Part shown: positions 1 through 64,000 of the stretch, one piece after another
Layout: each line of letters begins with the position of its first letter
Numbering within the stretch: position 1 is the stretch's first letter
Assembly (NCBI RefSeq): GCF_003858635.1
Contig: NZ_RQJO01000009.1
Location: 372,001 to 436,000, forward strand
Direction: 5' to 3'
Source: Larkinella rosea
Lineage (GTDB): Bacteria > Bacteroidota > Bacteroidia > Cytophagales > Spirosomataceae
DNA: 64,000 bases
Notes under the pieces: model-generated
The model's input: the letters and a program-made list of their open reading frames with translations, nothing else
What the model was told of the DNA's origin: nothing
The model's database searches: none
Program-made: the position numbers and the translations under genes

Positions 1-419
1 ACCACTCCCAGAAAGGCAATCAGCAACACGATCACCATGCCCAATGACGGCACGACGGGCTGGAACGTTCCCACCAACGGAACCATCAACAACAGCAGAA
101 ATAGTAGCACTCCCACCGAAACCGTCAGGATAAAACCGGTTCTCGAAATAGTTTGCTTCTGGATCAATCCCCACACGCCGACAATCACGCTCACCACCCC
201 CAAACTGGCCGCCAGGGTTTCCAGCGATTCATGCAGTGGAATAACGCGCTGAATGCCCGCAAACCGCAGAATTCCGACCAGCGCTGTCATTGAAATTGTA
301 ATCAGAAAGAGGCCCCACAACACCCGATTATACCAGCTCATTTCCCGAAAAAACCGCCAGAAAACCCAGACACCCGTAAAGCAAAGCACGGCGTCGGACA
401 CCATATTTGATAGGTTCAT
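1..419 (-). CDS. Partial multi-spanning membrane protein, unknown family (3' end cut by window edge)
   Basis: An open frame starts with ATG at 417-419 on the minus strand and stays open to base 1, giving 139 residues without a stop. The protein begins MNLSNMVSDAVLCFTGVWVF and has about four hydrophobic helices: residues ~5-25, 30-52, 68-85 and 93-115, with a fifth starting near the cut. Only short charged loops (WRFFREMSW, LIQKQTISRTG) separate them, so it is an integral inner-membrane protein with no soluble domain in view. It is divergent from sucD. I do not recognise the family; small Bacteroidota DUF membrane proteins look similar. The missing C-terminus lies left of the window. Confidence 0.72.
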   Translation of the reverse strand, partial: MNLSNMVSDAVLCFTGVWVFWRFFREMSWYNRVLWGLFLITISMTALVGILRFAGIQRVIPLHESLETLAASLGVVSVIVGVWGLIQKQTISRTGFILTVSVGVLLFLLLLMVPLVGTFQPVVPSLGMVIVLLIAFLGV

Positions 420-460
420 GCTGGAAGTAACAATTTTTCGGGGAAAAAGACAAAAGGCGG

Positions 461-539
461 GAATGACGAATGGTGGATGATGAACGAGGAATGAAGGTGT
501 CAACCATGCATCCTGCATCATTCATAACTCATAACTTTG
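461..539. repeat. Imperfect wordy hairpin A (ATGAATGATG-type word)
   Basis: Left arm 461-497 repeats GAATGA/GGATGATGAA words; right arm 508-539 reads CATCATTCATAACTCATAAC. Their complementarity is clear only for about 15 bases. It lies in the divergent spacer between the minus-strand membrane gene and sucD, just upstream of the sucD promoter. Its vocabulary resembles the repeats at 32452, 47259 and 61328. Confidence 0.5.
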
Positions 540-566
540 TTCTTTAGCCATTTCGCTCTACTTTTG
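537..566 (+). promoter_or_regulatory. Candidate promoter of sucD (TTG-N19-TACTTTTG)
   Basis: TTG at 537-539 and TACTTTTG at 559-566 are separated by 19 bases, matching the Bacteroidota primary sigma consensus TTG-N(17-23)-TAnnTTTG. The -7 box lies 54 bases before the sucD ATG. Confidence 0.7.
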
Positions 567-620
567 CGCCGGTTCCAAAGGCTTATACCTTCACACGCAT
601 AGCACAGCTTTTCATTCATC

Positions 621-1499
621 ATGAGCGTATTAGTTAACAAGAATTCCAAAGTTATCGTACAGGGCTTTACGGGCTCTGAAGGTTCATTTCATGCGCAGCA
701 GATGATCGAGTATGGTACCAACCTCGTTGGCGGAGTAACGCCGGGCAAGGGCGGACAAACCCATCTCGACCGCCCTGTTTTCAATACCGTGAAGGAGGCT
801 GTTGAAAAGGCCGGGGCTGATGTCTCGATTATCTTTGTACCACCGGCTTTTGCCGCTGATGCCATCATGGAAGCCGCAGACGCCGGTATTAAGGTGATTA
901 TCTGTATCACGGAGGGAATTCCGACGAAGGATATGATGGTTGCGAAAGAATATCTGACCGGTAAAGACGTTCGGCTGATCGGACCCAACTGCCCCGGTGT
1001 GATGACCGCCGAAGAATGTAAAGTCGGGATCATGCCCGGTTTTATCTTCAAGAAAGGCACCATCGGCATCGTTTCCAAATCCGGTACGCTGACCTACGAA
1101 GCCGTCGATCAGCTTTCCAAAGTCGGACTGGGACAGACCACCGCCATCGGTATTGGCGGGGACCCGATCATTGGCACAACGACCAAAGAAGCCGTTGAGT
1201 TGCTGATGAATGACCCCGAAACCGAAGGCATTGTCATGATTGGCGAAATCGGTGGGGGCATGGAAGCCGAAGCCGCCCGCTGGATTAAAGCCGACGGCAA
1301 TAAAAAACCGGTTGTTGGATTCATCGCCGGTCAAACCGCTCCCAAAGGACGCCGGATGGGCCATGCCGGAGCCATCATCGGTGGCGCGGACGATACGGCA
1401 GCCGCCAAAATGCGCATCATGGCCGAATGCGGCATTCACGTCGTCGAATCACCCGCTCTCATTGGTGAAACGATGTTGAAAGCTTTAGGAAAGAATTGA
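621..1499 (+). CDS. sucD: Succinate-CoA ligase, alpha subunit
   Basis: 292 residues, the normal length for SucD. With the beta subunit SucC it makes succinyl-CoA synthetase, converting succinyl-CoA to succinate with substrate-level phosphorylation in the TCA cycle. The CoA-binding Rossmann domain opens with [24 protein letters not shown] is at 121-126. The ligase domain carries [13 protein letters not shown], whose His248 is the expected phosphohistidine. sucC is not adjacent; in Bacteroidota the two genes are often unlinked. The ATG at 621 has a good promoter 54-84 bases upstream. The protein is cytoplasmic. Nothing suggests inactivation. Confidence 0.96.
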
Positions 1500-1588
1500 T
1501 AGTTAAGAGTTAAGAGTTAAGAATTAAGAGTTAATGCGTCGTCAGCCAAACTCTTACCTCTTACCTCTTAACTCATAATTCCTAACTC
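1500..1588. repeat. Imperfect wordy hairpin B (TTAAGAG word)
   Basis: Left arm 1500-1534 is four drifting copies of AGTTAAGAGTTAAG; right arm 1549-1588 is drifting AACTCTTACCTC copies. The arms are complementary over roughly 30 bases around a 14-base loop. The element fills the whole sucD-DUF4271 spacer. Confidence 0.85.
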
Positions 1589-2749
1589 GTGCGGATTCGT
1601 TTTATTTTGTCCACATTGGCATTGGCACTGTGGGTGGTCGGAGGTTTTGCGCAGGGCGTTGGGCCGAATCAACAGTTTTTTCCCGTCCACGATTTCCGCA
1701 ACGACTGGCTGGTTTATGACCAGGCTTACAAATCCTACGTGCCTTTTATCGACGAGCAGCACGAGCTGGTCCCTTCCGTTAGTTTTTTCCTGGATATTGA
1801 AAGCAATCGGCGGTATTCGCTCCTGATTTCGACCCGGCAGGACGGGTTTCTCTTTATAGATGCGGCCCTGATGCGCAAACTGACCGCAAACGAGTGGCTG
1901 GTGCTGAATCTGGACAGTTTATACCGTGCGTACCGCAAACCCGAGTTATTCCTGACGCTCCACGGAAGTCCCGGTGTCGATGACAAAATGGTATTCATCG
2001 GCCACCGGAAATCAACAACCCAGAAAAACGTGATTGTAACCGACACCCGGCTGAGTATTCTGCCGCGTCGCCTGTCGGTTTACACCGATTTCTTCACCCT
2101 GTGTTTGCTGTTTATCGTTGCCATCAACGCCTATTTATTCAACTTTCATCACCGCGCCTTTCTCCGGTTTTTCAACCTGGCCGATCTGTTATCAGTAACG
2201 GTTCGGGACGAATTATTCCTGGTAAACCGCCCCCTGAGCCGAACGAATCTGCTTTTTTTAATGAACCAGAGCTTCATTACGGCTTATTTATACCTGATTA
2301 TTCAGAGTAAAAATATCGATCTTTTTCTGTCGAGGGCGCTGTTGTTGCGGGGGCAGGGGTTGCTGGATCTGACCCTTACGTTTTTCGAACTGAGTGGGCT
2401 GGCGTTTTCGCTGCTCCTGGCAAAATATCTTTTTATCGTGACGATTGGCGGCCTATACCGGCTGGAGGAGATTGTTAATTTGCACTACTTCAAGGCCATG
2501 CAGTCGTCGCTGTTCTTCTTTACGGTGGGTGCCATCTGCGTAGCGGCCATTGCCGCCAATACGCCAACCACCAGCACCTGGCCCAGTATGTGGCTCATTG
2601 TTCCCTTTGTGGGTTTCTACGTGATCCGGCTGGCGCTGTTATATGTTGTCATTGCCAACAAAGCCATTGTCAAAAATCTGTATTTATTTTCGTACCTTTG
2701 CATCGTTGAATTGATACCGCTAACCATTGGGGTACGGTTCGCCCTATAA
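1589..2749 (+). CDS. DUF4271-type integral membrane protein
   Basis: 386 residues if started at the GTG of 1589, which directly follows repeat B; no earlier start fits. An N-terminal signal/TM segment (RIRFILSTLALALWVVGGFAQG) leads into a ~150-residue periplasmic region. At least six hydrophobic helices follow, from about residue 165 (FFTLCLLFIVAINAYLF) to the C-terminus. This architecture and its position just before hemD match the DUF4271 family that accompanies uroporphyrinogen-III synthase in many Bacteroidota. The function is unknown; the linkage to hemD and the type IX secretion genes is conserved but unexplained. The gap to hemD is 39 bases. Confidence 0.72.
   Translation: MRIRFILSTLALALWVVGGFAQGVGPNQQFFPVHDFRNDWLVYDQAYKSYVPFIDEQHELVPSVSFFLDIESNRRYSLLISTRQDGFLFIDAALMRKLTANEWLVLNLDSLYRAYRKPELFLTLHGSPGVDDKMVFIGHRKSTTQKNVIVTDTRLSILPRRLSVYTDFFTLCLLFIVAINAYLFNFHHRAFLRFFNLADLLSVTVRDELFLVNRPLSRTNLLFLMNQSFITAYLYLIIQSKNIDLFLSRALLLRGQGLLDLTLTFFELSGLAFSLLLAKYLFIVTIGGLYRLEEIVNLHYFKAMQSSLFFFTVGAICVAAIAANTPTTSTWPSMWLIVPFVGFYVIRLALLYVVIANKAIVKNLYLFSYLCIVELIPLTIGVRFAL
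2667..2700 (+). promoter_or_regulatory. Candidate internal promoter for hemD (TTG-N23-TACCTTTG)
   Basis: TTG at 2667-2669 and TACCTTTG at 2693-2700 lie inside the 3' end of the DUF4271 gene, 88 bases before the hemD ATG. The spacing is at the long end of the Bacteroidota range. Confidence 0.45.
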
Positions 2750-2788
2750 CCTTTGGGCACGCTCTAAACACAAAACGCGAGTTATTCG

Positions 2789-3571
2789 ATGAGTGAGATT
2801 TCTGCTAAGTACGACCAGGAACGACTGACCAAAGTGGCTAGCATCTTAGTTACTCAAGCCCGCCCTGCCGACAACAATTCACCTTATTTTCAGATTGCCA
2901 GTAAGTACAATCTGAAAATTGATTTCCGGCCCTTTATTGAGATTCAGGGTGTTTCGTATAAAGACTTTCGGAAGCAGAAAATAAACATTCTGGAGCATAC
3001 GGCTATTATTTTCACCAGCCGTAACGCGGTCGACCACTTTTTCCGGATCTGTCAGGAAGCCAAAATGGAGATGCCGGCCGATATGAAATATTTCTGCGTG
3101 ACGGAGCAAACCGCCAACTACCTGCAGAAATACATCGTCATTCGGAAACGGAAAATCTTCACGGGAAACAAAACCGCTGCCGATTTGTTCGATCTGATCC
3201 GGAAGCATAAGAGTGAGAAGTTTCTGTTTCCATGCTCCAACATCCGGGGGAACGACATTCCGGATTTTATGGATACCAGCGGTTTGCACCTGTCCGAAGC
3301 CGTGATGTACGAAACCGTTCCATCGGATTTATCCGATCTGGACGTCCAGTCGTTCGATATAATCGCCTTTTTCAGCCCGTCCGGTGTCAATTCTCTGTTG
3401 CATAATTTCCCGGAATTTACGCAAAACGAAATCCGGATGGCGGCTTTTGGCCCCACCACGGCGCGGGCGGTTACCGAAGCCGGATTTCTGCTCGACATCG
3501 AAGCTCCTTTGCCCAATGCTCCCTCGATGGCGGGTGCACTGGAACTCTATATAAAGAAGGCCAATAGCTGA
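2789..3571 (+). CDS. hemD: Uroporphyrinogen-III synthase
   Basis: 260 residues, typical of HemD. It closes and inverts the D ring of hydroxymethylbilane to give uroporphyrinogen III in tetrapyrrole synthesis; cytoplasmic. Family landmarks are IFTSRNAVDHFFRI near residues 71-84, the domain-linker region around CVTEQTANYLQKY, and SPSGVNSLL followed by AAFGPTTARAVTEAGF in the second half. HemD is poorly conserved in sequence, but these motifs and the DUF4271 neighbour agree. Other haem genes are absent, so hemD stands apart here. A 17-base inverted repeat lies just downstream. Confidence 0.9.
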   Translation: MSEISAKYDQERLTKVASILVTQARPADNNSPYFQIASKYNLKIDFRPFIEIQGVSYKDFRKQKINILEHTAIIFTSRNAVDHFFRICQEAKMEMPADMKYFCVTEQTANYLQKYIVIRKRKIFTGNKTAADLFDLIRKHKSEKFLFPCSNIRGNDIPDFMDTSGLHLSEAVMYETVPSDLSDLDVQSFDIIAFFSPSGVNSLLHNFPEFTQNEIRMAAFGPTTARAVTEAGFLLDIEAPLPNAPSMAGALELYIKKANS

Positions 3572-3584
3572 TTTTTTTGCGTGC

Positions 3585-3657
3585 CGATTGCGCTGATTGA
3601 ATGAGTAAAGACCCTGATTTCGCAGGAAACCGGTCGATCGTTCAACCAGCGCAATCG
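3585..3657. repeat. Long inverted repeat downstream of hemD
   Basis: CGATTGCGCTGATTGAA at 3585-3601 pairs with TTCAACCAGCGCAATCG at 3641-3657, 16 of 17 positions, around a 39-base loop. It begins 14 bases after the hemD stop and lacks a U-run, so it is not a standard terminator. The rest of the 237-base hemD-porP spacer holds no gene I can support. Confidence 0.7.
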
Positions 3658-3808
3658 TTGTTTGAGCCCATCGCTTTTTTTATACCAATATTTTTGGAAA
3701 ATCTCCGTTTAATAGGTAACATGCCGCTTAAGCAGGTTTGCCGGTCGAACGATAAGGTCGACGGGCGCTCGGAAATTGATCTGGTGATTGCTCTTTTAGT
3801 ATTAGTAT

Positions 3809-4777
3809 ATGAATCGTAAGTTCTACGCTGTCCTGCTTGTATTTGCCTGTACACTACCGGCTTCCGGCGTTTTGGCACAGGATCAGGATCCGCAATTCAG
3901 CCTGTATATGTTCAATCCGGTTTACTACAATCCGGCCGCGGTCGGTTCGGAAGGCGTAACCCGGTTTCAGTTGGTTCACCGGACGCAATACATGGGCTAC
4001 CAGGGCACATTTGACGAAGGTGGATCGCCCAGTACCCAGTTGTTTTCGTTCAATATGCCGTTGAATAAAATCCGGGGGGGAGTTGGGTTATACGCAGCCA
4101 ACGAAACATTTGGTCCCCAGGGTTTTCAAAAGGTTCAGGCGGCTTACGCCTTTCGGTTACCACTGAAAAAAGGAACTCTTTCGTTTGGGGTGGAAGGCGG
4201 TATCCACAATCGATCGATTAACTATGACCGGTTGCGGCCCAATGATCCCGGTGATCCGCTGATTCAGAACGGACGGGTTAACCAAACCCAGCCGGATATT
4301 GGCGCCGGCGTGTATTATAATGCCGATACGTATTATTTCGGTGCCAGTATGAAACACCTGACGCAACCTGATTTTAAATTGGGAAACGACACGGGTTTGA
4401 ATCCACTTTATCGCACGGCTTATCTGACGGCCGGTTATCGATATGCGTGGAATGAACTGATCGATTTTATGCCTTCGGCTATTTATAAATTCAATACAAA
4501 TGCTACCTATTCGTCGGTGGAAGTAAGTGTACTGGCGATGTATGACAAGCGGTATTGGGCCGGAGTCGGCTACCGGCAGGGCGACGCTTTCACCGCCACG
4601 GCGGGGATCAGTTTACTGCGGAACAACGCCTTGCGGTTTGGGTATGCCTTTGATTTTGTGGTCAGTAACCGTGATGCTAAAAGCCCGACTTCGCACGAAA
4701 TATTGCTTTCCTATTCCCTTCCTGAACTCCGTTCGGGCACAAAACCGATCATCCGAACTCCCCGATTCCGCTATTGA
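3809..4777 (+). CDS. porP: Type IX secretion outer-membrane protein, PorP/SprF family
   Basis: 322 residues. The signal peptide runs to about residue 23 (ASGVLAQ). The mature protein starts with QDPQFSLYMFNPVYYNPAAVG, the hallmark of PorP/SprF, followed by RTQY and beta-rich, aromatic strands (PDIGAGVYYN, YYFGASMKHLTQP) expected of an outer-membrane barrel. PorP/SprF proteins work with the type IX machinery in secretion and surface attachment, including of gliding adhesins. It sits directly upstream of gldKLMN, the canonical order. Bacteroidota carry several paralogues, but this position makes it the core-linked copy. I see no obvious promoter in the upstream spacer. Confidence 0.9.
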   Translation: MNRKFYAVLLVFACTLPASGVLAQDQDPQFSLYMFNPVYYNPAAVGSEGVTRFQLVHRTQYMGYQGTFDEGGSPSTQLFSFNMPLNKIRGGVGLYAANETFGPQGFQKVQAAYAFRLPLKKGTLSFGVEGGIHNRSINYDRLRPNDPGDPLIQNGRVNQTQPDIGAGVYYNADTYYFGASMKHLTQPDFKLGNDTGLNPLYRTAYLTAGYRYAWNELIDFMPSAIYKFNTNATYSSVEVSVLAMYDKRYWAGVGYRQGDAFTATAGISLLRNNALRFGYAFDFVVSNRDAKSPTSHEILLSYSLPELRSGTKPIIRTPRFRY

Positions 4778-4843
4778 AAGAACAATTACGTAAACTGACG
4801 TCGTTTCACCAACCGCTTGCCTTTACTAATATTGGCGTAATTA

Positions 4844-4878
4844 TTGTTAGGCTGTTTAAAGTCAAAGTGATAATTTTG
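4844..4878 (+). promoter_or_regulatory. Possible promoter of gldK (TTG-N24-TAATTTTG)
   Basis: TTG at 4844-4846 and TAATTTTG at 4871-4878, spaced slightly too far apart. The 266-base porP-gldK spacer is otherwise AT-rich with nothing I can name. Confidence 0.3.
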
Positions 4879-5043
4879 AGAAAATTAGTAGGCTAAGTGA
4901 TAGAACTGATCGCATGTTAGTTTGTACTTTTTTTGAATAATAGATGCATTTAATCAATTCAAATGTACGTATACAATAAAATGCTTTATTTTCGTTCTAA
5001 GACTGGTTTGCACGCGAAACAGATTTTAACGTATCCTACAACT

Positions 5044-6132
5044 ATGAGTAACAAGTGGTTTACCGGCAACGCAGCCCGAGGGGTGATGGTGGTGGCAACG
5101 ATTCTGCTGATGCAGGGTTGCGGGTTTATCAAATCAAAATTTGGTGGTGGAAAAGGCAAAGGCCAGGATGTCGGGGTGGTCAATGGTGAAATTACCGCCA
5201 ATGGCCGGAAAGGCTGGAAACAGACCACGCCGTATGGGATGGTGTTGATTCCATCGGGCTCTTTCATGATGGGGCAGGCCGACGAAGACCTGGCAGCTAC
5301 CCAGGCGAACATGAACCGCCGGGTAACCATCAGTTCGTTCTACATGGATGATACCGAAATTACCAACCACGAATACCGGCAGTTCGTCAACGCCCTGCTG
5401 ACCGACTCGGTTTCGGTGCTGGGCGAAGAAGAGATCATGACCAAGTTCTACCCGGATACGACGGTTTGGAAAAACGATTTTACGTACCACAACGGCGATC
5501 CGATGCTGGAGTATTACTTCTCTCATCCGGCGTTTGACACGTATCCGGTGGTGGGCGTAAGCTGGCAGGCAGCCCAGTATTTCTGCACCTGGCGGACGAA
5601 CCTTTACAACGACTACCGCACGAAAGAAGGTCAGTTTGTTTCGCCCCGCTACCGGCTCCCGTCGGAAGCCGAATGGGAATGGGCAGCCCGGGGTGGACGT
5701 AATTCCGCTAAATATCCGTGGGGAGGTCCTTATGTCGCTAACGGAAAAGGCTGTTACCTGGCTAACTTCAAACCACAACGGGGTAATTTCGACGCCGACG
5801 GTTATCCGTACACGGCTCCCGCCAATGCCTATAATCCGAACGAATACGGCCTGTATAACATGGCTGGTAACGTAGCGGAGTGGACCCGTGATGCTTACGC
5901 CGAAAATGCGTCCGCCATTGTTTGGGATATGAACCCCGACAATCAGAATGCCGACGAGCCCCGGAAGGTGGTGCGCGGTGGTTCGTGGAAAGACATCTCC
6001 TATTACCTGGAGACGGGAACCCGCTCTTACGAATACGAAAACAACAAGCGCTCGTATATCGGTTTCCGCTGTGTCATGGATAACCTGCAGGGACGGACTG
6101 CGTCAAAAGGTGCCCGTGCGTCACGCATGTAA
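5044..6132 (+). CDS. gldK: Type IX secretion ring lipoprotein GldK/PorK (SUMF1-like fold)
   Basis: 362 residues from the ATG at 5044. The frame extends upstream to 4963, but only 5044 gives a proper lipoprotein signal: MSNKWFTGNAARG, a hydrophobic stretch, then lipobox LMQGC with Cys26. A formylglycine-generating-enzyme-like domain fills residues ~60-350 (MVLIPSGSFMMG, DTEITNHEYRQF, YRLPSEAEWEWAARGG, NVAEWTRDAY, KVVRGGSWKD). GldK/PorK forms with GldN/PorN the periplasmic ring tethered to the outer membrane. GldJ shares this fold; position as first gene of a K-L-M-N cluster favours GldK. Confidence 0.9.
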   Translation: MSNKWFTGNAARGVMVVATILLMQGCGFIKSKFGGGKGKGQDVGVVNGEITANGRKGWKQTTPYGMVLIPSGSFMMGQADEDLAATQANMNRRVTISSFYMDDTEITNHEYRQFVNALLTDSVSVLGEEEIMTKFYPDTTVWKNDFTYHNGDPMLEYYFSHPAFDTYPVVGVSWQAAQYFCTWRTNLYNDYRTKEGQFVSPRYRLPSEAEWEWAARGGRNSAKYPWGGPYVANGKGCYLANFKPQRGNFDADGYPYTAPANAYNPNEYGLYNMAGNVAEWTRDAYAENASAIVWDMNPDNQNADEPRKVVRGGSWKDISYYLETGTRSYEYENNKRSYIGFRCVMDNLQGRTASKGARASRM

Positions 6133-6204
6133 TCCATCCGGTTTTCAATCGTTTATTTGTAACTCTTCCTTAAACAAAGTACCAGGCTTATTTTCTCTAA
6201 CATC

Positions 6205-7026
6205 ATGGCTAAAGGTAACGGCTCAAGTGTTTTTTTCGACAAGGTTCTTCCAACAATATATAGCGCCGGGGCGGCAGTCGTCGTTCTTGGAGCGTTAGGT
6301 AAAATTCAGCATTACGATTGGGGTGGCCCGATGCTCACCATTGGTCTGTCGGTGGAAGCTGCCATTTTTGCTCTTTTCGCATTACAAACGTTTTTTCAAC
6401 CGAGCCAGACCGAACCGGACTGGACGCGGGTTTATCCGGAACTGGCGGATGATTACAAGGGTGAGCTGCCAAAGCGCAGTGCGGTTTTGCAAAGCAATGG
6501 CCTGACTGCCAACATGGATAAAATGCTGGCCGATGCGAAGGTGTCTCCGGAGATTTTTGAAAAATTAGGAACGGGACTGCGCAGTTTTACGGATACCGTC
6601 GGCAAGATGCGCGATGTTTCGGATGCGACGATCGCAACGAACGAGTATACGCAGAATGTACGGCAGGCAGCCGGTTCCATCAACGAAATGAACAAATCGT
6701 ATGGGGTGGCCGTAACGTCGATGAACGCCATGGCGGATGCCACGCAGGATGCCAAAGAATACCGTACGCAATTCCAGAAAATTACCCAGAGTATGGGCGC
6801 GTTGAATGCCGTGTATGAACTGGAACTCCAGGATACCAATAAGCACCTGAAAGCGATGAATGCTTTCTATAGCAACCTGACGAGCGCTATGGAAAACATG
6901 TCGGAAGCCAGCCGCGATACCCAGCAGTTCAAAACCGAACTGTCGAAACTGACCAACAACCTGTCGTCATTGAATAATGTTTACGGCAGCATGTTGACGG
7001 CAATGCGTGGAAATGGCGCTAAATAA
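6205..7026 (+). CDS. gldL: Type IX secretion/gliding motor protein GldL
   Basis: 273 residues. Two N-terminal TM helices (about residues 17-34 and 42-63) are followed by a long cytoplasmic coiled-coil tail. GldL with GldM forms the proton-driven inner-membrane motor. The second helix contains Glu51 in GLSVEAAIFALF, aligned with the TM glutamate needed for energisation in Flavobacterium GldL. Lys33 and His36 sit in the loop GKIQHYDWGG. The tail repeats Ala/Asn/Met-rich heptads (AMNAFYSNLTSAMENM). It starts 72 bases after gldK and 36 bases before gldM, so they are co-transcribed. Confidence 0.93.
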   Translation: MAKGNGSSVFFDKVLPTIYSAGAAVVVLGALGKIQHYDWGGPMLTIGLSVEAAIFALFALQTFFQPSQTEPDWTRVYPELADDYKGELPKRSAVLQSNGLTANMDKMLADAKVSPEIFEKLGTGLRSFTDTVGKMRDVSDATIATNEYTQNVRQAAGSINEMNKSYGVAVTSMNAMADATQDAKEYRTQFQKITQSMGALNAVYELELQDTNKHLKAMNAFYSNLTSAMENMSEASRDTQQFKTELSKLTNNLSSLNNVYGSMLTAMRGNGAK

Positions 7027-7062
7027 CTCCCACTTTACTAATCGCTACACTACCATACACTA

Positions 7063-8658
7063 ATGGCAGGAGGAAAAGAAACACCCCGGCAGAAGATGAT
7101 CGGGATGATGTATCTGGTATTGACCGCTATGCTGGCTTTACAGGTCAGCTCGGCATTACTGGAAAAGTTTATTCTGTTGAACAATAGCCTTGAGACATCC
7201 ACCGGTTCAGCTAATCGAATTAATCAGTCTACCCTTGATAATATCAGATCTACGGTTGAAAAATCAGGTAATCGGGCAGCTGATTTAGCGGTGGTCAAAC
7301 AGGCTCAGGAAGTTCGGGAAATTACATCTGGAATTGTTACCGAATTAGATGCCCTGAAAGATCAGATCGTTACCGAAGCCGGTGGTGGTCGCGATGAAGA
7401 AGGAAATATCAAAACCCCGAATGAGGAAACCAAAGTGGGCGCCATCATGGTCGGGAATAACAAAAACGGTAAAGCATACGCCTTGCAGACGAAGCTGAAT
7501 CAGTATGTACAACAGCTTCAGAAATACAATCCGAACGCGAAATTTACCCCCCTGGCGGTTGATGCCAAAGATGATCCGATTGCCAGTCGTTCGAAAGAGC
7601 AAAAGAATAAGGATTTTGCCGAACTCAACTTCGAGCAGACGCCGGTTCCGGCGGCTTTGGCCGTGTTAAGTCAGCGCCAGTCGGATATCCGGCGGATGGA
7701 AGGTGAAGTCCTGGATTATCTGGCCAGCAAGGTAGGGGCGCAGGACATCAAATTTGACAAAATTCTGGCTATGATCAGTATGGAGTCGAAGGTGGTTGTG
7801 GCCGGTACCAAGTTTAAGGGTGAAATGTTCCTGGCAGCCTCATCAAGCGGGATCACCCCCCGAATGAGCCTCAACGGCGGTGCTGTGCGGGTTGATGGCG
7901 GAGTCGGTAAAATCGAGTTCACGGCTCAGGGTGGTACCTACGACAAAAACGGGTTAGCCAAACGGGCACTGGTGGGCTCCATTAGTTATCAGGCTCCCGA
8001 CGGGATGAAAACCGTTAATTTCAATCAGGAATATTTTGTGGCAAAACCGTCGTATGAAATCGAAACGGCTTCGATGCCGCCTTTGTACCTCGGTTGTGCG
8101 AATAAACTGAGCATTCAGAGTCCGCAATTGGGTGCCTTGTGGAATCCAACGTTTACGGCCAACGGCGCAGCGGTATTGACCAGCGGAGAACGGGGTAAAA
8201 TTACGGTTATTCCCAATTCCGCACAAGTTAGCCTGAACGTGAATAACGGCGGTAGCTTGCTGGGTACAAATGAGTTTAAAGTAAACCGGGTTCCCCGTCC
8301 GACCTTGCGGCTTTTGGTTGGCGGTGCGGAATACGACGATCGCCGGGGTGTCTCGATTTCGAGTGCGCGCACGATTCAGGTTCAGGCCATTCCGGATGAA
8401 AGCTTCAAGAACTTTATGCCGGATGATGCAAAATTCCGCGTGACGGGTATTCAGGTATCGCTGGCGCAAGGGAGTCGCCGGGTGGCCGGACCAATCACCT
8501 TAGGACCCGGTGGGGGTAGTGTCGGCAATCTGGCGTCGGAAGCACAACCCGGTATGCGGTATGTCGTCGAAGTACAGGGCGTACAGCGTCAGAATTTCCG
8601 CGGGGAAGTCAGTGATGTTCCGGTTGCTCAAAAATATTTTCCAATTAACCTGAATTAA
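7063..8658 (+). CDS. gldM: Type IX secretion/gliding motor protein GldM
   Basis: 531 residues, the usual GldM length. A short cytoplasmic N-terminus (MAGGKETPRQKMIGMMYLVL) precedes one TM helix at ~13-32 that packs in the GldL helix bundle. A long periplasmic region of helical D1 and beta-rich D2-D4 domains follows, spanning the periplasm to the GldKN ring. Signature stretches include MYLVLTAMLALQVS at 16-29 and YVVEVQGVQRQNFRGEV near the C-terminus. It lies 31 bases before gldN. Together K-L-M-N give the complete motor and ring core in one transcript. Confidence 0.94.
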   Translation: MAGGKETPRQKMIGMMYLVLTAMLALQVSSALLEKFILLNNSLETSTGSANRINQSTLDNIRSTVEKSGNRAADLAVVKQAQEVREITSGIVTELDALKDQIVTEAGGGRDEEGNIKTPNEETKVGAIMVGNNKNGKAYALQTKLNQYVQQLQKYNPNAKFTPLAVDAKDDPIASRSKEQKNKDFAELNFEQTPVPAALAVLSQRQSDIRRMEGEVLDYLASKVGAQDIKFDKILAMISMESKVVVAGTKFKGEMFLAASSSGITPRMSLNGGAVRVDGGVGKIEFTAQGGTYDKNGLAKRALVGSISYQAPDGMKTVNFNQEYFVAKPSYEIETASMPPLYLGCANKLSIQSPQLGALWNPTFTANGAAVLTSGERGKITVIPNSAQVSLNVNNGGSLLGTNEFKVNRVPRPTLRLLVGGAEYDDRRGVSISSARTIQVQAIPDESFKNFMPDDAKFRVTGIQVSLAQGSRRVAGPITLGPGGGSVGNLASEAQPGMRYVVEVQGVQRQNFRGEVSDVPVAQKYFPINLN

Positions 8659-8689
8659 CCGTACGAGAACTGATCCTCAATTCGTTATT

Positions 8690-9775
8690 GTGAAAAATAA
8701 AAGCAAAAAGCACAAGGTCATGAAACAGGCGGGAAGCGTAGCAGTAGCTGCTGTATTGGCAGTAATGGCAGGTGGGGTGGCACAGGCGCAGGAAAGGGAC
8801 AATACGAAGACCAATCCGTTATCCGTTCGGGAAATCAATGAAAACGACATCATGATGAAGAAAACATTGTGGCGTCGGGTCGATCTGAACGAAAAACAGA
8901 ATCAGGCCATGTTTTCCAAGAACAATCAGATTACCAAATACCTGATTGATGCGGTGAAAGCAGGTGTCCTTGTTGCTTATCCCAATGATTCGGTCAATAC
9001 GCCTATTCAAATTGAAAAATTTGCGGAAAAGCTGGCGGTGCCTGAACAAACGACTACCTTAACCGCGGAAGAAAAGGCCGCCGGTTTCGGTAATGAAAAT
9101 AAGGTTGATGACGGCTGGGGCGATACAAAAGACAAGAAAGCTGCCGCTAAAAAACCGGCTGACGATGGCTGGGGAACACCGGCTCCGCAAACCGCAAAGG
9201 CCAAACCGGTTGATGATGGCTGGGGAACACCGGCTCCCAAGAAAAAAGCAACGGCTAAGAATACCAAAGGCAAGAAGGGTGTCAAACCGGCTCCGGTTGT
9301 ACCCGAAGTGCCGAAAGTTGATTCATCTGCCATGGCAAAGGCCAATCCTTTCACCGGCGTTGAACGTCTGAACGATGAATTCAGCGTTCTGGATATCAAG
9401 GAAGACTGGGTTTTCGATCGGAAACGGTCGCGTCTCTATTACGATATTCAGACGATTGGGATTGTGATTCCGGCGGATAAAAACCCCTCGGGTCTGGAGC
9501 AACCGGTTGCGTATTTTAAATACAAAGACCTGGATAAATTATTCCGCAGCGACCCGAAGAAATTCATCTGGTATAACTCGCAAAATCAGGCTCAGCACAA
9601 AAACCTGGCCGATGCCTTCGATCTGCGGTTATTCTACGGTCGTATTTACAAAGTATCCAATCCAAAAGATCGTGATCTGATCGGTCAGTATGGCAGCGAA
9701 CGGGAAGGCTTGATGAAGTCCTACCAACTCGAGCAGCAATTGATGGAGCAGGAACACGGTTTGTGGGAATACTAA
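8690..9775 (+). CDS. gldN: Type IX secretion ring protein GldN/PorN with WG-repeat linker
   Basis: 361 residues from GTG at 8690; ATG 8720 (residue 11) is an alternative that still leaves a full signal peptide (KQAGSVAVAAVLAVMAGGVAQAQ). The C-terminal two thirds carry the GldN domain (SVLDIKEDWVFDRKRSRLYYDIQTIG, RLFYGRIYKVSNP). GldN joins GldK in the periplasmic ring. Between the two halves, residues 140-179 hold three DDGWG units with Lys/Pro/Ala spacers (140-144, 158-162, 175-179), then a Lys-rich stretch. I do not expect this low-complexity insert in a standard GldN. A terminator follows 15 bases after the stop. Confidence 0.9.
   Translation: MKNKSKKHKVMKQAGSVAVAAVLAVMAGGVAQAQERDNTKTNPLSVREINENDIMMKKTLWRRVDLNEKQNQAMFSKNNQITKYLIDAVKAGVLVAYPNDSVNTPIQIEKFAEKLAVPEQTTTLTAEEKAAGFGNENKVDDGWGDTKDKKAAAKKPADDGWGTPAPQTAKAKPVDDGWGTPAPKKKATAKNTKGKKGVKPAPVVPEVPKVDSSAMAKANPFTGVERLNDEFSVLDIKEDWVFDRKRSRLYYDIQTIGIVIPADKNPSGLEQPVAYFKYKDLDKLFRSDPKKFIWYNSQNQAQHKNLADAFDLRLFYGRIYKVSNPKDRDLIGQYGSEREGLMKSYQLEQQLMEQEHGLWEY
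9107..9226 (+). repeat. Three imperfect DDGWG-coding repeats inside gldN
   Basis: Near-identical GATGGCTGGGGAACACCGGC units recur in the second and third copies, and a more diverged copy precedes them. Spacing is 18 then 17 codons. They encode an acidic-Trp-Gly motif followed by a TPAP-type basic linker. Confidence 0.8.
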
Positions 9776-9790
9776 GCCGAAAGGCATTAT

Positions 9791-9821
9791 AAAAAAGGGG
9801 AAGCGTCGCTTCCCCTTTTTT
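9791..9821. terminator. Bidirectional terminator between gldN and uvrC
   Basis: A6 + GGGGAAGC, three-base loop, GCTTCCCC + T6. The stem is perfect and flanked by A and T runs on both sides, so it can serve both convergent genes. Confidence 0.92.
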
Positions 9822-9850
9822 ATTGGCTTGTCTTTGCTCCCTTGCCTCTA

Positions 9851-11662
9851 TCACTGCTGATCAATCGTTTCGAAATACTGCTTGATTTTCTGCGCTTTAT
9901 CACTCCCAACCACGGTTACGACATCTTCGATGGGTGCCTCCCTGATTTTTTTGACGCCTTTAAAATACTTCAGCAGTTTGGCTGCGGTTTTTTTGCCAAT
10001 TCCCTCAATGTTTTCCAACTCGCTGATCAGGCTGTTCCGACTGCGTTTGTCGCGGTGGTAGGTAATGGCAAACCGGTGCGCTTCGTCGCGGATCCGTTGA
10101 ATCAGTTTCAGCGATTCGGATTTTTTGTCGATGTACAAAGGCAGGCTGTCTTCCGGGAAATAGATTTCTTCCAGCCGTTTGGCGATACCGATGATAGGCA
10201 CCTGGCCATATAAATTCAGTTCTTTCAACGCTTCACAAGCCGCGCTCAACTGACCTTTGCCACCATCAATGACAATCAGGTCCGGTAAACCGGTTTGCTC
10301 GTCCAGAACGCGGATATAACGTCGGCTGACGACTTCGTGCATCGACGCAAAATCGTTGGCGCCGACGACGGTTTTAATGGAAAAATGGCGGTAATTTTTG
10401 GGCGACGGTTTTCCGTCGATGAAGCAAACCATGGCCGAAACCGGGTTGGTACCCTGGATATTGGAGTTATCGAAACATTCGATTCGGTTGGGAAGTGTTT
10501 TCAGTTGCAAATCCTGTTTGAGACGAATCAACACCCGGTCTTTTTTGCTGGCATTGCCAGTTGCTTCGGCGGCTGCGCGTTCGGCCCGTTCGCGTCGGAA
10601 ATACAGCACATTCTTCAACGACATATCGAGCAGCTTCTTCTTGTCACCAATCTGCGGAACCGTGATTTCGGCTTTCAGATCGGTTTCCAACGCAATGTTG
10701 GTAATGATCTCTTTAGCTTCGCTGCCGTACTGCGTCCGAAATTCGACAATCAGCATCGTCAGAATATCGTGGTCAGATTCGTCCAGTTTCTTCTTGACTT
10801 CAACGGTATTTGTCTGGGTGATGGTACCGTTGACTACTTTCATGAAGTTGATGTAAGCCGCCGACTCATCCGACGCAATCGTAAATACGTCTGCATCCGA
10901 GATTTTGGGATTGACGACCGTCGATTTGCTTTGGAAATTCTGTAATACATTCAGTTTCTCCTTGAATTGCTGCGCCTGTTCAAACGCCAACTGGCTGGCG
11001 GATTCAAGCATGCGTTCCTTGAAGTAATTCTGCGCGGGCGAAACATTTCCCTTTAAAATATAATGCACCTGATCGACATCTTTCAAGTAATCGGCTTCGT
11101 CGACCAGCCCTTCGCATGGGCCCTTGCAGTTGCCAATGTGGTATTCCAGACAAACCTTGAATTTTTTGGCTTCGATATTTTCCGGCGTCAGATTGAGGTT
11201 ACACGTCCGCATGGTAAACAGCTGGCTGAACATCTCCAGCAAGGTATACATGGGCCGCAACTGCGCGTAAGGGCCATAAAACGTACCCATTTTACGGTCG
11301 ATGCGCCGGGTGGTCAGAATACGCGGGAAATGCTCATTGGTCACGCAAATGAACGGATACGTTTTGTCATCGCGCAGCAAAATGTTGTAACGGGGCTGAA
11401 ACCGCTTGATCAGCTGATTTTCCAGCAAAAGCGCATCGAATTCCGTATGAACAATCGTAAACTCGATCTTCCGGATTTGGCTCACCAGCCGTTGCGTTTT
11501 GCGGTCGTGCTGATTGGATTTGACAAAGTAACTGCTGACCCGGTTTTTCAGATCTTTGGCTTTTCCCACATAAATCACCTCGCCCGATAAATCGAAATAC
11601 CGGTAGACACCCGGTTCGTGCGGAACCTTCGCCAATTCACTCTTATAATCAAACTCGGCCAT
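9851..11662 (-). CDS. uvrC: Excinuclease ABC subunit C
   Basis: 603 residues, full UvrC length. It makes the dual incisions in nucleotide excision repair with UvrA and UvrB. The GIY-YIG nuclease domain is at the N-terminus (PGVYRYFD... EVIYVGKAKDLKNRVSSYF). A Cys cluster (KVCLEYHIGNCKGPCEG) lies near residues 170-186, then the UVR-like UvrB-binding region, the RNase H-like endonuclease domain (RIECFDNSNIQGTNPVSAM, LPDLIVIDGGKGQL) and a C-terminal helix-hairpin-helix (LENIEGIGKKTAAKLLKYF). It is last in a minus-strand run after glycerate kinase, with repeat O between them. Confidence 0.96.
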   Translation of the reverse strand: MAEFDYKSELAKVPHEPGVYRYFDLSGEVIYVGKAKDLKNRVSSYFVKSNQHDRKTQRLVSQIRKIEFTIVHTEFDALLLENQLIKRFQPRYNILLRDDKTYPFICVTNEHFPRILTTRRIDRKMGTFYGPYAQLRPMYTLLEMFSQLFTMRTCNLNLTPENIEAKKFKVCLEYHIGNCKGPCEGLVDEADYLKDVDQVHYILKGNVSPAQNYFKERMLESASQLAFEQAQQFKEKLNVLQNFQSKSTVVNPKISDADVFTIASDESAAYINFMKVVNGTITQTNTVEVKKKLDESDHDILTMLIVEFRTQYGSEAKEIITNIALETDLKAEITVPQIGDKKKLLDMSLKNVLYFRRERAERAAAEATGNASKKDRVLIRLKQDLQLKTLPNRIECFDNSNIQGTNPVSAMVCFIDGKPSPKNYRHFSIKTVVGANDFASMHEVVSRRYIRVLDEQTGLPDLIVIDGGKGQLSAACEALKELNLYGQVPIIGIAKRLEEIYFPEDSLPLYIDKKSESLKLIQRIRDEAHRFAITYHRDKRSRNSLISELENIEGIGKKTAAKLLKYFKGVKKIREAPIEDVVTVVGSDKAQKIKQYFETIDQQ

Positions 11663-11673
11663 TTTTTTGGATG

Positions 11674-11745
11674 GGAACGCGGATGTAAGGGATTTAACGG
11701 ATTTTTACGGATAAAATCAGTTTTAATCTGTTCAATCCGTGTTCC
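11674..11745. repeat. Imperfect wordy hairpin (ACGGATT word) between glycerate kinase and uvrC
   Basis: Left part GGAACGCGGATGTAAGGGAT with further drifting ACGGATTT copies to 11714; right arm 11721-11745. The reverse complement of the right arm begins GGAACACGGATTGAACAGAT. It fills the spacer between two co-directional genes and overlaps the end of the kinase gene. Confidence 0.7.
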
Positions 11746-12859
11746 TGTTTAACAACCGAAGGACATTAAAAGTTGTCTGACGGACTGCTTCGTATGCATT
11801 GGACAGGGCTTCGTCGAGCGACTGGGGATGAGTCAGGACAGAAAACGCAGCCGTTAAGCCAATGGCGGTAATATCGTGCGGTTTTGCGTCTAATGTTCCG
11901 CAGAGCGCAACTGTCGGTACGCCGGATTTTTTGGCTTCCAGCGCAATACCGTTAATGAGTTTACCCTGCAACGTCTGATTGTCAATTTTTCCCTCGCCAG
12001 TCAGAACCAGATCCGCATCGTACAGATGATCTGCAAATTGGGTTTGCTCCATGACCATCTTGACGCCTTCTTTCAATGTTGCGTTCAGGAAAAACAAGGC
12101 CCCGGCCCCCAGCCCCCCCGCAGCTCCGGCACCCGGCACATCGGCCAGATCGACGCCAAACTGACTCTGAATGAGTTGGGCCAGATGACGAAGCCCCTGA
12201 TCCAGCTTTTCGATGTTTTCGGCAGAAGCCCCTTTCTGTGGTCCGTAAACAAAAGCCGCCCCATTGGCACCAAAAAGCGGATTGGTCACATCACAGGCAA
12301 CGTCAACGGTTAAACGCAGGGGCGAAGTGGGTGGAATAATCCGACGGATTTGGGAGAGATTTTCACCAGTAGCATCCACTGGCTCATCCTGATCATTCAG
12401 AAATTGCCAGCCCAACGCGGCTGCCATCCCGATTCCGGCGTCGTTAGTCGCACTGCCGCCAATCCCGAGAACAAGGTTACTAACGTTCCGACTCAGCGCA
12501 TCCTGAATCAGCTGACCGGTTCCGAACGTGCTTGCTTTCAGGGGATCGTATTCATGCCGGTGTAATAACCGCAATCCCGACGCCTGGGACATTTCGATAA
12601 AAGCCGTCTGCTTATTGGCCGAAATACCGTACGAAGCCTGAACAGGGCGTCCCAGTGGGTCGAGGACGGGAATGGTTACCCATTCGCCACCGGTAGCCAG
12701 TGTCAGAACTTCCGCTGTTCCTTCACCGCCGTCCGCCATTGGCAATGCCACAATTTCGGCGTCGGGATGCGCCAGCCGGATGCCTTCCGACATGGCGTCG
12801 CAAACCTGTCGGGCTGTCAGGGAACCTTTGAATTTATCGGGAGCCAGCAGAATTTTCAT
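11732..12859 (-). CDS. Glycerate kinase (GarK/GlxK family)
   Basis: 375 residues starting at MKILLAPDKFKGSLTA, the family's N-terminus. The frame runs 13 codons further upstream, but that extension is translated from hairpin C and should be dropped. It phosphorylates D-glycerate, usually to 2-phosphoglycerate, feeding glyoxylate or tartronate products into glycolysis. Conserved blocks are IVALPMADGGEGTAEVL, GIGGSATNDAGIGMAAALGW, PGAGAAGGLGAGALFF and LVLTGEGKIDNQTLQGK. No glyoxylate genes are adjacent, so the physiological route is open. GarK and GlxK cannot be told apart here. Confidence 0.93.
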   Translation of the reverse strand: MKILLAPDKFKGSLTARQVCDAMSEGIRLAHPDAEIVALPMADGGEGTAEVLTLATGGEWVTIPVLDPLGRPVQASYGISANKQTAFIEMSQASGLRLLHRHEYDPLKASTFGTGQLIQDALSRNVSNLVLGIGGSATNDAGIGMAAALGWQFLNDQDEPVDATGENLSQIRRIIPPTSPLRLTVDVACDVTNPLFGANGAAFVYGPQKGASAENIEKLDQGLRHLAQLIQSQFGVDLADVPGAGAAGGLGAGALFFLNATLKEGVKMVMEQTQFADHLYDADLVLTGEGKIDNQTLQGKLINGIALEAKKSGVPTVALCGTLDAKPHDITAIGLTAAFSVLTHPQSLDEALSNAYEAVRQTTFNVLRLLNRNTD

Positions 12860-12866
12860 GCGATAG

Positions 12867-12971
12867 AGTAAAGATGTGAGACAAGAGACGTGAGACAAAA
12901 GAATTGAAAAACTGAATAACCCGCGCGTCTCACCTCTCTTGTCTCACATCTAACGTCTCATTCATCAATTC
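12867..12971. repeat. Imperfect wordy hairpin C (GTCTCAC word)
   Basis: Left arm 12867-12906 contains AGATGTGAGACAAGAGACGT; right arm 12926-12971 is its near-perfect complement, about 27 of 29 pairs in the core. It lies between the PBP and glycerate kinase genes, both minus strand, and it generates the false N-terminal extension of the kinase. Confidence 0.9.
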
Positions 12972-15316
12972 AAAATTTCTTCTTCTTCCGATTCAACGAC
13001 CTTCGGCGGAATGTAGCGCTGGCTGGAGTCGATGGCATACCCGCCACAATCCAGCGAGAGGTTAAAACCGTCGGGTTTTCGGAAAGGAACTTTCGGATGG
13101 GAGCGTCTCAGTGTCGGATCGGCGTAGACCTTCTGCATGTACATCCCCCAGGCGGGCATCGCTACCCTGGCGCCCTGGCCTAACGAGATATCACGAAAGT
13201 GGATGCTTCGGTCGTCGCCACCAACCCATAAACCGGATACCAGATTTTGGGTCATGCCCATAAACCAGCCGTCGGAGTAGCTGGAGGTCGTACCGGTTTT
13301 GGCCGCAATTTCGTTCCCACCTTCCAGCAATTTATATTGCGTCCGAAGTCGCTGGGAGGTACCGTCGGGATCTTCTACCGCGCCCCGCATTAAATACAAC
13401 ATCTGGTAAGCAGCGTTGGCATTGATTACCAGCTTATTTTCCGCGAAGAAACTGGTCAGCAGGTTGCCATTTTTATCTTCAATTCGCAAAACCGTGAGCG
13501 GTTTTACCCGGTAACCGGCGTTGGCAAAGGTGCAATAAGCGGCCACCATTTCGTATACTGAAACATCACTCGTGCCCAGACATAAGGTCGGATTTTCGGT
13601 GAGCGTACTTTCAATGCCCAGTTTGTGGGCATATTCCACAACGGAAGCCGATTTCGCCTGCTTGATCAAATAGGCGCTAACCGAATTGATTGAACGTCCC
13701 AGCGCCTGACGTAAGGACAGCTGCTGGTAACTCCATTTGCCATTCGAATTGTTTGGAACCCAGGCGCGCGGGCCGTTGTGATCCTCATACGGTTCGAACC
13801 GTACCGGCTGGTCGGTGATTCGGTCGCAGGGCGTCAGGAAATTTTTATCGATCGCGGCCAGGTACAGGAACGGTTTAAAGGTCGATCCTGGCTGACGTTT
13901 GGCCTGTTTAACGTGGTCGAACTTAAAGTATTTAAAGTTAATCCCGCCCACCCACGCTTTCACGTGACCGTTGCGCGGGTCCATCGACATAAAACCAACA
14001 TTCAAAAACCGCTTGTAATACTTGATGGAATCGAGCGGACTCATCACGGTATCTTTTTCATTCCGACGACCACCGTAGACGAATACCTTCATCTTTACCG
14101 GCTTGCGCATTTCGGCCCAGATGGCTTTTTCATCGTCGCCGTATTCGCGTTTCAGCGCAATGTAGCGCGGGGTTCGTTTGGCCACCTGCTCGATGAAACC
14201 CGGTATTTCACGGTAAGCGCCGTTGATTTTCTGGGTCCAGGGGTTGCGACCGCGCCAGTGTTCGTAGAATTTCCGCTGCTGTTCCCGCATATGCTCATAG
14301 ACGGCTTCTTCCGCAGCTTTCTGGAGTCGGGAATCAATGGTAGTATATATTTTCAACCCACTGGTTTCCAGGTCTTTTTCATCATCCGGATGCGCTTCAT
14401 TGTATTCGTCCAGCCATTTCTGAAGATCGCTCTTGATGACCGAACGAAAATAGGCGGCCGGACCGGTATTCTGGTTCTCGATGTTGAAATCAAGCTTGAT
14501 TGGTTTCTGTTTGTACAGCGCAAACTGGTCATCGGTCAGAAAACCGTATTTCCGCATCTGAAACAGCACCACATTCCGGCGCAGCAACGAGCGATCTTCG
14601 TACAAACGCGGATTGAACCGCGATGGATTCTGGAGCATGCCCACCAGCATAGCGGCTTCCTCCACGTTCACCTGCCAGGGTTCTTTATTGAAATAAGTCT
14701 TGGCCGCCGTTTTAATCCCAAACGTATTATTCCCGAACGAAACCGTGTTCAGGTACATCATCATGATTTCCTGTTTGGTATAATTGCGCTCCAGCCGGAC
14801 GGCCAGAATCCATTCCTTGGTTTTATCGATGATGACGCGGACGTAGGGAATGCTACCCAGAACGCCCCGAAATTTTTCGGTTCGGGTTTCAAACAGGTTT
14901 TTGGCCACCTGTTGCGTCAGCGTACTTCCTCCACCCGAACTGCTGCTGCCCGTCAAAATCCCGTTGATGGCCCGAAAAATACTGCGGGCGTCGATACCGG
15001 AGTGTTTCACAAAGCGAGCGTCTTCGGTCGCCATCAGGGCTGAAATGACATTCGGAGAAACCTGGGAAATCTCGATCGGCGTCCGGTTTTCGACGTAATA
15101 TTTACTCAGCAGAACGCCGTCTTCCGTATAAATTTCGGATGCCAGATTGCTCTGCGGGTTCTCGAGGGCTTTCAGGCTGGGCATACCGCCAAACAGCCAC
15201 AGAAAATTGAAGCTTACTGAAACGATATACAGAACCAGCAGGAGAATACCCGCCAGGGTCAGTTTCCAGAGTCTTGCAATCAGGCGTCGATACAAACCCG
15301 GTTGTAACTCAAACAT
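12965..15316 (-). CDS. Penicillin-binding protein 1A-type transglycosylase/transpeptidase
   Basis: 783 residues. A single TM helix near residues 17-40 anchors it in the inner membrane. The GT51 glycosyltransferase domain follows (EDARFVKHSGID near 102, GGSTLTQQVAKNLF near 137). The class A transpeptidase carries SxxK in RQPGSTFKPF near 480, SxN in SINSVSAYL near 540 and KTG in AAKTGTTSSYSDGWFMG near 675. It polymerises and cross-links peptidoglycan. The C-terminus ends in an acidic VESEEEEILN tail. It lies 76 bases downstream of porW with its own candidate promoter. All catalytic motifs are intact. Confidence 0.94.
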   Translation of the reverse strand: MFELQPGLYRRLIARLWKLTLAGILLLVLYIVSVSFNFLWLFGGMPSLKALENPQSNLASEIYTEDGVLLSKYYVENRTPIEISQVSPNVISALMATEDARFVKHSGIDARSIFRAINGILTGSSSSGGGSTLTQQVAKNLFETRTEKFRGVLGSIPYVRVIIDKTKEWILAVRLERNYTKQEIMMMYLNTVSFGNNTFGIKTAAKTYFNKEPWQVNVEEAAMLVGMLQNPSRFNPRLYEDRSLLRRNVVLFQMRKYGFLTDDQFALYKQKPIKLDFNIENQNTGPAAYFRSVIKSDLQKWLDEYNEAHPDDEKDLETSGLKIYTTIDSRLQKAAEEAVYEHMREQQRKFYEHWRGRNPWTQKINGAYREIPGFIEQVAKRTPRYIALKREYGDDEKAIWAEMRKPVKMKVFVYGGRRNEKDTVMSPLDSIKYYKRFLNVGFMSMDPRNGHVKAWVGGINFKYFKFDHVKQAKRQPGSTFKPFLYLAAIDKNFLTPCDRITDQPVRFEPYEDHNGPRAWVPNNSNGKWSYQQLSLRQALGRSINSVSAYLIKQAKSASVVEYAHKLGIESTLTENPTLCLGTSDVSVYEMVAAYCTFANAGYRVKPLTVLRIEDKNGNLLTSFFAENKLVINANAAYQMLYLMRGAVEDPDGTSQRLRTQYKLLEGGNEIAAKTGTTSSYSDGWFMGMTQNLVSGLWVGGDDRSIHFRDISLGQGARVAMPAWGMYMQKVYADPTLRRSHPKVPFRKPDGFNLSLDCGGYAIDSSQRYIPPKVVESEEEEILN

Positions 15317-15365
15317 AGGGGAATCGGGGATTAAACTTGAGATTATAAAACGTTTCCGCTTTTGT

Positions 15366-15373
15366 CAAAAGTA
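15366..15373 (-). promoter_or_regulatory. Candidate -7 box of the PBP1 gene (TACTTTTG)
   Basis: TACTTTTG reads on the minus strand, 50 bases before the PBP ATG. No TTG lies at the right distance upstream, so only the -7 element is supported. Confidence 0.45.
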
Positions 15374-15392
15374 CACATTTTAACCAAAAACG

Positions 15393-17597
15393 CTACTTTC
15401 GTTTGGCCGTTGGCTGCTCGGCGGCCACCTGCATTTCCCGAACTTTCGGAAGTAGGGAACTGGCCGGATAATCGCGGATGAATTCGGTGAGCGCCTGGCG
15501 ATACGGTTCAACGCCCCGGACTTTGCCGATAAGGATCACCCGTAAAACCGCCATTTTATCTTCAATCAGGCTACCGGTCAACGTGCTCATGGCGGTTTCG
15601 GCCCGGCTGAGCGCTTCACTCAGGTTATTGGCTTTATATAAATCGTAGATTTCGGTATAGACTCGTTGCGCTTCAGCTTCGCCCGACGCGGTATGCGCCC
15701 CGGCGGTACCGGTTTTTCCGACCTGGCGGGCATACGATGAGGTCGGAAATTCCGCCAGCAGTTTCTCTTTCCAGGTCGAGGTCCGGTTCAACTGATCGTT
15801 CGAAACCATCAGCAAATAATACACTTCCGGTTTTACGGCGGTGTTGGGATAGCGCGTCAGCAGGGTTTCAAACGTCGGAATGGCTTTATCCGGCTGATTG
15901 AACTGGAATTTGTACAATTTACCCAATCGATAATAAGCGTCCTCCAGCTTCTGATTGGATTGTTTCAGGGCTTCGGGGGTAAACGGAATGGTCGCGTATA
16001 AGGCCTCTTTTTGCAATTTTCGTTCCGAAGCCGACAACTCCGCCGGTGCCGCGCCCAGCGCTCCGTTCGCGTTCGTAACCGGAGCGCTCACATCGGTACT
16101 GGCGAGTTGTGCCGACGATTCTTTCTGGCTCCTTCGCCAGTTGTCTTCCAGTTGGCGCGTGCCCCATTTTTGCAGAAACTCGGTTTTTCCCTGGGTAATC
16201 ATAACGGGATTATAGAGCAGCCACCGCTGTTCCGCCGGAATATCCGATGACGTTGCGGGGCGGTTTGCGGCCTGAGCGGCAATTTCCTGGGCTTTGGCCA
16301 GCAAAGCCTGCTGTTGTTTCTGTTTGCGGTCGATGGCTTCGTCCAGGTGCCGGTCGAGCGCGGCCGGATTCATCTGCGCCAGTTTCTGCAAACTGTCTTC
16401 GGTCTGAATGATTTGCTGCTGCTGCACAAATTCATCCAGAAAAACTTTCCGGTTGGCAAGGGCTTTGTAGTCGGCCGATTGCTGGGGTAACAACGCCAGG
16501 GCACTGTCGTAATACGCCTTGGCGGTCGGGAAATCCTGCAATTTTTCGAAATACAACTTTCCCATTTCCTGATACGTATACGGAATCTGGAGCGTGTTCG
16601 TGGTCGTTTCCTTAATGGATTTTTTCCAGTATTCGATCGCTTTCGGGTAGCGTTCGTTCCGGGCTTCCAGCAACCCCATCGTATAATAGATCTTATCTTT
16701 TAAGTCGATATTTTTCCGGTCATTGAGCATACGGCTAAATCGCTCATTGCTGGTACGTCCGCCCTGAATCGAATAAATAGTGGCATAAAACGACTGTTCG
16801 TACGAAGGGCGGTTTTTTAAAACCTGACGGTAATGCGCAATGGCCTGATCCGATTTTCCAATCAGGTCAAACATTTGACCGGCAATCAGGTGCAAACGGG
16901 CTTTGGTTTCGCCTTTTTTCAGAAACGGAAAGGTCGCATCCAGCAAAGCCGCCGAAACCGCATACTCCATCTTTTTCTGGTGTAAATACGCTTTCGTCAA
17001 ATAATAATCCCGGGTGTTGGCGTTGTTGAGCGGCTGGGCGCGAAGGTATTCGGCCACGTTCAACCCATTCGTATAATCACCGGTTTCGATATACGTCCGC
17101 ATGAGGCCAATCAGGGCTTCGTGCTTTTCGTCCTCGCCTTCGCCCTTCGTATTGACGTACTTGAACACTTCCATCGCGTTGGCGTAATCCTGACGATACA
17201 TGCGGGCGGTTCCCAGCAAAATGTAGCTGTTATCCAGCCATTTGCTGTTTTGATGGCGTTCGGCTACCAGCGACGCTTTCTTGATGGCGTCGTCCAGTTG
17301 CGCCCGTACGGGTTCCAGTTTGGTCGAATCGAGCGGCAACAGAATTGGGAGCGGCTGGTTGTAGTTTTCCTGATAGGTCTTCAGCTTGTACCGCTCCACT
17401 TCGCGCAGTCGGTCGCGGGCGATGAGGTAAGCATTGTAGCGGGCATTCAGGTTGTGGTAGGCAACCGGCAGTTTTTTCTGGCTGTATTGCGAACAACCAC
17501 TGAGCCAGACTGTTATAATGGCCCACAGGAGGTAGGGCCGGAACCGGTCAGTTACAGAATGACACAAAGAATATCGGTTGAGGAACCCGCCTTGCAT
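15393..17597 (-). CDS. porW: Type IX secretion TPR lipoprotein PorW/SprE
   Basis: 734 residues. The N-terminus has a hydrophobic segment and lipobox LSGC (Cys36), so it is an outer-membrane-directed lipoprotein; the n-region is long and the true start could be later. TPR-like helical repeats cover ~90-400 and 540-700 (ALIGLMRTYIETGDYTNGLNVAEYL, AIAHYRQVLKNRPSYEQSFYA). The middle block KWGTRQLEDNWRRSQK, preceded by RWLLYNPVMITQGKTEF, is the PorW/SprE signature. PorW links the periplasmic ring to the outer-membrane translocon in type IX secretion. Its location 5.6 kb from gldN, on the other strand, puts a further secretion part in this window. Confidence 0.85.
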   Translation of the reverse strand: MQGGFLNRYSLCHSVTDRFRPYLLWAIITVWLSGCSQYSQKKLPVAYHNLNARYNAYLIARDRLREVERYKLKTYQENYNQPLPILLPLDSTKLEPVRAQLDDAIKKASLVAERHQNSKWLDNSYILLGTARMYRQDYANAMEVFKYVNTKGEGEDEKHEALIGLMRTYIETGDYTNGLNVAEYLRAQPLNNANTRDYYLTKAYLHQKKMEYAVSAALLDATFPFLKKGETKARLHLIAGQMFDLIGKSDQAIAHYRQVLKNRPSYEQSFYATIYSIQGGRTSNERFSRMLNDRKNIDLKDKIYYTMGLLEARNERYPKAIEYWKKSIKETTTNTLQIPYTYQEMGKLYFEKLQDFPTAKAYYDSALALLPQQSADYKALANRKVFLDEFVQQQQIIQTEDSLQKLAQMNPAALDRHLDEAIDRKQKQQQALLAKAQEIAAQAANRPATSSDIPAEQRWLLYNPVMITQGKTEFLQKWGTRQLEDNWRRSQKESSAQLASTDVSAPVTNANGALGAAPAELSASERKLQKEALYATIPFTPEALKQSNQKLEDAYYRLGKLYKFQFNQPDKAIPTFETLLTRYPNTAVKPEVYYLLMVSNDQLNRTSTWKEKLLAEFPTSSYARQVGKTGTAGAHTASGEAEAQRVYTEIYDLYKANNLSEALSRAETAMSTLTGSLIEDKMAVLRVILIGKVRGVEPYRQALTEFIRDYPASSLLPKVREMQVAAEQPTAKRK

Positions 17598-17614
17598 GGA
17601 AAATAGTAAGATTC

Positions 17615-17645
17615 TTGGTAACCGACGGAAGGCTTTCTACCTTCG
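17615..17645 (+). promoter_or_regulatory. Candidate promoter of the ATP synthase cluster (TTG-N20-TACCTTCG)
   Basis: TTG at 17615-17617 and TACCTTCG at 17638-17645; spacing is ideal and the -7 box differs from TAnnTTTG at one base. It is 107 bases before atpZ, in the spacer divergent from porW. Confidence 0.45.
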
Positions 17646-17751
17646 CAGGCCCAACTCTGTAGTAACGTCGCCGGCACAAAAACCGTATCGAAAAGTGTGC
17701 CATGCAGACAAAAATACGAAAATCCTGACACCAAACCCGAAGTATTGACGT

Positions 17752-18006
17752 ATGGAACCCGATAAATCCAATTCCGACGACCCGGAAAAACCGCTCGGGA
17801 AAGCGACCCGCCGGACCAGTTCATTCGTTCAGTATTCCGCCATCGGTTTTCAGATGCTGGCCACCATTGGGCTGGGCGTTTGGGGCGGTATCAAACTCGA
17901 CGAGTGGCAGGGTAACCAGAAACCGATCTGGACGCTGGTGCTGTCGCTGTTTGCCATCGGTTCATCGCTGTACCTATTTATCCGCAGTTTACCCAAACAA
18001 CCCTGA
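17752..18006 (+). CDS. atpZ: AtpZ/AtpI-family F0F1 assembly protein
   Basis: 84 residues. A charged N-terminus (MEPDKSNSDDPEKPLGKATR) is followed by two TM helices (SAIGFQMLATIGLGVWGGI and PIWTLVLSLFAIGSSLYLFI) joined by the short loop KLDEWQGNQKP. This is the ATPase_gene1/AtpZ pattern, thought to help c-ring assembly or Mg2+/Ca2+ transport. It opens the ATP synthase cluster and its stop is one base from the next start, so the two are translationally close. AtpI and AtpZ names are used loosely; the two-helix form fits AtpZ. Confidence 0.85.
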   Translation: MEPDKSNSDDPEKPLGKATRRTSSFVQYSAIGFQMLATIGLGVWGGIKLDEWQGNQKPIWTLVLSLFAIGSSLYLFIRSLPKQP

Positions 18007-18007
18007 T

Positions 18008-18370
18008 ATGCTCCCCAGTATTGGGTTCACCGCCCTGTTAGCAATTGTATTTTTTGTAGCCGAACAGTATGGAGCCACCAACTGGTTACATCCATACTGG
18101 AAGTTTATGCTGATTTTCTTTCTGAGCGTTTCGTTCCTGATTCACCGGTTGATGGACGTTGGTTTTCAGAATAATCGCGAAAAATTCGTGCCGTTTTACA
18201 TGGCAACGCTCGTGGCCCGGCTGATCCTGTGTCTCGTCTTTGTCGGCTTCTTTCTCTGGCGGGGCGTCGGTGGTGTCAAACTGTTTATTCTGAACTTTCT
18301 TGCACTATATATATTTTATACAGCCTTTGAAATCTACATTTTGAGTCGTAACTTGCGACGCGGTTTGTGA
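18008..18370 (+). CDS. Small membrane protein of the ATP synthase cluster
   Basis: 120 residues from ATG 18008. The longer frame reading in from 17867 overlaps atpZ and is not credible. Four hydrophobic helices are visible: ~3-18, 29-46 (PYWKFMLIFFLSVSFLIHRL), 67-84 and 92-112, with few charges, ending SRNLRRGL. It occupies the slot where Bacteroidota keep an ATP synthase I-like or unnamed membrane gene before atpB. I infer a role in F0 assembly from position only; no motif assigns it. It is 19 bases before atpB. Confidence 0.78.
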   Translation: MLPSIGFTALLAIVFFVAEQYGATNWLHPYWKFMLIFFLSVSFLIHRLMDVGFQNNREKFVPFYMATLVARLILCLVFVGFFLWRGVGGVKLFILNFLALYIFYTAFEIYILSRNLRRGL

Positions 18371-18389
18371 TACATACCATTTACTTCAT

Positions 18390-19484
18390 ATGTTTCGTCT
18401 CCTGATTCGTAAGGCTTTTTTAAGTATTGTATTGTCTCTGAGCACGTTGGTTGCGGTGAACGCTCAACATGAAGATCATCATGACCACGAGGCAGCAGAA
18501 GGAAAGAAAAAATTCAATGTGGGCGACATGATCATGCACCACATTAAAGACGACCACGGCTGGGAGTTTGCTCACGGTCTGACGCTGCCGTTGCCCGTCA
18601 TTTTGTATACCGAAGAGCGCGGTTTGGACGTGTTTTCATCCTCGCATTTTGCCCACGAAGCCAATTACGAAGGTTACGTCAAAGAACACAACAAAATTTA
18701 CCGCGCCGGTGCCGATGGCAAACCCGACAAGACGATCAAAGTGCTTGATTTTTCCATCACGAAAAACGTCGCTTCCTTATTGTTGAGTGCGGTTTTACTG
18801 ATCGTTGTATTTTTCTCCGTTCAGAAAGGCTACGAAAAAAACCGGGGTAAGGCACCCAAAGGTCTGCAGTCGTTTCTGGAACCGGTTATTCTGTTCGTTC
18901 GCGACGAAATTGCCAAACCGAATATTGGTCCGAAGTATATCAAGTACCTGCCGTTTCTGCTGACCTTGTTTTTCTTCATTCTGTTCAATAACCTGCTGGG
19001 ACTGGTTCCGGGTGGTGCCAACCTGACCGGTAACATTGCCATCACGATGACGCTGGCCGTCATTACCTTCCTGATTGTCAACCTGAGCGGAAACAAACAT
19101 TACTGGGCCCACCTTTTCAAGCCAACCGGCGTTCCGGTGGCGCTGCTGCCGATCATGATCCCGGTCGAGATCGTGGGTGTTTTCATGAAACCGTTCTCGC
19201 TGATGGTGCGGTTATTTGCCAACATCACGGCGGGTCACATCATCATTCTGAGTTTATTAGGTTTGATTTTTATTGCCAATGACCTGGGCGGTACCGGTAT
19301 GGGTTGGGGTGTTAGCCCGCTGATCGTTGCGTTTTCCCTGTTCATGAACCTGATCGAGTTGCTGGTTGCGTTCCTGCAAGCGTTCATTTTTACCCTGCTC
19401 GCGTCGATGTACATCGGTAGTGCGATCGAAGACCACCACGAAGCCGATCACGGAATTGGCTACGAAGGTCCTGAAGCGCATTGA
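18390..19484 (+). CDS. atpB: ATP synthase subunit a
   Basis: 364 residues, long because of the N-terminal signal-like helix and His-rich segment (QHEDHHDHEAAEGKK) common in Bacteroidota AtpB. Five or more TM helices follow. The proton-channel arginine sits in MKPFSLMVRLFANITAGH near residue 274, and the last helix has LLVAFLQAFIFTLLASMYIGSAI. The C-terminus is also His-rich (EDHHEADHG). Subunit a provides the two half-channels that drive the c-ring. A spacer of 60 bases separates it from atpE. Confidence 0.95.
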   Translation: MFRLLIRKAFLSIVLSLSTLVAVNAQHEDHHDHEAAEGKKKFNVGDMIMHHIKDDHGWEFAHGLTLPLPVILYTEERGLDVFSSSHFAHEANYEGYVKEHNKIYRAGADGKPDKTIKVLDFSITKNVASLLLSAVLLIVVFFSVQKGYEKNRGKAPKGLQSFLEPVILFVRDEIAKPNIGPKYIKYLPFLLTLFFFILFNNLLGLVPGGANLTGNIAITMTLAVITFLIVNLSGNKHYWAHLFKPTGVPVALLPIMIPVEIVGVFMKPFSLMVRLFANITAGHIIILSLLGLIFIANDLGGTGMGWGVSPLIVAFSLFMNLIELLVAFLQAFIFTLLASMYIGSAIEDHHEADHGIGYEGPEAH

Positions 19485-19802
<318 letters not shown>

Positions 19803-19869
19803 CCAGCAATCCGCACAGGAGCCGCCAATTGCATTAGGCGTTGGCATACCGCTCCGCAAAACTGGAAAA

Positions 19870-19903
19870 AGCCCGTCGATCTGAATTAGTCAGCCGACGG
19901 GCT
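19870..19903. promoter_or_regulatory. Hairpin between atpE and atpF
   Basis: AGCCCGTCG at 19870-19878 pairs with CGACGGGCT at 19895-19903. Only CTTTCA follows, so it is at best a weak terminator. It may act as an attenuator or 3' stabiliser that lets atpE mRNA exceed atpF, since subunit c is needed in excess (inference). Confidence 0.65.
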
Positions 19904-19956
19904 GCTTTCAACTAACTTTGAATTATCCTATTCATATATCCAAATTTCGTTAGACA

Positions 19957-20451
19957 ATGGATCTGCTGATTCCTGACATTGGGTTGTTATTCTGGATGGT
20001 GCTCGTTTTCGGGCTGCTGTATTTCATCCTGTCAAAATTTGCCTGGAAACCAATTACGGAAAGTCTGAAAGAACGGGAAGACGATATCCAGAAAGCCCTG
20101 GATATGGCCGAAAAAACCCGGATCGAAATGGCCAAGCTGCAATCGGATAACCAGAAACTGCTGGCCGAAGCCCGCGCCGAACGCGATGCCATTTTGCGGG
20201 GCGCCAAAGAAACCGCCGATCGCGTTATTGCCGAAGCCCGCGATAAAGCGAGCGAAGAAGGTAATCGCATTATTGTGAAAGCCCGCGAAGAATTGCAGAC
20301 CGAGCGTCAGGCTATGGTGGCCGAAGTAAAACGTGAAGTGATCGAATTGTCGCTCGACATTGCCGAAAAGGTACTGAAAAGAGAATTGAGCGATAAAAAA
20401 TCACAGGAAGAATTGGTTAAAGGTCTGGTAGCAGAAGCACGATTAAATTAA
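19957..20451 (+). CDS. atpF: ATP synthase subunit b
   Basis: 164 residues. One N-terminal TM helix (LIPDIGLLFWMVLVFGLLYFIL, ~3-26) precedes a long charged coiled coil (LKEREDDIQKALDMAEKTRIEM through AMVAEVKREVIELSLDIAEKVL). It forms the peripheral stalk as a dimer and contacts subunit delta. The end DKKSQEELVKGLVAEA is the usual delta-binding C-terminus. Repeat D separates it from atpH. Confidence 0.95.
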   Translation: MDLLIPDIGLLFWMVLVFGLLYFILSKFAWKPITESLKEREDDIQKALDMAEKTRIEMAKLQSDNQKLLAEARAERDAILRGAKETADRVIAEARDKASEEGNRIIVKAREELQTERQAMVAEVKREVIELSLDIAEKVLKRELSDKKSQEELVKGLVAEARLN

Positions 20452-20508
20452 GAATTAAGCGTTAAAAGTGGGCTGACGCATGTAACTCTTAACGCTTAAT
20501 TCATCACT
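20447..20508. repeat. Imperfect wordy hairpin D (TTAAGAATTAAGC word) between atpF and atpH
   Basis: Left arm 20447-20468, 14-base loop, right arm 20483-20508. The core GAATTAAGCGTTAA is perfectly matched. It shares its word family with hairpin B and half-element G. It starts inside the atpF stop region and lies within what must be one ATP synthase transcript. Confidence 0.8.
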
Positions 20509-20512
20509 CAAG

Positions 20513-21049
20513 ATGGCAGAATCTACAGTAGCATTCCGATACGCTAAATCCCTGATCGACCTGGCAAAGGAAAAAGATAAGGTCGAAGAAGTATACAAGG
20601 ACATGACGTTTTTCAGGGAGGTGGTTCGCAATAATCGCGGCCTGATGCTGGCCCTGAAAAGCCCGATTCTGCGGCATGAAAAAAAACTGAACGTGTTGCG
20701 GGCGGTTTTTGAAACCCGCGTTGATCCCCTGTCGTTCTCGATCTTCAACATCATTTCGAAGAAAAACCGGGAAGGTATCATGGACAGCGTAGCCGACGAA
20801 TACGTCCGGCAGTATAACGACCTGAAAGGAATCCAGAAAGTGCAGGTTGTGACGACGCAACCGCTGACGGAAGAACTTCGAAAACAATTTATCAGTGTGG
20901 TTGCCGACGCTACGGGCAAACAGATTGAGCTCGAAGAAATCATTGATCCGAAGCTAATCGGTGGCTACATCCTCCGCATTGGCGACCGCCAGGTTGATGC
21001 TTCCATCCGGAACAAACTGGCCGAACTGCGGTTGAGCTTCCTGAATTGA
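20513..21049 (+). CDS. atpH: ATP synthase subunit delta
   Basis: 178 residues. It starts AESTVAFRYAKSLIDLAKEK, the helical N-terminal domain that caps F1. Typical blocks are NRGLMLALKSPILRHEKKLNVL, the QVVTTQPLTEELRKQF segment, and the C-terminal GGYILRIGDRQVDASIRNKLAELR. It links the F1 head to the b stalk. It is the last ATP synthase gene here; a repeat and a strong terminator follow, so atpA, atpG, atpD and atpC must be elsewhere. Confidence 0.95.
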   Translation: MAESTVAFRYAKSLIDLAKEKDKVEEVYKDMTFFREVVRNNRGLMLALKSPILRHEKKLNVLRAVFETRVDPLSFSIFNIISKKNREGIMDSVADEYVRQYNDLKGIQKVQVVTTQPLTEELRKQFISVVADATGKQIELEEIIDPKLIGGYILRIGDRQVDASIRNKLAELRLSFLN

Positions 21050-21056
21050 TTTTTTC

Positions 21057-21139
21057 AGAAGACAAGAGAGGATAGACGAGAGACATCAGACTTGTCGAAT
21101 GGAATGTCTTTCATCTCATGTCTCTTCTCTTTCTTCTTC
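21057..21139. repeat. Imperfect wordy hairpin E (GAGAGACAT word)
   Basis: Left arm 21057-21091 of GACAAGAGAGG/GACGAGAGACAT words; right arm 21106-21139 of CATGTCTCTTCTC words. The arms are complementary over about 30 bases with a few mismatches. It lies just before the atpH terminator and shares words with C and F. Confidence 0.8.
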
Positions 21140-21140
21140 A

Positions 21141-21183
21141 AAAAAACCGGACATCCGAGCGCTGCTCAGATGTCCGGTTTTTT
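21141..21183 (+). terminator. Terminator after atpH
   Basis: A-run then CCGGACATC, inner stem CGAGC/GCTC, GATGTCCGG and T6. It ends the ATP synthase transcript. Confidence 0.9.
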
Positions 21184-21214
21184 GATTATTATGCAAGGCC
21201 AAATGGATCGCTGA

Positions 21215-22273
21215 ATGGATTTATTGTCACTGGCTCGTACGATTGACATTGTCCGTGTAGTCACGGATCTGGGGTATGAACTGCACGAAAACCGCAAGAT
21301 CGTGTGTCCGTTTCATGCTGAGAAAACGCCCTCACTCGTGATCTATCCGCAGAACAATACCTACCATTGCTTTGGCTGCGGCAAACACGGCGATGTGATC
21401 AACTTCTACGCCGGAGTTGCCGGTCTGGACTATACACCAGCCATGCATGAACTGGCGTTCAATTATTTGCCCGAATACCAGCCGGATTTGTACAAGCGAG
21501 GCCAACTGAAAAAAATACAGTCGGCATTTCCTGTTAAAACGGACAAAATGGTGCTTCCGTCGGATACCAGCGCGTACGTTTACAAACCGCTGCACAGCGT
21601 CATTTACGAGGATTTTCAACGGATTTGCGAAGCTCAACCCGCTAATGAGGTCAGAACAGAGGCCTGGGCGTATTTATTGGCGCGCGGTTTTACCGAGCCA
21701 ACCTTACGAAAATTTCGCATCTTCACGGTCAATGACTACTCGGACGCGCAATCGCAATTGCGGAAAAAGTACAATTTACTGGATTTGCAGGAGTGCGGGT
21801 TATTCAACGAAAAAGGGAACCTGATTTTTTACCGCCATCCAATCATCATTCCGTATTACCGGAAAAACCGCATTGTGTTTTTGCAGGGGCGCGTCATCCG
21901 GAATGCAACCGAAACCGTGTCTCGTTACCAATTTTTAAGTGGTGTTCCCGTGGAGTTATTCAACGCCGATGTGATGGATCTCATCAAAACCGGTCAGACA
22001 TTATATGTAACCGAAGGAGCTTTCGATTGCATGACGCTGATGCAGGAAGGCATGCCCGCCGTGAGTCTGGGCAGCGCCACGATGTTCAAACGGGAATGGA
22101 TGAAACTCTTCCGGCGGTTTGAAGTTTGTTTTTACTTCGACAACGATGCCGCTGGTCAAAAAGCCGCTCAGGAATATAGCGACTTATTCAGTCAATACCG
22201 CATTTCGACCCGCTCGAAAACCGTGAAGGAGGGCTACAAGGATGTAAATGATTACTTCTCGAAACGGGAGTAA
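21215..22273 (+). CDS. Stand-alone CHC2 zinc-finger/Toprim primase-like protein
   Basis: 352 residues, about half of a normal DnaG. The N-terminal CHC2 zinc finger has Cys31, His34, Cys52 and Cys55 (CPFHAEKTPS... HCFGCGKHGDVINF). A diverged middle region follows, then a Toprim domain with Glu267 in YVTEGAFDCMTL and Asp309/Asp311 in FYFDNDAAG. The DnaG helicase-binding C-terminus is absent. It could synthesise primers for a mobile replicon or have another nucleic-acid role; no integrase, helicase or phage gene is nearby. It follows the atpH terminator and ends 3 bases from the convergent GNAT gene. Confidence 0.8.
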   Translation: MDLLSLARTIDIVRVVTDLGYELHENRKIVCPFHAEKTPSLVIYPQNNTYHCFGCGKHGDVINFYAGVAGLDYTPAMHELAFNYLPEYQPDLYKRGQLKKIQSAFPVKTDKMVLPSDTSAYVYKPLHSVIYEDFQRICEAQPANEVRTEAWAYLLARGFTEPTLRKFRIFTVNDYSDAQSQLRKKYNLLDLQECGLFNEKGNLIFYRHPIIIPYYRKNRIVFLQGRVIRNATETVSRYQFLSGVPVELFNADVMDLIKTGQTLYVTEGAFDCMTLMQEGMPAVSLGSATMFKREWMKLFRRFEVCFYFDNDAAGQKAAQEYSDLFSQYRISTRSKTVKEGYKDVNDYFSKRE

Positions 22274-22276
22274 AGG

Positions 22277-22717
22277 CTACTGAAACTCCTTCACAAATTT
22301 GAAATGCGACGGGCGGAAAGTGAGCTGCTGGTAAAACCGGTGTGTATGGGTCCGCTTCTGATTCGCCGTTACTTCGAGGTTTACAAAACCGTGTTCCGCA
22401 GCCAGTTCTTCGAGAGCCGCTACGAGTTGCCGACCAATCTGCTGGTTGCGGTATTCCGGCATGACGTACAGTTCCTGAATTTCGCCCACTTTCCCGGTAT
22501 GATGAAGCAGGTATTGAACGTGACAGCTGATAAAACCCACTACTTCACCGGCAACTTCGGCCACCAGATAATGCACCCGCCGGTCGGTGAGGTTCCGCTG
22601 AAAAACCGCCCGGAATGCCGATGCATTGAGATCGGATTCTTCCAGTTCGCAAATAAAACGATAAAGCGTTCCAACATCCTGATAATCAGCCGGACGAATG
22701 TAGGCAGCGAAGTTCAT
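22277..22717 (-). CDS. GNAT-family N-acetyltransferase
   Basis: 146 residues, single GNAT domain. Acetyl-CoA-binding motif A reads GEIQELYVMPEYRNQQIGRQLV near residues 77-98, preceded by strands VHYLVAEVAGEVVGFISCHV. Motif B includes NLEVTANQKRTHTHRFYQQLTF. The substrate cannot be predicted; the sequence resembles the small amino-acid or aminoglycoside-like acetyltransferases of Bacteroidota. It is convergent with the primase-like gene and divergent from the next gene. Confidence 0.87.
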   Translation of the reverse strand: MNFAAYIRPADYQDVGTLYRFICELEESDLNASAFRAVFQRNLTDRRVHYLVAEVAGEVVGFISCHVQYLLHHTGKVGEIQELYVMPEYRNQQIGRQLVAALEELAAEHGFVNLEVTANQKRTHTHRFYQQLTFRPSHFKFVKEFQ

Positions 22718-22803
22718 GATTGGAGAAAGATTAAGACGGTTTTCGGGATGTGAAAAAGATGTGGTTAAATTTCGGGAAATTCTGACGAATCCTAAGCCAA
22801 ATT

Positions 22804-24042
22804 ATGAAAAAAATGAGTTTTTGGGTGATCTTGCCCCTGCTGATTGGTGCAGTAGCCTGCCAATCGACCTCCTCTACTGACGATAAAACTTCTCAAACCG
22901 ACACAACCCAAATGAATCCATTTGCCGCCGATGCCGCTTTTCTCCAAAAACACCACACCGATTTAGTAACGTTGCAGGACGGCGAAGCGCAGGTTTTGAT
23001 CTGCCCCGCGTATCAGGGGCGCATTATGACCAGCACCGCCGATGGACAGACGAGCTACGGCTGGATCAACCGCGAACTGATTGAATCCGGAAAATTTGGC
23101 CCACACATGAACGCGTTCGGCGGAGAAGACCGCTTCTGGCTCGGTCCTGAGGGCGGTCAGTTTGCGATTTATTTCAAACCGGGTGTGGAATTCAACGGCG
23201 ATAACTGGCAAACGCCCGCACCCATCGATTCCGAACCGTTTGCGCTGGTGTCGAAGGATGACCGCTCCGCCCGGTTTTCGAAAGACTTCGAGTTGACGAA
23301 TTATTCCGGAACGAAGTTCAGCGTGGGCGTCGAGCGGGAAATTCATTTGTTACGTCCGGAACAGATCCGCATGGTTTTGGGGGCCGACGGCGTGCCCATG
23401 AGCGATTCGCTGAAAGTCGTCGGAATTGAATCAGTCAATACACTGATTAACAAAGGAAAAAATCCGTGGACGAAAGAGAAAGGCTTGCTTTCAATCTGGA
23501 TTCTGGGCATGTACAACGCTTCGCCGGAAGCCACCATTGTGGTGCCGTTTCAGCCCGGTAAGGGGCAAGCAGTCAACGATAGCTATTTTGGGAAGGTACC
23601 GGCGTCGCGGCTGATTCAGAAAGACAGCGTGGCTTTCTTTAAAGCAGATGCCAACCAGCGGGGCAAAATTGGCGTGCCACCCGCCCGCGCCAAAAACTGG
23701 CTCGGTAGTTACGATCCTGGTTCCCAGACCCTGACGCTCGTGACCTTTACCTTCGATCCGAAAAACCGGGAGTACGTCAATTCGGCCTGGGAGATCCAGA
23801 AAGAACCGTACGCGGGCGATGTCGCCAATTCGTACAACGACGGACCGATGAAACCGGGCCAGCCACAAATGGGGAAATTTTACGAACTGGAAAGCTCCTC
23901 ACCCGCAGCCGCGTTGCAACCCCAGGGCCGTCTGACACACACCCACACCACCCTGCACATTCAGGGCGATGAAACCCAGCTGGACAAAATTGCCCGCCAC
24001 TGGTTGGGGGTTTCGCTGGAAGAAATTGTAAATGCGTTCTAG
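22804..24042 (+). CDS. DUF6786-like lipoprotein, sugar-mutarotase-like fold
   Basis: 412 residues. Lipobox AVAC (Cys19) after MKKMSFWVILPLLIGAV, then a Ser/Thr/Asp-rich linker. The remainder has QVLICPAYQGRIMTSTADG, NAFGGEDRFWLGPEGGQ and REIHLL-type strands, the pattern of galactose-mutarotase-like beta sandwiches seen in DUF4380/DUF6786 proteins. The G-G-E-D-R-F-W-L-G-P-E-G-G block resembles the active-site edge of mutarotases. It is likely surface- or periplasm-facing and carbohydrate-related (inference). Its stop overlaps that of the convergent next gene within one CTAG at 24039-24042. Confidence 0.65.
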   Translation: MKKMSFWVILPLLIGAVACQSTSSTDDKTSQTDTTQMNPFAADAAFLQKHHTDLVTLQDGEAQVLICPAYQGRIMTSTADGQTSYGWINRELIESGKFGPHMNAFGGEDRFWLGPEGGQFAIYFKPGVEFNGDNWQTPAPIDSEPFALVSKDDRSARFSKDFELTNYSGTKFSVGVEREIHLLRPEQIRMVLGADGVPMSDSLKVVGIESVNTLINKGKNPWTKEKGLLSIWILGMYNASPEATIVVPFQPGKGQAVNDSYFGKVPASRLIQKDSVAFFKADANQRGKIGVPPARAKNWLGSYDPGSQTLTLVTFTFDPKNREYVNSAWEIQKEPYAGDVANSYNDGPMKPGQPQMGKFYELESSSPAAALQPQGRLTHTHTTLHIQGDETQLDKIARHWLGVSLEEIVNAF

Positions 24043-25964
24043 CTTTCCCACTCCAGAAAAGCCGTCGCGTAGGGTATTAATTCCAGTTGCAGGTGTCCTG
24101 TCTCATCCGGCAACCGGTTTTGTTCAATTTCGTCCCAGAAAGAAGCGGGAGCCACGTTGGCTTTGGGCCAGGAAATCTCGTCCAGTATCCACTGCGAAAC
24201 CGGTTGATGGATCGGTACGGAAACCGTCTGAACTTCATCGGTCTGATTGGCCAGAATCAACACCTTACTCTGGTCGTTTTGCAGCAGCAGGGCCTCCACT
24301 TTCAACGGATGACTGCTGGTGGTTGAAATGATTTTGCCACCCCGAAAACCGTTCAGGATCTGGAAAACCCAATATACGGGAAATAGGGTACCGGCTTCCG
24401 AAATAAACTGGTCGGGATAAGCCGACGGCCGATCACCCTGCACAATGCCCTGCTCACCCACGGTTTCATAATACGTGAGCGAACGGGCTCCGGCCTGCAT
24501 CAGATTCTTCAGGCTGGCCACCGTCCAGGCGGCACAGAACAACGCCATTTGCCGTGGATCGGTCGAAAAGGGCATTTGATGCGGTACTGAATCGGGATCG
24601 TCGCCCTTTGCATCGGGATTGAAACGTGGACGCAGGGTCACGGGGGAAATGTGGACGTTCTGCGTCCAGTGCCGGGCATCCCGAACGGTATCCGCCTGAG
24701 CCGCCGTATTTTCCATCATTGTCAGATTATCAATGGCATGAGCCTGCGGGCTGATGGCATAACTGACGAAATCGACGGTTTGAAGCGGTGGTGTTTCCCG
24801 GTTGACGGCGACGAAAAAAGCATTCGTCCCGGCACCCACCAGCGCCGTCGGAAATGCCTGACGGAGTGGCGGAACCACTTGTTCGATGAGGGAAACGGGT
24901 GTCGATTTGGAAAAATTACTGAGAACAGTAACGGAATAAACCAGGGCCGGATCGATGGTTTGTTTGAGAAAAGTATACAGTTCGAAATTAGCTAACTGGT
25001 TGAAAATTAGAGCTATTTCGAGTTTTAGTTGCAATTGAGTGGCGTCGTCAACGGCTTTGCGGAACACCTCGATCCAATCCGGTTTCTGAAAGTTGACCTC
25101 AACGCGGAGGTGATGAAAACCGGCATCTTTGAGCATATCAACCACTGAATCGGTTAGCGTCTCCGAATTACTGCCGATGCCAATAGCGGGCATTGGCTGG
25201 GTCGACGAGCCAAACGAAAGGACGGTTTCAGCAGGCTTTGACTGGAAATGCAATGGGCTGGAAACCGCTCCAACCAGTCGGAGTTCAACCGACTGTTCGA
25301 TTTTGTCGCCGGGTTTCAACAGCACCGGAAACGGTTTTGCCAACGGGGTACAATAGGTTTTGTAGGACGCATCCGTCCAGTTGCGCTGGTCTTCGGTTTC
25401 AAAAACATCGCCCACAAACCACAAAACCGCAGCTCCACCATTTGAAATGGGCCATTGCATTTCCCGAATGTTGAAAAACGGCTGGTGGGGGCTGATCGCC
25501 ATCGGAAACGTAGCAACCGACTGACTGCCGTCGGGATGCGTCAGCGTGCAGGCTTGTCCGGTACATTCCGGAATGGGATGGAGGACGCAAAAACCGGCGC
25601 GGTTTCGTTGAAATTCGGAAAGCGCTTCTCCATTGATGGTAAACTGAAGGGTTCCTTGCGGATCGCCGGTAATTTCGCACTGCCAGCGCAGGTGAATCGT
25701 TTCGTTCCGGCACACATACTGGTACCGAATGCGGAACGAATCGTCCTGTTGCTCAATGACTTCGTCTTGAATTTCGCCGATGGCCGTTGCCCAGTTGTGG
25801 TCGCGGACGGCGTGGTAAATCATGCGTAGAACTTCGTGATCGCCCAGGCGGATATACCGGAGAAAACCGCGATCATACAACATAGTAAGCGGACCGGCGC
25901 AAAGCATACGCGGCTCTGCCAGGGGCGCAGTAAGGCCGTAGCGGATCAAAGAGGCAGTTTGCAT
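24039..25964 (-). CDS. Large sugar-acid enzyme candidate, possible D-apionate lactonase family
   Basis: 641 residues, no signal peptide, so cytoplasmic. The N-terminal ~250 residues are beta-rich (AGPLTMLYDRGFLRYIRLGD, VFETEDQRNWTDASYKTYCT). A TIM-barrel-like middle follows (HLRVEVNFQKPDWIEVFRKAV, DFVSYAISPQAHAIDN, RSLTYYETVGEQGIVQG) and a small beta C-terminal domain. This three-part layout and the N-terminal block recall the D-apionate lactonase (ApnL) family, from memory only. No other apiose genes are present. It is 3 bases downstream of the Rossmann gene, likely one operon. Confidence 0.5.
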   Translation of the reverse strand: MQTASLIRYGLTAPLAEPRMLCAGPLTMLYDRGFLRYIRLGDHEVLRMIYHAVRDHNWATAIGEIQDEVIEQQDDSFRIRYQYVCRNETIHLRWQCEITGDPQGTLQFTINGEALSEFQRNRAGFCVLHPIPECTGQACTLTHPDGSQSVATFPMAISPHQPFFNIREMQWPISNGGAAVLWFVGDVFETEDQRNWTDASYKTYCTPLAKPFPVLLKPGDKIEQSVELRLVGAVSSPLHFQSKPAETVLSFGSSTQPMPAIGIGSNSETLTDSVVDMLKDAGFHHLRVEVNFQKPDWIEVFRKAVDDATQLQLKLEIALIFNQLANFELYTFLKQTIDPALVYSVTVLSNFSKSTPVSLIEQVVPPLRQAFPTALVGAGTNAFFVAVNRETPPLQTVDFVSYAISPQAHAIDNLTMMENTAAQADTVRDARHWTQNVHISPVTLRPRFNPDAKGDDPDSVPHQMPFSTDPRQMALFCAAWTVASLKNLMQAGARSLTYYETVGEQGIVQGDRPSAYPDQFISEAGTLFPVYWVFQILNGFRGGKIISTTSSHPLKVEALLLQNDQSKVLILANQTDEVQTVSVPIHQPVSQWILDEISWPKANVAPASFWDEIEQNRLPDETGHLQLELIPYATAFLEWES

Positions 25965-25967
25965 AAA

Positions 25968-26618
25968 TTAAAAATTCTGAAGCTGATCCGACTCAAAAAT
26001 ATGCGTTCCGGTCAGTCCAAGCTGGGCTTTCTGACTCATGGCATTGGCGACGCTATCGACCTGAACACCCTTGTATCTGGCCGGTATCAGCGGATTGAAT
26101 AGTTTCATCAGGCTTTCCCCGATGCGTTCGCCCAGGCGAAACTCTTTGCGATCGCCCAGCAGGAGCGAAGGCCGAAAAATCAGAAGCGCCGGGTAGTTTA
26201 AGGCCATCAGATCGCGTTCCAGTTCGCCCTTGACCCGGTTGTAGAAAAAAGAAGAATTTGGATTGGCTCCCATGGAGGATACCAATAAAAATTGTTTTGC
26301 CCGGTTGACCAAAGCCCGTTTTGCAACGTCTAAGGGATATTGGTAGTCAACTTTTTGAAAAGCTTCTTTGGAGCCGGCTTTTTTCATCGTCGTCCCGAGG
26401 CAGCAATAAATGTCATCGGCCTGAATCAGCAAACCATTCGGGTGATTGAAGTCGTATTGAATTTCCTGTAAATGAGGGTGTTGCCAGCCCAGCGAATGAC
26501 GAACCAGGACTTTCACTTTTTCATAAGCCGACGAATCGACAAGGCGATGAGTCAGCAGGTTACCGATCAGGCCGGTTGCTCCAACGACAAGTGCAGTTTT
26601 ACGGGTTGGTTTGGTCAT
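25968..26618 (-). CDS. NAD(P)-binding Rossmann protein (HTATIP2/YbjT-like)
   Basis: 216 residues. The N-terminus has ALVVGATGLIGNLLTHRLV with the GxxGxxG dinucleotide motif. A YxxxK pair lies in SSFFYNRVKGELERDL and a family-typical LLIFRPSLLLGDRKEFRLGE follows, as in atypical short-chain dehydrogenases of the TIP30/HTATIP2 group. Substrate unknown. It is the first gene of the minus-strand pair with the apionate-lactonase-like gene, and divergent from the MG2 gene. Its role may be oxidoreductase or ligand sensing. Confidence 0.78.
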   Translation of the reverse strand: MTKPTRKTALVVGATGLIGNLLTHRLVDSSAYEKVKVLVRHSLGWQHPHLQEIQYDFNHPNGLLIQADDIYCCLGTTMKKAGSKEAFQKVDYQYPLDVAKRALVNRAKQFLLVSSMGANPNSSFFYNRVKGELERDLMALNYPALLIFRPSLLLGDRKEFRLGERIGESLMKLFNPLIPARYKGVQVDSVANAMSQKAQLGLTGTHIFESDQLQNF

Positions 26619-26700
26619 TTTTTGGGGGACTAGCCAATCAGGTTGCTAATTTATAGGCGAGTATTTGTTTTATTACCATATTATTTTGAAATACTACTCA

Positions 26701-29169
26701 ATGAATCTACGAATTGTTTCATTTCGGCGTTTGGGCGGAATGGTCATTATTCCGGTTTTACTGGCGTTCGGTTTTGCTGCGGATGATTTTCCGACCCGTT
26801 TAATCGATCGGTTTCGGGCGTACCACACCGCTTATCCGAACGAAAAAGTATACGTTCAGACCGACAAACCGTATTATACCGTTGGCGAAACGATCTGGAT
26901 GAAAGGCTACCTTTTTGACGGTCCCGAGCACCTGGCCGATTCGATCAGTAAGGTATTATACGTTGATTTACTGCAAATCGAGAGCCGGAAAGTCGTGGTT
27001 CATCGCATTCTGCGGGCGGAAAACGGTTACGCTGCTGGCGATATTGCCCTGGGCGATTCGCTGGCGGCTGGCGGTTACGTGTTGCGGGCGTATACGGGTT
27101 GGATGCGGAATTTTTCGGAAGATTATTTCTTCACGAAACCGCTCACGATTTTGCACACGGATACGGAACCGGCGCAGGCCGGCAGCAACCAACCCCCGAA
27201 CGTTCGACCCGGCGTGCAGTTTTTTCCGGAAGGCGGCCAACTGGTGAACGGCATCGAAGGGCGAATTGCGTTCAAAACCGTGAGTCCGTCGGGAAAAGGG
27301 TTGATGACCTCCGGTTTTGTAATGAGTTCGGCGGGCGACACCGTCTCCGGGTTTTCGACCAAACACCTGGGCATGGGTTTTTTTTCCATAACGCCGGAAA
27401 CGGGGCAGCATTACACGGCATACGTGAAACTGGACGATGGCAGCATCCACCCATTTCCGATTCCCGACGCCCGGCCGGAGGGCTACGTTTTGCTGGTCGA
27501 TAACATTACCAACCGGGATAACGTGCGGGTATATATTCGGAACAACAAACCGGCGAGCGTTCAGGGAAAGTTTACGCTAATTACGCAGTCGCGTGGTGTA
27601 AACATTCAGGTTGCGCAGGGCGACGTGAGCAAAAAATCGGTAGTGCTTCAAATTCCCCGAAACCTGTTTCCGGAAGGTATTGCTCAGATTACCCTGTTCG
27701 ACGAAACCAACCAGCCGGTGGGCGAGCGACTGGTTTTTGCCGAACGAAATAACCGCCTGACCGTTCATCTGAAACCGTCGAAACCGGTTTTTAGCCCGCG
27801 CGAAAAGATTCAGATGGATATTGCCGTAACGGATGCGTCCGGAAAACCGGTTCGGACCAATCTCTCACTGGCGGCAACTGATGCCGGACAGGTGCTGGAA
27901 AAGGAACTGTACGCGGCCAATCTGGTTTCGTATCTCCTGCTGAGTTCCGATCTGAAAGGCATTATCGAGCAGCCCGGTTACTATTTCGATCCCGCCAACA
28001 CAGAACGGCTAACGGATCTGGATGTGCTGATGATGACGCAGGGCTGGCGACGATTTGTCTGGAAAGACGTGTTGCAGGACACGTATGCACCGCCGAAGCA
28101 CCTGGTCGAACAGGGACTGGTTTTGGCGGGGAAAGTGGTACGGCCTAACCAGAAAACACCCGGCGTTGTGGCACTGACCTTTATGATGATGCGTCGGGAC
28201 AGCACGCAGAACGTGTTAACGGGTGAGTCGGACGAGAATGGGCAATTTAGTGTCTATGGGCTGGATTTTGGCGATTCGACCCAGATTATGATTCAGGCCG
28301 TGCTGGGCAAGAATAATCGAAATCTGGAAATCTCACTCGAAAACCTTACCAGTCCGACGGTTACATGGACCCAAATACCCTACAATCCGATTGTTTTTCA
28401 GCGCGATGAATTAGCTGATTACCTGAAACGAGCCAAAGAATACCTGGACATTGAACGCCAGATTCGCCGAAACCGGGAGATCACGTTGAAAGAAGTCACG
28501 GTACGTAAGAAAAGAGAAGCACCGACGGATTCCCGGAAAATTTACGGACAAGCCAGCAATACGTTGAAGTTAGACCAAACCATGACGGGCGGTGCGCAAT
28601 CGGTGCTTCAGATTCTCCAGGGCCGGATTCCGGGTGTCAATGTATCGGGTAATCCCATGAGTCCAACCGTTCAGATTCGCGGATCGGCCAATTTCTCGGG
28701 CGTTATCGAACCGCTGTTTACGATCGATGGCGTACCGGTTTCCAAAGATGCGGTTTTGGGTCTTTCGGTCTATGATGTGGATTACATTGATGTACTGAAA
28801 GGTGCCGCAGCCACGATTTTTGGGAGCCGGGCGAGTGGTGGCGTCATTGCTGTGTATACGAAACGCGGAACGACGGATTACGATTACAGCAAAGACAAAG
28901 CGCCGGGCACGCTGGTAGCGACGCTGCCCGGTTTTCAAACTGTCCGCGAGTTTTACGCTCCGAAATACGATGAACCTAAACCGGAGCACGTTCGCCCGGA
29001 TTACCGCCCGACGCTGCACTGGGCGCCCATGATTCAAACCGATGAAACCGGCAAAGCACAGGTTACGTTCTTTGCAACTGATGCCCGCACCACGGTCCAC
29101 GTCGTTGCCGAAGGTGCAACGCCCGGTGGCTCGCCGGGCGTTGGCCGGGCGGTCTTGGAGGTGAAGTAA
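26701..29169 (+). CDS. MG2/TonB-plug protein without a barrel
   Basis: 822 residues from ATG 26701. A signal segment is followed by a macroglobulin MG2-type domain (KVYVQTDKPYYTVGETIWMK at ~45-64). A carboxypeptidase-regulatory-like beta domain lies near 480-545. A complete TonB-receptor plug covers ~620-730 (SVLQILQGRIPGVNVSG, PTVQIRGSANFSG, YIDVLKGAAATIFGSRASGG). No beta barrel follows. Instead the chain ends ~60 residues later in another macroglobulin-like segment (TDETGKAQVTFFATDARTTV). This layout recurs in Bacteroidota, but its function is not known. It may present cargo or signals to a TonB or secretion partner. It lies 146 bases before the SMP-30 gene. Confidence 0.82.
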   Translation: MNLRIVSFRRLGGMVIIPVLLAFGFAADDFPTRLIDRFRAYHTAYPNEKVYVQTDKPYYTVGETIWMKGYLFDGPEHLADSISKVLYVDLLQIESRKVVVHRILRAENGYAAGDIALGDSLAAGGYVLRAYTGWMRNFSEDYFFTKPLTILHTDTEPAQAGSNQPPNVRPGVQFFPEGGQLVNGIEGRIAFKTVSPSGKGLMTSGFVMSSAGDTVSGFSTKHLGMGFFSITPETGQHYTAYVKLDDGSIHPFPIPDARPEGYVLLVDNITNRDNVRVYIRNNKPASVQGKFTLITQSRGVNIQVAQGDVSKKSVVLQIPRNLFPEGIAQITLFDETNQPVGERLVFAERNNRLTVHLKPSKPVFSPREKIQMDIAVTDASGKPVRTNLSLAATDAGQVLEKELYAANLVSYLLLSSDLKGIIEQPGYYFDPANTERLTDLDVLMMTQGWRRFVWKDVLQDTYAPPKHLVEQGLVLAGKVVRPNQKTPGVVALTFMMMRRDSTQNVLTGESDENGQFSVYGLDFGDSTQIMIQAVLGKNNRNLEISLENLTSPTVTWTQIPYNPIVFQRDELADYLKRAKEYLDIERQIRRNREITLKEVTVRKKREAPTDSRKIYGQASNTLKLDQTMTGGAQSVLQILQGRIPGVNVSGNPMSPTVQIRGSANFSGVIEPLFTIDGVPVSKDAVLGLSVYDVDYIDVLKGAAATIFGSRASGGVIAVYTKRGTTDYDYSKDKAPGTLVATLPGFQTVREFYAPKYDEPKPEHVRPDYRPTLHWAPMIQTDETGKAQVTFFATDARTTVHVVAEGATPGGSPGVGRAVLEVK

Positions 29170-29170
29170 T

Positions 29171-29277
29171 GAGGGAGAGTAGAGAAGTTAGACATGAGAT
29201 GAAAGAACAAGCGGCTGACTATTCGGCGGACTTCGTTATTCTCTTGTCTAACCTCTCTCGTCTTATTCATAATTTCG
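29171..29277. repeat. Imperfect wordy hairpin F (TTAGACATGAGAT word)
   Basis: Left arm 29171-29208, right arm 29235-29277. The core AGAAGTTAGACATGAGATG pairs with GTCTAACCTCTCTCG-type words. It is shared in style with C and E and produces a false N-terminal extension of the SMP-30 gene. Confidence 0.8.
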
Positions 29278-29315
29278 TATTTTGCCCATCAAATCCTAAC
29301 GCCTTACCGAATTTC

Positions 29316-30353
29316 ATGAAAAAAAGTATTTTGTCGATCCTGTTGATGGCGGGCACTTGCCTGGCAGTGGCCCAAACGCCGTATCCATCCATTGGTTTTA
29401 TCGAACGACTGGACCCGAAGCTGGATGCATTATTGCCCAAAGACGCCAAACTGGAGGTCCTCGCAACCGGTTTCGACTGGTCCGAAGGGCCGGTTTGGAT
29501 CAAAAAATCGGGCAATGCCGAAGGATATCTGCTGTTCTCGGATGTGCCCCAGAATACGGTTTTCAAGTGGACGGAGAAGGAGGGAAGCAAGGCCTTTATG
29601 AAACCGTCGGGCTATACGGGAGTCGCCGATTACGGCGGTGAACCGGGAAGCAACGGCTTGGCGCTCGACGGAAAAGGTCGGCTGATTTCGGCGGAACACG
29701 GCGACCGGCGGATTTCGGCACTGGGGCTGGACGGCGTATCGGGTGGCAAGAAAACGTTGGCCGACAATTACAACGGTAAACGCTTCAACAGTCCCAACGA
29801 TGTGGCTCCGCATTCGAACGGCAGCGTTTATTTTACCGATCCACCGTATGGATTGCCGGGCCGGGAAAAAGACACTAAAACCCGGGAACTGGACATTCAC
29901 GGCGTCTACCGGGTGACCCCCGACGGCAAGGTGACGCTGATCATCCCGGATCTGACCCGACCCAACGGCATTGCATTCTCGCCCGATGAAAAAACACTCT
30001 ATATCGCCCAGTCTGATCCGGAAAAACCGTATGTCATGGCGTATCCCGTGCAGGCCGACGGAACGGTTGGCAAAGGCCGGATTTTTTACGATGCCACCGA
30101 GGGCGTCAGGCAAAACTGGCCGGGCCTGCCCGATGGCTTGAAGGTTGATAAAAACGGAACGGTCTGGACGAGCGGTCCGGGCGGAATTCTGGTCATCGCG
30201 CCCGACCGGGCCGATGGGCCCGGCAAATTACTGGGCCGGATCCGTACGGGTGTTGCCACGGCCAACTGTGCGTTCGGCGACGACGGTTCGACGCTCTACA
30301 TCACGGCCGATATGTACCTGATCCGGGTGAAAACGCTCGCCAGAGGATTTTAA
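29316..30353 (+). CDS. SMP-30/gluconolactonase-family protein
   Basis: 345 residues from ATG 29316; a frame reading in from 29169 is hairpin-derived. The signal peptide is MKKSILSILLMAGTCLAVAQ, so the enzyme is exported. It is a six-bladed propeller hydrolase with metal ligands expected in FDWSEGPVW (Glu), NSPNDV (Asn) and RPNGIAFSPDEKTLYIAQSD (Asn/Asp). The family opens sugar lactones such as gluconolactone. YVMAYPVQADGTVGKGRIF is typical. It likely hydrolyses sugar lactones in the periplasm, matching the carbohydrate flavour of genes at 22.8-26 kb (inference). Confidence 0.9.
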   Translation: MKKSILSILLMAGTCLAVAQTPYPSIGFIERLDPKLDALLPKDAKLEVLATGFDWSEGPVWIKKSGNAEGYLLFSDVPQNTVFKWTEKEGSKAFMKPSGYTGVADYGGEPGSNGLALDGKGRLISAEHGDRRISALGLDGVSGGKKTLADNYNGKRFNSPNDVAPHSNGSVYFTDPPYGLPGREKDTKTRELDIHGVYRVTPDGKVTLIIPDLTRPNGIAFSPDEKTLYIAQSDPEKPYVMAYPVQADGTVGKGRIFYDATEGVRQNWPGLPDGLKVDKNGTVWTSGPGGILVIAPDRADGPGKLLGRIRTGVATANCAFGDDGSTLYITADMYLIRVKTLARGF

Positions 30354-30385
30354 TAAGTTTGATAATAGCCAACAGCCGACACCGT

Positions 30386-30425
30386 AACTTTTAATTCTTA
30401 ACTCCTAATTCTTAACTCGTAATCT
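30386..30425 (+). repeat. Half-element G: direct repeat of TAATTCTTAACTC
   Basis: TAATTCTTAACTC occurs at 30392-30404 and 30406-30418, followed by CGTAATCTCG. It uses the same words as hairpin B, but the opposite arm is missing or badly decayed. It abuts the mrdA -7 box. Confidence 0.75.
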
Positions 30426-30428
30426 CGT

Positions 30429-30436
30429 TATATTTG
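30429..30436 (+). promoter_or_regulatory. Candidate -7 box of mrdA (TATATTTG)
   Basis: TATATTTG is an exact TAnnTTTG, 47 bases before the mrdA ATG and immediately downstream of repeat G. No TTG stands at the expected distance. Confidence 0.4.
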
Positions 30437-30483
30437 TATCTAAGTTGGTATGGTGTGTAGCGGGATTTCCGGGTTATGTTTTT

Positions 30484-32454
30484 ATGATTGAGAACAGAAA
30501 ATACATTGTTATCGGCGTTTTCTGTCTGGTTGGACTGGTCTATCTGTTGCGGTTGTTTTATCTGCAAATTCTGGATGACAGTTATTCCCTTGAATCGTCG
30601 AGTAATTCCATCAAGCGGATCATCGAAATTCCCTATCGCGGCCAGATTTATGACCGGAGCGGGAAGTTTATTGTCTACAATACACCGGTTTATGATCTGT
30701 ACGTGACGCCCAAAAAGGTGCAGATTGCCGATACAGCTGCTTTTTGCCGGTTAATGGAACTGGAGCGTTCGGAATTTGACAGCATCATGAACAATGCGAA
30801 ATCGTATTCCTACGTAAAACCGTCGTTGTTTCTGCGGCAATTATCCAAAGAAGATTTTGCCCGGATTCAGGATGCGTTGGTCGATTACCGCGGTTTCGAG
30901 CACGTAACGAGTTCGATGCGGACCTATCCGGCCCATACCTTGGCAAATGCGCTGGGTTACGTCAGCGAAATCAGTAAAAAGCAACTGGACGAACAGGAAA
31001 CGCCCTACTACCGGCAGGGCGACTACATTGGCCGAAGCGGTTTGGAGCAGCAGTATGAGTCGGTTTTGCGCGGCCAGCGGGGGGTTAAATTCGTGATGCA
31101 GAATGTGCATCAGGTTGTCAAGGGCTCCTGGAAAAACGGCGCTTTTGATTCGCTGGCGGTTGCGGGCAAAAACCTGTATACGGGCATTGATGTCGAGATT
31201 CAGCAATATGCCGATACGTTGATGCAAAACAAAGTCGGCAGCGTGGTGGCCATCGAGCCATCGACCGGTCAGATTCTGGCAATGGTTTCGGCACCGACCT
31301 ACGATCCGAATTCTTTATCGAGCCGGTTTTTCTCCAAAAGCTACGCGAAACTGGCTAAAAATCCGTATAAACCGCTGATCAACCGTCCGGTGATGGCGAG
31401 TTACCGGCCCGGTTCGACATTTAAGTTGATCCAGGCGATGGTGGCGTTGCAGGATGGCGCAGTGGCACCCAGTTCGATATTTAGTCACGCGGGTTCGCCG
31501 ATGAAATGCCACTGCAATCGCTCGGGTCGTTTAAACCTGGCCGGAGCGGTTCAATATTCCTGCAATCCCTATTTCTACCATGTTTTTCGGCGATTGCTCT
31601 ACAATAACAACGAACGGAATACCTTTAAAGCGTCGGCGATGGGGCTGCACCACTGGCACGATATGGTATCTAAATTCGGAATTGGGCAGAAACTGGGCGT
31701 CGATTTGCCGGGTGAGTTGAAGGGTAGTTTGCCGGATGCGGATTATTACAACCGGATGTATGGCGAAAACCACTGGAAATTTTCGACAGTTTATTCCCTC
31801 AGCATTGGCGAAGGTGAATTGCTGATCAATCCCTTGAAAATGGCGAATGTGGCCGCCATCGTTGCCAACCGGGGCTGGTTTTATACTCCGCATATTGTGA
31901 GCGGTATTGGCAAACCGGGCGAAGGCATTGATCCCAAATACCTTGAAAAACACGAAGTCGGTATCGATCCGCGTCATTTCGAGATCCTTGCCGAGGGAAT
32001 GCAGGGGGCCGTTGAACACGGAACAACCACGATGGCTGCCAACATTCCGGGCATTACCATCTGCGGAAAAACCGGTACGTCGCAAAACAAAAAAGGAAAG
32101 GATCACTCCATTTTTGTCGCCTTCGCTCCACGCGAAAATCCCAAAATTGCCATTGCGGTTTTTGTCGAAAACGCAGGTTGGGGCGGTATTGCTGCCGCTT
32201 CCGTGGCTTCACTGGTGATCGAAAAATACATCAAACGGCGGGTCGACAATCACGCGCTCGACAAGAAAGTGAAGGAGTCCAATTACCTGCCCGCTGTGAC
32301 CTTACCCAAGAAACCCGCTCCTAAAAAGTATGAAATGCCGAAGGATAGTGCGGCAAAACCGCTGATCGTCAAAACGATACCACAGCAGCCGACGCCTGTC
32401 CCGGTGGAACCGAAATCACTGGCATCACGGCCCGTGACCACCAACGGAAATTAA
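30484..32454 (+). CDS. mrdA: Penicillin-binding protein 2 (elongasome transpeptidase)
   Basis: 656 residues from ATG 30484; 13 more in-frame codons upstream are unlikely. One TM helix (YIVIGVFCLVGLVYLLRLFYLQIL) anchors it. The pedestal region contains RGQIYDRSGKFIVYNTPVYDLYV. The transpeptidase carries SxxK in YRPGSTFKLIQ, SxN in YSCNPYFYH and KTG in CGKTGTSQN. PBP2 cross-links lateral wall peptidoglycan with RodA. The C-terminal 60 residues are a Pro/Lys-rich tail. mreB, mreC and mreD are not in the window. It is followed by rodA after 33 bases. Confidence 0.95.
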   Translation: MIENRKYIVIGVFCLVGLVYLLRLFYLQILDDSYSLESSSNSIKRIIEIPYRGQIYDRSGKFIVYNTPVYDLYVTPKKVQIADTAAFCRLMELERSEFDSIMNNAKSYSYVKPSLFLRQLSKEDFARIQDALVDYRGFEHVTSSMRTYPAHTLANALGYVSEISKKQLDEQETPYYRQGDYIGRSGLEQQYESVLRGQRGVKFVMQNVHQVVKGSWKNGAFDSLAVAGKNLYTGIDVEIQQYADTLMQNKVGSVVAIEPSTGQILAMVSAPTYDPNSLSSRFFSKSYAKLAKNPYKPLINRPVMASYRPGSTFKLIQAMVALQDGAVAPSSIFSHAGSPMKCHCNRSGRLNLAGAVQYSCNPYFYHVFRRLLYNNNERNTFKASAMGLHHWHDMVSKFGIGQKLGVDLPGELKGSLPDADYYNRMYGENHWKFSTVYSLSIGEGELLINPLKMANVAAIVANRGWFYTPHIVSGIGKPGEGIDPKYLEKHEVGIDPRHFEILAEGMQGAVEHGTTTMAANIPGITICGKTGTSQNKKGKDHSIFVAFAPRENPKIAIAVFVENAGWGGIAAASVASLVIEKYIKRRVDNHALDKKVKESNYLPAVTLPKKPAPKKYEMPKDSAAKPLIVKTIPQQPTPVPVEPKSLASRPVTTNGN

Positions 32455-32479
32455 TTCATCATTCACCATTCATAATTTA
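32452..32479 (+). repeat. Half-element H (ATTCATCATTCACCATTCAT)
   Basis: Drifting ATTCATCATTCACCATTCAT fills the mrdA-rodA spacer and includes the mrdA stop. Only one arm is visible. Confidence 0.55.
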
Positions 32480-32487
32480 GTATTCCA

Positions 32488-33768
32488 TTGGTTTCCCGAG
32501 AACCGCAGATTACGCAAAACATCGATTGGGTAACACTCATGCTATACATTGCCTGCGTGCTGATGGGCTGGCTGAATGTGTACGCAGCGGTGTATAGTCC
32601 TGAAATCCAGACGAATCTGTTCGACATGTCGACCAACGCCGGTAAACAGTTGATGTGGATCGGTACGACGGTTTTGCTCATTATTGCCATTCTGGTGATC
32701 AATTACCGGTTTTGGGACACCTTCGCTTTTGTCATTTACGGAGCCACGATTCTGTCTCTGTTACTGGTACTGGTGGCGGGTTCGAACATCAACGGTTCGC
32801 GGTCCTGGTTTAAATTTGGCGGTTTTTCCATTCAGCCCGCCGAGTTTGCCAAGCTGGCGACGGCCCTGGCACTGGCCCGATACATCGACTATCCGAACGT
32901 CAACCTGACCAAACTCAAAGACCAGCTCTGGTGCGCTGGAATCATCGCGCTGCCGGCCGTGCTCATCATTGCATCGAACGAAACCGGCTCGATGCTGGTT
33001 TTCGCATCGTTCATTATCATGCTGTATCGCGAAGGCTTGCCGGGCGTTTATCCACTGATTGCGATTGTGATCGTCACATTGTTTATCCTGACGCTGATCG
33101 TGCCCAAACTCTTTCTCTTTGGCGGTATTTTAGCACTGGGAATACTCGTTTTCTTCCTGACTCCACGCTACCAGCGTTCGTTCCAGAATGTGATGGTGAT
33201 TGGCATTACGGCGGTGGCAATGATCGCCATTGTAGCCGGTGTTGATTTTTTTGTGAACAGCGTTTTGCAAAAACACCAGCAAAACCGCATCAAGGTGTTG
33301 ATCAACCCGGCCGCCGACCCGCTGGGCGCGGGCTGGAACGTGACGCAGGCTAAAATTGCCATTGGTTCCGGACGGTTGCAGGGCAAGGGTTTTCTGGAAG
33401 GGACGCAAACCAAACTCGATTTCGTTCCTGAACAAAGCACCGACTTTATTTTCTGCACGATTGGCGAGGAACACGGTTTTATCGGGAGTCTGATTGTGGT
33501 ATGCCTGTTCGTTTTTCTGCTGTGCCGCATCGTGTTGCTGGCCGAAAAACAACGGACGCGGTTTGCTCGGGTCTACGGGTATTCAGTGGCCGGAATCATC
33601 TTTTTCCACCTCATGATCAATGTTGGTATGACCATTGGCCTGATGCCCGTCATCGGTATTCCCTTGCCGTTTTTCAGTTACGGCGGCTCGTCGCTGTGGT
33701 CGTTTTCAATTCTCTTGTTTATTTTCCTGAAACTGGACTCCCGCCGGGTAGGGATGTTTACCCGGTAG
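32488..33768 (+). CDS. rodA: SEDS peptidoglycan glycosyltransferase RodA
   Basis: 426 residues. The best start is TTG 32488, because the conserved NIDWVTLMLY segment lies upstream of the first ATG (32537). About ten TM helices are present. SEDS landmarks include INGSRSWFKFGGFSIQPAEFAKLA, near residues 95-118, and the C-terminal LMPVIGIPLPFFSYGGSSLW. QSTDFIFCTIGEEHGFIGS lies before them. RodA polymerises glycan strands, paired with PBP2 encoded just upstream. It is co-transcribed with mrdA; no terminator follows before the kup remnant. Confidence 0.95.
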   Translation: MVSREPQITQNIDWVTLMLYIACVLMGWLNVYAAVYSPEIQTNLFDMSTNAGKQLMWIGTTVLLIIAILVINYRFWDTFAFVIYGATILSLLLVLVAGSNINGSRSWFKFGGFSIQPAEFAKLATALALARYIDYPNVNLTKLKDQLWCAGIIALPAVLIIASNETGSMLVFASFIIMLYREGLPGVYPLIAIVIVTLFILTLIVPKLFLFGGILALGILVFFLTPRYQRSFQNVMVIGITAVAMIAIVAGVDFFVNSVLQKHQQNRIKVLINPAADPLGAGWNVTQAKIAIGSGRLQGKGFLEGTQTKLDFVPEQSTDFIFCTIGEEHGFIGSLIVVCLFVFLLCRIVLLAEKQRTRFARVYGYSVAGIIFFHLMINVGMTIGLMPVIGIPLPFFSYGGSSLWSFSILLFIFLKLDSRRVGMFTR

Positions 33769-33810
33769 TCATTGGTTCGGATTTGAACGCGTATGACGCT
33801 TTTTTAACGC

Positions 33811-34390
33811 GTGAGCAAACATTCGAATCTGGATAAACTAGCCGCAGCCGGTTTGCTGGTGGCGGTCGGAATCGTTTTTGGCGACATCAGGACCTCCCAT
33901 TATACACTTACCGCGCCATTATTGAAGATCGGGTTATTACTGAGGATCTGACCCTGGGCGGGGCGTCGGCCATTTTCTGGACGCTGACCTTCCAGACAAC
34001 ACTCAAATACGTGCTGATAACCCTCCGCTGCTGTTTCGGAAAGTGGTCGAAGAACTGGTTCGTAATGAAGAACTGGTTCGTAATCAGGAAGTTCAGTTAA
34101 ATCCGAAATACCGTCCGCTCGACACCCATCCGAACTTTATCGGCGATTTCCGGTTCATCATCATCAACCGGTTTTTGTCGTACGAAAATGAACTAAGTCT
34201 TATTGACAAGCTGACCATGAATGGGTATTTTGGCCTGAAGCGCCTTAGTCTGGCCGAAGAACGAGCCTACGGTATTGATAAACAGAACGTTACGGCGGAG
34301 CAGGTGCCTTTGATTGTGCGCCGGGCCGAAAGGGTACGGCTTCGGCGGATACACCCAACGGGCAGCCACCGAAACCATCCCGCCCAATAA
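33811..34390 (+). pseudogene. kup: Collapsed kup potassium-transporter pseudogene
   Basis: Starting at GTG 33811, one frame reads KHSNLDKLAAAGLLVAVGIV then FGDIRTSH, the Kup N-terminus (GDIGTSPLY) with Gly-to-Arg. A C4-to-C3 loss shifts the frame, after which another frame reads YRAIIEDRVITEDLTLGGAS and FWTLTFQTTLKYVLITLR, the first TM region. The reading then jumps to the Kup C-terminal domain (LLFRKVVEELVRN, NFIGDFRFIIINRFL, EERAYGIDKQNV, EQVPLIVRRAER) ending at 34390. About 400 codons of the transporter core are missing. The N-terminal frame stops near 33950. It is downstream of rodA and cannot be functional. Confidence 0.8.
34049..34084 (+). repeat. 18-base perfect tandem duplication in the kup remnant
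   Basis: GAAGAACTGGTTCGTAAT occurs twice head to tail, 34049-34066 and 34067-34084, duplicating EELVRN. It fits relaxed selection in a dead gene. Confidence 0.9.
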
Positions 34391-34393
34391 GGC

Positions 34394-35626
34394 TTAAACG
34401 ACCTTGACCGCAATCCGGTGGCAGGCATTGTTGCAATAGCCTTCCGGATTCCACTGGGGCATCACCATCGGTTGCGAAACACCGGCATCGTCGACGGCCC
34501 GCGCCCAGATTTCGTAATACCCTTTTTGCGGAAGTTTCAGCTCAATCGACCACTGTTGCCAGGCCAGGCGGTTTTTCGGATTTTGTACTTTGCAGCTCTG
34601 CCACGTACTGCCGAAATCAAACGAAATCTGAACGGTTTTTACCGTTCGGTCGCCCGCCCAGGCATGTCCGCGCAACGCAATGGACTGGCCCAAATCCACC
34701 GTCGCACCGGTTTTGGGAAACGTGATGAGCGATTTGACCGGCATGGATTCAATGATCCTGAACTGATCTTCCGGCGGATCGACCCCGGGCTGAACGGGGT
34801 TGATCGGAACTTTGTAACTTTTTCCGGTCATTTTTGCGCCGTCGTGGACTTTGTTACGCACCGAAATGGTGTGCAGCCATTTACCCGAAACCGACGCGGG
34901 CCAGCCGCCTACCACCAACCGCAGCGGGTGGCCGTGCGTCAGGGGAATATCTTTGCCGTTCATGGCCCAGGCCACCAGGGTTTCGTCTTCCAGCGCTTTT
35001 TTGATGGGAACGCCCCGCGAAATAACCGGTTTAGTCGGGTCCTGACTGACGTGAAGATCTTTGCCCAAATACCCGATGTAAACCGCATCGTCTTTCAGGC
35101 CGACATCGGCCAGGATATCTTTCAGCCGCACGCCCGTCCATTCGGCGCAGCTTACCGCTCCGTCAGTCCATTGATTGCCAGCGGTTTGGGGCGTATAGCC
35201 CGCCCGGCCATTTCCGGCACATTCGAGTACCAACTGGTAGGTATACGTCTTGAAACGCTTCTTTAAATCGTTTAGCGTGTAGGTTTTGGGCGCTTTTACC
35301 GATTCGCCGTTGATCGTGAGTTCCCACTTGGCAAGGTCGATGCTGTCGGGAATCAGACCGTTGTTGCGGATGAACATTTTATCAGCGGGTGTAACCGCAT
35401 CGTCGAGCAGGGAAGCCGGTGCTTCGACGTTCCAGGGTTTGTCATTCAGCACAACCATGTCTTTGTGCTTGATTACCATGGGATTGGGTTCCGCAAAAAC
35501 CAGCGGAATATAGCCGGTCGGCATCCGGTCAGCAAAGGCAATTCGGGTTCCTACCAGCCCGGCCATCGTGGTCAGCACTCCTTTTTTAAGAAAACCCCGA
35601 CGATCGAAAAGTGAAGAATGGTCCAT
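34394..35626 (-). CDS. Sulfite-oxidase-family molybdopterin enzyme (Tat exported)
   Basis: 410 residues. The N-terminus has a twin-arginine signal, DRRGFLKKGVLTTMAGLVG, so it is folded before export. The Mo-cofactor domain includes the ligand Cys136 in LVLECAGNGR, with TGVRLKDILADVGL and PLTHGHPLRLVVGGWPA. A dimerisation domain follows (VQISFDFGSTWQSCKV, WARAVDDAGVSQP). Sulfite oxidases or dehydrogenases convert sulfite to sulfate in the periplasm; the natural acceptor and substrate are not visible. No haem subunit is adjacent. It is convergent with the kup remnant. Confidence 0.88.
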   Translation of the reverse strand: MDHSSLFDRRGFLKKGVLTTMAGLVGTRIAFADRMPTGYIPLVFAEPNPMVIKHKDMVVLNDKPWNVEAPASLLDDAVTPADKMFIRNNGLIPDSIDLAKWELTINGESVKAPKTYTLNDLKKRFKTYTYQLVLECAGNGRAGYTPQTAGNQWTDGAVSCAEWTGVRLKDILADVGLKDDAVYIGYLGKDLHVSQDPTKPVISRGVPIKKALEDETLVAWAMNGKDIPLTHGHPLRLVVGGWPASVSGKWLHTISVRNKVHDGAKMTGKSYKVPINPVQPGVDPPEDQFRIIESMPVKSLITFPKTGATVDLGQSIALRGHAWAGDRTVKTVQISFDFGSTWQSCKVQNPKNRLAWQQWSIELKLPQKGYYEIWARAVDDAGVSQPMVMPQWNPEGYCNNACHRIAVKVV

Positions 35627-35646
35627 TGAAGTTGGGTTTAAGATTC

Positions 35647-35673
35647 CAAAAGTAACAAAAAAAGACCTGCCAA
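35647..35673 (-). promoter_or_regulatory. Promoter of the sulfite-oxidase gene nested in the purA terminator
   Basis: Minus-strand TACTTTTG (complement of 35647-35654) lies 21 bases before the ATG; a minus-strand TTG at 35671-35673 sits 16 bases further upstream. That TTG lies inside the purA terminator hairpin. Confidence 0.5.
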
Positions 35674-35694
35674 AGGTTACATCCCAGCAGGTCT
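35657..35694 (-). terminator. Terminator of purA
   Basis: On the minus strand: AGACCTGC, 16-base loop, GCAGGTCT then a run of seven T. It is 31 bases after the purA stop. Confidence 0.85.
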
Positions 35695-35724
35695 ATGAAA
35701 TTTGTATGGTGAACCGATGCCTGG

Positions 35725-37008
35725 TTAAACGACGGCTTCGCGGTGAATGATCGCTTCCCGATCCGGGCCGGTGGAGATAAAGCTGATGGGCAGACCCAGC
35801 TCGGCCTCCAGGAAGTCGATATAAGCCGTTAATTCGGCCGGAACTTCTTCGTAGGTGTGGAAATCCGTCAGGGCGGTTTTCCAGCCTTTGAATTCTTTGT
35901 AAACCGGTTTTACGGCCGTATCGCAAAGGTCGTAAGGCAATTGCTCCGAAACCGTACCGTCCGGCAATTCATAATGCGTGCAAATGTTGATCGTATCGAA
36001 AATATTCAGCACATCGACCTTCATCATGATCAGTTGCGTCACGCCGTTGATCATGATGGTGTATTTCAACGCGGGCAAATCGAGCCAGCCGCACCGGCGC
36101 GGACGACCCGTAGTCGCCCCAAACTCACGACCTTCGGCGCGCATCCGCTCCCCGGTTTCGTCCGACAGTTCGGTCGGGAAAGGGCCGCTGCCGACGCGTG
36201 TGCAGTAGGCTTTGAAAATACCGAACACTTCTCCGATTTGCCGGGGCGCAATCCCCAGACCGGTGCAGGCACCCGCCGTCATTGTGTTCGAACTGGTTAC
36301 GAACGGATACGAACCAAAATCAATATCAAGCAGTGAGCCCTGTGCGCCTTCCGCCAGAATTTTGTGACCGGCATTCAGGTCGCGGTTGACTTCGTATTCG
36401 CTTTCGACGAGCTGGAATTGCTTCATGAACTCCACGGCTTCAAAAAAATCCACTTCAGCCTGTGGTAAAACTGACTGATAATCAAACTGATGATGGTCCA
36501 GCGTGACCTTGTGCAGATCGACCAGCTTGGTGTATTTCGCCTGAAAGTTCGGCGACAGCACATCCCCCACGCGCAGACCCTGCCGGGCTACCTTGTCCTG
36601 GTACGTGGGGCCGATTCCCCGCAGGGTCGAACCAATTTTCGATTCGCCTTTGGCTTGTTCATAAGCCGCATCCAGCAGCCGGTGAGTCGGCAGAATGATC
36701 GACGCCTTTTTGGAAATAAAGAGGTTTTTGGTCAGATCAAGATTGTATTTGGCTAAACCGTCGATCTCTTTCCGGAACACAATCGGGTCGAGGACGACGC
36801 CGTTTCCGATAATATTTTTAATATCGGCCCGGAAAATTCCCGATGGAATCTGGTGTAAAACGTGCTTAAAACCGTCAAATTCCAGCGTATGGCCAGCGTT
36901 TGGCCCACCCTGAAACCGGGCAACCACTTCGTACTGCGGGGCCAGTACATCCACAATTTTCCCCTTACCTTCGTCGCCCCATTGCAGGCCGAGTAATACA
37001 TCTACCAT
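35725..37008 (-). CDS. purA: Adenylosuccinate synthetase
   Basis: 427 residues, full length. It joins IMP and aspartate with GTP hydrolysis, the first step from IMP to AMP. Conserved features are the P-loop GLQWGDEGKGKIVDVL at 6-21, FQGGPNAGHTLEFDG, LRGIGPTYQDKVARQGLRVGD, GAQGSLLDIDFGSYPFVTSSN and TTGRPRRCGWLDL. It is cytoplasmic. It is downstream of fur and the truncated remnant on the same strand, with an intrinsic terminator after it. All motifs are intact. Confidence 0.97.
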   Translation of the reverse strand: MVDVLLGLQWGDEGKGKIVDVLAPQYEVVARFQGGPNAGHTLEFDGFKHVLHQIPSGIFRADIKNIIGNGVVLDPIVFRKEIDGLAKYNLDLTKNLFISKKASIILPTHRLLDAAYEQAKGESKIGSTLRGIGPTYQDKVARQGLRVGDVLSPNFQAKYTKLVDLHKVTLDHHQFDYQSVLPQAEVDFFEAVEFMKQFQLVESEYEVNRDLNAGHKILAEGAQGSLLDIDFGSYPFVTSSNTMTAGACTGLGIAPRQIGEVFGIFKAYCTRVGSGPFPTELSDETGERMRAEGREFGATTGRPRRCGWLDLPALKYTIMINGVTQLIMMKVDVLNIFDTINICTHYELPDGTVSEQLPYDLCDTAVKPVYKEFKGWKTALTDFHTYEEVPAELTAYIDFLEAELGLPISFISTGPDREAIIHREAVV

Positions 37009-37124
37009 AAAAAAAAATTAAAAAATGACTGCGTTCATCGAGTTAACCTTTAGTCGTTGAAACGAAGTGTTTGAGCGGTTTTGCCTTTTAATATCCTATA
37101 AAATGGAAAGCCAAAACCATGAAA

Positions 37125-37346
37125 TTATGCAACTTTTCTTGTTTTCGCCATGCGGATGATAGGCTCAAGTTCCAGGAAGTGATTCAACTCTTTCCTGTCT
37201 TCTTCCGACGCAAGTCCGGCTTTCTCTTTGGAAAGTGAATCGTAAAACCGGCTGCGCATTTCATCCAACGCTTTGAAAGCCGGAATTTGTTCCGGTGTCA
37301 CACCGGCAGAAACGAAGTCCGTAAATGCTGCGTAGCATTCATTAGT
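37125..37346 (-). pseudogene. 5'-truncated antitoxin-like small protein remnant
   Basis: A minus-strand frame opens after a TGA at 37347-37349 and runs 73 codons to TAA at 37125-37127. It lacks an ATG until the internal Met of LDEMRSRF. The product, TDFVSAGVTPEQIPAFKAL through RKELNHFLELEPIIRMAKTR, resembles the ~80-residue proteins with a FVxAGIxPEK segment and a terminal LDHFxxLEHxMRLAKAR helix that often pair with toxin-like genes. The N-terminal part is missing and no partner is present. It lies between fur and purA. It might still be translated from a non-ATG start. Confidence 0.5.
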
Positions 37347-37355
37347 TCAGACGAT

Positions 37356-37874
37356 TTACGAAACCAGTGGTTGACCGCCGTGTTCCTGCAAATCCTTTTC
37401 TTCCTCGTTTTTTGAGCGGTTTTCGCAATGATCGCGCTGACAGCTTCCGTAGAAAATCAGCGAATGGTGCATCACGTTGAATTTCAGCATGTCGCCCACC
37501 AGCGACTGAATGTTCTGGACGCGGGGGTCGCAGAATTCCATCACGTGGTGGCAATCCGTACAAATAATGTGGTCGTGCTGTTTGTAACCGTACGATTTTT
37601 CGTACTGAGCCAGGTTTTTCCCGAACTGATGTTTGGTCACCAGGTCACAATCCACCAGTACATCGAGCGTGTTGTACACCGTGGCCCGACTCACCTGATA
37701 TTTTTTATTTTTCATCGAGATATAGAGTTCATCTACATCAAAATGATCTTCACGGTTATAGATTTCGTCAAGAATGGCGAAGCGTTCCGGCGTCTTCCGG
37801 AGTGCTTTGCTTTCGAGATATGCCGTAAAAATTTTCTTTGCGGCATCCAGGTTGGCTTGTTTCGCTAGTGGCAT
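37356..37874 (-). CDS. fur: Fur-family metalloregulator
   Basis: 172 residues. The winged-helix domain has [15 protein letters not shown] and the recognition segment [21 protein letters not shown]. The dimerisation and metal domain holds [15 protein letters not shown] and, further on, [10 protein letters not shown], giving two CxxC/CxxxxC-type zinc sites, plus His residues for the regulatory metal. A charged tail follows. Fur or the close relatives Zur and PerR are possible; the sequence is most like Bacteroidota Fur. It would repress iron-uptake genes when loaded. A TAATTTTG on the minus strand (37987-37994) is too far away to call its promoter. Confidence 0.9.
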
Positions 37875-37991
37875 AACTTCACGGGTATGGGTTCAGGGCT
37901 TGGGGCGAAGGGTTTTGAAATGAGATAATGAATGAAATTCCAATACGCGAGCCACCGCTGTCAACCCTAAACTTGCTAGTTAAAAACAAAA

Positions 37992-40238
37992 TTAATCAAA
38001 TCGGGCTACTTTCACGACTCCGTCGACTTTTTCGAGTTTTTTCATCAGCTCTTCGAGGTGGCGGGTGTTGTGAACGTATAACTTCAGGGTTCCTTCAAAA
38101 ATTCCGTCTTTCGAATCGATCGTGATCGAACGGATGTTGATGTGCAGTTCGTTGCTGATGATTTTTGTGACGTCATTGACCAGCCCGACGCGGTCGGTGC
38201 CCGTGATCCGCAAACCGGCCAGAAACGCCAGATCGCGCTGCGAGGTCCATTTGGCCTTGATGATGCGGTTGCCGTGGTTCGACATCAGCTCGACGGCATT
38301 CGGGCAGGTGGTCCGGTGAATTTTGATTCCCTCGTTCACGGTTACAAACCCAAAAACGTCGTCGCCCGAAATCGGATTGCAGCACTTGGCCAGCGTGTAA
38401 TCGATCCGGTCCATGTCTTCCCCAATGAGCAGCATGTCGGCATCGGCGCGTTCGCCGTGGAGCTTTTTCAGTTCTTTTTCGAACTGCTTACCGTCCTGCA
38501 GCGTATCGGTATTGAGTTTGTTCTGGCGGTTTTCTTTCGACTCCTTGTCGGACTTGAATTTTTTAAGTTCCTGAACGTCAATGTGCCCCTTCCCAACCCG
38601 GTAGAAGAAATCATTGGACGTTTTAGAGCCGAAATAAGCCCGGAGCTGGTTCAGGATTTCGTTCGTGAGTTCCAGACGCAGCGTTTTCAGTTTCTTCGCA
38701 ACCGCTTCGCGCCCGTCCGTAATATGCTGTTTGTTTTCCTCCTTAATGAGGTCCTTGATCTTGGTTTTGGCCTTCGACGTCACCACAAACCGCAGCCAGT
38801 CCTCATTCGGTTTTTGCTTGTTGGAGGTAATAATTTCAACCTGATCGCCATTGTTCAGCACGTGACTGAGCGGCACCAGCGTCGTGTTGACCTTGGCCGC
38901 CATACACCGCGCCCCGATCTGGGTGTGAATATCAAAGGCGAAATCCAGGGCCGTAGCTCCGCGCTGAAGTACTTTCAAATCACCTTTGGGGGTGAAAACG
39001 AAAACCTCTTCGCTGTATAAATTGCTCCGGAAATCGTCCAGAAACTCAATGGCACCGGTTTTCTCGTTGCTGGCCGATTCAAGCATTTCGCGAACCTGGC
39101 TGATCCAGGTGTCGATGCCCCGCCCGGTCTGGGTTTCGTTGCCTTTGTATTTCCAGTGGGCTGCGTATCCCTTTTCGGCAATTTCGTTCATCCGGGCGGT
39201 CCGGATCTGCACTTCCACCCACTGCCCGGCTTTGCTCATCACCGTTGTGTGCAGTGATTCATATCCGTTGGCGCGGGGGGTGCTGATCCAGTCTTTCAGC
39301 CGGTCCGGATTGGGTTTATAGTGATCCGTAACAATCGAATAAGCCTGCCAGCAACCCGCCTTTTCGCTTTCGGGCGGAACGTTCAGAATGATCCGGATGG
39401 CAAACAGGTCGAAGATTTCCTCGAACGGTTTTTTCTGTTTGCTCAGCTTGTTATAAATGGAGTAAATGGATTTTGGGCGGCCTTTGACCACAAAGTCATA
39501 CCCCATTTCCCGCAAATCGTCCTCGATTGGTTCAATAAACCGGGCAATAAAACGATCCCGCGATGTTTTGGTTTCCCGCAGTTTTCGGGCAATGTCTTTG
39601 TAGGCTTCCGGCTCGGCGTATTTCAGATACAAATCTTCCAGCTCCGACTTGATTGCGTTCAGACCCAGGCGGTGGGCCAGCGGGGCATAGATGAAAATGG
39701 TTTCGGAGGCAATTTTGAGCTGCTTGTCGCGGGGCATCGAGTCGAGTGTCCGCATGTTGTGCAGCCGATCGGCCAGCTTGATCAGGATTACCCGCACATC
39801 ATCCGACAACGTCAGCAGCATTTTGCGGAAATTCTCGGCCTGTTGCGAGGAGCCGTACTCAAACTTTCCCGAAATCTTGGTCAAACCGTCGATGATCCGG
39901 GCCACTTTCGGCCCAAAAAGCCGGTCGATGTCGGCAATCGTCATTTCGGTATCCTCAACCACATCGTGCAACAGGGCAGCCACGATGGAAGTCGTTCCTA
40001 ATCCGATTTCTTCGACGGCAATCTGGGCAACGGCCAGCGGGTGATAAATATAAGGTTCGCCCGACCGACGGCGCATGTTCTGGTGGGCTTCCAGCGAAGT
40101 ATTAAACGCCTTTTTGATCAATTTGGCGTCATGATCCTTCAACATTGGCTTGGCTTCCCGCAGTAATCGCCGGTAGCACTTTAAAATTTCTTTCCGTTCC
40201 TGGTCAAGGTCAATGACCGGTTCAGCAGTTACGCTCAT
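37992..40238 (-). CDS. spoT: Bifunctional (p)ppGpp synthetase/hydrolase
   Basis: 748 residues from the ATG at 40236-40238 (MSVTAEPVIDLDQERKEIL); 20 more in-frame codons upstream are less likely. The HD hydrolase domain retains HDVVEDTEMTIADIDRLFG. The synthetase domain has GRPKSIYSIYNKLSKQKKPF and NGYESLHTTVMSKAGQWVEV. TGS follows (VFVFTPKGDLKVLQRGATAL), then a CxH-type region (KCCNPISGDDVFGFVT) and a C-terminal ACT domain (LRITGTDRVGLVNDV). With HD intact it both makes and degrades (p)ppGpp. The upstream spacer carries the promoter of the opposite-strand tRNA. Confidence 0.95.
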   Translation of the reverse strand: MSVTAEPVIDLDQERKEILKCYRRLLREAKPMLKDHDAKLIKKAFNTSLEAHQNMRRRSGEPYIYHPLAVAQIAVEEIGLGTTSIVAALLHDVVEDTEMTIADIDRLFGPKVARIIDGLTKISGKFEYGSSQQAENFRKMLLTLSDDVRVILIKLADRLHNMRTLDSMPRDKQLKIASETIFIYAPLAHRLGLNAIKSELEDLYLKYAEPEAYKDIARKLRETKTSRDRFIARFIEPIEDDLREMGYDFVVKGRPKSIYSIYNKLSKQKKPFEEIFDLFAIRIILNVPPESEKAGCWQAYSIVTDHYKPNPDRLKDWISTPRANGYESLHTTVMSKAGQWVEVQIRTARMNEIAEKGYAAHWKYKGNETQTGRGIDTWISQVREMLESASNEKTGAIEFLDDFRSNLYSEEVFVFTPKGDLKVLQRGATALDFAFDIHTQIGARCMAAKVNTTLVPLSHVLNNGDQVEIITSNKQKPNEDWLRFVVTSKAKTKIKDLIKEENKQHITDGREAVAKKLKTLRLELTNEILNQLRAYFGSKTSNDFFYRVGKGHIDVQELKKFKSDKESKENRQNKLNTDTLQDGKQFEKELKKLHGERADADMLLIGEDMDRIDYTLAKCCNPISGDDVFGFVTVNEGIKIHRTTCPNAVELMSNHGNRIIKAKWTSQRDLAFLAGLRITGTDRVGLVNDVTKIISNELHINIRSITIDSKDGIFEGTLKLYVHNTRHLEELMKKLEKVDGVVKVARFD

Positions 40239-40367
40239 AAGGGTGTGTCCTTCTTCTTCTGTTACACTCTGCATCGCATTCAGGTACAGGATACACAATA
40301 ATATTAAAAAACTGGCTCAGCAATTCAAAGGAATCGTTAGAAAAAATAATCCTCTTTCCGGAAGTGG

Positions 40368-40398
40368 TTGTTCGATACAGAAATCATTTGTACTTTTG
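40368..40398 (+). promoter_or_regulatory. Promoter of tRNA-Leu (TTG-N20-TACTTTTG)
   Basis: TTG at 40368-40370 and TACTTTTG at 40391-40398, spacing 20: the best Bacteroidota-consensus promoter in the window. Transcription would begin about 80 bases before the tRNA and may continue into tig. Confidence 0.7.
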
Positions 40399-40486
40399 CA
40401 GGCCAAAAAATAGTTTTGGGGCTGGACGTTCAGGGATTTGGTATCCGTTGAATCCATAACGTCGGGGTCTGAAACTAATTTTATTC

Positions 40487-40568
40487 GCGGGCGTGGCGAA
40501 ATTGGTAGACGTGCCAGACTTAGGATCTGGTGCCGCAAGGCATGGGGGTTCGAGTCCCTCCGCCCGTA
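40487..40568 (+). tRNA. tRNA-Leu (anticodon UAG)
   Basis: Acceptor GCGGGCG pairs with CGCCCGT with one G-U at the end. The anticodon stem CCAGA/TCTGG encloses loop CTTAGGA, anticodon TAG, reading CUA. A long variable arm (TGCCGCAAGGCA) and T arm GGGGG-TTCGAGT-CCCTC mark a class II Leu tRNA. CCA is not encoded. No other tRNA was found. Confidence 0.93.
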
Positions 40569-40580
40569 CAGTTTAATTGC

Positions 40581-40658
40581 GAATGAGTGAATGAGTGAAT
40601 GAGTGAATGGATCGTTAGCGGTTTTTTCACATTCTCACATTCACTCATTCTTACATTC
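40581..40658. repeat. Imperfect wordy hairpin I (GAATGAGT word)
   Basis: Left arm 40581-40610 is three and a half copies of GAATGAGT; right arm 40625-40658 carries CATTCTCACATTCACTCATT. They pair over about 30 bases with few mismatches. It fills the tRNA-tig spacer and ends 15 bases before the tig GTG. Confidence 0.88.
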
Positions 40659-40672
40659 AAAATTAGTGTATC

Positions 40673-42037
40673 GTGGAAATTGCATTAGAGAAATCGACGG
40701 AAACCAATGCTTCGCTGAAAATCAAGTTGTCAAAAAGCGATTATCAGCCGGAAGTCGATAAGAAATTGAAAGATTACGGTCGTCGGGCCAGTATCAAAGG
40801 CTTTCGTCCGGGTAAAGTACCGTCTTCGTTGATTCAGAAAATGTACGGCAAAAGTGTGCTGGTGGAAGAAATCAACGAGTTGCTGAAAAATACCGTCAGT
40901 AATTACATTCGCGATAACAAACTTCAGGTTGTTGGTGATCCGCTGCCGGACCGTGAACAGGCCGATGCCATCGACTGGGATAGCCAAAACGAGTTCGAGT
41001 TCAATTATAACCTGGGTCTGGCTTCCGATTTCGAAGTCGATTTCGATGCCATTCCGGCCGTTACCGCGTATGAGATCGAAGCGGGTGAAACCGAACTGAA
41101 TTCGACCATCGACGAGCTGAAAACCCGGTTTAGCGGTCAGGCCAACGTGGACGAGTCGGCAGAAGGCGACATGATTTACGGCGAACTGAAACAACCGGCG
41201 AAAGAAGAGGGGGGTGAACCGTTTGCAACAAAAACCGCCTTCCCAACCAAGCAGATTGCGGCTGACGAACTGCCGAAGTTTGTGGGTTTGAAAAAAGGCG
41301 ATACGGTTACGTTCGATATTCAGAAAACGTTTCCGGATGAAAAATCACGCGGTTTGGCAACGGGGTTGAAGAAGGAAGAAGCGGCTGAACTGGCCGGTGA
41401 ATTTACCTTTACCGTCGATGATGTGACCCGCCCGGAACAGGCCGAAATCGGTCAGGAGTTTTTCGATAAAGTATTGGGCCCAAATGTCGTGGATAGCGAA
41501 GAGCAGTTTCGTGAGAAAGTGCTGGAAGTGATCAAAGGCAACTACGGTCGGGAATCCGATACGCTGCAACGGCTCGATATCGAGCAGGCGTTGCTGGACA
41601 ACATCGCCATTTCGCTGCCGGACGACTTCCTGAAACAATGGCTTTTGACGACCAATGAAGGAAATGTGTCGGAGCAGGAAGTGGAGGAACAATACGATGC
41701 GTTCGCCCGGTCGGTGAAATTGCAGTTGATCAAGAATAAAATCGCCAGCGAAAACGAAATCAACGTGTCTTACGAAGATGTGTTGAACGTAACGCGCGGC
41801 ATGGTGCGGGAGCAGTTCGGTTTTTACGGTGATGACGAACAGATGGGGCAAACGATCGACAAAATTGCCCAGCAGTATCTGATGGACGAAAAAGGGGAGA
41901 ATTACATGAAAATGTACAACCGCCTGTCCGACGATAAGGTCATCGACGTCATCAAGAGCAAACTGACGCTGGCACCCCGGACCGTTACCGTGGATGAATT
42001 TAAAGAACTTGTTGCCGCTCGTCAACCACAAGCTTAA
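40673..42037 (+). CDS. tig: Trigger factor
   Basis: 454 residues, starting at GTG 40673 (MEIALEKSTETNASLKIKLS). The ribosome-binding domain has the signature GFRPGKVPSSLIQKMYGKSV near residues 44-63. A PPIase-like domain (~150-250) and a helical substrate-binding domain follow (FEFNYNLGLASDFEVD, ISLPDDFLKQWLL). Trigger factor binds nascent chains at the ribosome exit. It begins the tig-clpP-clpX block. It is downstream of tRNA-Leu and a wordy hairpin. Confidence 0.95.
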   Translation: MEIALEKSTETNASLKIKLSKSDYQPEVDKKLKDYGRRASIKGFRPGKVPSSLIQKMYGKSVLVEEINELLKNTVSNYIRDNKLQVVGDPLPDREQADAIDWDSQNEFEFNYNLGLASDFEVDFDAIPAVTAYEIEAGETELNSTIDELKTRFSGQANVDESAEGDMIYGELKQPAKEEGGEPFATKTAFPTKQIAADELPKFVGLKKGDTVTFDIQKTFPDEKSRGLATGLKKEEAAELAGEFTFTVDDVTRPEQAEIGQEFFDKVLGPNVVDSEEQFREKVLEVIKGNYGRESDTLQRLDIEQALLDNIAISLPDDFLKQWLLTTNEGNVSEQEVEEQYDAFARSVKLQLIKNKIASENEINVSYEDVLNVTRGMVREQFGFYGDDEQMGQTIDKIAQQYLMDEKGENYMKMYNRLSDDKVIDVIKSKLTLAPRTVTVDEFKELVAARQPQA

Positions 42038-42045
42038 CCCTGTTT

Positions 42046-42151
42046 AGCGGTCGTCAGACCCTGACAGTGGTTAAGTAGATTAAGCGGTTTATAAATTGCA
42101 AATAGTAGATTCGGGTTTTAGTTGTCACCGCCGTCAGGGTCTTCGACCGCT
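42046..42151. repeat. Inverted repeat J downstream of tig
   Basis: AGCGGTCGTCAGACCCTGAC at 42046-42065 pairs with GTCAGGGTCTTCGACCGCT at 42133-42151, 18-19 pairs with one gap and a 67-base loop. It sits between convergent tig and the XRE gene and is GC-richer than the other hairpins. Confidence 0.8.
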
Positions 42152-42164
42152 GACGGGGTGGGAA

Positions 42165-42563
42165 TTAAAACCCGATTCGGTTTCGGTTCGTGGGTGGAAC
42201 AAAATGGCGGACCACTTCGACCAGCGCCAGATCTTCGGCTTTCCGCTTCCAGTAGGCCACTTCCATCCGGAGCTTTTCAATTTCGAGGTCTTTTCGTTCC
42301 TGTTCCGATTTCAGGGTTTCCGCCTGATGAACGACTTCGGCCGGGTACAGTTCCGGTTGCGGAGGCAGTTCGCCCGAAAGCAGCTGGGGAGCGGTGGTGC
42401 CGAGTGCCGTCGCAATTTGTTGTAAACGCGAAATCGTTAAATCGGTTTTTCCCCGCTCAATGTCACCGTAAGCGGTCGTTGACAGGCCCAGCATATCGGC
42501 CATGTTTTCCTGCGAATAGCCCTTCTTCTGGCGCAGTAAACGAATTTGAGCATTTGTATCCAT
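42165..42563 (-). CDS. XRE-family helix-turn-helix regulator
   Basis: 132 residues. The HTH_3 domain spans ~5-60 (IRLLRQKKGYSQENMADMLG, TTAYGDIERGKTDLTISRLQ). The second half is a coiled coil (VVHQAETLKSEQERKDLEIEKL), probably for oligomerisation. It lies convergent to tig and divergent to clpP. TCAAACC/GGTTTGA half-sites lie just upstream of its start, a possible autoregulatory operator. Target genes are unknown; clpP or other proteolysis genes are candidates by position only. Confidence 0.85.
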   Translation of the reverse strand: MDTNAQIRLLRQKKGYSQENMADMLGLSTTAYGDIERGKTDLTISRLQQIATALGTTAPQLLSGELPPQPELYPAEVVHQAETLKSEQERKDLEIEKLRMEVAYWKRKAEDLALVEVVRHFVPPTNRNRIGF

Positions 42564-42595
42564 GATGTCTCAAGAAATTCTGACAATATAATAAG

Positions 42596-42623
42596 TCAAA
42601 CCGACTATCAAAACCGGGTTTGA
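42596..42623. promoter_or_regulatory. Possible XRE operator (TCAAACC - GGTTTGA)
   Basis: TCAAACC at 42596-42602 and GGTTTGA at 42617-42623 form a 7-base dyad separated by 14 bases. It is 33 bases before the XRE start. Confidence 0.35.
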
Positions 42624-42744
42624 TGCCCATTTTTGTATCACAACACCGGCGAAGGGGCAGTTGGTTTCAACGCGTTGGCGGTCTTTAAAACCCGCCGTCG
42701 GTAAAAAAAGACCGATGCCACTAAGCGGGAACCAGAGAGTAGGT

Positions 42745-42752
42745 TATGTTTG
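42745..42752 (+). promoter_or_regulatory. Candidate -7 box of clpP (TATGTTTG)
   Basis: TATGTTTG matches TAnnTTTG, 34 bases before the clpP ATG. I found no -33 TTG at the right spacing. Upstream, CGGTCTTT (42679-42686) can pair with AAAGACCG (42707-42714). Confidence 0.4.
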
Positions 42753-42786
42753 TATTTTCGTTGCGCTAAACAGAAAGCAGATCAGT

Positions 42787-43461
42787 ATGAATCAAGGAAA
42801 TGAATTCCGCAAATTTGCCGTTCACCACATGGGACTGAACGGTCTGACGGTCGATGGTTATATGAACCATACGGTTGAAAACATGACCCGCTCGGTAATC
42901 GAGGAACGTCCGATGAACTTCCGGGAAGTGGACGTATTTTCCCGTCTGATGGCCGATCGGATCATCTTCATGGGCATGGGCGTCGATGACAACATTGCGA
43001 ATATTATTGTGGCCCAGTTATTATTCCTCGAATCGGCCGATCCGAAGAAGGACATCCTGATGTACATCAACAGTCCGGGTGGTTCGGTGTATGCCGGTTT
43101 GGGAATTTATGATACCATGCAGTATGTCCGGCCCGATGTCGCCACGGTTTGTACGAGCCTGGCTGCTTCGATGGGGGCGGTTTTGCTGTGTGGTGGAGCC
43201 GCAGGCAAACGGTCGGCACTGCCACACGCCCGGGTGATGATTCACCAGCCGTCGGGTGGCGCCCAGGGCCAGTCGGTCGATATTGAAATCACCGCCCGCG
43301 AAATCGTTAAACTTCGGGACGAACTGTACGAAATTATTGCCAGCCATTCCGGAAAAACGAAGGAGCAAATCGAAAAAGATTCCGATCGTGATAAGTGGTT
43401 CCGGGCCGATGAAGCCAAAGAATACGGCCTGATCGATGAAGTACTGCGTCGGGAACGCTAA
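42787..43461 (+). CDS. clpP: ClpP protease proteolytic subunit
   Basis: 224 residues from ATG 42787; an in-frame TTG at 42661 gives a non-homologous extension. The serine protease triad includes Ser128 ([13 protein letters not shown]) and His153 ([15 protein letters not shown]). [20 protein letters not shown] and the C-terminal [20 protein letters not shown] are typical. ClpP forms a tetradecameric chamber supplied by ClpX, encoded nearby. A terminator follows 24 bases after the stop. Confidence 0.96.
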
Positions 43462-43485
43462 GAAGGGGTTCATCGATCAGCGAAA

Positions 43486-43518
43486 ACGGAAACTGTCCAC
43501 GACGGTTTCCGTTTTTTT
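43486..43518 (+). terminator. Terminator of clpP
   Basis: ACGGAAAC, 11-base loop, GTTTCCGT then T-run. Confidence 0.9.
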
Positions 43519-43557
43519 GTAATCGGAAAGTTTCTATTTTTAAGCGGAGTTAATTTG

Positions 43558-43623
43558 GAAGACCATTGACCACCGACCATTGACGATTGACAAGGGTCGG
43601 TGGTCAATGGTCTATCGTCAACG
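43558..43623. repeat. Imperfect wordy hairpin K (GACCATTGACCACCGACC)
   Basis: Left arm 43558-43592, right arm 43594-43623. AGACCATTGACCACCGACC is perfectly repeated as its reverse complement in the right arm, and a further GATTGAC copy matches GTCAACG. It overlaps the frame upstream of the haem-binding gene. Confidence 0.92.
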
Positions 43624-43639
43624 TAAAACCCTTCCTCCA

Positions 43640-44104
43640 ATGATGAAAAAGGTACTCATCGGTATTGCCGTATTGCTCATCGGTATTCAGTTCATTCGTC
43701 CCGACAAAAACGAGGGCAGCGCCGATTCGCCCCAGGACATTACCCATGCCGTTCAAGTGCCCGAACCGGTTATGCAAACCTTGAAAGTGGCGTGTTATGA
43801 CTGCCATTCCAACCACACCAAATACCCCTGGTATGCCAACATCAGTCCGGTGAGTTTGTGGCTGGCCAATCACGTCAATGAGGGCAAATCAGAGCTTAAT
43901 TTCTCTAGCTTTGCCGCGTACGACAAAAAACGGATGGATCATAAACTGGAAGAAATCGGCGAAGAGGTGGAGGAAGGGCACATGCCTTTGCCGGCTTACA
44001 CGATGCTGCACCACGATGCCGAATTGAGTGAGTCGCAGAAGCAGCTTTTGGTCGAGTGGGCCAAAACCGAGCGGACGCGACTGGGTTACGTCCCCGAAAA
44101 ATAA
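43640..44104 (+). CDS. Haem-binding-domain protein (c-type CxxCH)
   Basis: 154 residues from ATG 43640 (or 43643). The frame reads in from 43580 through hairpin K and that extension is spurious. An N-terminal membrane anchor (VLIGIAVLLIGIQFI) is followed by a haem-binding domain with CYDCH (ACYDCHSNHTKYPWYANISP) typical of the Bacteroidota haem_bd family. Further conserved parts are HVNEGKSELNFSSF and EEGHMPLPAYTMLHHDA. It is probably a periplasmic-facing electron or haem carrier. It is between clpP and clpX but separated from both by terminator and spacer. Confidence 0.87.
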   Translation: MMKKVLIGIAVLLIGIQFIRPDKNEGSADSPQDITHAVQVPEPVMQTLKVACYDCHSNHTKYPWYANISPVSLWLANHVNEGKSELNFSSFAAYDKKRMDHKLEEIGEEVEEGHMPLPAYTMLHHDAELSESQKQLLVEWAKTERTRLGYVPEK

Positions 44105-44255
44105 AAAGTTGACGATCAACGGGACATTTTATCACGGGTAGTTCGTTCTTTTTTGCGGCATATTATCCATTCAGTATGAATTGGTAGGGTAGAACCGGAT
44201 CAGAATACTTTAGCAGACATTTAAACTGCACAAACCGCACAACCAAAATTTCTAG

Positions 44256-44263
44256 TATATTTG
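44256..44263 (+). promoter_or_regulatory. Candidate -7 box of clpX (TATATTTG)
   Basis: TATATTTG matches TAnnTTTG, 117 bases before the clpX ATG. No -33 element seen. The 276-base spacer 44105-44380 holds nothing else I can name. Confidence 0.35.
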
Positions 44264-44380
44264 TTCTGGTTCGCTCCAATTCCTCTGGCCGGTCTGACCT
44301 TTTACCCGTTTAATCGGAAACCGGCTGCATAAATCCAACGTTAAAGCGAGAAGCTACCTATTTAGTTAAGATACATTTCT

Positions 44381-45616
44381 ATGCCACAAGTGAGCTGTTC
44401 GTTCTGCGGACGACGCAAAAATGAGGTGACCCTCCTGCTATCGGGCATCGATGCCCATATTTGTAATTTCTGCATCGAGCAAGGCCATCAGGTAGTGCTG
44501 GAGGAAACCAAACCCAAGCGCTCGAACCCCGAAGATCGCCCCAACTTCAACCTCATCAAACCGATGGAGATGAAGAGCTTCCTCGACCAATACATTATCG
44601 GGCAGGACGAAGCGAAAAAAGTGATGACCGTGGCGGTTTATAACCACTACAAACGGTTGATGCAACCACCGTCGGACGACGAAATCCAGATTGAAAAATC
44701 CAATATTGTGATGGTGGGCGATACAGGAACCGGTAAGACCTACCTGGCCCGGAGCATCGCCAAAATATTGCAGGTGCCTTTCTGCATTGCCGATGCCACG
44801 GTGATTACCGAAGCCGGTTATGTGGGCGAAGATGTGGAAACGATCCTGACGCGTTTGTTACAAGCCGCCGATTACAATGTTGAAAACGCCGAGCGGGGCA
44901 TCGTCTACATCGATGAGATCGATAAAATTGCCCGGAAATCCGATAATCCGTCCATTACGCGCGATGTAAGTGGCGAAGGCGTTCAGCAGGCCATGCTGAA
45001 ACTGCTCGAAGGCTCCATTGTCAACGTACCACCCCAGGGCGGCCGCAAACATCCCGACCAGCGGATGATTGCCCTCAATACCGAAAACATCCTGTTCATC
45101 TGCGGAGGAGCGTTCGACGGCATCGACCGGCACATTGGCAAGCGCGTCAACGCCCGGCCGATCGGTTTTTCGGGCGACCGTCGCCTGAACGATTCGCTGG
45201 AACGCGCGAATCTGATGCGCCATGTTTCGGCCCAGGATTTGAAATCATTCGGTTTGATTCCCGAACTAATTGGCCGTCTACCGGTTTTGACCTACCTCGA
45301 ACCCCTGAGTTCCGAAGCGCTGCGCCGGATTCTGACCGAACCCAAAAACGCCATCACGAAGCAGTACGCCAAGTTGTTTCAGATGGAAGATATCAAACTG
45401 TACTGGGACGACCTCGCCCTCGACTACGTAGTCGATCAGGCGATGGTCTACAACCTGGGTGCGCGCGGTCTGCGTTCGATCTGCGAATCGATCATTACGG
45501 ACGCCATGTATGAGCTTCCGTCGACGAAAGAAATAAAAGAGTTGACAATCACGGTTGATTATGCCCGGGAGAAGTTTGGCAAGTCATCGCTGCACGTGCT
45601 GCGCTCTGCCGCCTGA
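44381..45616 (+). CDS. clpX: ATP-dependent Clp protease ATP-binding subunit ClpX
   Basis: 411 residues. The C4 zinc-binding domain has [11 protein letters not shown] and CNFC at the N-terminus. The AAA+ domain contains Walker [17 protein letters not shown], the pore loop [11 protein letters not shown] and Walker [14 protein letters not shown]. Sensor regions and [17 protein letters not shown] follow, as do [21 protein letters not shown] near the end. ClpX unfolds substrates and feeds ClpP. It lies 919 bases after clpP. Confidence 0.96.
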
Positions 45617-45633
45617 CAAACGGAATCAACCTG

Positions 45634-45689
45634 AACTGACTGAATTGAACCAAAACGTATAGGGGGTTCAACTCAGTCAGTTTTTTTTT
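45634..45689 (+). terminator. Terminator of clpX
   Basis: AACTGACTGAATTGAACC (45634-45651) pairs with GGTTCAACTCAGTCAGTT (45665-45682), followed by a run of T. Confidence 0.88.
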
Positions 45690-45772
45690 AGGGAAACAGA
45701 ACAAATACGGTTTTGGGAAGTTTTGGATACGAAGCAACCATCATGCTTTGTCATAACCTCAAATTATCCCGT

Positions 45773-46396
45773 ATGAAAACCTCTTCCCGAAACGTGTTTT
45801 ACGCGTTGATCGCCACGGTTCTGTTCAGCGCCTGCAGCCGTCCCTATGCCACCTACCAGAAAATGCCCGTCGAGCATTTTGCCAGTCAGAAACCCAAAAC
45901 CGCCCCGGTTTTTTCTACTGAAGCAGCCCTTCCGGTAATGGAGCAAACGGTAGCAGCCATTCCTTCCGAATCCCAGCCGGTTTCGGCTGTTCCACCATCC
46001 AGCGCACTGAATCAGGTTCAGAAGGCGATGGATCAGGTAACGGCCAGCAGCGACAACAAAGTGGTCAATAACAAGCTGCAAAAGCGGATGGCCCGGATTC
46101 AGTCGATGCTGACGACTACTTCCAACCAATCAAATCTTGCTTCGACGCAAAACAAGGTGGCCAAAAAGCCGAATCTGGCCGAGCGTCTGATGTTGAAAAA
46201 CGTCGATAAAAAAATCAAGCGGGCGCTGGCACCGAATCACCCCAATGCTCCCAAAGCCGTGAACGTCATTGTAACGGTGGGAGCCATTGTGGCCCTGGTC
46301 GGCTTAATCTTATTCCTGGCAACTACCTCAAATGCCATCGGCGTCACCCTGCTGATCGTTGGTCTCGTTCTGCTGCTGGTCGGATTGATTGTCTGA
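45773..46396 (+). CDS. Lipoprotein of a tandem paralogue pair, copy 1, unknown function
   Basis: 207 residues from ATG 45773. Lipobox FSAC (LFSACSRPYATYQKMPVEHF) sets Cys near residue 23. A Pro/Ala/Thr/Ser-rich linker follows, then a Lys-rich segment (NKVVNNKLQKRMARIQSML, NLAERLMLKNVDKKIKRALAP). The C-terminus has two TM helices (VNVIVTVGAIVALVGLILFL; GVTLLIVGLVLLLVGLIV). A lipoprotein that also ends in paired TM helices is unusual. It is a paralogue of the gene at 46609. A GC-rich hairpin follows it. Confidence 0.7.
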   Translation: MKTSSRNVFYALIATVLFSACSRPYATYQKMPVEHFASQKPKTAPVFSTEAALPVMEQTVAAIPSESQPVSAVPPSSALNQVQKAMDQVTASSDNKVVNNKLQKRMARIQSMLTTTSNQSNLASTQNKVAKKPNLAERLMLKNVDKKIKRALAPNHPNAPKAVNVIVTVGAIVALVGLILFLATTSNAIGVTLLIVGLVLLLVGLIV

Positions 46397-46409
46397 CGGC
46401 CTACCCGAT

Positions 46410-46440
46410 GACGGGCCCGGTGGCTTAAACCGGGCCCGTC
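46410..46440 (+). terminator. GC-rich hairpin after lipoprotein copy 1
   Basis: GACGGGCCCGG (46410-46420) pairs with CCGGGCCCGTC (46430-46440), 9-base loop. No clear T-run follows, so termination is uncertain. Confidence 0.6.
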
Positions 46441-46608
46441 CGTATTCATTTTGGCGTAAAATGACGCTTTTTGAATGCGGTAAATAAATAAAAGCCATTG
46501 TCTATCGACTTTTTTACAAAAAAAGAGGCCAAGTTTTGCAGGGATGATAATCATTCTGCTTTTTTGTCCGGAATACACATTATTAATCATATCTCCTTTT
46601 CAAATTTC

Positions 46609-47253
46609 ATGAGAACACTTTCCAAACTAGCAGTGTATTCACTGCTGACTTCAGCCTTGTTCAGTGCTTGTAGCCGTCCGTATGCAACCTACCAGAAAAT
46701 GCCCGTCGAGCGCTTTGGCAGTCGGCAGGAAGTTCCGGCGGTTTCGACTCCTCAGACGCCGGCCGAAGACGTTGCTGTTGCATCGGTAGAATCCCCGGCT
46801 GTTGCTCCCGCCGAGACAGCCACCCCGTTGACAACCGCTGCAGCCCTGAAAAATGTTGAACAGAAATTACAGGAAACCGTAGCTCGCAGCGATAACAAAC
46901 TGGCCGGTACCAAAAAGCTTGAAAAACGGATGGCCCGGGTGCAGAGTTTACTGGCCGAAGCCAGCGTGAAAGCCACGACGACAGCCGAAAATAAAACCGC
47001 TTCGGCATTGACCACAACGCACAAAATGAATTTGGCGGAGCGGATGATGATGAAGAAAATTGATAAAAAAATTAAAAACTCGCTGGCGCCGGACGAAGCC
47101 CAAGCCATGAGCCGGACGCTGCGGGCGGGGATCATCATCGCCATTATCGGTTTGATTCTGTCGCTGCTGGGCGGGGTTTTATCCCTGATCGGGGTGCTGA
47201 TGTTAATCGCCGGTCTGGTATTGATTCTGGTCGATGTGCTTTCGCAGGCTTAG
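46609..47253 (+). CDS. Lipoprotein of a tandem paralogue pair, copy 2, unknown function
   Basis: 214 residues from ATG 46609; an upstream in-frame stretch has no family likeness. Signal and lipobox (LFSAC) lead to the same 18 residues LFSACSRPYATYQKMPVE as copy 1. The middle is Ala/Thr/Glu-rich; EKRMARVQSLLAEAS, NLAERMMMKKIDKKIKNSLAP and two C-terminal TM helices (AGIIIAIIGLILSLLGGVLS; LMLIAGLVLILVDVL) mirror copy 1. The DNA around the lipobox is also similar, suggesting duplication. Function unknown. Confidence 0.7.
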   Translation: MRTLSKLAVYSLLTSALFSACSRPYATYQKMPVERFGSRQEVPAVSTPQTPAEDVAVASVESPAVAPAETATPLTTAAALKNVEQKLQETVARSDNKLAGTKKLEKRMARVQSLLAEASVKATTTAENKTASALTTTHKMNLAERMMMKKIDKKIKNSLAPDEAQAMSRTLRAGIIIAIIGLILSLLGGVLSLIGVLMLIAGLVLILVDVLSQA

Positions 47254-47258
47254 TCTTT

Positions 47259-47354
47259 CAATAAATAATTAATAATGAACAATGAAAAATTAACAATGTA
47301 AAAGCGCTTCAAATCGGGCACATTTGCATTATTAATTTTTCATTTATTTTTTGG
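47259..47354. repeat. Imperfect wordy hairpin L (AATGAAAAATTAACAATG word)
   Basis: Left arm 47259-47304 of ATTAATAATGAACAATGAAA words; right arm 47321-47354. AATGAAAAATTAACAATG pairs with CATTATTAATTTTTCATT, two mismatches. It lies after the second lipoprotein. Confidence 0.88.
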
Positions 47355-47445
47355 CGTAGTTACGGCCTTCGGGTTAGTGGCTACGCCAAACTGTTTTCGG
47401 ACTTTCTGGTTAGTAGAATAGACACACCTTCAATTCAATCATCCG

Positions 47446-48174
47446 ATGAATGCGAAACCAACTCTTGTACTGATTCACGGTCACGGCGTCGATGCTTCCA
47501 TCTGGAATCAGGTTTATGACGATCTGGCTTCGGACTATAGCGTTGTAAAACCCGACCTCTCCACCCAGTCCAGCCACGAAACCATTGAAGCCTACGCCGA
47601 AGATTTGTTTAGTCTCCTGCAATCGGCTCAGCTCCAGTCCTGTGTGCTGATTGGGCATTCGATGGGCGGTTACATTGTGCTGGCCATTGCCGAACAACAT
47701 CCCGACCTTGTGAGCGGTTTGGTGTTGCTCAACTCCACGGCTTTTGCGGATGATGAGGCTAAGAAACAGTCCCGGCAAAAAGCGGTCGAATCTTTGGAGG
47801 AACAAGGGGCAGGGCCGTTTATTGGGCAAACCGTGCCCAAGATGTTTGGCGAAGACTTTAGTAAAAACCATTCCCAGGAAGTAGCGCAATATGTCGAGCG
47901 GTTTTCGCATTTGCCCGCCAAGGCGCTCAGTGCCGGAATGAAGGCAATGGCGTCGCGTCCGGATCGTACGCACGTGCTGAAAGATGCTTCTTTTCCGGTT
48001 TTGATCATTGCCGGGCAGCAGGATCAGCTGGTGCCGTTTGCCAAAAGTCAGGAATTGGCTGCCGCCGTTCCTAATGCGCAAACCGTGGTGCTCGAAAAAG
48101 CCGGTCATCTGGGCGTGATCGAACAGCCGGATACCGTGCTGAAAGCAATTCGGAATTTTATCGCGGAGCTGTAA
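47446..48174 (+). CDS. Alpha/beta hydrolase
   Basis: 242 residues, no signal peptide. Nucleophile Ser72 sits in LIGHSMGGYIVLA, the oxyanion strand is PTLVLIHGHGVDASIW near 5-20, an Asp is in IIAGQQDQLVPF, and the catalytic His is in EKAGHLGVIEQPD. The cap region EEQGAGPFIGQTVPKMFGED looks like those of carboxylesterase or hydroxyacid-type hydrolases. Substrate unknown. A terminator hairpin follows at 48291. Confidence 0.85.
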   Translation: MNAKPTLVLIHGHGVDASIWNQVYDDLASDYSVVKPDLSTQSSHETIEAYAEDLFSLLQSAQLQSCVLIGHSMGGYIVLAIAEQHPDLVSGLVLLNSTAFADDEAKKQSRQKAVESLEEQGAGPFIGQTVPKMFGEDFSKNHSQEVAQYVERFSHLPAKALSAGMKAMASRPDRTHVLKDASFPVLIIAGQQDQLVPFAKSQELAAAVPNAQTVVLEKAGHLGVIEQPDTVLKAIRNFIAEL

Positions 48175-48290
48175 AACCGCCAACCGGTTAGTAAATCGTT
48201 TCGTTGGTTTTGGGTAATCCGGTTACATTCCCGGCCAGAGACCAGCGGCTGGGCGGCCAACTTTGAACTTCTGGGGTTTTTCCATTGTAT

Positions 48291-48317
48291 AAAAAGCAGG
48301 TAGTAAGCCTGCTTTTT
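48291..48317 (+). terminator. Bidirectional-looking terminator upstream of argD
   Basis: AAAAAGCAGG pairs with CCTGCTTTTT around a 7-base loop. The T run marks it as a terminator for the upstream hydrolase. Confidence 0.85.
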
Positions 48318-48412
48318 ACATTTTTAGCAAAAATTTACCGCCAGAATGCGTAAAATTGCAGGCCAAAAGCCATTCATCTGAAATTAATTAATTCGTTTAA
48401 TCCCGGTTCAAA

Positions 48413-49540
48413 ATGCTTTTCAACGTCTATCCGCTCTACGACATCGAACCCGTTCGGGCGCAGGGCAGTTACTTATGGGACACCAAGGGTGACCGTTATC
48501 TTGATTTGTACGGTGGTCACGCCGTTATTTCGGTTGGTCACACACATCCCAGGTATGTCAGGGCGCTGACGGAGCAGTTGAATCGGATTTCGTTTTATTC
48601 CAATTCCGTGCGGATTCGGCAGCAGGAAGAATTGTCGGAAAAACTGGGTGCGATGTCCGGTTATCCGGATTACGCCCTGTTTTTATGCAATTCCGGGGCC
48701 GAAGCCAACGAAAACGCCTTGAAACTGGCTTCGTTTCATACGGGCCGCAAAAAAGTAATCGCGTTTAAAAAGTCGTTCCACGGCCGCACGGCGGGTGCCG
48801 TAGCCGCCACGGACAATCCGTCGATTGTCGCCCCGATCAATTCGAACGACCATGTTACTTTTTTGCCTTTCAACGACATAGCCGCAGCTGAGGCTGCCAT
48901 TACCGATGAAATTTGTGCCGTAATCATCGAGGGCATTCAGGGCGTGGGCGGTATTCAGGTCGCTACCAGCGAGTTTCTGCAGGCGCTTCGTCAGAAGTGT
49001 GACGAAACCGGTGCGATTTTGATTCTGGACGGGGTTCAGTGCGGCTACGGGCGTTCGGGTAAATTCTTTTCGCACCAGTTCAGCGGTATTACGCCCGATC
49101 TGATCACGATGGCGAAAGGAATGGGCAACGGTTTTCCAATTGGCGGGGTGTTGATTTCTCCGAAGTTCAAGGCTACCTACGGTTTGCTGGGAACGACGTT
49201 CGGCGGTAACCACCTGGCCTGTACGGCGGGGATTGCGGTGCTGGACATCATGCAGGAAGAAAATCTGATCGAAAATGCGGCTGAAATCGGCGATTACATC
49301 ATGGACGGTGTCCGTCAGATTGGCGGTTATAAAGACCTGCGGGGCCGGGGCCTGATGATCGGAATTGAGTATGATTTTCCGGTCGAATCCCTGCGGAATA
49401 CCCTGCTGTTCGACCACCGAATTTTTACCGGCGTCGCAGGAAAAAACACCATTCGATTGCTGCCTTCACTGGCGTTGGGTCGTGACGAAGTAGACGTATT
49501 TCTGGAGGCTCTGAGCAAAGAAGTGCGCGTAGTTTCTTAA
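48413..49540 (+). CDS. argD: Acylornithine aminotransferase (ArgD)
   Basis: 375 residues. A class III PLP aminotransferase: LYGGHAVISVGHTHPRYVRA near 30-49, NSGAEANENALKLAS, SFHGRTAGAVAATDN, and the PLP lysine in LITMAKGMGNGFPIGGVL. It transaminates N-acyl-glutamate semialdehyde to N-acyl-ornithine. Acyl group (acetyl or succinyl) is not settled from the sequence. It starts the argD-argF'-argB operon; gap to the next gene is 28 bases. argC and the acyl-transfer gene are not in view. Confidence 0.93.
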   Translation: MLFNVYPLYDIEPVRAQGSYLWDTKGDRYLDLYGGHAVISVGHTHPRYVRALTEQLNRISFYSNSVRIRQQEELSEKLGAMSGYPDYALFLCNSGAEANENALKLASFHTGRKKVIAFKKSFHGRTAGAVAATDNPSIVAPINSNDHVTFLPFNDIAAAEAAITDEICAVIIEGIQGVGGIQVATSEFLQALRQKCDETGAILILDGVQCGYGRSGKFFSHQFSGITPDLITMAKGMGNGFPIGGVLISPKFKATYGLLGTTFGGNHLACTAGIAVLDIMQEENLIENAAEIGDYIMDGVRQIGGYKDLRGRGLMIGIEYDFPVESLRNTLLFDHRIFTGVAGKNTIRLLPSLALGRDEVDVFLEALSKEVRVVS

Positions 49541-49568
49541 CCGCTTTAACCTGACTTTGCGACCTGAA

Positions 49569-50516
49569 ATGACCAATTTTTTAGCGTACGACGACGTAAC
49601 TGATTTGAATGCCCTCATTCAGGAGGGATTGAATGCCAAACAGAATCCATTTGCCGATCAGTCGCTGGGCCATAACAAAACCATTGGCCTGATTTTCTTC
49701 AATTCCAGTTTGCGCACCCGGATGAGTACCCAGAAAGCCGCTCAGAACCTCGGAATGAACGTCATCATGATGAACGTCGGGCAGGATAGCTGGGGGTTGG
49801 AGATGGAAGAAGGCACGGTGATGAACGGCGACAAGGCCGAACACGTCAAGGAAGCGGCCGCTGTGGTCGGAAAATACTGCGATATTGTGGCAGTTCGGGC
49901 GTTTGCCGGGTTGCAGGATCGCGAACAGGATTATCGGGAAGTGGTTTTGAACCAGTTCAGGAAATACGCCGGTGTGCCCCTCATCAACCTCGAATCGGCG
50001 ACGCGCCACCCGCTGCAATCGCTGGCCGACTGCATCACCATCGAAGAATTCAAAGTCCGGAAACGGCCGAAAATCGTGCTGACCTGGCTACCGCATTTCA
50101 AACCACTGCCGCAGGCCGTGGCCAATTCGTTCAGCGAGTGGATGAACCATATGGATGCGGAATTTGTGATTGCCAATCCGGAAGGCTACGACCTGGCACC
50201 TGAATTTGTCGGTAACGCCCGTGTGATGCACAACCAGAACGAAGCGTTTGAAGGGGCGGATTTTATTTACGGTAAAAACTGGTCTTCCTACCAACAGTAC
50301 GGCCAGGTGCTGACCCAGGACCCATCGTGGATGGTGACAATGGACAAAATGCGCCTGACCGACAACGGAAAATTCATGCACTGCCTGCCGGTTCGGCGCA
50401 ATATGAAAGTGACCGATGAAGTGCTGGACAGCCCGCAGTCAATTGTAATTGAACAGGCGGCTAATCGCGAATGGTCGGCGCAGGCGGTTTTGAAAGGTGT
50501 TTTGCAAGGTTTATGA
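49569..50516 (+). CDS. argF': N-acylornithine carbamoyltransferase (ArgF')
   Basis: 315 residues from ATG 49569; TTG 49557 gives 4 further codons. It has the carbamoyl-phosphate motif FFNSSLRTRMSTQKAAQNLG, then FAGLQDREQDY, TRHPLQSLADCITIEEF and the FMHCLPVRRNMKVTDEVLDS end. This is the acylornithine type found in Bacteroides fragilis, not standard ornithine carbamoyltransferase. In MNGDKAEHVKEA, residue 90 is Ala; from memory SOTCase has Pro90 and AOTCase Glu92 here. Its last bases overlap argB by ATGA. Confidence 0.93.
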   Translation: MTNFLAYDDVTDLNALIQEGLNAKQNPFADQSLGHNKTIGLIFFNSSLRTRMSTQKAAQNLGMNVIMMNVGQDSWGLEMEEGTVMNGDKAEHVKEAAAVVGKYCDIVAVRAFAGLQDREQDYREVVLNQFRKYAGVPLINLESATRHPLQSLADCITIEEFKVRKRPKIVLTWLPHFKPLPQAVANSFSEWMNHMDAEFVIANPEGYDLAPEFVGNARVMHNQNEAFEGADFIYGKNWSSYQQYGQVLTQDPSWMVTMDKMRLTDNGKFMHCLPVRRNMKVTDEVLDSPQSIVIEQAANREWSAQAVLKGVLQGL

Positions 50517-51310
50517 ACAGTCTGATTATCATTAAAATAGGCGGTAACGTCATCGACAATCCCGACGCACTAAAACAGTTTCTGGCTTCTTTTCGCGGGA
50601 TTTCCGGTCATAAAATTCTCATCCACGGGGGTGGTAAAATCGCCACCCAGGTCGCCGAAAAGCTGGGCATTTCAACCACGATGGTGGAAGGCCGCCGGAT
50701 CACGGATCAGCCCATGCTCGACGTCGTTACAATGGTTTATGGCGGTCTGGTTAACAAGCAGATTGTGGCTCAGTTACAGGCCATTGGGGTCGATGCCATC
50801 GGGTTGACGGGGGCGGATGCCAATACCGTTCTGTCGAAAAGGCGGGCGGTGGGCACCATCGACTACGGTTTTGTGGGCGATATCGAAGAAGTCAATTCGG
50901 GCCAGATCCAGTATTTCATCCGCCAGAATCTGGTACCGGTTTTTGCACCCTTGACCTACGACAAGACGGGAAGTCTGCTCAATACCAATGCGGACACGAT
51001 GGCGTCGGCGATTGCGGTCGATACGGCGGTTCGCAACGAGGTGACGCTGGTGTATTGCTTCGAAAAGAAAGGAGTGCTGTCGGACCCGGAAAACGACGAC
51101 AGCGTCATTGCGGAACTTACGCCCGAAAGTTATGCCGACTACAAAAACCGGGGCGTCATTAACAAAGGCATGATTCCCAAGCTCGACAATGCGTTCAAGG
51201 CGCTCGGGAAAGGCGTTAAAAAAGTGATCATCTGCCACGCCAATCAGGTGGCCGAAGCGGTGAGCGGGAACGGAGTCGGAACGGTTTTGCGCCCGAAAAC
51301 TCAGGAGTGA
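50513..51310 (+). CDS. argB: Acetylglutamate kinase
   Basis: 265 residues from ATG 50513, overlapping the argF' stop by 4 bases (ATGA). Typical blocks are LIIIKIGGNVIDNPDAL, ILIHGGGKIATQVAEKLG, VDAIGLTGADANTVL, NTNADTMASAIAVDTA and NKGMIPKLDNAFKALGKG. It phosphorylates N-acetyl(or succinyl)-glutamate, the second step of arginine synthesis. No N-terminal extension typical of arginine-inhibited kinases is present, so feedback is uncertain. It overlaps the convergent peptidase gene by 10 bases. Confidence 0.94.
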   Translation: MNSLIIIKIGGNVIDNPDALKQFLASFRGISGHKILIHGGGKIATQVAEKLGISTTMVEGRRITDQPMLDVVTMVYGGLVNKQIVAQLQAIGVDAIGLTGADANTVLSKRRAVGTIDYGFVGDIEEVNSGQIQYFIRQNLVPVFAPLTYDKTGSLLNTNADTMASAIAVDTAVRNEVTLVYCFEKKGVLSDPENDDSVIAELTPESYADYKNRGVINKGMIPKLDNAFKALGKGVKKVIICHANQVAEAVSGNGVGTVLRPKTQE

Positions 51311-51849
51311 ACCACCCGACGGATGCCGACGTAACGCCGTTGGTAGTAGCTTGCGTGGAGCCAGTCGTAGCGCACTCCGCCATTCCAGGCCGAATGGATG
51401 AACTTGATGCGGTCGCCCACAATTTCGACAATCATGCCAACGTGGCCGATGCTGCTGCTCCGTGAACTGTGGCCTTTAAAGAAAATCAGGTCGCCGGGTT
51501 TGGCCACTTCCTGCTCAATTTCAACCCCCACATTACTCTGGGCCGCACTCGAATGGGGCAAGGTAATGCCAAATTTACTGAAGCAAAACCGGGTAAAACC
51601 GGAACAATCGAAACCACTGGGTGAAGATCCACCGGAGCGATACCGCGAAGAAAGGTATTTTTTGGCGTAACCGAGAATGTCGTGAACCAGCGGAATCCGC
51701 TCGTAAAATGCAGCTTCGGTTTGGGTCGTATCGGTTATAACCGGACGTTTAACCGAGTGTTTTTTAACGATTCGTTTGAAAGGCCGGTGGGCTTGAGCAA
51801 TGCCAAACGAGACAACGCAGAGCGCCGTCAGGAGCACTTTTCTAATCAT
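51301..51849 (-). CDS. NlpC/P60 (C40) cell-wall peptidase
   Basis: 182 residues. An N-terminal signal (VLLTALCVVSFGIAQA) leads to a basic linker and the NlpC/P60 domain. Catalytic Cys82 is in SGFDCSGFTRFCF, His136 in SSSIGHVGMIVEI, and the third polar residue in KFIHSAWNGG. It cleaves gamma-D-glutamyl-diamino-acid bonds in peptidoglycan. It is compact with no LysM or SH3 part. It is convergent with argB, overlapping its end by 10 bases. Confidence 0.93.
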   Translation of the reverse strand: MIRKVLLTALCVVSFGIAQAHRPFKRIVKKHSVKRPVITDTTQTEAAFYERIPLVHDILGYAKKYLSSRYRSGGSSPSGFDCSGFTRFCFSKFGITLPHSSAAQSNVGVEIEQEVAKPGDLIFFKGHSSRSSSIGHVGMIVEIVGDRIKFIHSAWNGGVRYDWLHASYYQRRYVGIRRVVHS

Positions 51850-52080
51850 AAATTAGTAGGTCAAGTCAAGTTTCGATTTCTAAAAATAGAACCGTTTGGT
51901 AAAAAATCCAAACAATTTACTGCTTTTGGTATAGTAGTAACAAATAAATAATGGAAGCGCTTTTGAATGGCCTTACTATAAGTGTAGCCGTAATTTATTG
52001 AACGTTAGTAAGTTTCAGGACTCATTAGCCGTAGAAGACGAAAGAAAAACTTTACCCGTGGCTATTACCGTTTGATCAAT

Positions 52081-53016
52081 TCAGTTAATCTGTAATTCCA
52101 GCAGAATAATTTGCGTCCACTGGTTTTTGCTGGCATTGTCGTCGGTCATCACAACCAGTATTTTTTTGCCGTCGAGGTCTTCGCCCCAGGTCATGGCTTC
52201 GACATTATCGGGATGAAAACTGTTGCGTCCATTAAAATCGAAAGCCGGTTTTTCCTTTTGTTTAATCAGTTGGTGCGTAGCCTCGTCGATCCGGGCTTCG
52301 TATAGTTTTGCCGTAACGGTTTTGGTCGAGTTCTCATAACATCGTTCCAGAACCAGTAACCGGGTTTCGTCACCGGGAATGGCAATGATTTCCGAAATAC
52401 CGCCCAATGCTTCACTCGGACAAACATTCCGGTCGATCTGATAACTGAACTCCGCGTCGAACACCACCGATCCGTTGACTTTCTTGTACCGGTAAAAATG
52501 AATCAGTGAATTGTCGACGCGGGCTTCTTCGAGGGATCCGGCTTCGGGAGCGACCCAAAGGTAATGGGTCGTTAAAGCCAGAGCCTCAACACCTTTGTTC
52601 TTTTTAACCGGCAGGGAATGGGGCAGTGGCAATCGCTCAAACGACTCACCGGTTTGGGGTATGGCGTGTTTCCGATAGCCAACAAACGATTCGTTGTTGT
52701 TTTCAACGGTAAAAAAATAGGTATCCGAAGCGGCATCGTAACGAACCGCTTCGAGATAGAGGCCGGTTTGGAAACTGGAATCCGGCCGACAAGCCCAATC
52801 GGTCAGTTGGTGGATGTTCCGAAACAGGAAATACTGCCCCCGATCGCCCGCCAGCTGCCATTCCTGCCGCTGCGGAATGTATTCCAGACCCGAAATAGTA
52901 TGCAGATTTCGACTGTGCGGAAGCGTGAGGTAATCGTTAAAAGCGAAGGAGACGGTTTGGCTCTGGCCCGAAAGAAAGGAAAATAAGCAGAGAAATGCCG
53001 ATAACAGTAATTTCAT
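52081..53016 (-). CDS. Esterase-like/phytase-type beta-propeller protein
   Basis: 311 residues from ATG 53014-53016 (MKLLLSAFLCLFSFLSGQSQ); 15 more codons upstream are unlikely. A signal peptide is followed by ISGLEYIPQRQEWQLAGDRG and SDTYFFTVENNNESFVGYRK, then KNKGVEALALTTHYLWVAPE and SFHPDNVEAMTWGEDLDGKK. This matches the esterase-like-activity-of-phytase family. Function in the cell is unknown; an exported hydrolase of phosphate or sugar esters is plausible. The 231-base spacer before it (51850-52080) has nothing clear. Confidence 0.75.
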   Translation of the reverse strand: MKLLLSAFLCLFSFLSGQSQTVSFAFNDYLTLPHSRNLHTISGLEYIPQRQEWQLAGDRGQYFLFRNIHQLTDWACRPDSSFQTGLYLEAVRYDAASDTYFFTVENNNESFVGYRKHAIPQTGESFERLPLPHSLPVKKNKGVEALALTTHYLWVAPEAGSLEEARVDNSLIHFYRYKKVNGSVVFDAEFSYQIDRNVCPSEALGGISEIIAIPGDETRLLVLERCYENSTKTVTAKLYEARIDEATHQLIKQKEKPAFDFNGRNSFHPDNVEAMTWGEDLDGKKILVVMTDDNASKNQWTQIILLELQIN

Positions 53017-53076
53017 TCCGGTTAGCAATAGTCTCGTTCTGAGCGGTTTTTGGCAGTGCAAGATAAAGAATAAAGT

Positions 53077-53868
53077 TTATCTTTTCGGACGGGATTCCTG
53101 CTCCAGTTCCTGATAGACGGTTGCAAATGATTCGCCTTCCTGAACGGCACCCATCAGCTTTCCCAAACCGCTCCGCCCAACGATCGACAGCCAGCGCGAA
53201 ACCTCCTGACCGGCGGTCATATACGCCAGCATCACCCGGTTGGCATCACCCGAAAAAAAATCGGGCAGGGATTCCAGTTCGTCCAGTTTCAGGACCATCT
53301 GCTCCCCATGCGACTGTTCGAGCCAGTGATCGTGAAATTCGTCGTAGCGACGCAGGCTGTCGGTTGTGGTTGTAAACCGCTGGTCGATCATGAGTGCCAG
53401 ACCTTCGTTAAACCATTGTGGAATCTGCCGCTGGGTTTTCAGCCAGCCCAGACGGGTAAACAATTCGTCGTGGCACAGTTCGTGTGCCAGTACGTCGGGA
53501 TTGCGGCCGTATGGATTGACGATGACCCAGGAATCACCCCAGGGAGTGCCCAGGCTGCATCCGGCGCCCTCGCCGTCCTGGCAATATTGTTCATATTGTT
53601 CGGGTTTCTGGCAAAAAATGATGGTCGCCCGGCTTTGGGGGACACTTTTCCAAAGATTTTGCAGCCGCTTCCGCGCTTCGTGGATTTCGAAAAGTAAGTA
53701 AACCCGCTGGTGTTTCGGCGTATCTTTATCCACCCAAACCGCTTCGGCAATTTGTTGAAAATCAGAGGTATAATGAATGAGCTGGCAGCGAAAAATCTGC
53801 GGAAAAGCGGCAAAATAAGCCAGCGGCAGAATCAGCAGAAAAACCAGGAAACGGACTAACCAACGCAT
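53077..53868 (-). CDS. Gluzincin-like metallopeptidase (HExxH) membrane protein
   Basis: 263 residues from ATG 53866-53868; the frame continues upstream through hairpin M but not credibly. One N-terminal TM/signal helix (WLVRFLVFLLILPLAYFAAF) precedes the domain. Zinc motif HELCH at 129-133 and Glu155 in QWFNEGLALM match the peptidase MA-like (gluzincin) HExxH + E pattern. C-terminal half includes LMLAYMTAGQEVSRWLSIVG-type helix. Substrate unknown. Location between the phytase-like and FAD genes is on the same strand. Confidence 0.75.
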   Translation of the reverse strand: MRWLVRFLVFLLILPLAYFAAFPQIFRCQLIHYTSDFQQIAEAVWVDKDTPKHQRVYLLFEIHEARKRLQNLWKSVPQSRATIIFCQKPEQYEQYCQDGEGAGCSLGTPWGDSWVIVNPYGRNPDVLAHELCHDELFTRLGWLKTQRQIPQWFNEGLALMIDQRFTTTTDSLRRYDEFHDHWLEQSHGEQMVLKLDELESLPDFFSGDANRVMLAYMTAGQEVSRWLSIVGRSGLGKLMGAVQEGESFATVYQELEQESRPKR

Positions 53869-53874
53869 TAAAAT

Positions 53875-53945
53875 GAGGTTTACGGTATTCGGTTTACGGT
53901 TTTCGGCGGCCCAACGAAAACCGTAAACCAAATACCACAAAATTG
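53875..53945. repeat. Imperfect wordy hairpin M (GGTTTACGGTATTCGG word)
   Basis: Left arm 53875-53906, right arm 53915-53945. Core GGTATTCGGTTTACGGTTTT is repeated reverse-complemented with one mismatch in 22. It lies in the spacer between two minus-strand genes. Confidence 0.92.
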
Positions 53946-55226
53946 TTAAGCAACGGCTTCATTCGCTCGAATCAACTCAGCTACTTTTCGACCGGTTTGC
54001 ATGGCGGCATTGAGTGATGGATAGGCCGTCTGGTCACCGCATTGGTAGAGATTTGCGGAACGCTGTAGCGGGGCGTGTGAAGTTCCCGGGTAATAAATCG
54101 GCAGCGATTCGGGAATGTGGTACGTTTTCAGCCAGCGCCACTGGTCAACTTCAGGCCCAAACCAGCCCGCTAATTCTTTCTGAATCCGTTCGGCCAGCGC
54201 TTTTTCGTTGACCACTTCCAGCCCCTGCGTACTGACCGAAATGAGCGATTGGCCGTTGGGGGCGTAGGAGGGAGCTACCTCGTTCAGGATCGCAACGTTA
54301 TGGACGGCCGATTGCCGGTTCGCATTCAGCAGCAGCAGTTTCTCGGGGCGATTCTGTATCCGTTTAGGCGATTGACCGGCCGTAAAATAGGTATTCGTGG
54401 TCGCGTTAAATAACCGCTTCGGGGTTTCGATGCCCAGCAGGCGATTGGCCGCTGCGGCATCAACGGCCAGTACGATGTGATCGGCCGAAACGGTTTCACC
54501 GGTTTTGAGAATGAGCGTCGAACCCTGAATTTTCTCCACTGGCGAATTCAGCCGGATTTGAGCCGGATCAAGTCGCCCGGCCAGTTGTCGGGGAATAGCT
54601 TCCATGCCGGCTGCCGGAACCGCTGCGTCACCGGCGTAGAAATTCCGGAAACAGAACTGGAAAAAATTACTCGAGGTAGCCAGCGCATCCTCCAGAAAAA
54701 TACCGCCAAAAAAGGGGCGGAAAAACCGGTTGATGATTTGCTCCGAAAAACCGAACGCTTCCAGAAACGATTCGGTATCCGTGGCTTCCTGATTGAAAAA
54801 ATCGTCGGTCTGCAGGCCGGAAACCTGCCGCATCAGTTCGACAATCCGCAGTTTATCACTGAACGTTCCTGCGTCGGACGACAGCGTCTGGAACAAGGCT
54901 GAAGGTTCGCGCAAGGGGTTGATGAACGAAAGCCAGGCGCCTGTACTTCGGGCGGTCTGGACGTGAATCAGGGCGCCGGGTCGAAATGATTGCAGGTTCA
55001 GGGCGTCGTAGTTCAACAATCGGCGCGCTTCAGGATAGGCCGTGAGCAGGATTTGAAAACCGCGGTCGAGCCGAAACCCGTCGATAACGTCCGTACGGAT
55101 GCGGCCGCCGACTCCATCGGAAGCTTCCAGAATAGTAGCATCAATACCCGCTTGGCGGAGGTAAACGGCGCAGGTCAGGCCGGCCATGCCTGCACCTACA
55201 ATGACAACGGATGGATTGGACTGCAT
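53946..55226 (-). CDS. FAD-dependent amine-oxidase/phytoene-desaturase-like oxidoreductase
   Basis: 426 residues. N-terminal Rossmann FAD motif VVIVGAGMAGLTCAVYLRQAG, then EASDGVGGRIRTDVIDGFRLDRGFQILLTAYP, the usual NAD(P)/FAD amine-oxidase/desaturase second motif. The C-terminal FAD-binding part has LYQCGDQTAYPSLNAAMQTGRKV. It could oxidise amines, saturate or desaturate isoprenoids, or act in carotenoid or protoporphyrin chemistry; no pathway neighbour selects one. Cytoplasmic. A minus-strand TATTTTTG (55250-55257) lies just before it. Confidence 0.8.
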   Translation of the reverse strand: MQSNPSVVIVGAGMAGLTCAVYLRQAGIDATILEASDGVGGRIRTDVIDGFRLDRGFQILLTAYPEARRLLNYDALNLQSFRPGALIHVQTARSTGAWLSFINPLREPSALFQTLSSDAGTFSDKLRIVELMRQVSGLQTDDFFNQEATDTESFLEAFGFSEQIINRFFRPFFGGIFLEDALATSSNFFQFCFRNFYAGDAAVPAAGMEAIPRQLAGRLDPAQIRLNSPVEKIQGSTLILKTGETVSADHIVLAVDAAAANRLLGIETPKRLFNATTNTYFTAGQSPKRIQNRPEKLLLLNANRQSAVHNVAILNEVAPSYAPNGQSLISVSTQGLEVVNEKALAERIQKELAGWFGPEVDQWRWLKTYHIPESLPIYYPGTSHAPLQRSANLYQCGDQTAYPSLNAAMQTGRKVAELIRANEAVA

Positions 55227-55278
55227 CGGAATTTCGGTTCTAATTTTTACAAAAATACAGGTTACCGGTTAGGATGAT

Positions 55279-55286
55279 TACTTTTG
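55279..55286 (+). promoter_or_regulatory. Candidate -7 box of pabA/trpG (TACTTTTG)
   Basis: TACTTTTG is an exact -7 box, 21 bases before the ATG. No TTG at the right distance. The divergent spacer also holds TATTTTTG for the FAD gene. Confidence 0.45.
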
Positions 55287-55307
55287 CATTTTTAGTTTAC
55301 GTTTCCG

Positions 55308-55883
55308 ATGAATTTACTTGTTCTGGACAATATCGATTCGTTCACCTACATGCTCGTTGATTATTTGAAGCAGGCAGGGGCAACTTGTCGGGTGGTCCGG
55401 AATACGGCATCAATGGACGAGATTACGGCGGAATCGTACGACGGCATCGTCCTGTCGCCCGGACCGGGAACACCCCGGCAGGCCGGTTGTCTGTTAAAGG
55501 TCATCGATCGGTATTATCAGCAACTGCCGATTCTGGGTGTTTGTTTAGGTCATCAGGCGCTGGGTGAGTACTTTGGAGCCCGATTGGTGCAGGCCATCAA
55601 ACCGATGCACGGCAAGTTATCGGTGGTTCGGAAAAGAGCCGACAGCGATTTATTGAGAAACCTTCCCAACGAATTTACGGTTACCCGGTATCACTCGTTG
55701 GTACTGGTTGACCTGCCCGCCGGTCTAAGCGCGCTGGCAGATACGGTTGAGGGTGAAAATATGGCTTTTCGGCATCGCAAATGGCCCCTTTGGGGAATCC
55801 AGTTTCACCCCGAAGCCGCATTGACCCAATACGGATTAGAAATATTAAGAAATTGGATTACCTTTGTGAAAACAAGTAAATAG
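55308..55883 (+). CDS. pabA: Glutamine amidotransferase, PabA/TrpG type
   Basis: 191 residues, class I glutamine amidotransferase. LLVLDNIDSFTYMLVDYL at the N-terminus, Cys79 in GVCLGHQALGEYFG, and the His-Glu pair in WGIQFHPEAALT. It supplies ammonia to 4-amino-4-deoxychorismate synthase (folate) or anthranilate synthase (tryptophan); many Bacteroidota use one subunit for both. pabB/trpE are not adjacent, so the role is not set. It is divergent from the FAD gene. Confidence 0.9.
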   Translation: MNLLVLDNIDSFTYMLVDYLKQAGATCRVVRNTASMDEITAESYDGIVLSPGPGTPRQAGCLLKVIDRYYQQLPILGVCLGHQALGEYFGARLVQAIKPMHGKLSVVRKRADSDLLRNLPNEFTVTRYHSLVLVDLPAGLSALADTVEGENMAFRHRKWPLWGIQFHPEAALTQYGLEILRNWITFVKTSK

Positions 55884-55935
55884 TGACCATTTCGTTGTAC
55901 TTTTCTAATTTTTTTACGACAAAACAAAGACCGCT

Positions 55936-56733
55936 ATGAACTATCGTGTTCGGAAAGAAGGGAACTTCCGTTACATTGATGAAGGACAAGGCGAAGTATT
56001 GCTTTTACTTCATGGATTATTCGGCGCATTGAGCAACTGGGAAGGTGTGATCAATACCTTTGGCGGCCGGTATCGGGTCGTCATTCCCATGATGCCCATT
56101 TATGAAATGCCGATTCGGGAAGCCGGGTTGGAAGGATTGGTTAAATTTATTGAAGAGTTTTTGGCTTATAAAGACCTGGACAACCTGACGCTGCTGGGCA
56201 ACTCGCTGGGCGGTCACGTTGGCTTGTTGTATACGCTGAAACACCCCGATAGGGTGAAGCGGCTGGTACTGACGGGTAGCTCCGGTTTATTTGAAAACTC
56301 GATGGGCGGTTCGTACCCGAAACGGGGCAGCTACGATTACATTGCCGAGCGGGTTGCATACACCTTCTACGATCCGAAAGTTGCTACCAAAGAACTGATC
56401 GACGAGGTATTTGACATTACGAACAGCATTCCGAAATGCCTGCGAATTGTCGCCATCGCCAAGTCGGCGCAACGGAACAACGTGGCGAAGGACATCCAGA
56501 ACATCACCATCCCGACTTTGTTGATCTGGGGCCTGAACGATACAATTACCCCACCGGAAGTTGCCCACGAATTCAATCGGCTGATTCCAAACTCGGAATT
56601 GCACTTTGTTGATAAATGTTGTCATGCTCCAATGATGGAACACCCGGACCGGTTTAACACCTTGTTGACCGAGTGGTTGGAAAAACAGCCGCTGAGTGCC
56701 ACCAGTCGGCAGAGTGACCTGAGTATTGCCTGA
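55936..56733 (+). CDS. Alpha/beta hydrolase
   Basis: 265 residues. Oxyanion strand LLLLHGLFGALSNWEGVI, Ser90 in LLGNSLGGHVGLLY, Asp in LIWGLNDTITPPEV and His in DKCCHAPMMEHPDRF are all present. The cap has KRGSYDYIAERVAYTFYDPK. The nucleophile elbow GNSLGG and the C-terminal CCHAPMMEHP are similar to Bacteroidota haloalkane-dehalogenase-like/esterase relatives. Substrate unknown. It lies 52 bases after pabA, perhaps in one transcript. Confidence 0.85.
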   Translation: MNYRVRKEGNFRYIDEGQGEVLLLLHGLFGALSNWEGVINTFGGRYRVVIPMMPIYEMPIREAGLEGLVKFIEEFLAYKDLDNLTLLGNSLGGHVGLLYTLKHPDRVKRLVLTGSSGLFENSMGGSYPKRGSYDYIAERVAYTFYDPKVATKELIDEVFDITNSIPKCLRIVAIAKSAQRNNVAKDIQNITIPTLLIWGLNDTITPPEVAHEFNRLIPNSELHFVDKCCHAPMMEHPDRFNTLLTEWLEKQPLSATSRQSDLSIA

Positions 56734-56877
56734 GGTGATTAAGAAATTTCCGAAAAGATTTTGAAACTCTAACGGAAATTTCTTAGTTTTCAGCTATACT
56801 GCTCTGTCCGCTTGACACCGTGCTCCCGCTGATGTGATTGGACAAAAACAGCAAACCGATTGTAAACAACCGACACC

Positions 56878-57546
56878 ATGCTGGCCGCCGAACTAATAGA
56901 CCCGATGATACCGGCCCTGAAGCCGACGGATACCGTTGGGCAGGCCCTCGACTGGATGCAGGAACACCGCGTCGGGCAATTGGCGATCGTTGATCAGGGG
57001 CAATACAAAGGGTTGGTCAATGAAGACCTGCTGCTGGATGTTCCCGACGATACGCAGCAGCTGAGTGACGTCATGCGGCTTTTCGAACACCTGTACGTTA
57101 ACGAAACGCAGCATCTTTACGAACTTCTGAGCCTGATTACCGAACACCGTCTTCAGGTGCTTGCGGTAGTGAATGAGGATCTGGAGTTTATGGGGACGGT
57201 TTCTGTTACCGAATTGCTGAAACAATTTGCGCAATTACTGGGTATTCAGGAAGCCGGAGCGATTCTGATTCTTTCCATTAACGAACGGGATTATTCGATG
57301 GCCGAAATCAGCCGCCTGGTTGAATCAAACAATGTTCGGATCATCAGTAGTTATTTCGCCGGAGCGGCTTACGGCATGCCCGACAAATCCCGGTTGACGC
57401 TCAAACTCAACCGCAAAGACATTACGTCGGTAGTTGCCACGCTCGAACGGTTTGGCTACACCATTGAAGCGGCTTTTGCCAATACACCCATCGAAACCAT
57501 CGATCAGGGCCGGCTCGATATGTTACTCCGGTACCTCGATTCCTGA
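56878..57546 (+). CDS. CBS-pair and ACT-like regulatory protein (AcuB-like)
   Basis: 222 residues, cytoplasmic. Two CBS motifs lie at ~1-55 (ELIDPMIPALKPTDTVGQAL) and ~65-120 (LYVNETQHLYELLSLITEHR). The second half, ILILSINERDYSMAEISRLV, is ACT-like. It resembles AcuB-type CBS-ACT proteins that bind adenine nucleotides. In Bacteroidota it stands next to nadK, as here (92 bases), which suggests a regulatory link to NADP supply (inference). Confidence 0.85.
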   Translation: MLAAELIDPMIPALKPTDTVGQALDWMQEHRVGQLAIVDQGQYKGLVNEDLLLDVPDDTQQLSDVMRLFEHLYVNETQHLYELLSLITEHRLQVLAVVNEDLEFMGTVSVTELLKQFAQLLGIQEAGAILILSINERDYSMAEISRLVESNNVRIISSYFAGAAYGMPDKSRLTLKLNRKDITSVVATLERFGYTIEAAFANTPIETIDQGRLDMLLRYLDS

Positions 57547-57638
57547 TTCAGGACGCAATCCGTCGGCCGTTCTTAGCAGAATATTGGACTTTTCTCTCAT
57601 CTTTGCAAATCTGACTGACGAACCGACTGACGTTTCTT

Positions 57639-58523
57639 ATGAAGATTGCTATTCATGGACGCAATTTTGTTGATTTGGCTACACCGTTCATCCAATCGAT
57701 GTTCGATGAACTGGCCCGGCGGCAAATCGAAGTGCAACTATCTGAAATCTACCGTTCGTTTCTCGATTCTGCGGGTATTGCCCATCATTCTACCTCCACC
57801 TACACCTCGTATCTCGACATTTTTGATGCCAACTTCGCGTTCAGTCTCGGGGGCGATGGAACCCTGCTGGAAGTATTGACGCATGCCGGTCCCCGTGGTA
57901 TTCCCATTGTTGGAATCAACATCGGTCGACTTGGTTTTCTGACGACAATTTCACCCGAAAACCCGGAGTCCATACCGAGGTTGCTTCAGGCGCTGTCGAT
58001 CGGTGATTTTCGGCTCGACGAACGGACGCTGGTAAACCTCCAGTCCGATGAAGACCTGTTCGACGGCGTTCCGTTCGGCCTGAACGACGTAACGATTACC
58101 AAAACCGAGACCTCGTCGATGATCACCGTGCATACGTACCTCAATGGCGAATTTCTAAACTCGTATTGGGCCGACGGATTGATTATTTCTACCGCCACCG
58201 GCTCAACCGGTTATTCACTGAGTTGCGGAGGGCCTTTGCTGTTGCCGCACGACCGCAATTTTATCGTTACACCGATTAGCCCGCACAACCTGAACGTCCG
58301 ACCGATGGTGGTGCCGGATTCGGCGCAGTTGTCGTTTGAAGTAGAAAGCCGCAGCAATACCTTTCTGGTTTCGGTCGATTCCCGGTTTCGCACCGTTACC
58401 ATCGGCACCCGTCTGAGCGTCCGGAAAGAGAATTTTGTTGCCAAACTTGTTAAAATGAGCGACGATAGTTTTTTAAATACGCTTCGCAACAAGCTCAGCT
58501 GGGGCTGGGATATTCGAAATTAG
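57639..58523 (+). CDS. nadK: NAD kinase
   Basis: 294 residues. It phosphorylates NAD to NADP with ATP. Signature motifs are GGDGT at 71-75 in FSLGGDGTLLEVL, GRLGFLTTI, NDVTITK, SYWADGLIISTATGSTGYS and SCGGPLLLP. An N-terminal region MKIAIHGRNFVDLATPFIQS is normal for Bacteroidota. It lies 92 bases after the CBS gene, no terminator between, and 199 bases before the first DUF6089 gene (spacer has nothing I can support). Confidence 0.96.
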   Translation: MKIAIHGRNFVDLATPFIQSMFDELARRQIEVQLSEIYRSFLDSAGIAHHSTSTYTSYLDIFDANFAFSLGGDGTLLEVLTHAGPRGIPIVGINIGRLGFLTTISPENPESIPRLLQALSIGDFRLDERTLVNLQSDEDLFDGVPFGLNDVTITKTETSSMITVHTYLNGEFLNSYWADGLIISTATGSTGYSLSCGGPLLLPHDRNFIVTPISPHNLNVRPMVVPDSAQLSFEVESRSNTFLVSVDSRFRTVTIGTRLSVRKENFVAKLVKMSDDSFLNTLRNKLSWGWDIRN

Positions 58524-58722
58524 CGGATAAATAAGTTGCGAAAAAAGGGCTTCCCTATACGATAGGTACGGATTTTGCGCATTATCCACAACAGTTTTAT
58601 CGCCCGACCCAATAAAATACCAAAACCGGGCGTTTCAGAGGAGAAGCTTGACGAATGCGGTCAGGTTTCAACCCGATGAATCAGAGGCTCCGGGTTTCCG
58701 GTGCGGTAGTAAGCAAAGAAAC

Positions 58723-59712
58723 ATGAAGAATAACCTACTGATTACCAGTTTGATGGCGGTTGCTGGTTTGGCATTGCAACCGGCCGATGGACAAGCCCAG
58801 AGCCGACGAACTCCTTTTGTACCTTATTCTGAGGTGGGTTTGGGACTGGGAACATCCAGCTATTACGGCGAACTTGCCGGTTACCGTAAACCCATTAAAT
58901 CGACATTTTTGATGATGCGCTGGAGTGCGGCAGCGATGTACACCCGGCATTTTACACCCCGTCTGGCCGCTCGGGCTTCGTTTACCTGGGCGCGGATTGC
59001 GGGGGATGATTATACGTATAACCGCAAAGATCTGAATTCAGGCATCGTTCAATACGTCCGAAACCTGCATTTTCGTAATGATTTGAAAGAATTTGCGCTG
59101 AGCGGTATTTACCAGTTTGTACCGGATGGACGTAACCCGAATTACCGCGCCAAACTGACTCCGTACATCACTGTTGGAATTGCGGCCGTAGCCCACAGTC
59201 CGGAAGCACGCACGCCGGTTGGGTTTGGAACGTCGCCCGAAGATACCCAGCAGCGTTGGGTGAAACTACAGTCGCTGGGCACGGAAGGGCAGGGGCAGAA
59301 CGGCGTTAAACCGTATTCCCTGATGACGTTGGCCATTCCGGTCGGTTTCGGAGTTCGCTACCGGCTAAATGACCGGTTTGGGTTCGCGGGTGAGATTTCA
59401 TACCGCTTTACATCAACGGATTACCTGGACGATGTGGGTGGAGCTTATCCGGACCCGACTATTTTGAAGGATGACCTGGCCCGGGCCATGTCCGATCGTC
59501 GTCTGGAACCAACGGCGGCCCGCAAAGGGGGAGACCGCGTGGCGGATCTGCAAAAATACTTCAACACGAGCGATCCGCTATCAACAATCACCAGTGATCC
59601 CAACTTCACCACGCGGGGAGCCGACGGGGTGTTCAACGATGGCTACATGACCATCAATTTTCAGGTACATTACGTTCTGACGCCACGAATTAAATGCCCG
59701 CCGATCAGATAA
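58723..59712 (+). CDS. DUF6089-type outer-membrane barrel protein, copy 1
   Basis: 329 residues from ATG 58723; an in-frame ATG at 58648 is unlikely. Signal peptide MKNNLLITSLMAVAGLALQ and A-Q-A site lead to a beta-barrel. PYSEVGLGLGTSSYYGELAG and MYTRHFTPRLAARASFTWAR are DUF6089-like. YITVGIAAVAHS and IPVGFGVRYRLNDRFGFAGE are barrel strands. In Bacteroidota this sits beside nadK and before envelope genes such as uppS/bamA, though these are not in view. It overlaps the next gene by 19 bases. Confidence 0.75.
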   Translation: MKNNLLITSLMAVAGLALQPADGQAQSRRTPFVPYSEVGLGLGTSSYYGELAGYRKPIKSTFLMMRWSAAAMYTRHFTPRLAARASFTWARIAGDDYTYNRKDLNSGIVQYVRNLHFRNDLKEFALSGIYQFVPDGRNPNYRAKLTPYITVGIAAVAHSPEARTPVGFGTSPEDTQQRWVKLQSLGTEGQGQNGVKPYSLMTLAIPVGFGVRYRLNDRFGFAGEISYRFTSTDYLDDVGGAYPDPTILKDDLARAMSDRRLEPTAARKGGDRVADLQKYFNTSDPLSTITSDPNFTTRGADGVFNDGYMTINFQVHYVLTPRIKCPPIR

Positions 59713-60455
59713 ATTACCAGTTGTCAGCTTGCTCCGGTCAGCGGTTTTTCCAGCCAAACCGTCAATCTCTTATCCGGTTTTCTGCGGTTTTGGGATTGAT
59801 CGCAGGTTTGTCTATTCTGGGTTGTCCGGCAGTTCAGGCCCAGTCGACCTGGGAAGTGGGTGGTGGTTTAGGCGGCATGGTTTACAAGGGAGATCTGGCG
59901 CCGAGCATTGTGCCCGGAAACCTCCGTCCGGCGGGTAATCTGCTGGTGCGCTACAACGTCAGTCAGCCCTTTACTGTGCGGATTAATGCCGGTTTAGGGC
60001 AGATTGCGGGCCGGGACACCCGGTTTAACGATCCGTTTCAACAGGCCCGTAATCTGGCTTTCAAAACCTCCATTCGGGAGGTAAATGCGCTGCTGGAGTA
60101 TAATTTCCTGAATTATTCCAGCCTTCGCCGGGTGAAGAACTGGACACCCTATGTGTTTGGTGGACTGGGTTTGTTTACGTTTAAAACCAATCCTCAAAAT
60201 CCGGGATACCAGCGGAAATCAGTCTTTCATTTTCCGCTCGGGGTTGGGATCAAATACGAATTTAAACGGCCCTGGAGTTTGGGGCTGGAATACGGTACCC
60301 GGTTTTCCGGTAGCGATTATCTGGATAATTTCGGACCGAACACCTTCGGCGGAACCAACAAGCTGCAGAATGGAAACCCGGATTCCAAAGATACGTATAC
60401 CTATATTGGCGTCCTGCTGACCTACCGGTTTTACCGGATTGTATGCCCTGAGTGA
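59694..60455 (+). CDS. DUF6089-type outer-membrane barrel protein, copy 2
   Basis: 253 residues, starting 19 bases within the end of the previous gene. The signal segment (FSAVLGLIAGLSILGCPAVQAQS) is followed by WEVGGGLGGMVYKGDLAPSI, REVNALLEYNFLNYSSL, WTPYVFGGLGLFTFK and LGLEYGTRFSGSDYLDNFGP, a barrel of the same kind as copy 1 with lower size. A Cys in ILGC could be a lipobox but the QAQ site favours signal peptidase I. Function unknown. A 57-base gap precedes the M23 gene. Confidence 0.78.
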   Translation: MPADQINYQLSACSGQRFFQPNRQSLIRFSAVLGLIAGLSILGCPAVQAQSTWEVGGGLGGMVYKGDLAPSIVPGNLRPAGNLLVRYNVSQPFTVRINAGLGQIAGRDTRFNDPFQQARNLAFKTSIREVNALLEYNFLNYSSLRRVKNWTPYVFGGLGLFTFKTNPQNPGYQRKSVFHFPLGVGIKYEFKRPWSLGLEYGTRFSGSDYLDNFGPNTFGGTNKLQNGNPDSKDTYTYIGVLLTYRFYRIVCPE

Positions 60456-60512
60456 CCATTTTTCGGGAGTTTTCCGTATTTTCGGCCGCAGGATTGAATA
60501 CAGCTCGTCAAC

Positions 60513-61328
60513 GTGAAATCAGGATATTGGAAAGTTATGCGGTGGGTCGGCATCCTAAGTGCTTTATGGATTGGATTGTCAAATTCGGCTTCGTCGCAAA
60601 CCGTTACCTGGACCGGCACCGGCATTCCCCGCATCGACTCGATGTGCCAGCAGTTCCAGCAATTGTATACCCGGATTCGGGAAGAAAGCGTTTTGCCGGA
60701 TTCGGCCCGGAAACAATTTAGCGACATCATGTTTGGGTTGCGGGGTAAATTCCAAACCGCCGAACCCTTCCGGCTCGACAGTGCCCGCCGTGACAGCCTG
60801 CTGCGCTCGGCCTACTTCTCATTTCCACTGCGTAATTACACCCCGGATGCCATTGGCGGCACGCACGGCGAAGGCTACCGCGCCAAAGGCTTCGATTTGT
60901 TTGACTACAACGTCCGGGGAAGTCATCCCGCCCAGGATATTTTCATTACCGACCGAAATCAGGACTGCATCGATGATCATACCGACCGCCCCGCCGATGT
61001 GCTGGCGATGACCAGCGGCATCGTATTAGCCATCGAAACCGCCTGGACTCCGGGGCAGGAGTACCGGGGCGGCAACTGGATTTGGGTGTATGATCCCATT
61101 CTCGATGGGTTGTGGTATTACGCCCATAACAACGCCATTTTAGTTCGGCCGGGCGATTGGGTGCAATCCGGTCAGAAAATCAGTGAAGTTGGACGGACCG
61201 GTTACAATGCCTATCCCGCCCGGTCGCCAACGCATCTGCACCTCATGTACCTGCAACTCCAACCCGACGGACTTCCCCTGCCCCAAAATCCATATGAGTG
61301 GCTCCTGACCGCCCGAAACTTGAACTAG
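60513..61328 (+). CDS. M23-family peptidase (LytM-like), exported
   Basis: 271 residues from GTG 60513; ATG 60537 (residue 9) is also possible. After a signal peptide (VGILSALWIGLSNSASSQ) the Zn peptidase domain has HxxxD at His138/Asp142 (GSHPAQDIFI) and HLH at 241-243 (SPTHLHLMYL). These are the M23/LytM ligands. The fold also has RTGYNAYPARSP. It may cleave peptidoglycan bridges or act on other substrates; the FGxDI-like position reads HPAQDIF. It lies downstream of the DUF6089 pair. Confidence 0.85.
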   Translation: MKSGYWKVMRWVGILSALWIGLSNSASSQTVTWTGTGIPRIDSMCQQFQQLYTRIREESVLPDSARKQFSDIMFGLRGKFQTAEPFRLDSARRDSLLRSAYFSFPLRNYTPDAIGGTHGEGYRAKGFDLFDYNVRGSHPAQDIFITDRNQDCIDDHTDRPADVLAMTSGIVLAIETAWTPGQEYRGGNWIWVYDPILDGLWYYAHNNAILVRPGDWVQSGQKISEVGRTGYNAYPARSPTHLHLMYLQLQPDGLPLPQNPYEWLLTARNLN

Positions 61329-61369
61329 AATGATGAATAAGGGAACGCAATAATTCATAATCCATCATC
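61328..61369. repeat. Short wordy hairpin N after M23 gene
   Basis: GAATGATGAATAA at 61328-61340 is partly complementary to TTCATAATCCATCATC at 61354-61369. Weak but with the same words as A and L. Confidence 0.45.
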
Positions 61370-61538
61370 TTTTCCTGCCCGCCCCGTCCCGTTTACCGTT
61401 AAATAATACATCGTTTCTCTCCCCATTTTCATCGGCTGTAGGTAGTCATTCGTCCGGCGCGAAAGCCGGAATCCGTTGTTGTGCGGTGCTGTGATTAATT
61501 TTGAATCAACAATCACAAACAACAACATACTTACGCTC

Positions 61539-61919
61539 ATGAAAAAAATAGTTTTAGTGCTTGTAACCTTTCTTGCCGTTGTTAGCTGTAAAAATAACAA
61601 CGAAGTGAAGCCTGAAGATTTGGGTAATTATTTGATCTACACCAGTTTAACAGCATCGAAGTTTGATAAGGTCGAGGTGAAGCTGGATGGCAAAACCGTC
61701 GGGGTGCTGACAAAACCGTTCGTGCCGTCAACGATCATCAGTGTGCCGCCCTGTGGTTCCGAAACCGAAGGAATCGTGCTCAACCTCAGCCGACCCCTTG
61801 GAAGTTATTCGCTCGATGCGGTTGCGACGCTGAACGGAAAGCAGGTCACCAAGTGGTCGAGTTCACTCCGGTTTGAAACGGGCAGCTGCAAAAGAACCCG
61901 GTTGACGTCCGATCTGTAA
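61539..61919 (+). CDS. Small lipoprotein, unknown function
   Basis: 126 residues from ATG 61539; the frame reading in from 61476 adds no family signal. Lipobox VVSC at Cys17 (LVTFLAVVSCKNNN). The mature part is beta-rich (YLIYTSLTASKFDKVEVKLD, GVLTKPFVPSTIISVPPCGS, LGSYSLDAVATLNGK), with two more cysteines. It looks like a small Ig-like lipoprotein. I do not recognise the family. A terminator follows 40 bases after the stop. Confidence 0.78.
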   Translation: MKKIVLVLVTFLAVVSCKNNNEVKPEDLGNYLIYTSLTASKFDKVEVKLDGKTVGVLTKPFVPSTIISVPPCGSETEGIVLNLSRPLGSYSLDAVATLNGKQVTKWSSSLRFETGSCKRTRLTSDL

Positions 61920-61959
61920 GCGCCACTGAATTGGGTAATAGCCACACCACATGATCCGA

Positions 61960-61987
61960 GAAAGCCGTACCTCACCGTACGGCTTTC
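61960..61987. terminator. Hairpin terminator after small lipoprotein
   Basis: GAAAGCCGTAC pairs with GTACGGCTTTC (61960-61970 and 61977-61987) around a 6-base loop; TTGTTA follows. Confidence 0.78.
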
Positions 61988-62125
61988 TTGTTACGGGGAC
62001 CGGAAAGATAGGAACCAGGGGGGAAATTAGAGCTCCCCAAAAGCCCTTTTCGTCGGTTCAGTTTCCCGGCCATTGTGATACCGCGGCATCCTTCGTACAT
62101 TAACTGTTATCATTTTTGCTCCAGA

Positions 62126-64000
62126 ATGTCTAGCCAATTCTTCCCGTCACGAAACCGCTGCCTCAACCGGGTCCTGCTCGGATTGATCAGTTGCTGCTGG
62201 ACTGTCGTGGGGGCGGCACAGCAATTCTCCGACCGGACGTTTGGGGTCTACGACGGTTTGTCCTACGTCTACGTGTCGGGCTTGTACCAGGATCGGGTGG
62301 GCCGAATCTGGATCGGAACCTATTTTGGGCTGAACTTTTTCAACGGCGTTGCGCCGATTATCAACCAGCGGCAAATTCCGGCCTTACCGGACGGGGGTGA
62401 TAATCTGACTGATTCGCCCGACGGGACGGTTTGGGCCTGTGCGGGCAACCGGCTGTTTCGGATGAATGATATTACCAATACAAGCCTGAAAATCAAAGAG
62501 TTTTCGGTTAATTACGGACGCAATAAACCGGAACAGCAAGTGGTGTTTATGACCGCCGACCACCAAAACCGACTCTGGTTTGCGGCCCGAATGGAAGACG
62601 AAACCGTGGGGCAGCGGCTGTATTGCTGGGAGAAGGACCGGATGACGGATGTAACGAAGCGGTTTTTTGCCAATCCTGAACAGCGGTTTCGCGGCATTCT
62701 GACCGATTGGCCGAATCGCCGGATGTTGCTGCTGACGGCCGAGGGGCAGTTGTGGGAAATGAAAAACGATCGTCTGACCTTGATTGTCGACAAACTTCCG
62801 CTGAACCAGTTACTGGCCGATCCGGCAGGGCGTTTTTATGCCCGGGCAGGTTCGGTGGTTTACCGAATTGAAGGACAGGTCGTTAGCAAACTTTATGAGA
62901 TCCCCGTACCGGTTTCGGAGTTGAAACTGTGCGCAATGGGATTGAACGGTGAGCTGGCTTTTCAGAAAACCGGGAACGATCGGGAAATCTGTTGGTACGA
63001 TGGTAAAAACGTGATCAATTCGCACGTCCGTTCATCGCAGGCCAACCGGCTGCTGTTTGACCGGCGCGGTGATCTCTGGGTCGGGACCGCACATCACGGA
63101 CTGATCAATATCAAAATGAGCGGCTGGCAATATTTCAATCAGTCGGAAGGCTGGCTTGAAGAAACCAACAGTATTGTCGAGGATCGGAAAGGTATTATCT
63201 GGTTTGGTTCGTGGGGAAAAGGGCTGAGCCGACTCACTGAAAAAGGGATTGTTCCCGACCAAAGCTTTCGCAACGTAATGCCCGCCGATCATTTCCAGCC
63301 CGCGAGCCGAATGGATGCCAACGGAAACCTGATTCTGGTTGCCGAACCACATAAGGGTGTTTTTCAGTATGATGGCGAAACGTTTCATCCGTTACCGGGT
63401 TCCGATACGATTACGCTGGCAATGGGTTTTTACGATGATGTTCAGCGGAACCGGTACCTGATTGTTTCGCCCCAGAACCTGTATATCTACAATCGCCGGA
63501 CGCTGGCCCTCATGGACAGAATCCCGATACCGCCCGACCATTATGACAACATTGAAGCTGACAAATTCGGACGATTCTGGATAAGCGGTTTAACGAAATC
63601 CCTGTTGTGGGACGGTTCAAGTCGTCAATTCCGGCAACTCACCAAGGCGAATAGAGGCTTGCCGACCCGGACACTGGCTGAAATCCGGCGTGACAAACGC
63701 GGAAATTTGTGGCTGACATCCGGAGAAGGACTCTGGTTTTACGACTACAAAAAATACCGGCAGATTGCTCCCGGTTTTATTCAGCGAACCATCACGTATG
63801 CCCGGCCTTTGGGCCGTTACCTGCTGGTGGGTACGCTCGAAGGGTTGTTCGTGTTTGATAGGGAACGGTTTTACGAAACCGGGGAAGAATGGCTGGCTTA
63901 TTTTGACCAGGAAAACGGGTTTGGGGGAAGCCAGTGCATTTTCAACGGTATCCTGCTCGACTCGCGCAACCGGTTGTGGGTGGCAACCCGTGACCGCATG
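62126..64000 (+). CDS. Two-component propeller (Reg_prop) sensor, N-terminal 625 residues, cut by the window edge
   Basis: Open frame from ATG 62126 to the right edge, 625 codons, without a stop. A signal segment (RVLLGLISCCWTVVGAAQQ) precedes many ~40-residue propeller blades with the two-component-regulator motif: LYQDRVGRIWIGTYFGLNFF, DHQNRLWFAAR, DRRGDLWVGTAHHGL, DRKGIIWFGSWGKGL, DKRGNLWLTSGEGLW and DSRNRLWVATRDRM. This periplasmic sensor half normally precedes a Y_Y_Y domain and a histidine kinase or HTH regulator. The output part is outside the window, so hybrid kinase or membrane-bound transcription factor cannot be decided. Confidence 0.85.
   Translation, partial: MSSQFFPSRNRCLNRVLLGLISCCWTVVGAAQQFSDRTFGVYDGLSYVYVSGLYQDRVGRIWIGTYFGLNFFNGVAPIINQRQIPALPDGGDNLTDSPDGTVWACAGNRLFRMNDITNTSLKIKEFSVNYGRNKPEQQVVFMTADHQNRLWFAARMEDETVGQRLYCWEKDRMTDVTKRFFANPEQRFRGILTDWPNRRMLLLTAEGQLWEMKNDRLTLIVDKLPLNQLLADPAGRFYARAGSVVYRIEGQVVSKLYEIPVPVSELKLCAMGLNGELAFQKTGNDREICWYDGKNVINSHVRSSQANRLLFDRRGDLWVGTAHHGLINIKMSGWQYFNQSEGWLEETNSIVEDRKGIIWFGSWGKGLSRLTEKGIVPDQSFRNVMPADHFQPASRMDANGNLILVAEPHKGVFQYDGETFHPLPGSDTITLAMGFYDDVQRNRYLIVSPQNLYIYNRRTLALMDRIPIPPDHYDNIEADKFGRFWISGLTKSLLWDGSSRQFRQLTKANRGLPTRTLAEIRRDKRGNLWLTSGEGLWFYDYKKYRQIAPGFIQRTITYARPLGRYLLVGTLEGLFVFDRERFYETGEEWLAYFDQENGFGGSQCIFNGILLDSRNRLWVATRDRM

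Follow-up and report, generated by a model that had tools for sequence, protein, structure and literature searches.

Spacers between genes in a Larkinella genome (Cytophagales) hold hairpins whose arms consist of short tandem words, and these raise the question of how a word can change while the two arms stay complementary. An initial annotation of a 64,000-nucleotide stretch of this genome (the window) had listed 15 such loci, and had suggested copying of one arm from the other, together with the spread of a limited vocabulary of words, to explain how the arms change and still pair. We analysed the window and a comparison set of nine Larkinella genomes, using 80 to 480 kb of each. We conclude that these intergenic DNA hairpins probably stay hairpins mainly through copying between their own arms.

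Hairpins in the window

Inverted repeats with a score of at least 15 and a loop longer than 6 were found in 9 of the 47 spacers of the window, and none were found in 20 dinucleotide shuffles per spacer or in the coding sequence of the window, in agreement with the annotated location outside genes. Seven of the nine spacers were on the annotated list, and the other two (3585 and 45634) hold inverted repeats without clear words. Locus 29171 is absent from this count because its outer arm extends into a called gene. The only Rfam match in the window at the gathering threshold was a tRNA (40487-40568). From the annotated list, eight loci (1500, 12867, 20447, 29171, 40581, 43558, 47259 and 53875) are good word hairpins, with tandem words in long imperfect inverted repeats and single-strand DNA folding z-scores of -2.8 to -10.1; two are single arms, four are weak, and one is a hairpin of a different kind. 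The word loci are as follows:

1503..1578, word hairpin of AGTTAAG heptamers, arms 1503-1532 and 1549-1578, z -5.4
12872..12951, word hairpin of GTGAGACAAGAG, arms 12872-12896 and 12927-12951, z -7.0
20452..20502, word hairpin of GAATTAAG, arms 20452-20469 and 20485-20502, z -5.4
29163..29276, imperfect word hairpin of GAGAAGTTAGACATGAG, arms 29163-29207 and 29232-29276, z -3.7
40574..40665, word hairpin of GAATGAGT octamers, arms 40574-40609 and 40630-40665, z -6.0
43560..43613, word hairpin of GACCATT, arms 43560-43582 and 43591-43613, z -10.1
47281..47344, word hairpin of AATGAAAAATTAAC, arms 47281-47302 and 47323-47344, z -2.8
53884..53936, word hairpin of GGTTTACGGTTTTC, arms 53884-53905 and 53915-53936, z -4.9
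461..545, GAATGAT-type words on both sides, poor pairing, z -0.8
11665..11746, member of the ACGCGGAT/AACGGAT family, weak pairing, z -2.0
21057..21140, GACAAGAG-type words, poor pairing here, z -0.9
30386..30430, single arm of TTAACTC words without a partner arm, z +1.4
32454..32478, single arm of ATTCATCATTCACC without a partner arm, z +0.5

Loci 461, 11674, 21057 and 61328 (z +1.5) are weak or fold no better than shuffles, although the family to which 11674 belongs has many copies in the genus. The hairpin of a different kind, at 42046 (z -7.4), has convergent genes on either side, and its stem has kept its sequence in 4 of the 5 relatives aligned there. The annotated reuse of words at separate places stands for TTAAGAG and GACAAGAG; locus 47259 carries AATGAAC/AATGAAA and not ATTCATAATT.

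It is extremely improbable that the word hairpins are plain terminators or chance inverted repeats. Some spacers do contain ordinary terminators, such as the strong hairpin near 21057, which is a separate terminator at 21141-21183, but these stand beside word hairpins in some of the same spacers. A T-run follows the stem in 30 of 273 scored long-loop hairpins; the other 243 (MITE/REP types included) lack one, as had been annotated for most of the loci, and shuffles yield almost no long hairpins.

Occurrence and placement

Word hairpins occupy spacers between called protein genes, or follow a tRNA. The hairpin at 1503..1578 is flanked on one side by a gene of succinyl-CoA ligase type and on the other by a DUF4271 gene. 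The orthologous spacer has a hairpin in each of the eight further genomes of the genus (G006 scores 13.5, the rest at least 19), with three different words among the nine species. Between atpF and atpH, the hairpin at 20452..20502, with GGCTGACGC in its loop, has a counterpart in 7 of 8 relatives (G006 is without one), and the hairpin at 12872..12951 is present in six relatives and missing from G004 and G006. The hairpin at 40574..40665 is downstream of the tRNA and upstream of the trigger factor gene; its orthologues have GAATGAG-type words in G008 and G001 and GAAAGAG-type words in G004 and G003. After a ClpP-type protease gene, the hairpin at 43560..43613 is shared with G008 and missing from G004 and G006, the three relatives aligned at this spacer. 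At 53884..53936, the three aligned relatives have no hairpin (G004) or a weak one (G001 and G003), and the hairpin at 47281..47344 has a counterpart in none of five aligned relatives. The loci at 30386 and 32452, correctly annotated as half hairpins, are also single arms in 4 of 5 (none in G006) and 4 of 4 aligned relatives, respectively. Locus 21057 has clear words in five relatives (G008, G005, G007, G002 and G004). Six genomes had 22-48 matches each, many of them from the ACGCGGAT/AACGGAT family, against 5-7 matches in G001, G003 and G006.

There are about ten word classes, and the best arm period was 7 or 14 in 116 of 205 arms. Arms of different loci are mostly unrelated (median similarity 0.20), and no one palindrome is conserved across the genome as in REP/REPIN families. 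Elements begin a median of 8 nt past the upstream stop codon (141 of 198 within 20 nt), and in G005 they were found in 8 of 54 divergent, 47 of 174 co-directional and 19 of 44 convergent spacers. Being mostly just past stop codons and scarce in divergent spacers is as expected if insertions into genes and promoters are weeded out. Word polarity is skewed (TTAAGAG 47 to 4, GCGGAG 14 to 4).

Unlinked loci have words, apex motifs and some loops in common. We asked whether GGCTGACGC at the apex marks word hairpins in general. The motif is enriched in G002, G005 and G007 (its best 7-mers occur in 14 of 57, 8 of 63 and 9 of 59 elements, respectively), but is no general feature because it is not enriched in the window's own genome.

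Replacement of words at fixed spacers

Three species about 93.5% identical were compared closely at 215 scored three-way spacers, after 12 of 227 had been dropped as longer than 900 bases. Arm similarity was below 0.5 in 16 of 62 spacers: eight are clear, complete word-to-word replacements (locus 1500 is one), three pair a MITE/REP-type hairpin with a word hairpin, and five are partial or unclear (3846, 19481, 72499, 351039 and 465000). Hairpin spacers common to all three species numbered 31, against 3.8 expected under independence. Word presence or absence was flagged automatically in ten cases, of which two were clean after reading (25498 and 465000, both lacking only in G007); the rest have traces left or are not word elements. 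Among the three species, new words take the place of earlier ones where a hairpin was present before. The annotated spread of a limited vocabulary therefore stands for the sharing of words, apex motifs and some loops between unlinked loci, but not for new placements in clean empty spacers, of which there were none among these three species.

Could the hairpins be mobile cassettes of one family, resembling MITEs or REPINs, with their ends hidden in the words and word change produced by repeated hot-spot insertion and loss? The preferred word polarity favours this, as does the AATGTAAAATG family, whose elements at unlinked loci are 87-89% similar over the element with partly related loops. So does an apex, TGGCTGACGC, common to different words in G005, G007 and G002, with a different apex, GCTYCGC, in another genus. 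However, the insertion at new sites in close relatives that characterises MITEs was not seen: among the 215 three-way spacers there were no private word hairpins on a clean empty spacer, against eight of MITE/REP type (Fisher P = 0.0004, rising to 0.003 when counted more strictly; the tallies behind both values were set by hand). No constant end sequence was seen in aligned spacers. In addition, we rejected a RAYT/REPIN origin, since 15 of 28 Y1-transposase matches, examined with 900 bases on each side, had no word hairpin nearby; most of these 15 neighbourhoods contain REP-like repeats. We therefore regard a mobile cassette as quite unlikely.

It is very unlikely that the words are alleles that species have exchanged through homologous recombination within the neighbouring genes. 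Locus 1500 does alternate between the same two main words among species, but identity in the flanking 300 bases is 94.1% at replaced spacers (11 comparisons) and 93.9% elsewhere, a comparison in which donors as closely related as the three species are would escape detection, and exchange leaves the origin of the second word unexplained.

Coupled changes between arms

Changes from one Watson-Crick pair to another numbered 116, against 8-13 when partners were slid by 1-3 bases, and 140 base pairs had changed on both sides against 22 expected (177 ordered pairs at 62 loci, species pairs being counted in both directions where they passed). For word hairpins alone, each counted once, there were 52 coupled changes at 20 loci against 3-6 slid, beyond what independent mutation gives. 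MITE/REP-type hairpins had one coupled change and 26 single ones. Single-sided changes in word hairpins exceed coupled ones about three to one (163 to 52), and correction would therefore be partial and copying occasional. Independent drift of the arms, which the initial annotation had named as a refuting result, thus occurs alongside coupling.

Selection for an RNA hairpin (an RNase III processing site, a 3'-end stabiliser or an operon insulator) could also hold arms complementary while leaving their sequence free. The start just after the stop codon, the avoidance of divergent spacers and the excess of hairpin spacers shared by all three species are in keeping with this, but interspecies sharing is also explicable by common descent, and the changes themselves point elsewhere. 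Among arm mismatches on the transcript strand there was no excess of G-U over A-C (119 and 118; 110 and 109 for words only). Transversions made up 27 of 53 coupled and 90 of 189 single changes, and because half of the coupled changes are transversions, like the single ones, no wobble path is needed. Inverted loops also count against RNA selection, as do orthologous spacers that cleanly lack the hairpin (G004 and G006 at locus 12867), and we consider such selection unlikely.

Further observations bear on copying between arms. Of 124 orthologous loop pairs, 12 are inverted (9 loci), 28 direct and 84 unrelated or unclassifiable; a further 70 pairs from window spacers gave only four direct and two inverted, with 7-base loops. 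Mirrored insertions are clear at just two loci, against 75 other arm insertions (ordered pairs). For 57 of 75 word pairs, the two arms within a genome were closer to each other than to their orthologues, although this test is biased because hairpins were selected for good pairing. Overall, arm-templated copying in word hairpins, as initially proposed, is well supported, with the qualification that correction is partial. Further points count against it: no donor of any replaced word was identified, and the preferred word polarity is not predicted by simple snap-back, whichever way it runs.

A model of arm copying

Coupled changes, strand-symmetric mismatches, inverted loops, in-place replacement with undisturbed flanks and near absence from genes all emerge from comparison of the genomes, and the data fit partial arm copying at the DNA level (template switching or inverted-repeat recombination) plus slippage over RNA selection or transposition. 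On exposed single strand, e.g. at a stalled replication fork, a word arm would fold onto its partner. A polymerase, or inverted-repeat recombination, may then rewrite one arm from its partner (quasi-palindrome correction) or invert the loop. Slippage among the short direct words would gain or lose units, so that the word drifts and both arms partly follow. Occasionally, a whole hairpin would be overwritten by a different one, presumably from the same cell or a relative, giving a new word at a fixed place.

A broader reading is possible but doubtful. The hairpin would be a heritable state apart from its sequence, which any other hairpin in the cell could overwrite, with hairpin ends or cruciforms as the entry for ectopic copying. 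Words would then compete and spread through a network of fixed loci without transposase or new sites, and a shared chemistry of copying would give other genera the same vocabulary and kind of apex. If hairpin-to-hairpin replacement is true, it would be a transposase-free route for sequence spread.

With many loci per genome, word hairpins may serve as a natural genome-wide record of bacterial arm template switching, in which coupled changes, loop flips and word replacements can be counted. They also carry a warning. Covariation between spacer arms is usually taken as evidence of functional RNA, and can arise at the DNA level, because word hairpins covary without a wobble signature.

Related systems

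In quasi-palindrome correction, one arm templates the other and imperfect inverted repeats become more perfect. This is known mostly as single mutational events, whereas in word hairpins correction would act on tandem words at every locus of a class. Template-switch correction of quasi-palindromes is discussed in PMC6649704. In plastid spacers, minute inversions associated with hairpins flip the loop between relatives while the stem keeps its sequence; word hairpins share the loop flip, but also change the stem word.

The nearest known case is P6b, a hairpin of seven-base repeats in the tRNA-Leu intron of Nostoc. As PMC4476775 describes it, this stem-loop lies in the tRNA-Leu(UAA) group I intron of cyanobacteria (Class I and Class II in Nostoc) and has 7-base-repeat arms whose length varies by units, and the whole repeat class has repeatedly been replaced in place while the stem stays. 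On that description, word hairpins share both the 7-base-repeat arms and the in-place class replacement. P6b is one intron locus, whereas word hairpins occupy many intergenic loci per genome, show loop inversions and involve no intron.

According to PMC4679880, TAACTGA and other intergenic heptamer direct repeats are patchy across phyla (Beggiatoaceae, cyanobacteria and some Bacteroidetes), and Cyanothece arrays have indels in steps of 7. The TAACTGA repeats described there consist of a single heptamer repeated in direct orientation (169 sets, with one inverted pair), and no particular RNA structure is predicted for them. Both systems are intergenic heptamers, but the TAACTGA arrays so described are without paired arms. 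REP/REPIN elements with RAYT transposases are, according to PMC3733652, palindromes that lie between genes, mostly downstream of a gene in spacers of the co-directional or convergent kind. The sequence of a REP family is conserved, and most REPs carry a GTAG or CGTC tag. Unlike REPs so described, word-hairpin arms vary by locus and showed no tie to the RAYT-like genes examined.

Words outside Larkinella

An exact search for a TTAAGAG 21-mer matched 5 of 395 Bacteroidota genomes, and was too strict because words drift. Among family loci matched by a degenerate pattern, 13 of 30 had a hairpin over the match. Four loci read in other families were single arrays, and none of them had a hairpin scoring 15. 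Five plasmid records were matched by a TTAAGAG-type word and none by a second word. In the three plasmids read (Nostoc, Phaeobacter and Haliovirga), the TTAAGAG-like words form single arrays with no partner arm. Elsewhere on that Nostoc plasmid, a 50-kb stretch contains a single inverted pair of word-like arms (CAGGAGT words, loop 114).

Abundance and structure of the hairpins

The genus-wide search covered nine Larkinella genomes, including that of the window (G000:C12:372001-436000 of an 8.17-Mb genome). Larkinella terrae, L. punicea, L. humicola and Larkinella sp. C7 are the closest named relatives of the latter. Each of the eight others contributed 80 kb for comparison with the window. We added 400 kb of the window's own genome (contig C11) and 477-480 kb each of three close species, G005, G007 and G002, which are 93.4-93.7% identical pairwise over an 80-kb block. 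Gene calls came from a simple hexamer script, not from curated annotation.

Hairpins were scored as ungapped inverted repeats with a score of at least 15 and a loop longer than 6. They occurred in 9 of 47 spacers in the window, 26/232 in C11 and 74/272 in G005. These counts pool word hairpins, the inverted repeats whose arms are short tandem drifting words, with MITE- and REP-like families. Twenty dinucleotide shuffles per spacer gave means of 0, 0 and 0.1 spacers, respectively. Coding sequence held none in the window or C11 and two in G005. The initial annotation had listed seven of the nine window spacers and missed two. Folding clearly supported nine of its 15 loci (z -2.8 to -10.1), among them 42046, another kind of hairpin; 11674 was borderline, 461, 21057 and 61328 folded no better than shuffles, and 30386 and 32452, described there as half hairpins, were indeed both single arms.

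Seven-base words are the main building unit of the arms (best period 7 or 14 in 116 of 205 arms of at least 20 bases, MITE/REP types excluded). No T-run was found in 243 of 273 scored long-loop hairpins; terminators adjoin hairpins in some spacers (e.g. 21141-21183). Elements in co-directional spacers start a median of 8 nt past the upstream stop, 141 of 198 within 20 nt. Hairpins are scarce in divergent spacers (8/54 in G005, 1/50 in C11), against 47/174 and 18/147 co-directional and 19/44 and 7/35 convergent spacers. Each word also has a preferred polarity. Tallying species' orthologues separately, such that counts are not independent, the word versus its complement on the 5' arm stood at 47 to 4 for TTAAGAG, 25 to 0 for GACAAGAG, 18 to 2 for GAATGAT and 14 to 4 for GCGGAG.

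Words are replaced in place

The spacer at locus 1500 (1503..1578) carries a hairpin in all nine Larkinella genomes, with a score of 13.5 in G006 and at least 19 elsewhere. Its words are AGTTAAG in the window's genome, G002, G004 and G005, of GAATGAT type in G008, G007, G001 and G003, and AGGCTGAA in G006. Among 227 spacers matched across G005, G007 and G002, a hairpin was present in none of the species at 144, in one at 21, in two at 31 and in all three at 31. Arm similarity fell below 0.5 in 29 of 124 orthologous hairpin pairs (16 of 62 loci), and at eight of those 16 loci we judged by eye that one word had clearly replaced another.

Word-to-word replacements, read by eye (G005 positions)
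32301
334692, which is locus 1500
349505
400244
431348
443374, three words, one in each of G005, G007 and G002
446908
458416

The 300-base flanks of replaced spacers had a mean identity of 94.1% (11 comparisons with G005), versus 93.9% elsewhere. The apex TGGCTGACGC is common to different words in the three close species.

No sign of ordinary transposition

We scored 215 of the 227 three-way spacers, leaving out 12 over 900 bases. None of them held a word hairpin private to one species where the remaining two had a clean, empty spacer, versus eight private insertions of MITE/REP-type elements on empty spacers (Fisher P = 0.0004, or 0.003 under a stricter count, with hand-set tallies). Word hairpins were cleanly absent at 25498 and 465000, each from one species only. 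Matches to Y1 (RAYT-like) transposases numbered 28 and occurred in all nine genomes; no word hairpin lay within 900 bases of the 15 examined. In these data, word hairpins show no sign of ordinary transposition.

REP-like repeats (e.g. CTACAATATGGGGCATCCCTACGGGA, GTCGCGTTAGCGAC) lie near most of the RAYT-like Y1 transposase genes at L198-L209 and G007:C1:430068, 715300. One family is MITE-like, with CCCCTAAATCCCCTAAAGGGGACTT arms and a loop of about 25 bases (G005 64957, 152892, 377666 and others); it shows clean presence and absence among the close species, with one inverted loop. Another family, with arms GTACCCACGGACTTTAGTCCGTG each near-palindromic by itself, occurs in C11 at 160716, 193864, 266172 and 296833.

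Arms change together

Across 177 ordered pairs of alignable elements at 62 loci, both sides of 116 base pairs had changed with pairing kept, versus 8-13 when the partner arm was slid by 1-3 bases; 384 changes were single-sided and 24 both-sided without pairing. Counting each species pair once (85 pairs, 54 loci) left 21 loci with 53 coupled changes, of which 27 were transversions and 26 transitions; the 189 single changes comprised 90 transversions and 99 transitions. The coupling belongs to word hairpins, because their 74 pairs held 52 coupled changes (163 single; slid controls 3-6) and the 11 MITE/REP-type pairs only one (26 single). Of 75 word pairs, 57 had arms nearer within than between genomes, nine had equal distances and nine the reverse; the 13 MITE/REP-type pairs split 8, 2 and 3. 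The comparison is biased because elements were selected for good pairing.

The wobble signature of RNA selection is absent from arm mismatches: in transcript orientation, co-directional spacers had 119 G-U and 118 A-C mismatches, and convergent spacers 43 and 49.

Homologous loops lay in direct orientation in 28 of the 124 pairs and in inverted orientation in 12; those of the other 84 were unrelated or unclear. The inverted pairs represent nine loci, including two MITE/REP types and two others with weaker matches. A further 70 pairs from window spacers gave four direct and two inverted loops, both of the latter 7-base. Mirrored insertions were clear at two loci, versus 75 other arm insertions (ordered pairs); the best, at 406340, is a 16-17-base insert on both arms in G002. 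The data favour partial copying at the DNA level, in which one arm would be partly copied onto the other, accompanied by slippage and loop flips, with whole hairpins being overwritten rarely.

Distribution and known systems

A degenerate heptamer pattern (GARNNAW three times, then GA) matched 69-226 times per genome in eight of nine Larkinella genomes and never in G006; reading it backwards gave 0-10 matches. It matched, very unevenly, in 90 of 150 family genomes, with the backward control equalling it in some other genera, and a hairpin lay over the match in 13 of 30 family loci fetched. In 200 kb of G425, from another genus, 26 of 123 spacers held long-loop hairpins (a raw count with no shuffle control), most with similar words and with a different apex motif, GCTYCGC. 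Plasmids of Nostoc, Phaeobacter and Haliovirga carry similar words that lack a partner arm. Heptamer counts also differ within genera (221 vs 0 between G425 and G445; 153 vs 4 between G379 and G438), a natural contrast for finding the driver of the process.

No description of genome-wide word hairpins of this kind was found in full-text searches of open-access papers. The nearest known case is a single locus, the P6b hairpin in the tRNA-Leu intron of Nostoc, where one class of seven-base repeat replaced another several times (PMC4476775). PMC4679880 reports heptamer direct repeats in Beggiatoaceae, cyanobacteria and a few Bacteroidetes and describes no paired arms for them. A 2026 inverted-repeat survey (PMC13155455) took only perfect arms with spacers of up to 8 bases, and most Larkinella elements would escape it because their median loop length is 20.

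Other repeats in the window

42108-42178, conserved hairpin TCGGGTTTTAAT...ATTAAAACCCGA (listed as locus 42046), between the convergent trigger factor gene (+) and HTH gene (-)

This feature is distinct from the word hairpins and probably terminator-like, because its stem sequence is conserved in four of five aligned relatives. An inverted repeat, TTGGCGTAGTTAC...GTGGCTACGCCAA, at 47350-47400, upstream of an alpha/beta hydrolase gene, is recognisable by eye in all five aligned relatives, weakest in G006, and could be a regulatory element. Two near-identical 21-base repeats (19605-19647) lie among the ATP synthase genes in a short ORF, 19485-19802, which, judging by gene order, probably encodes the small membrane subunit.
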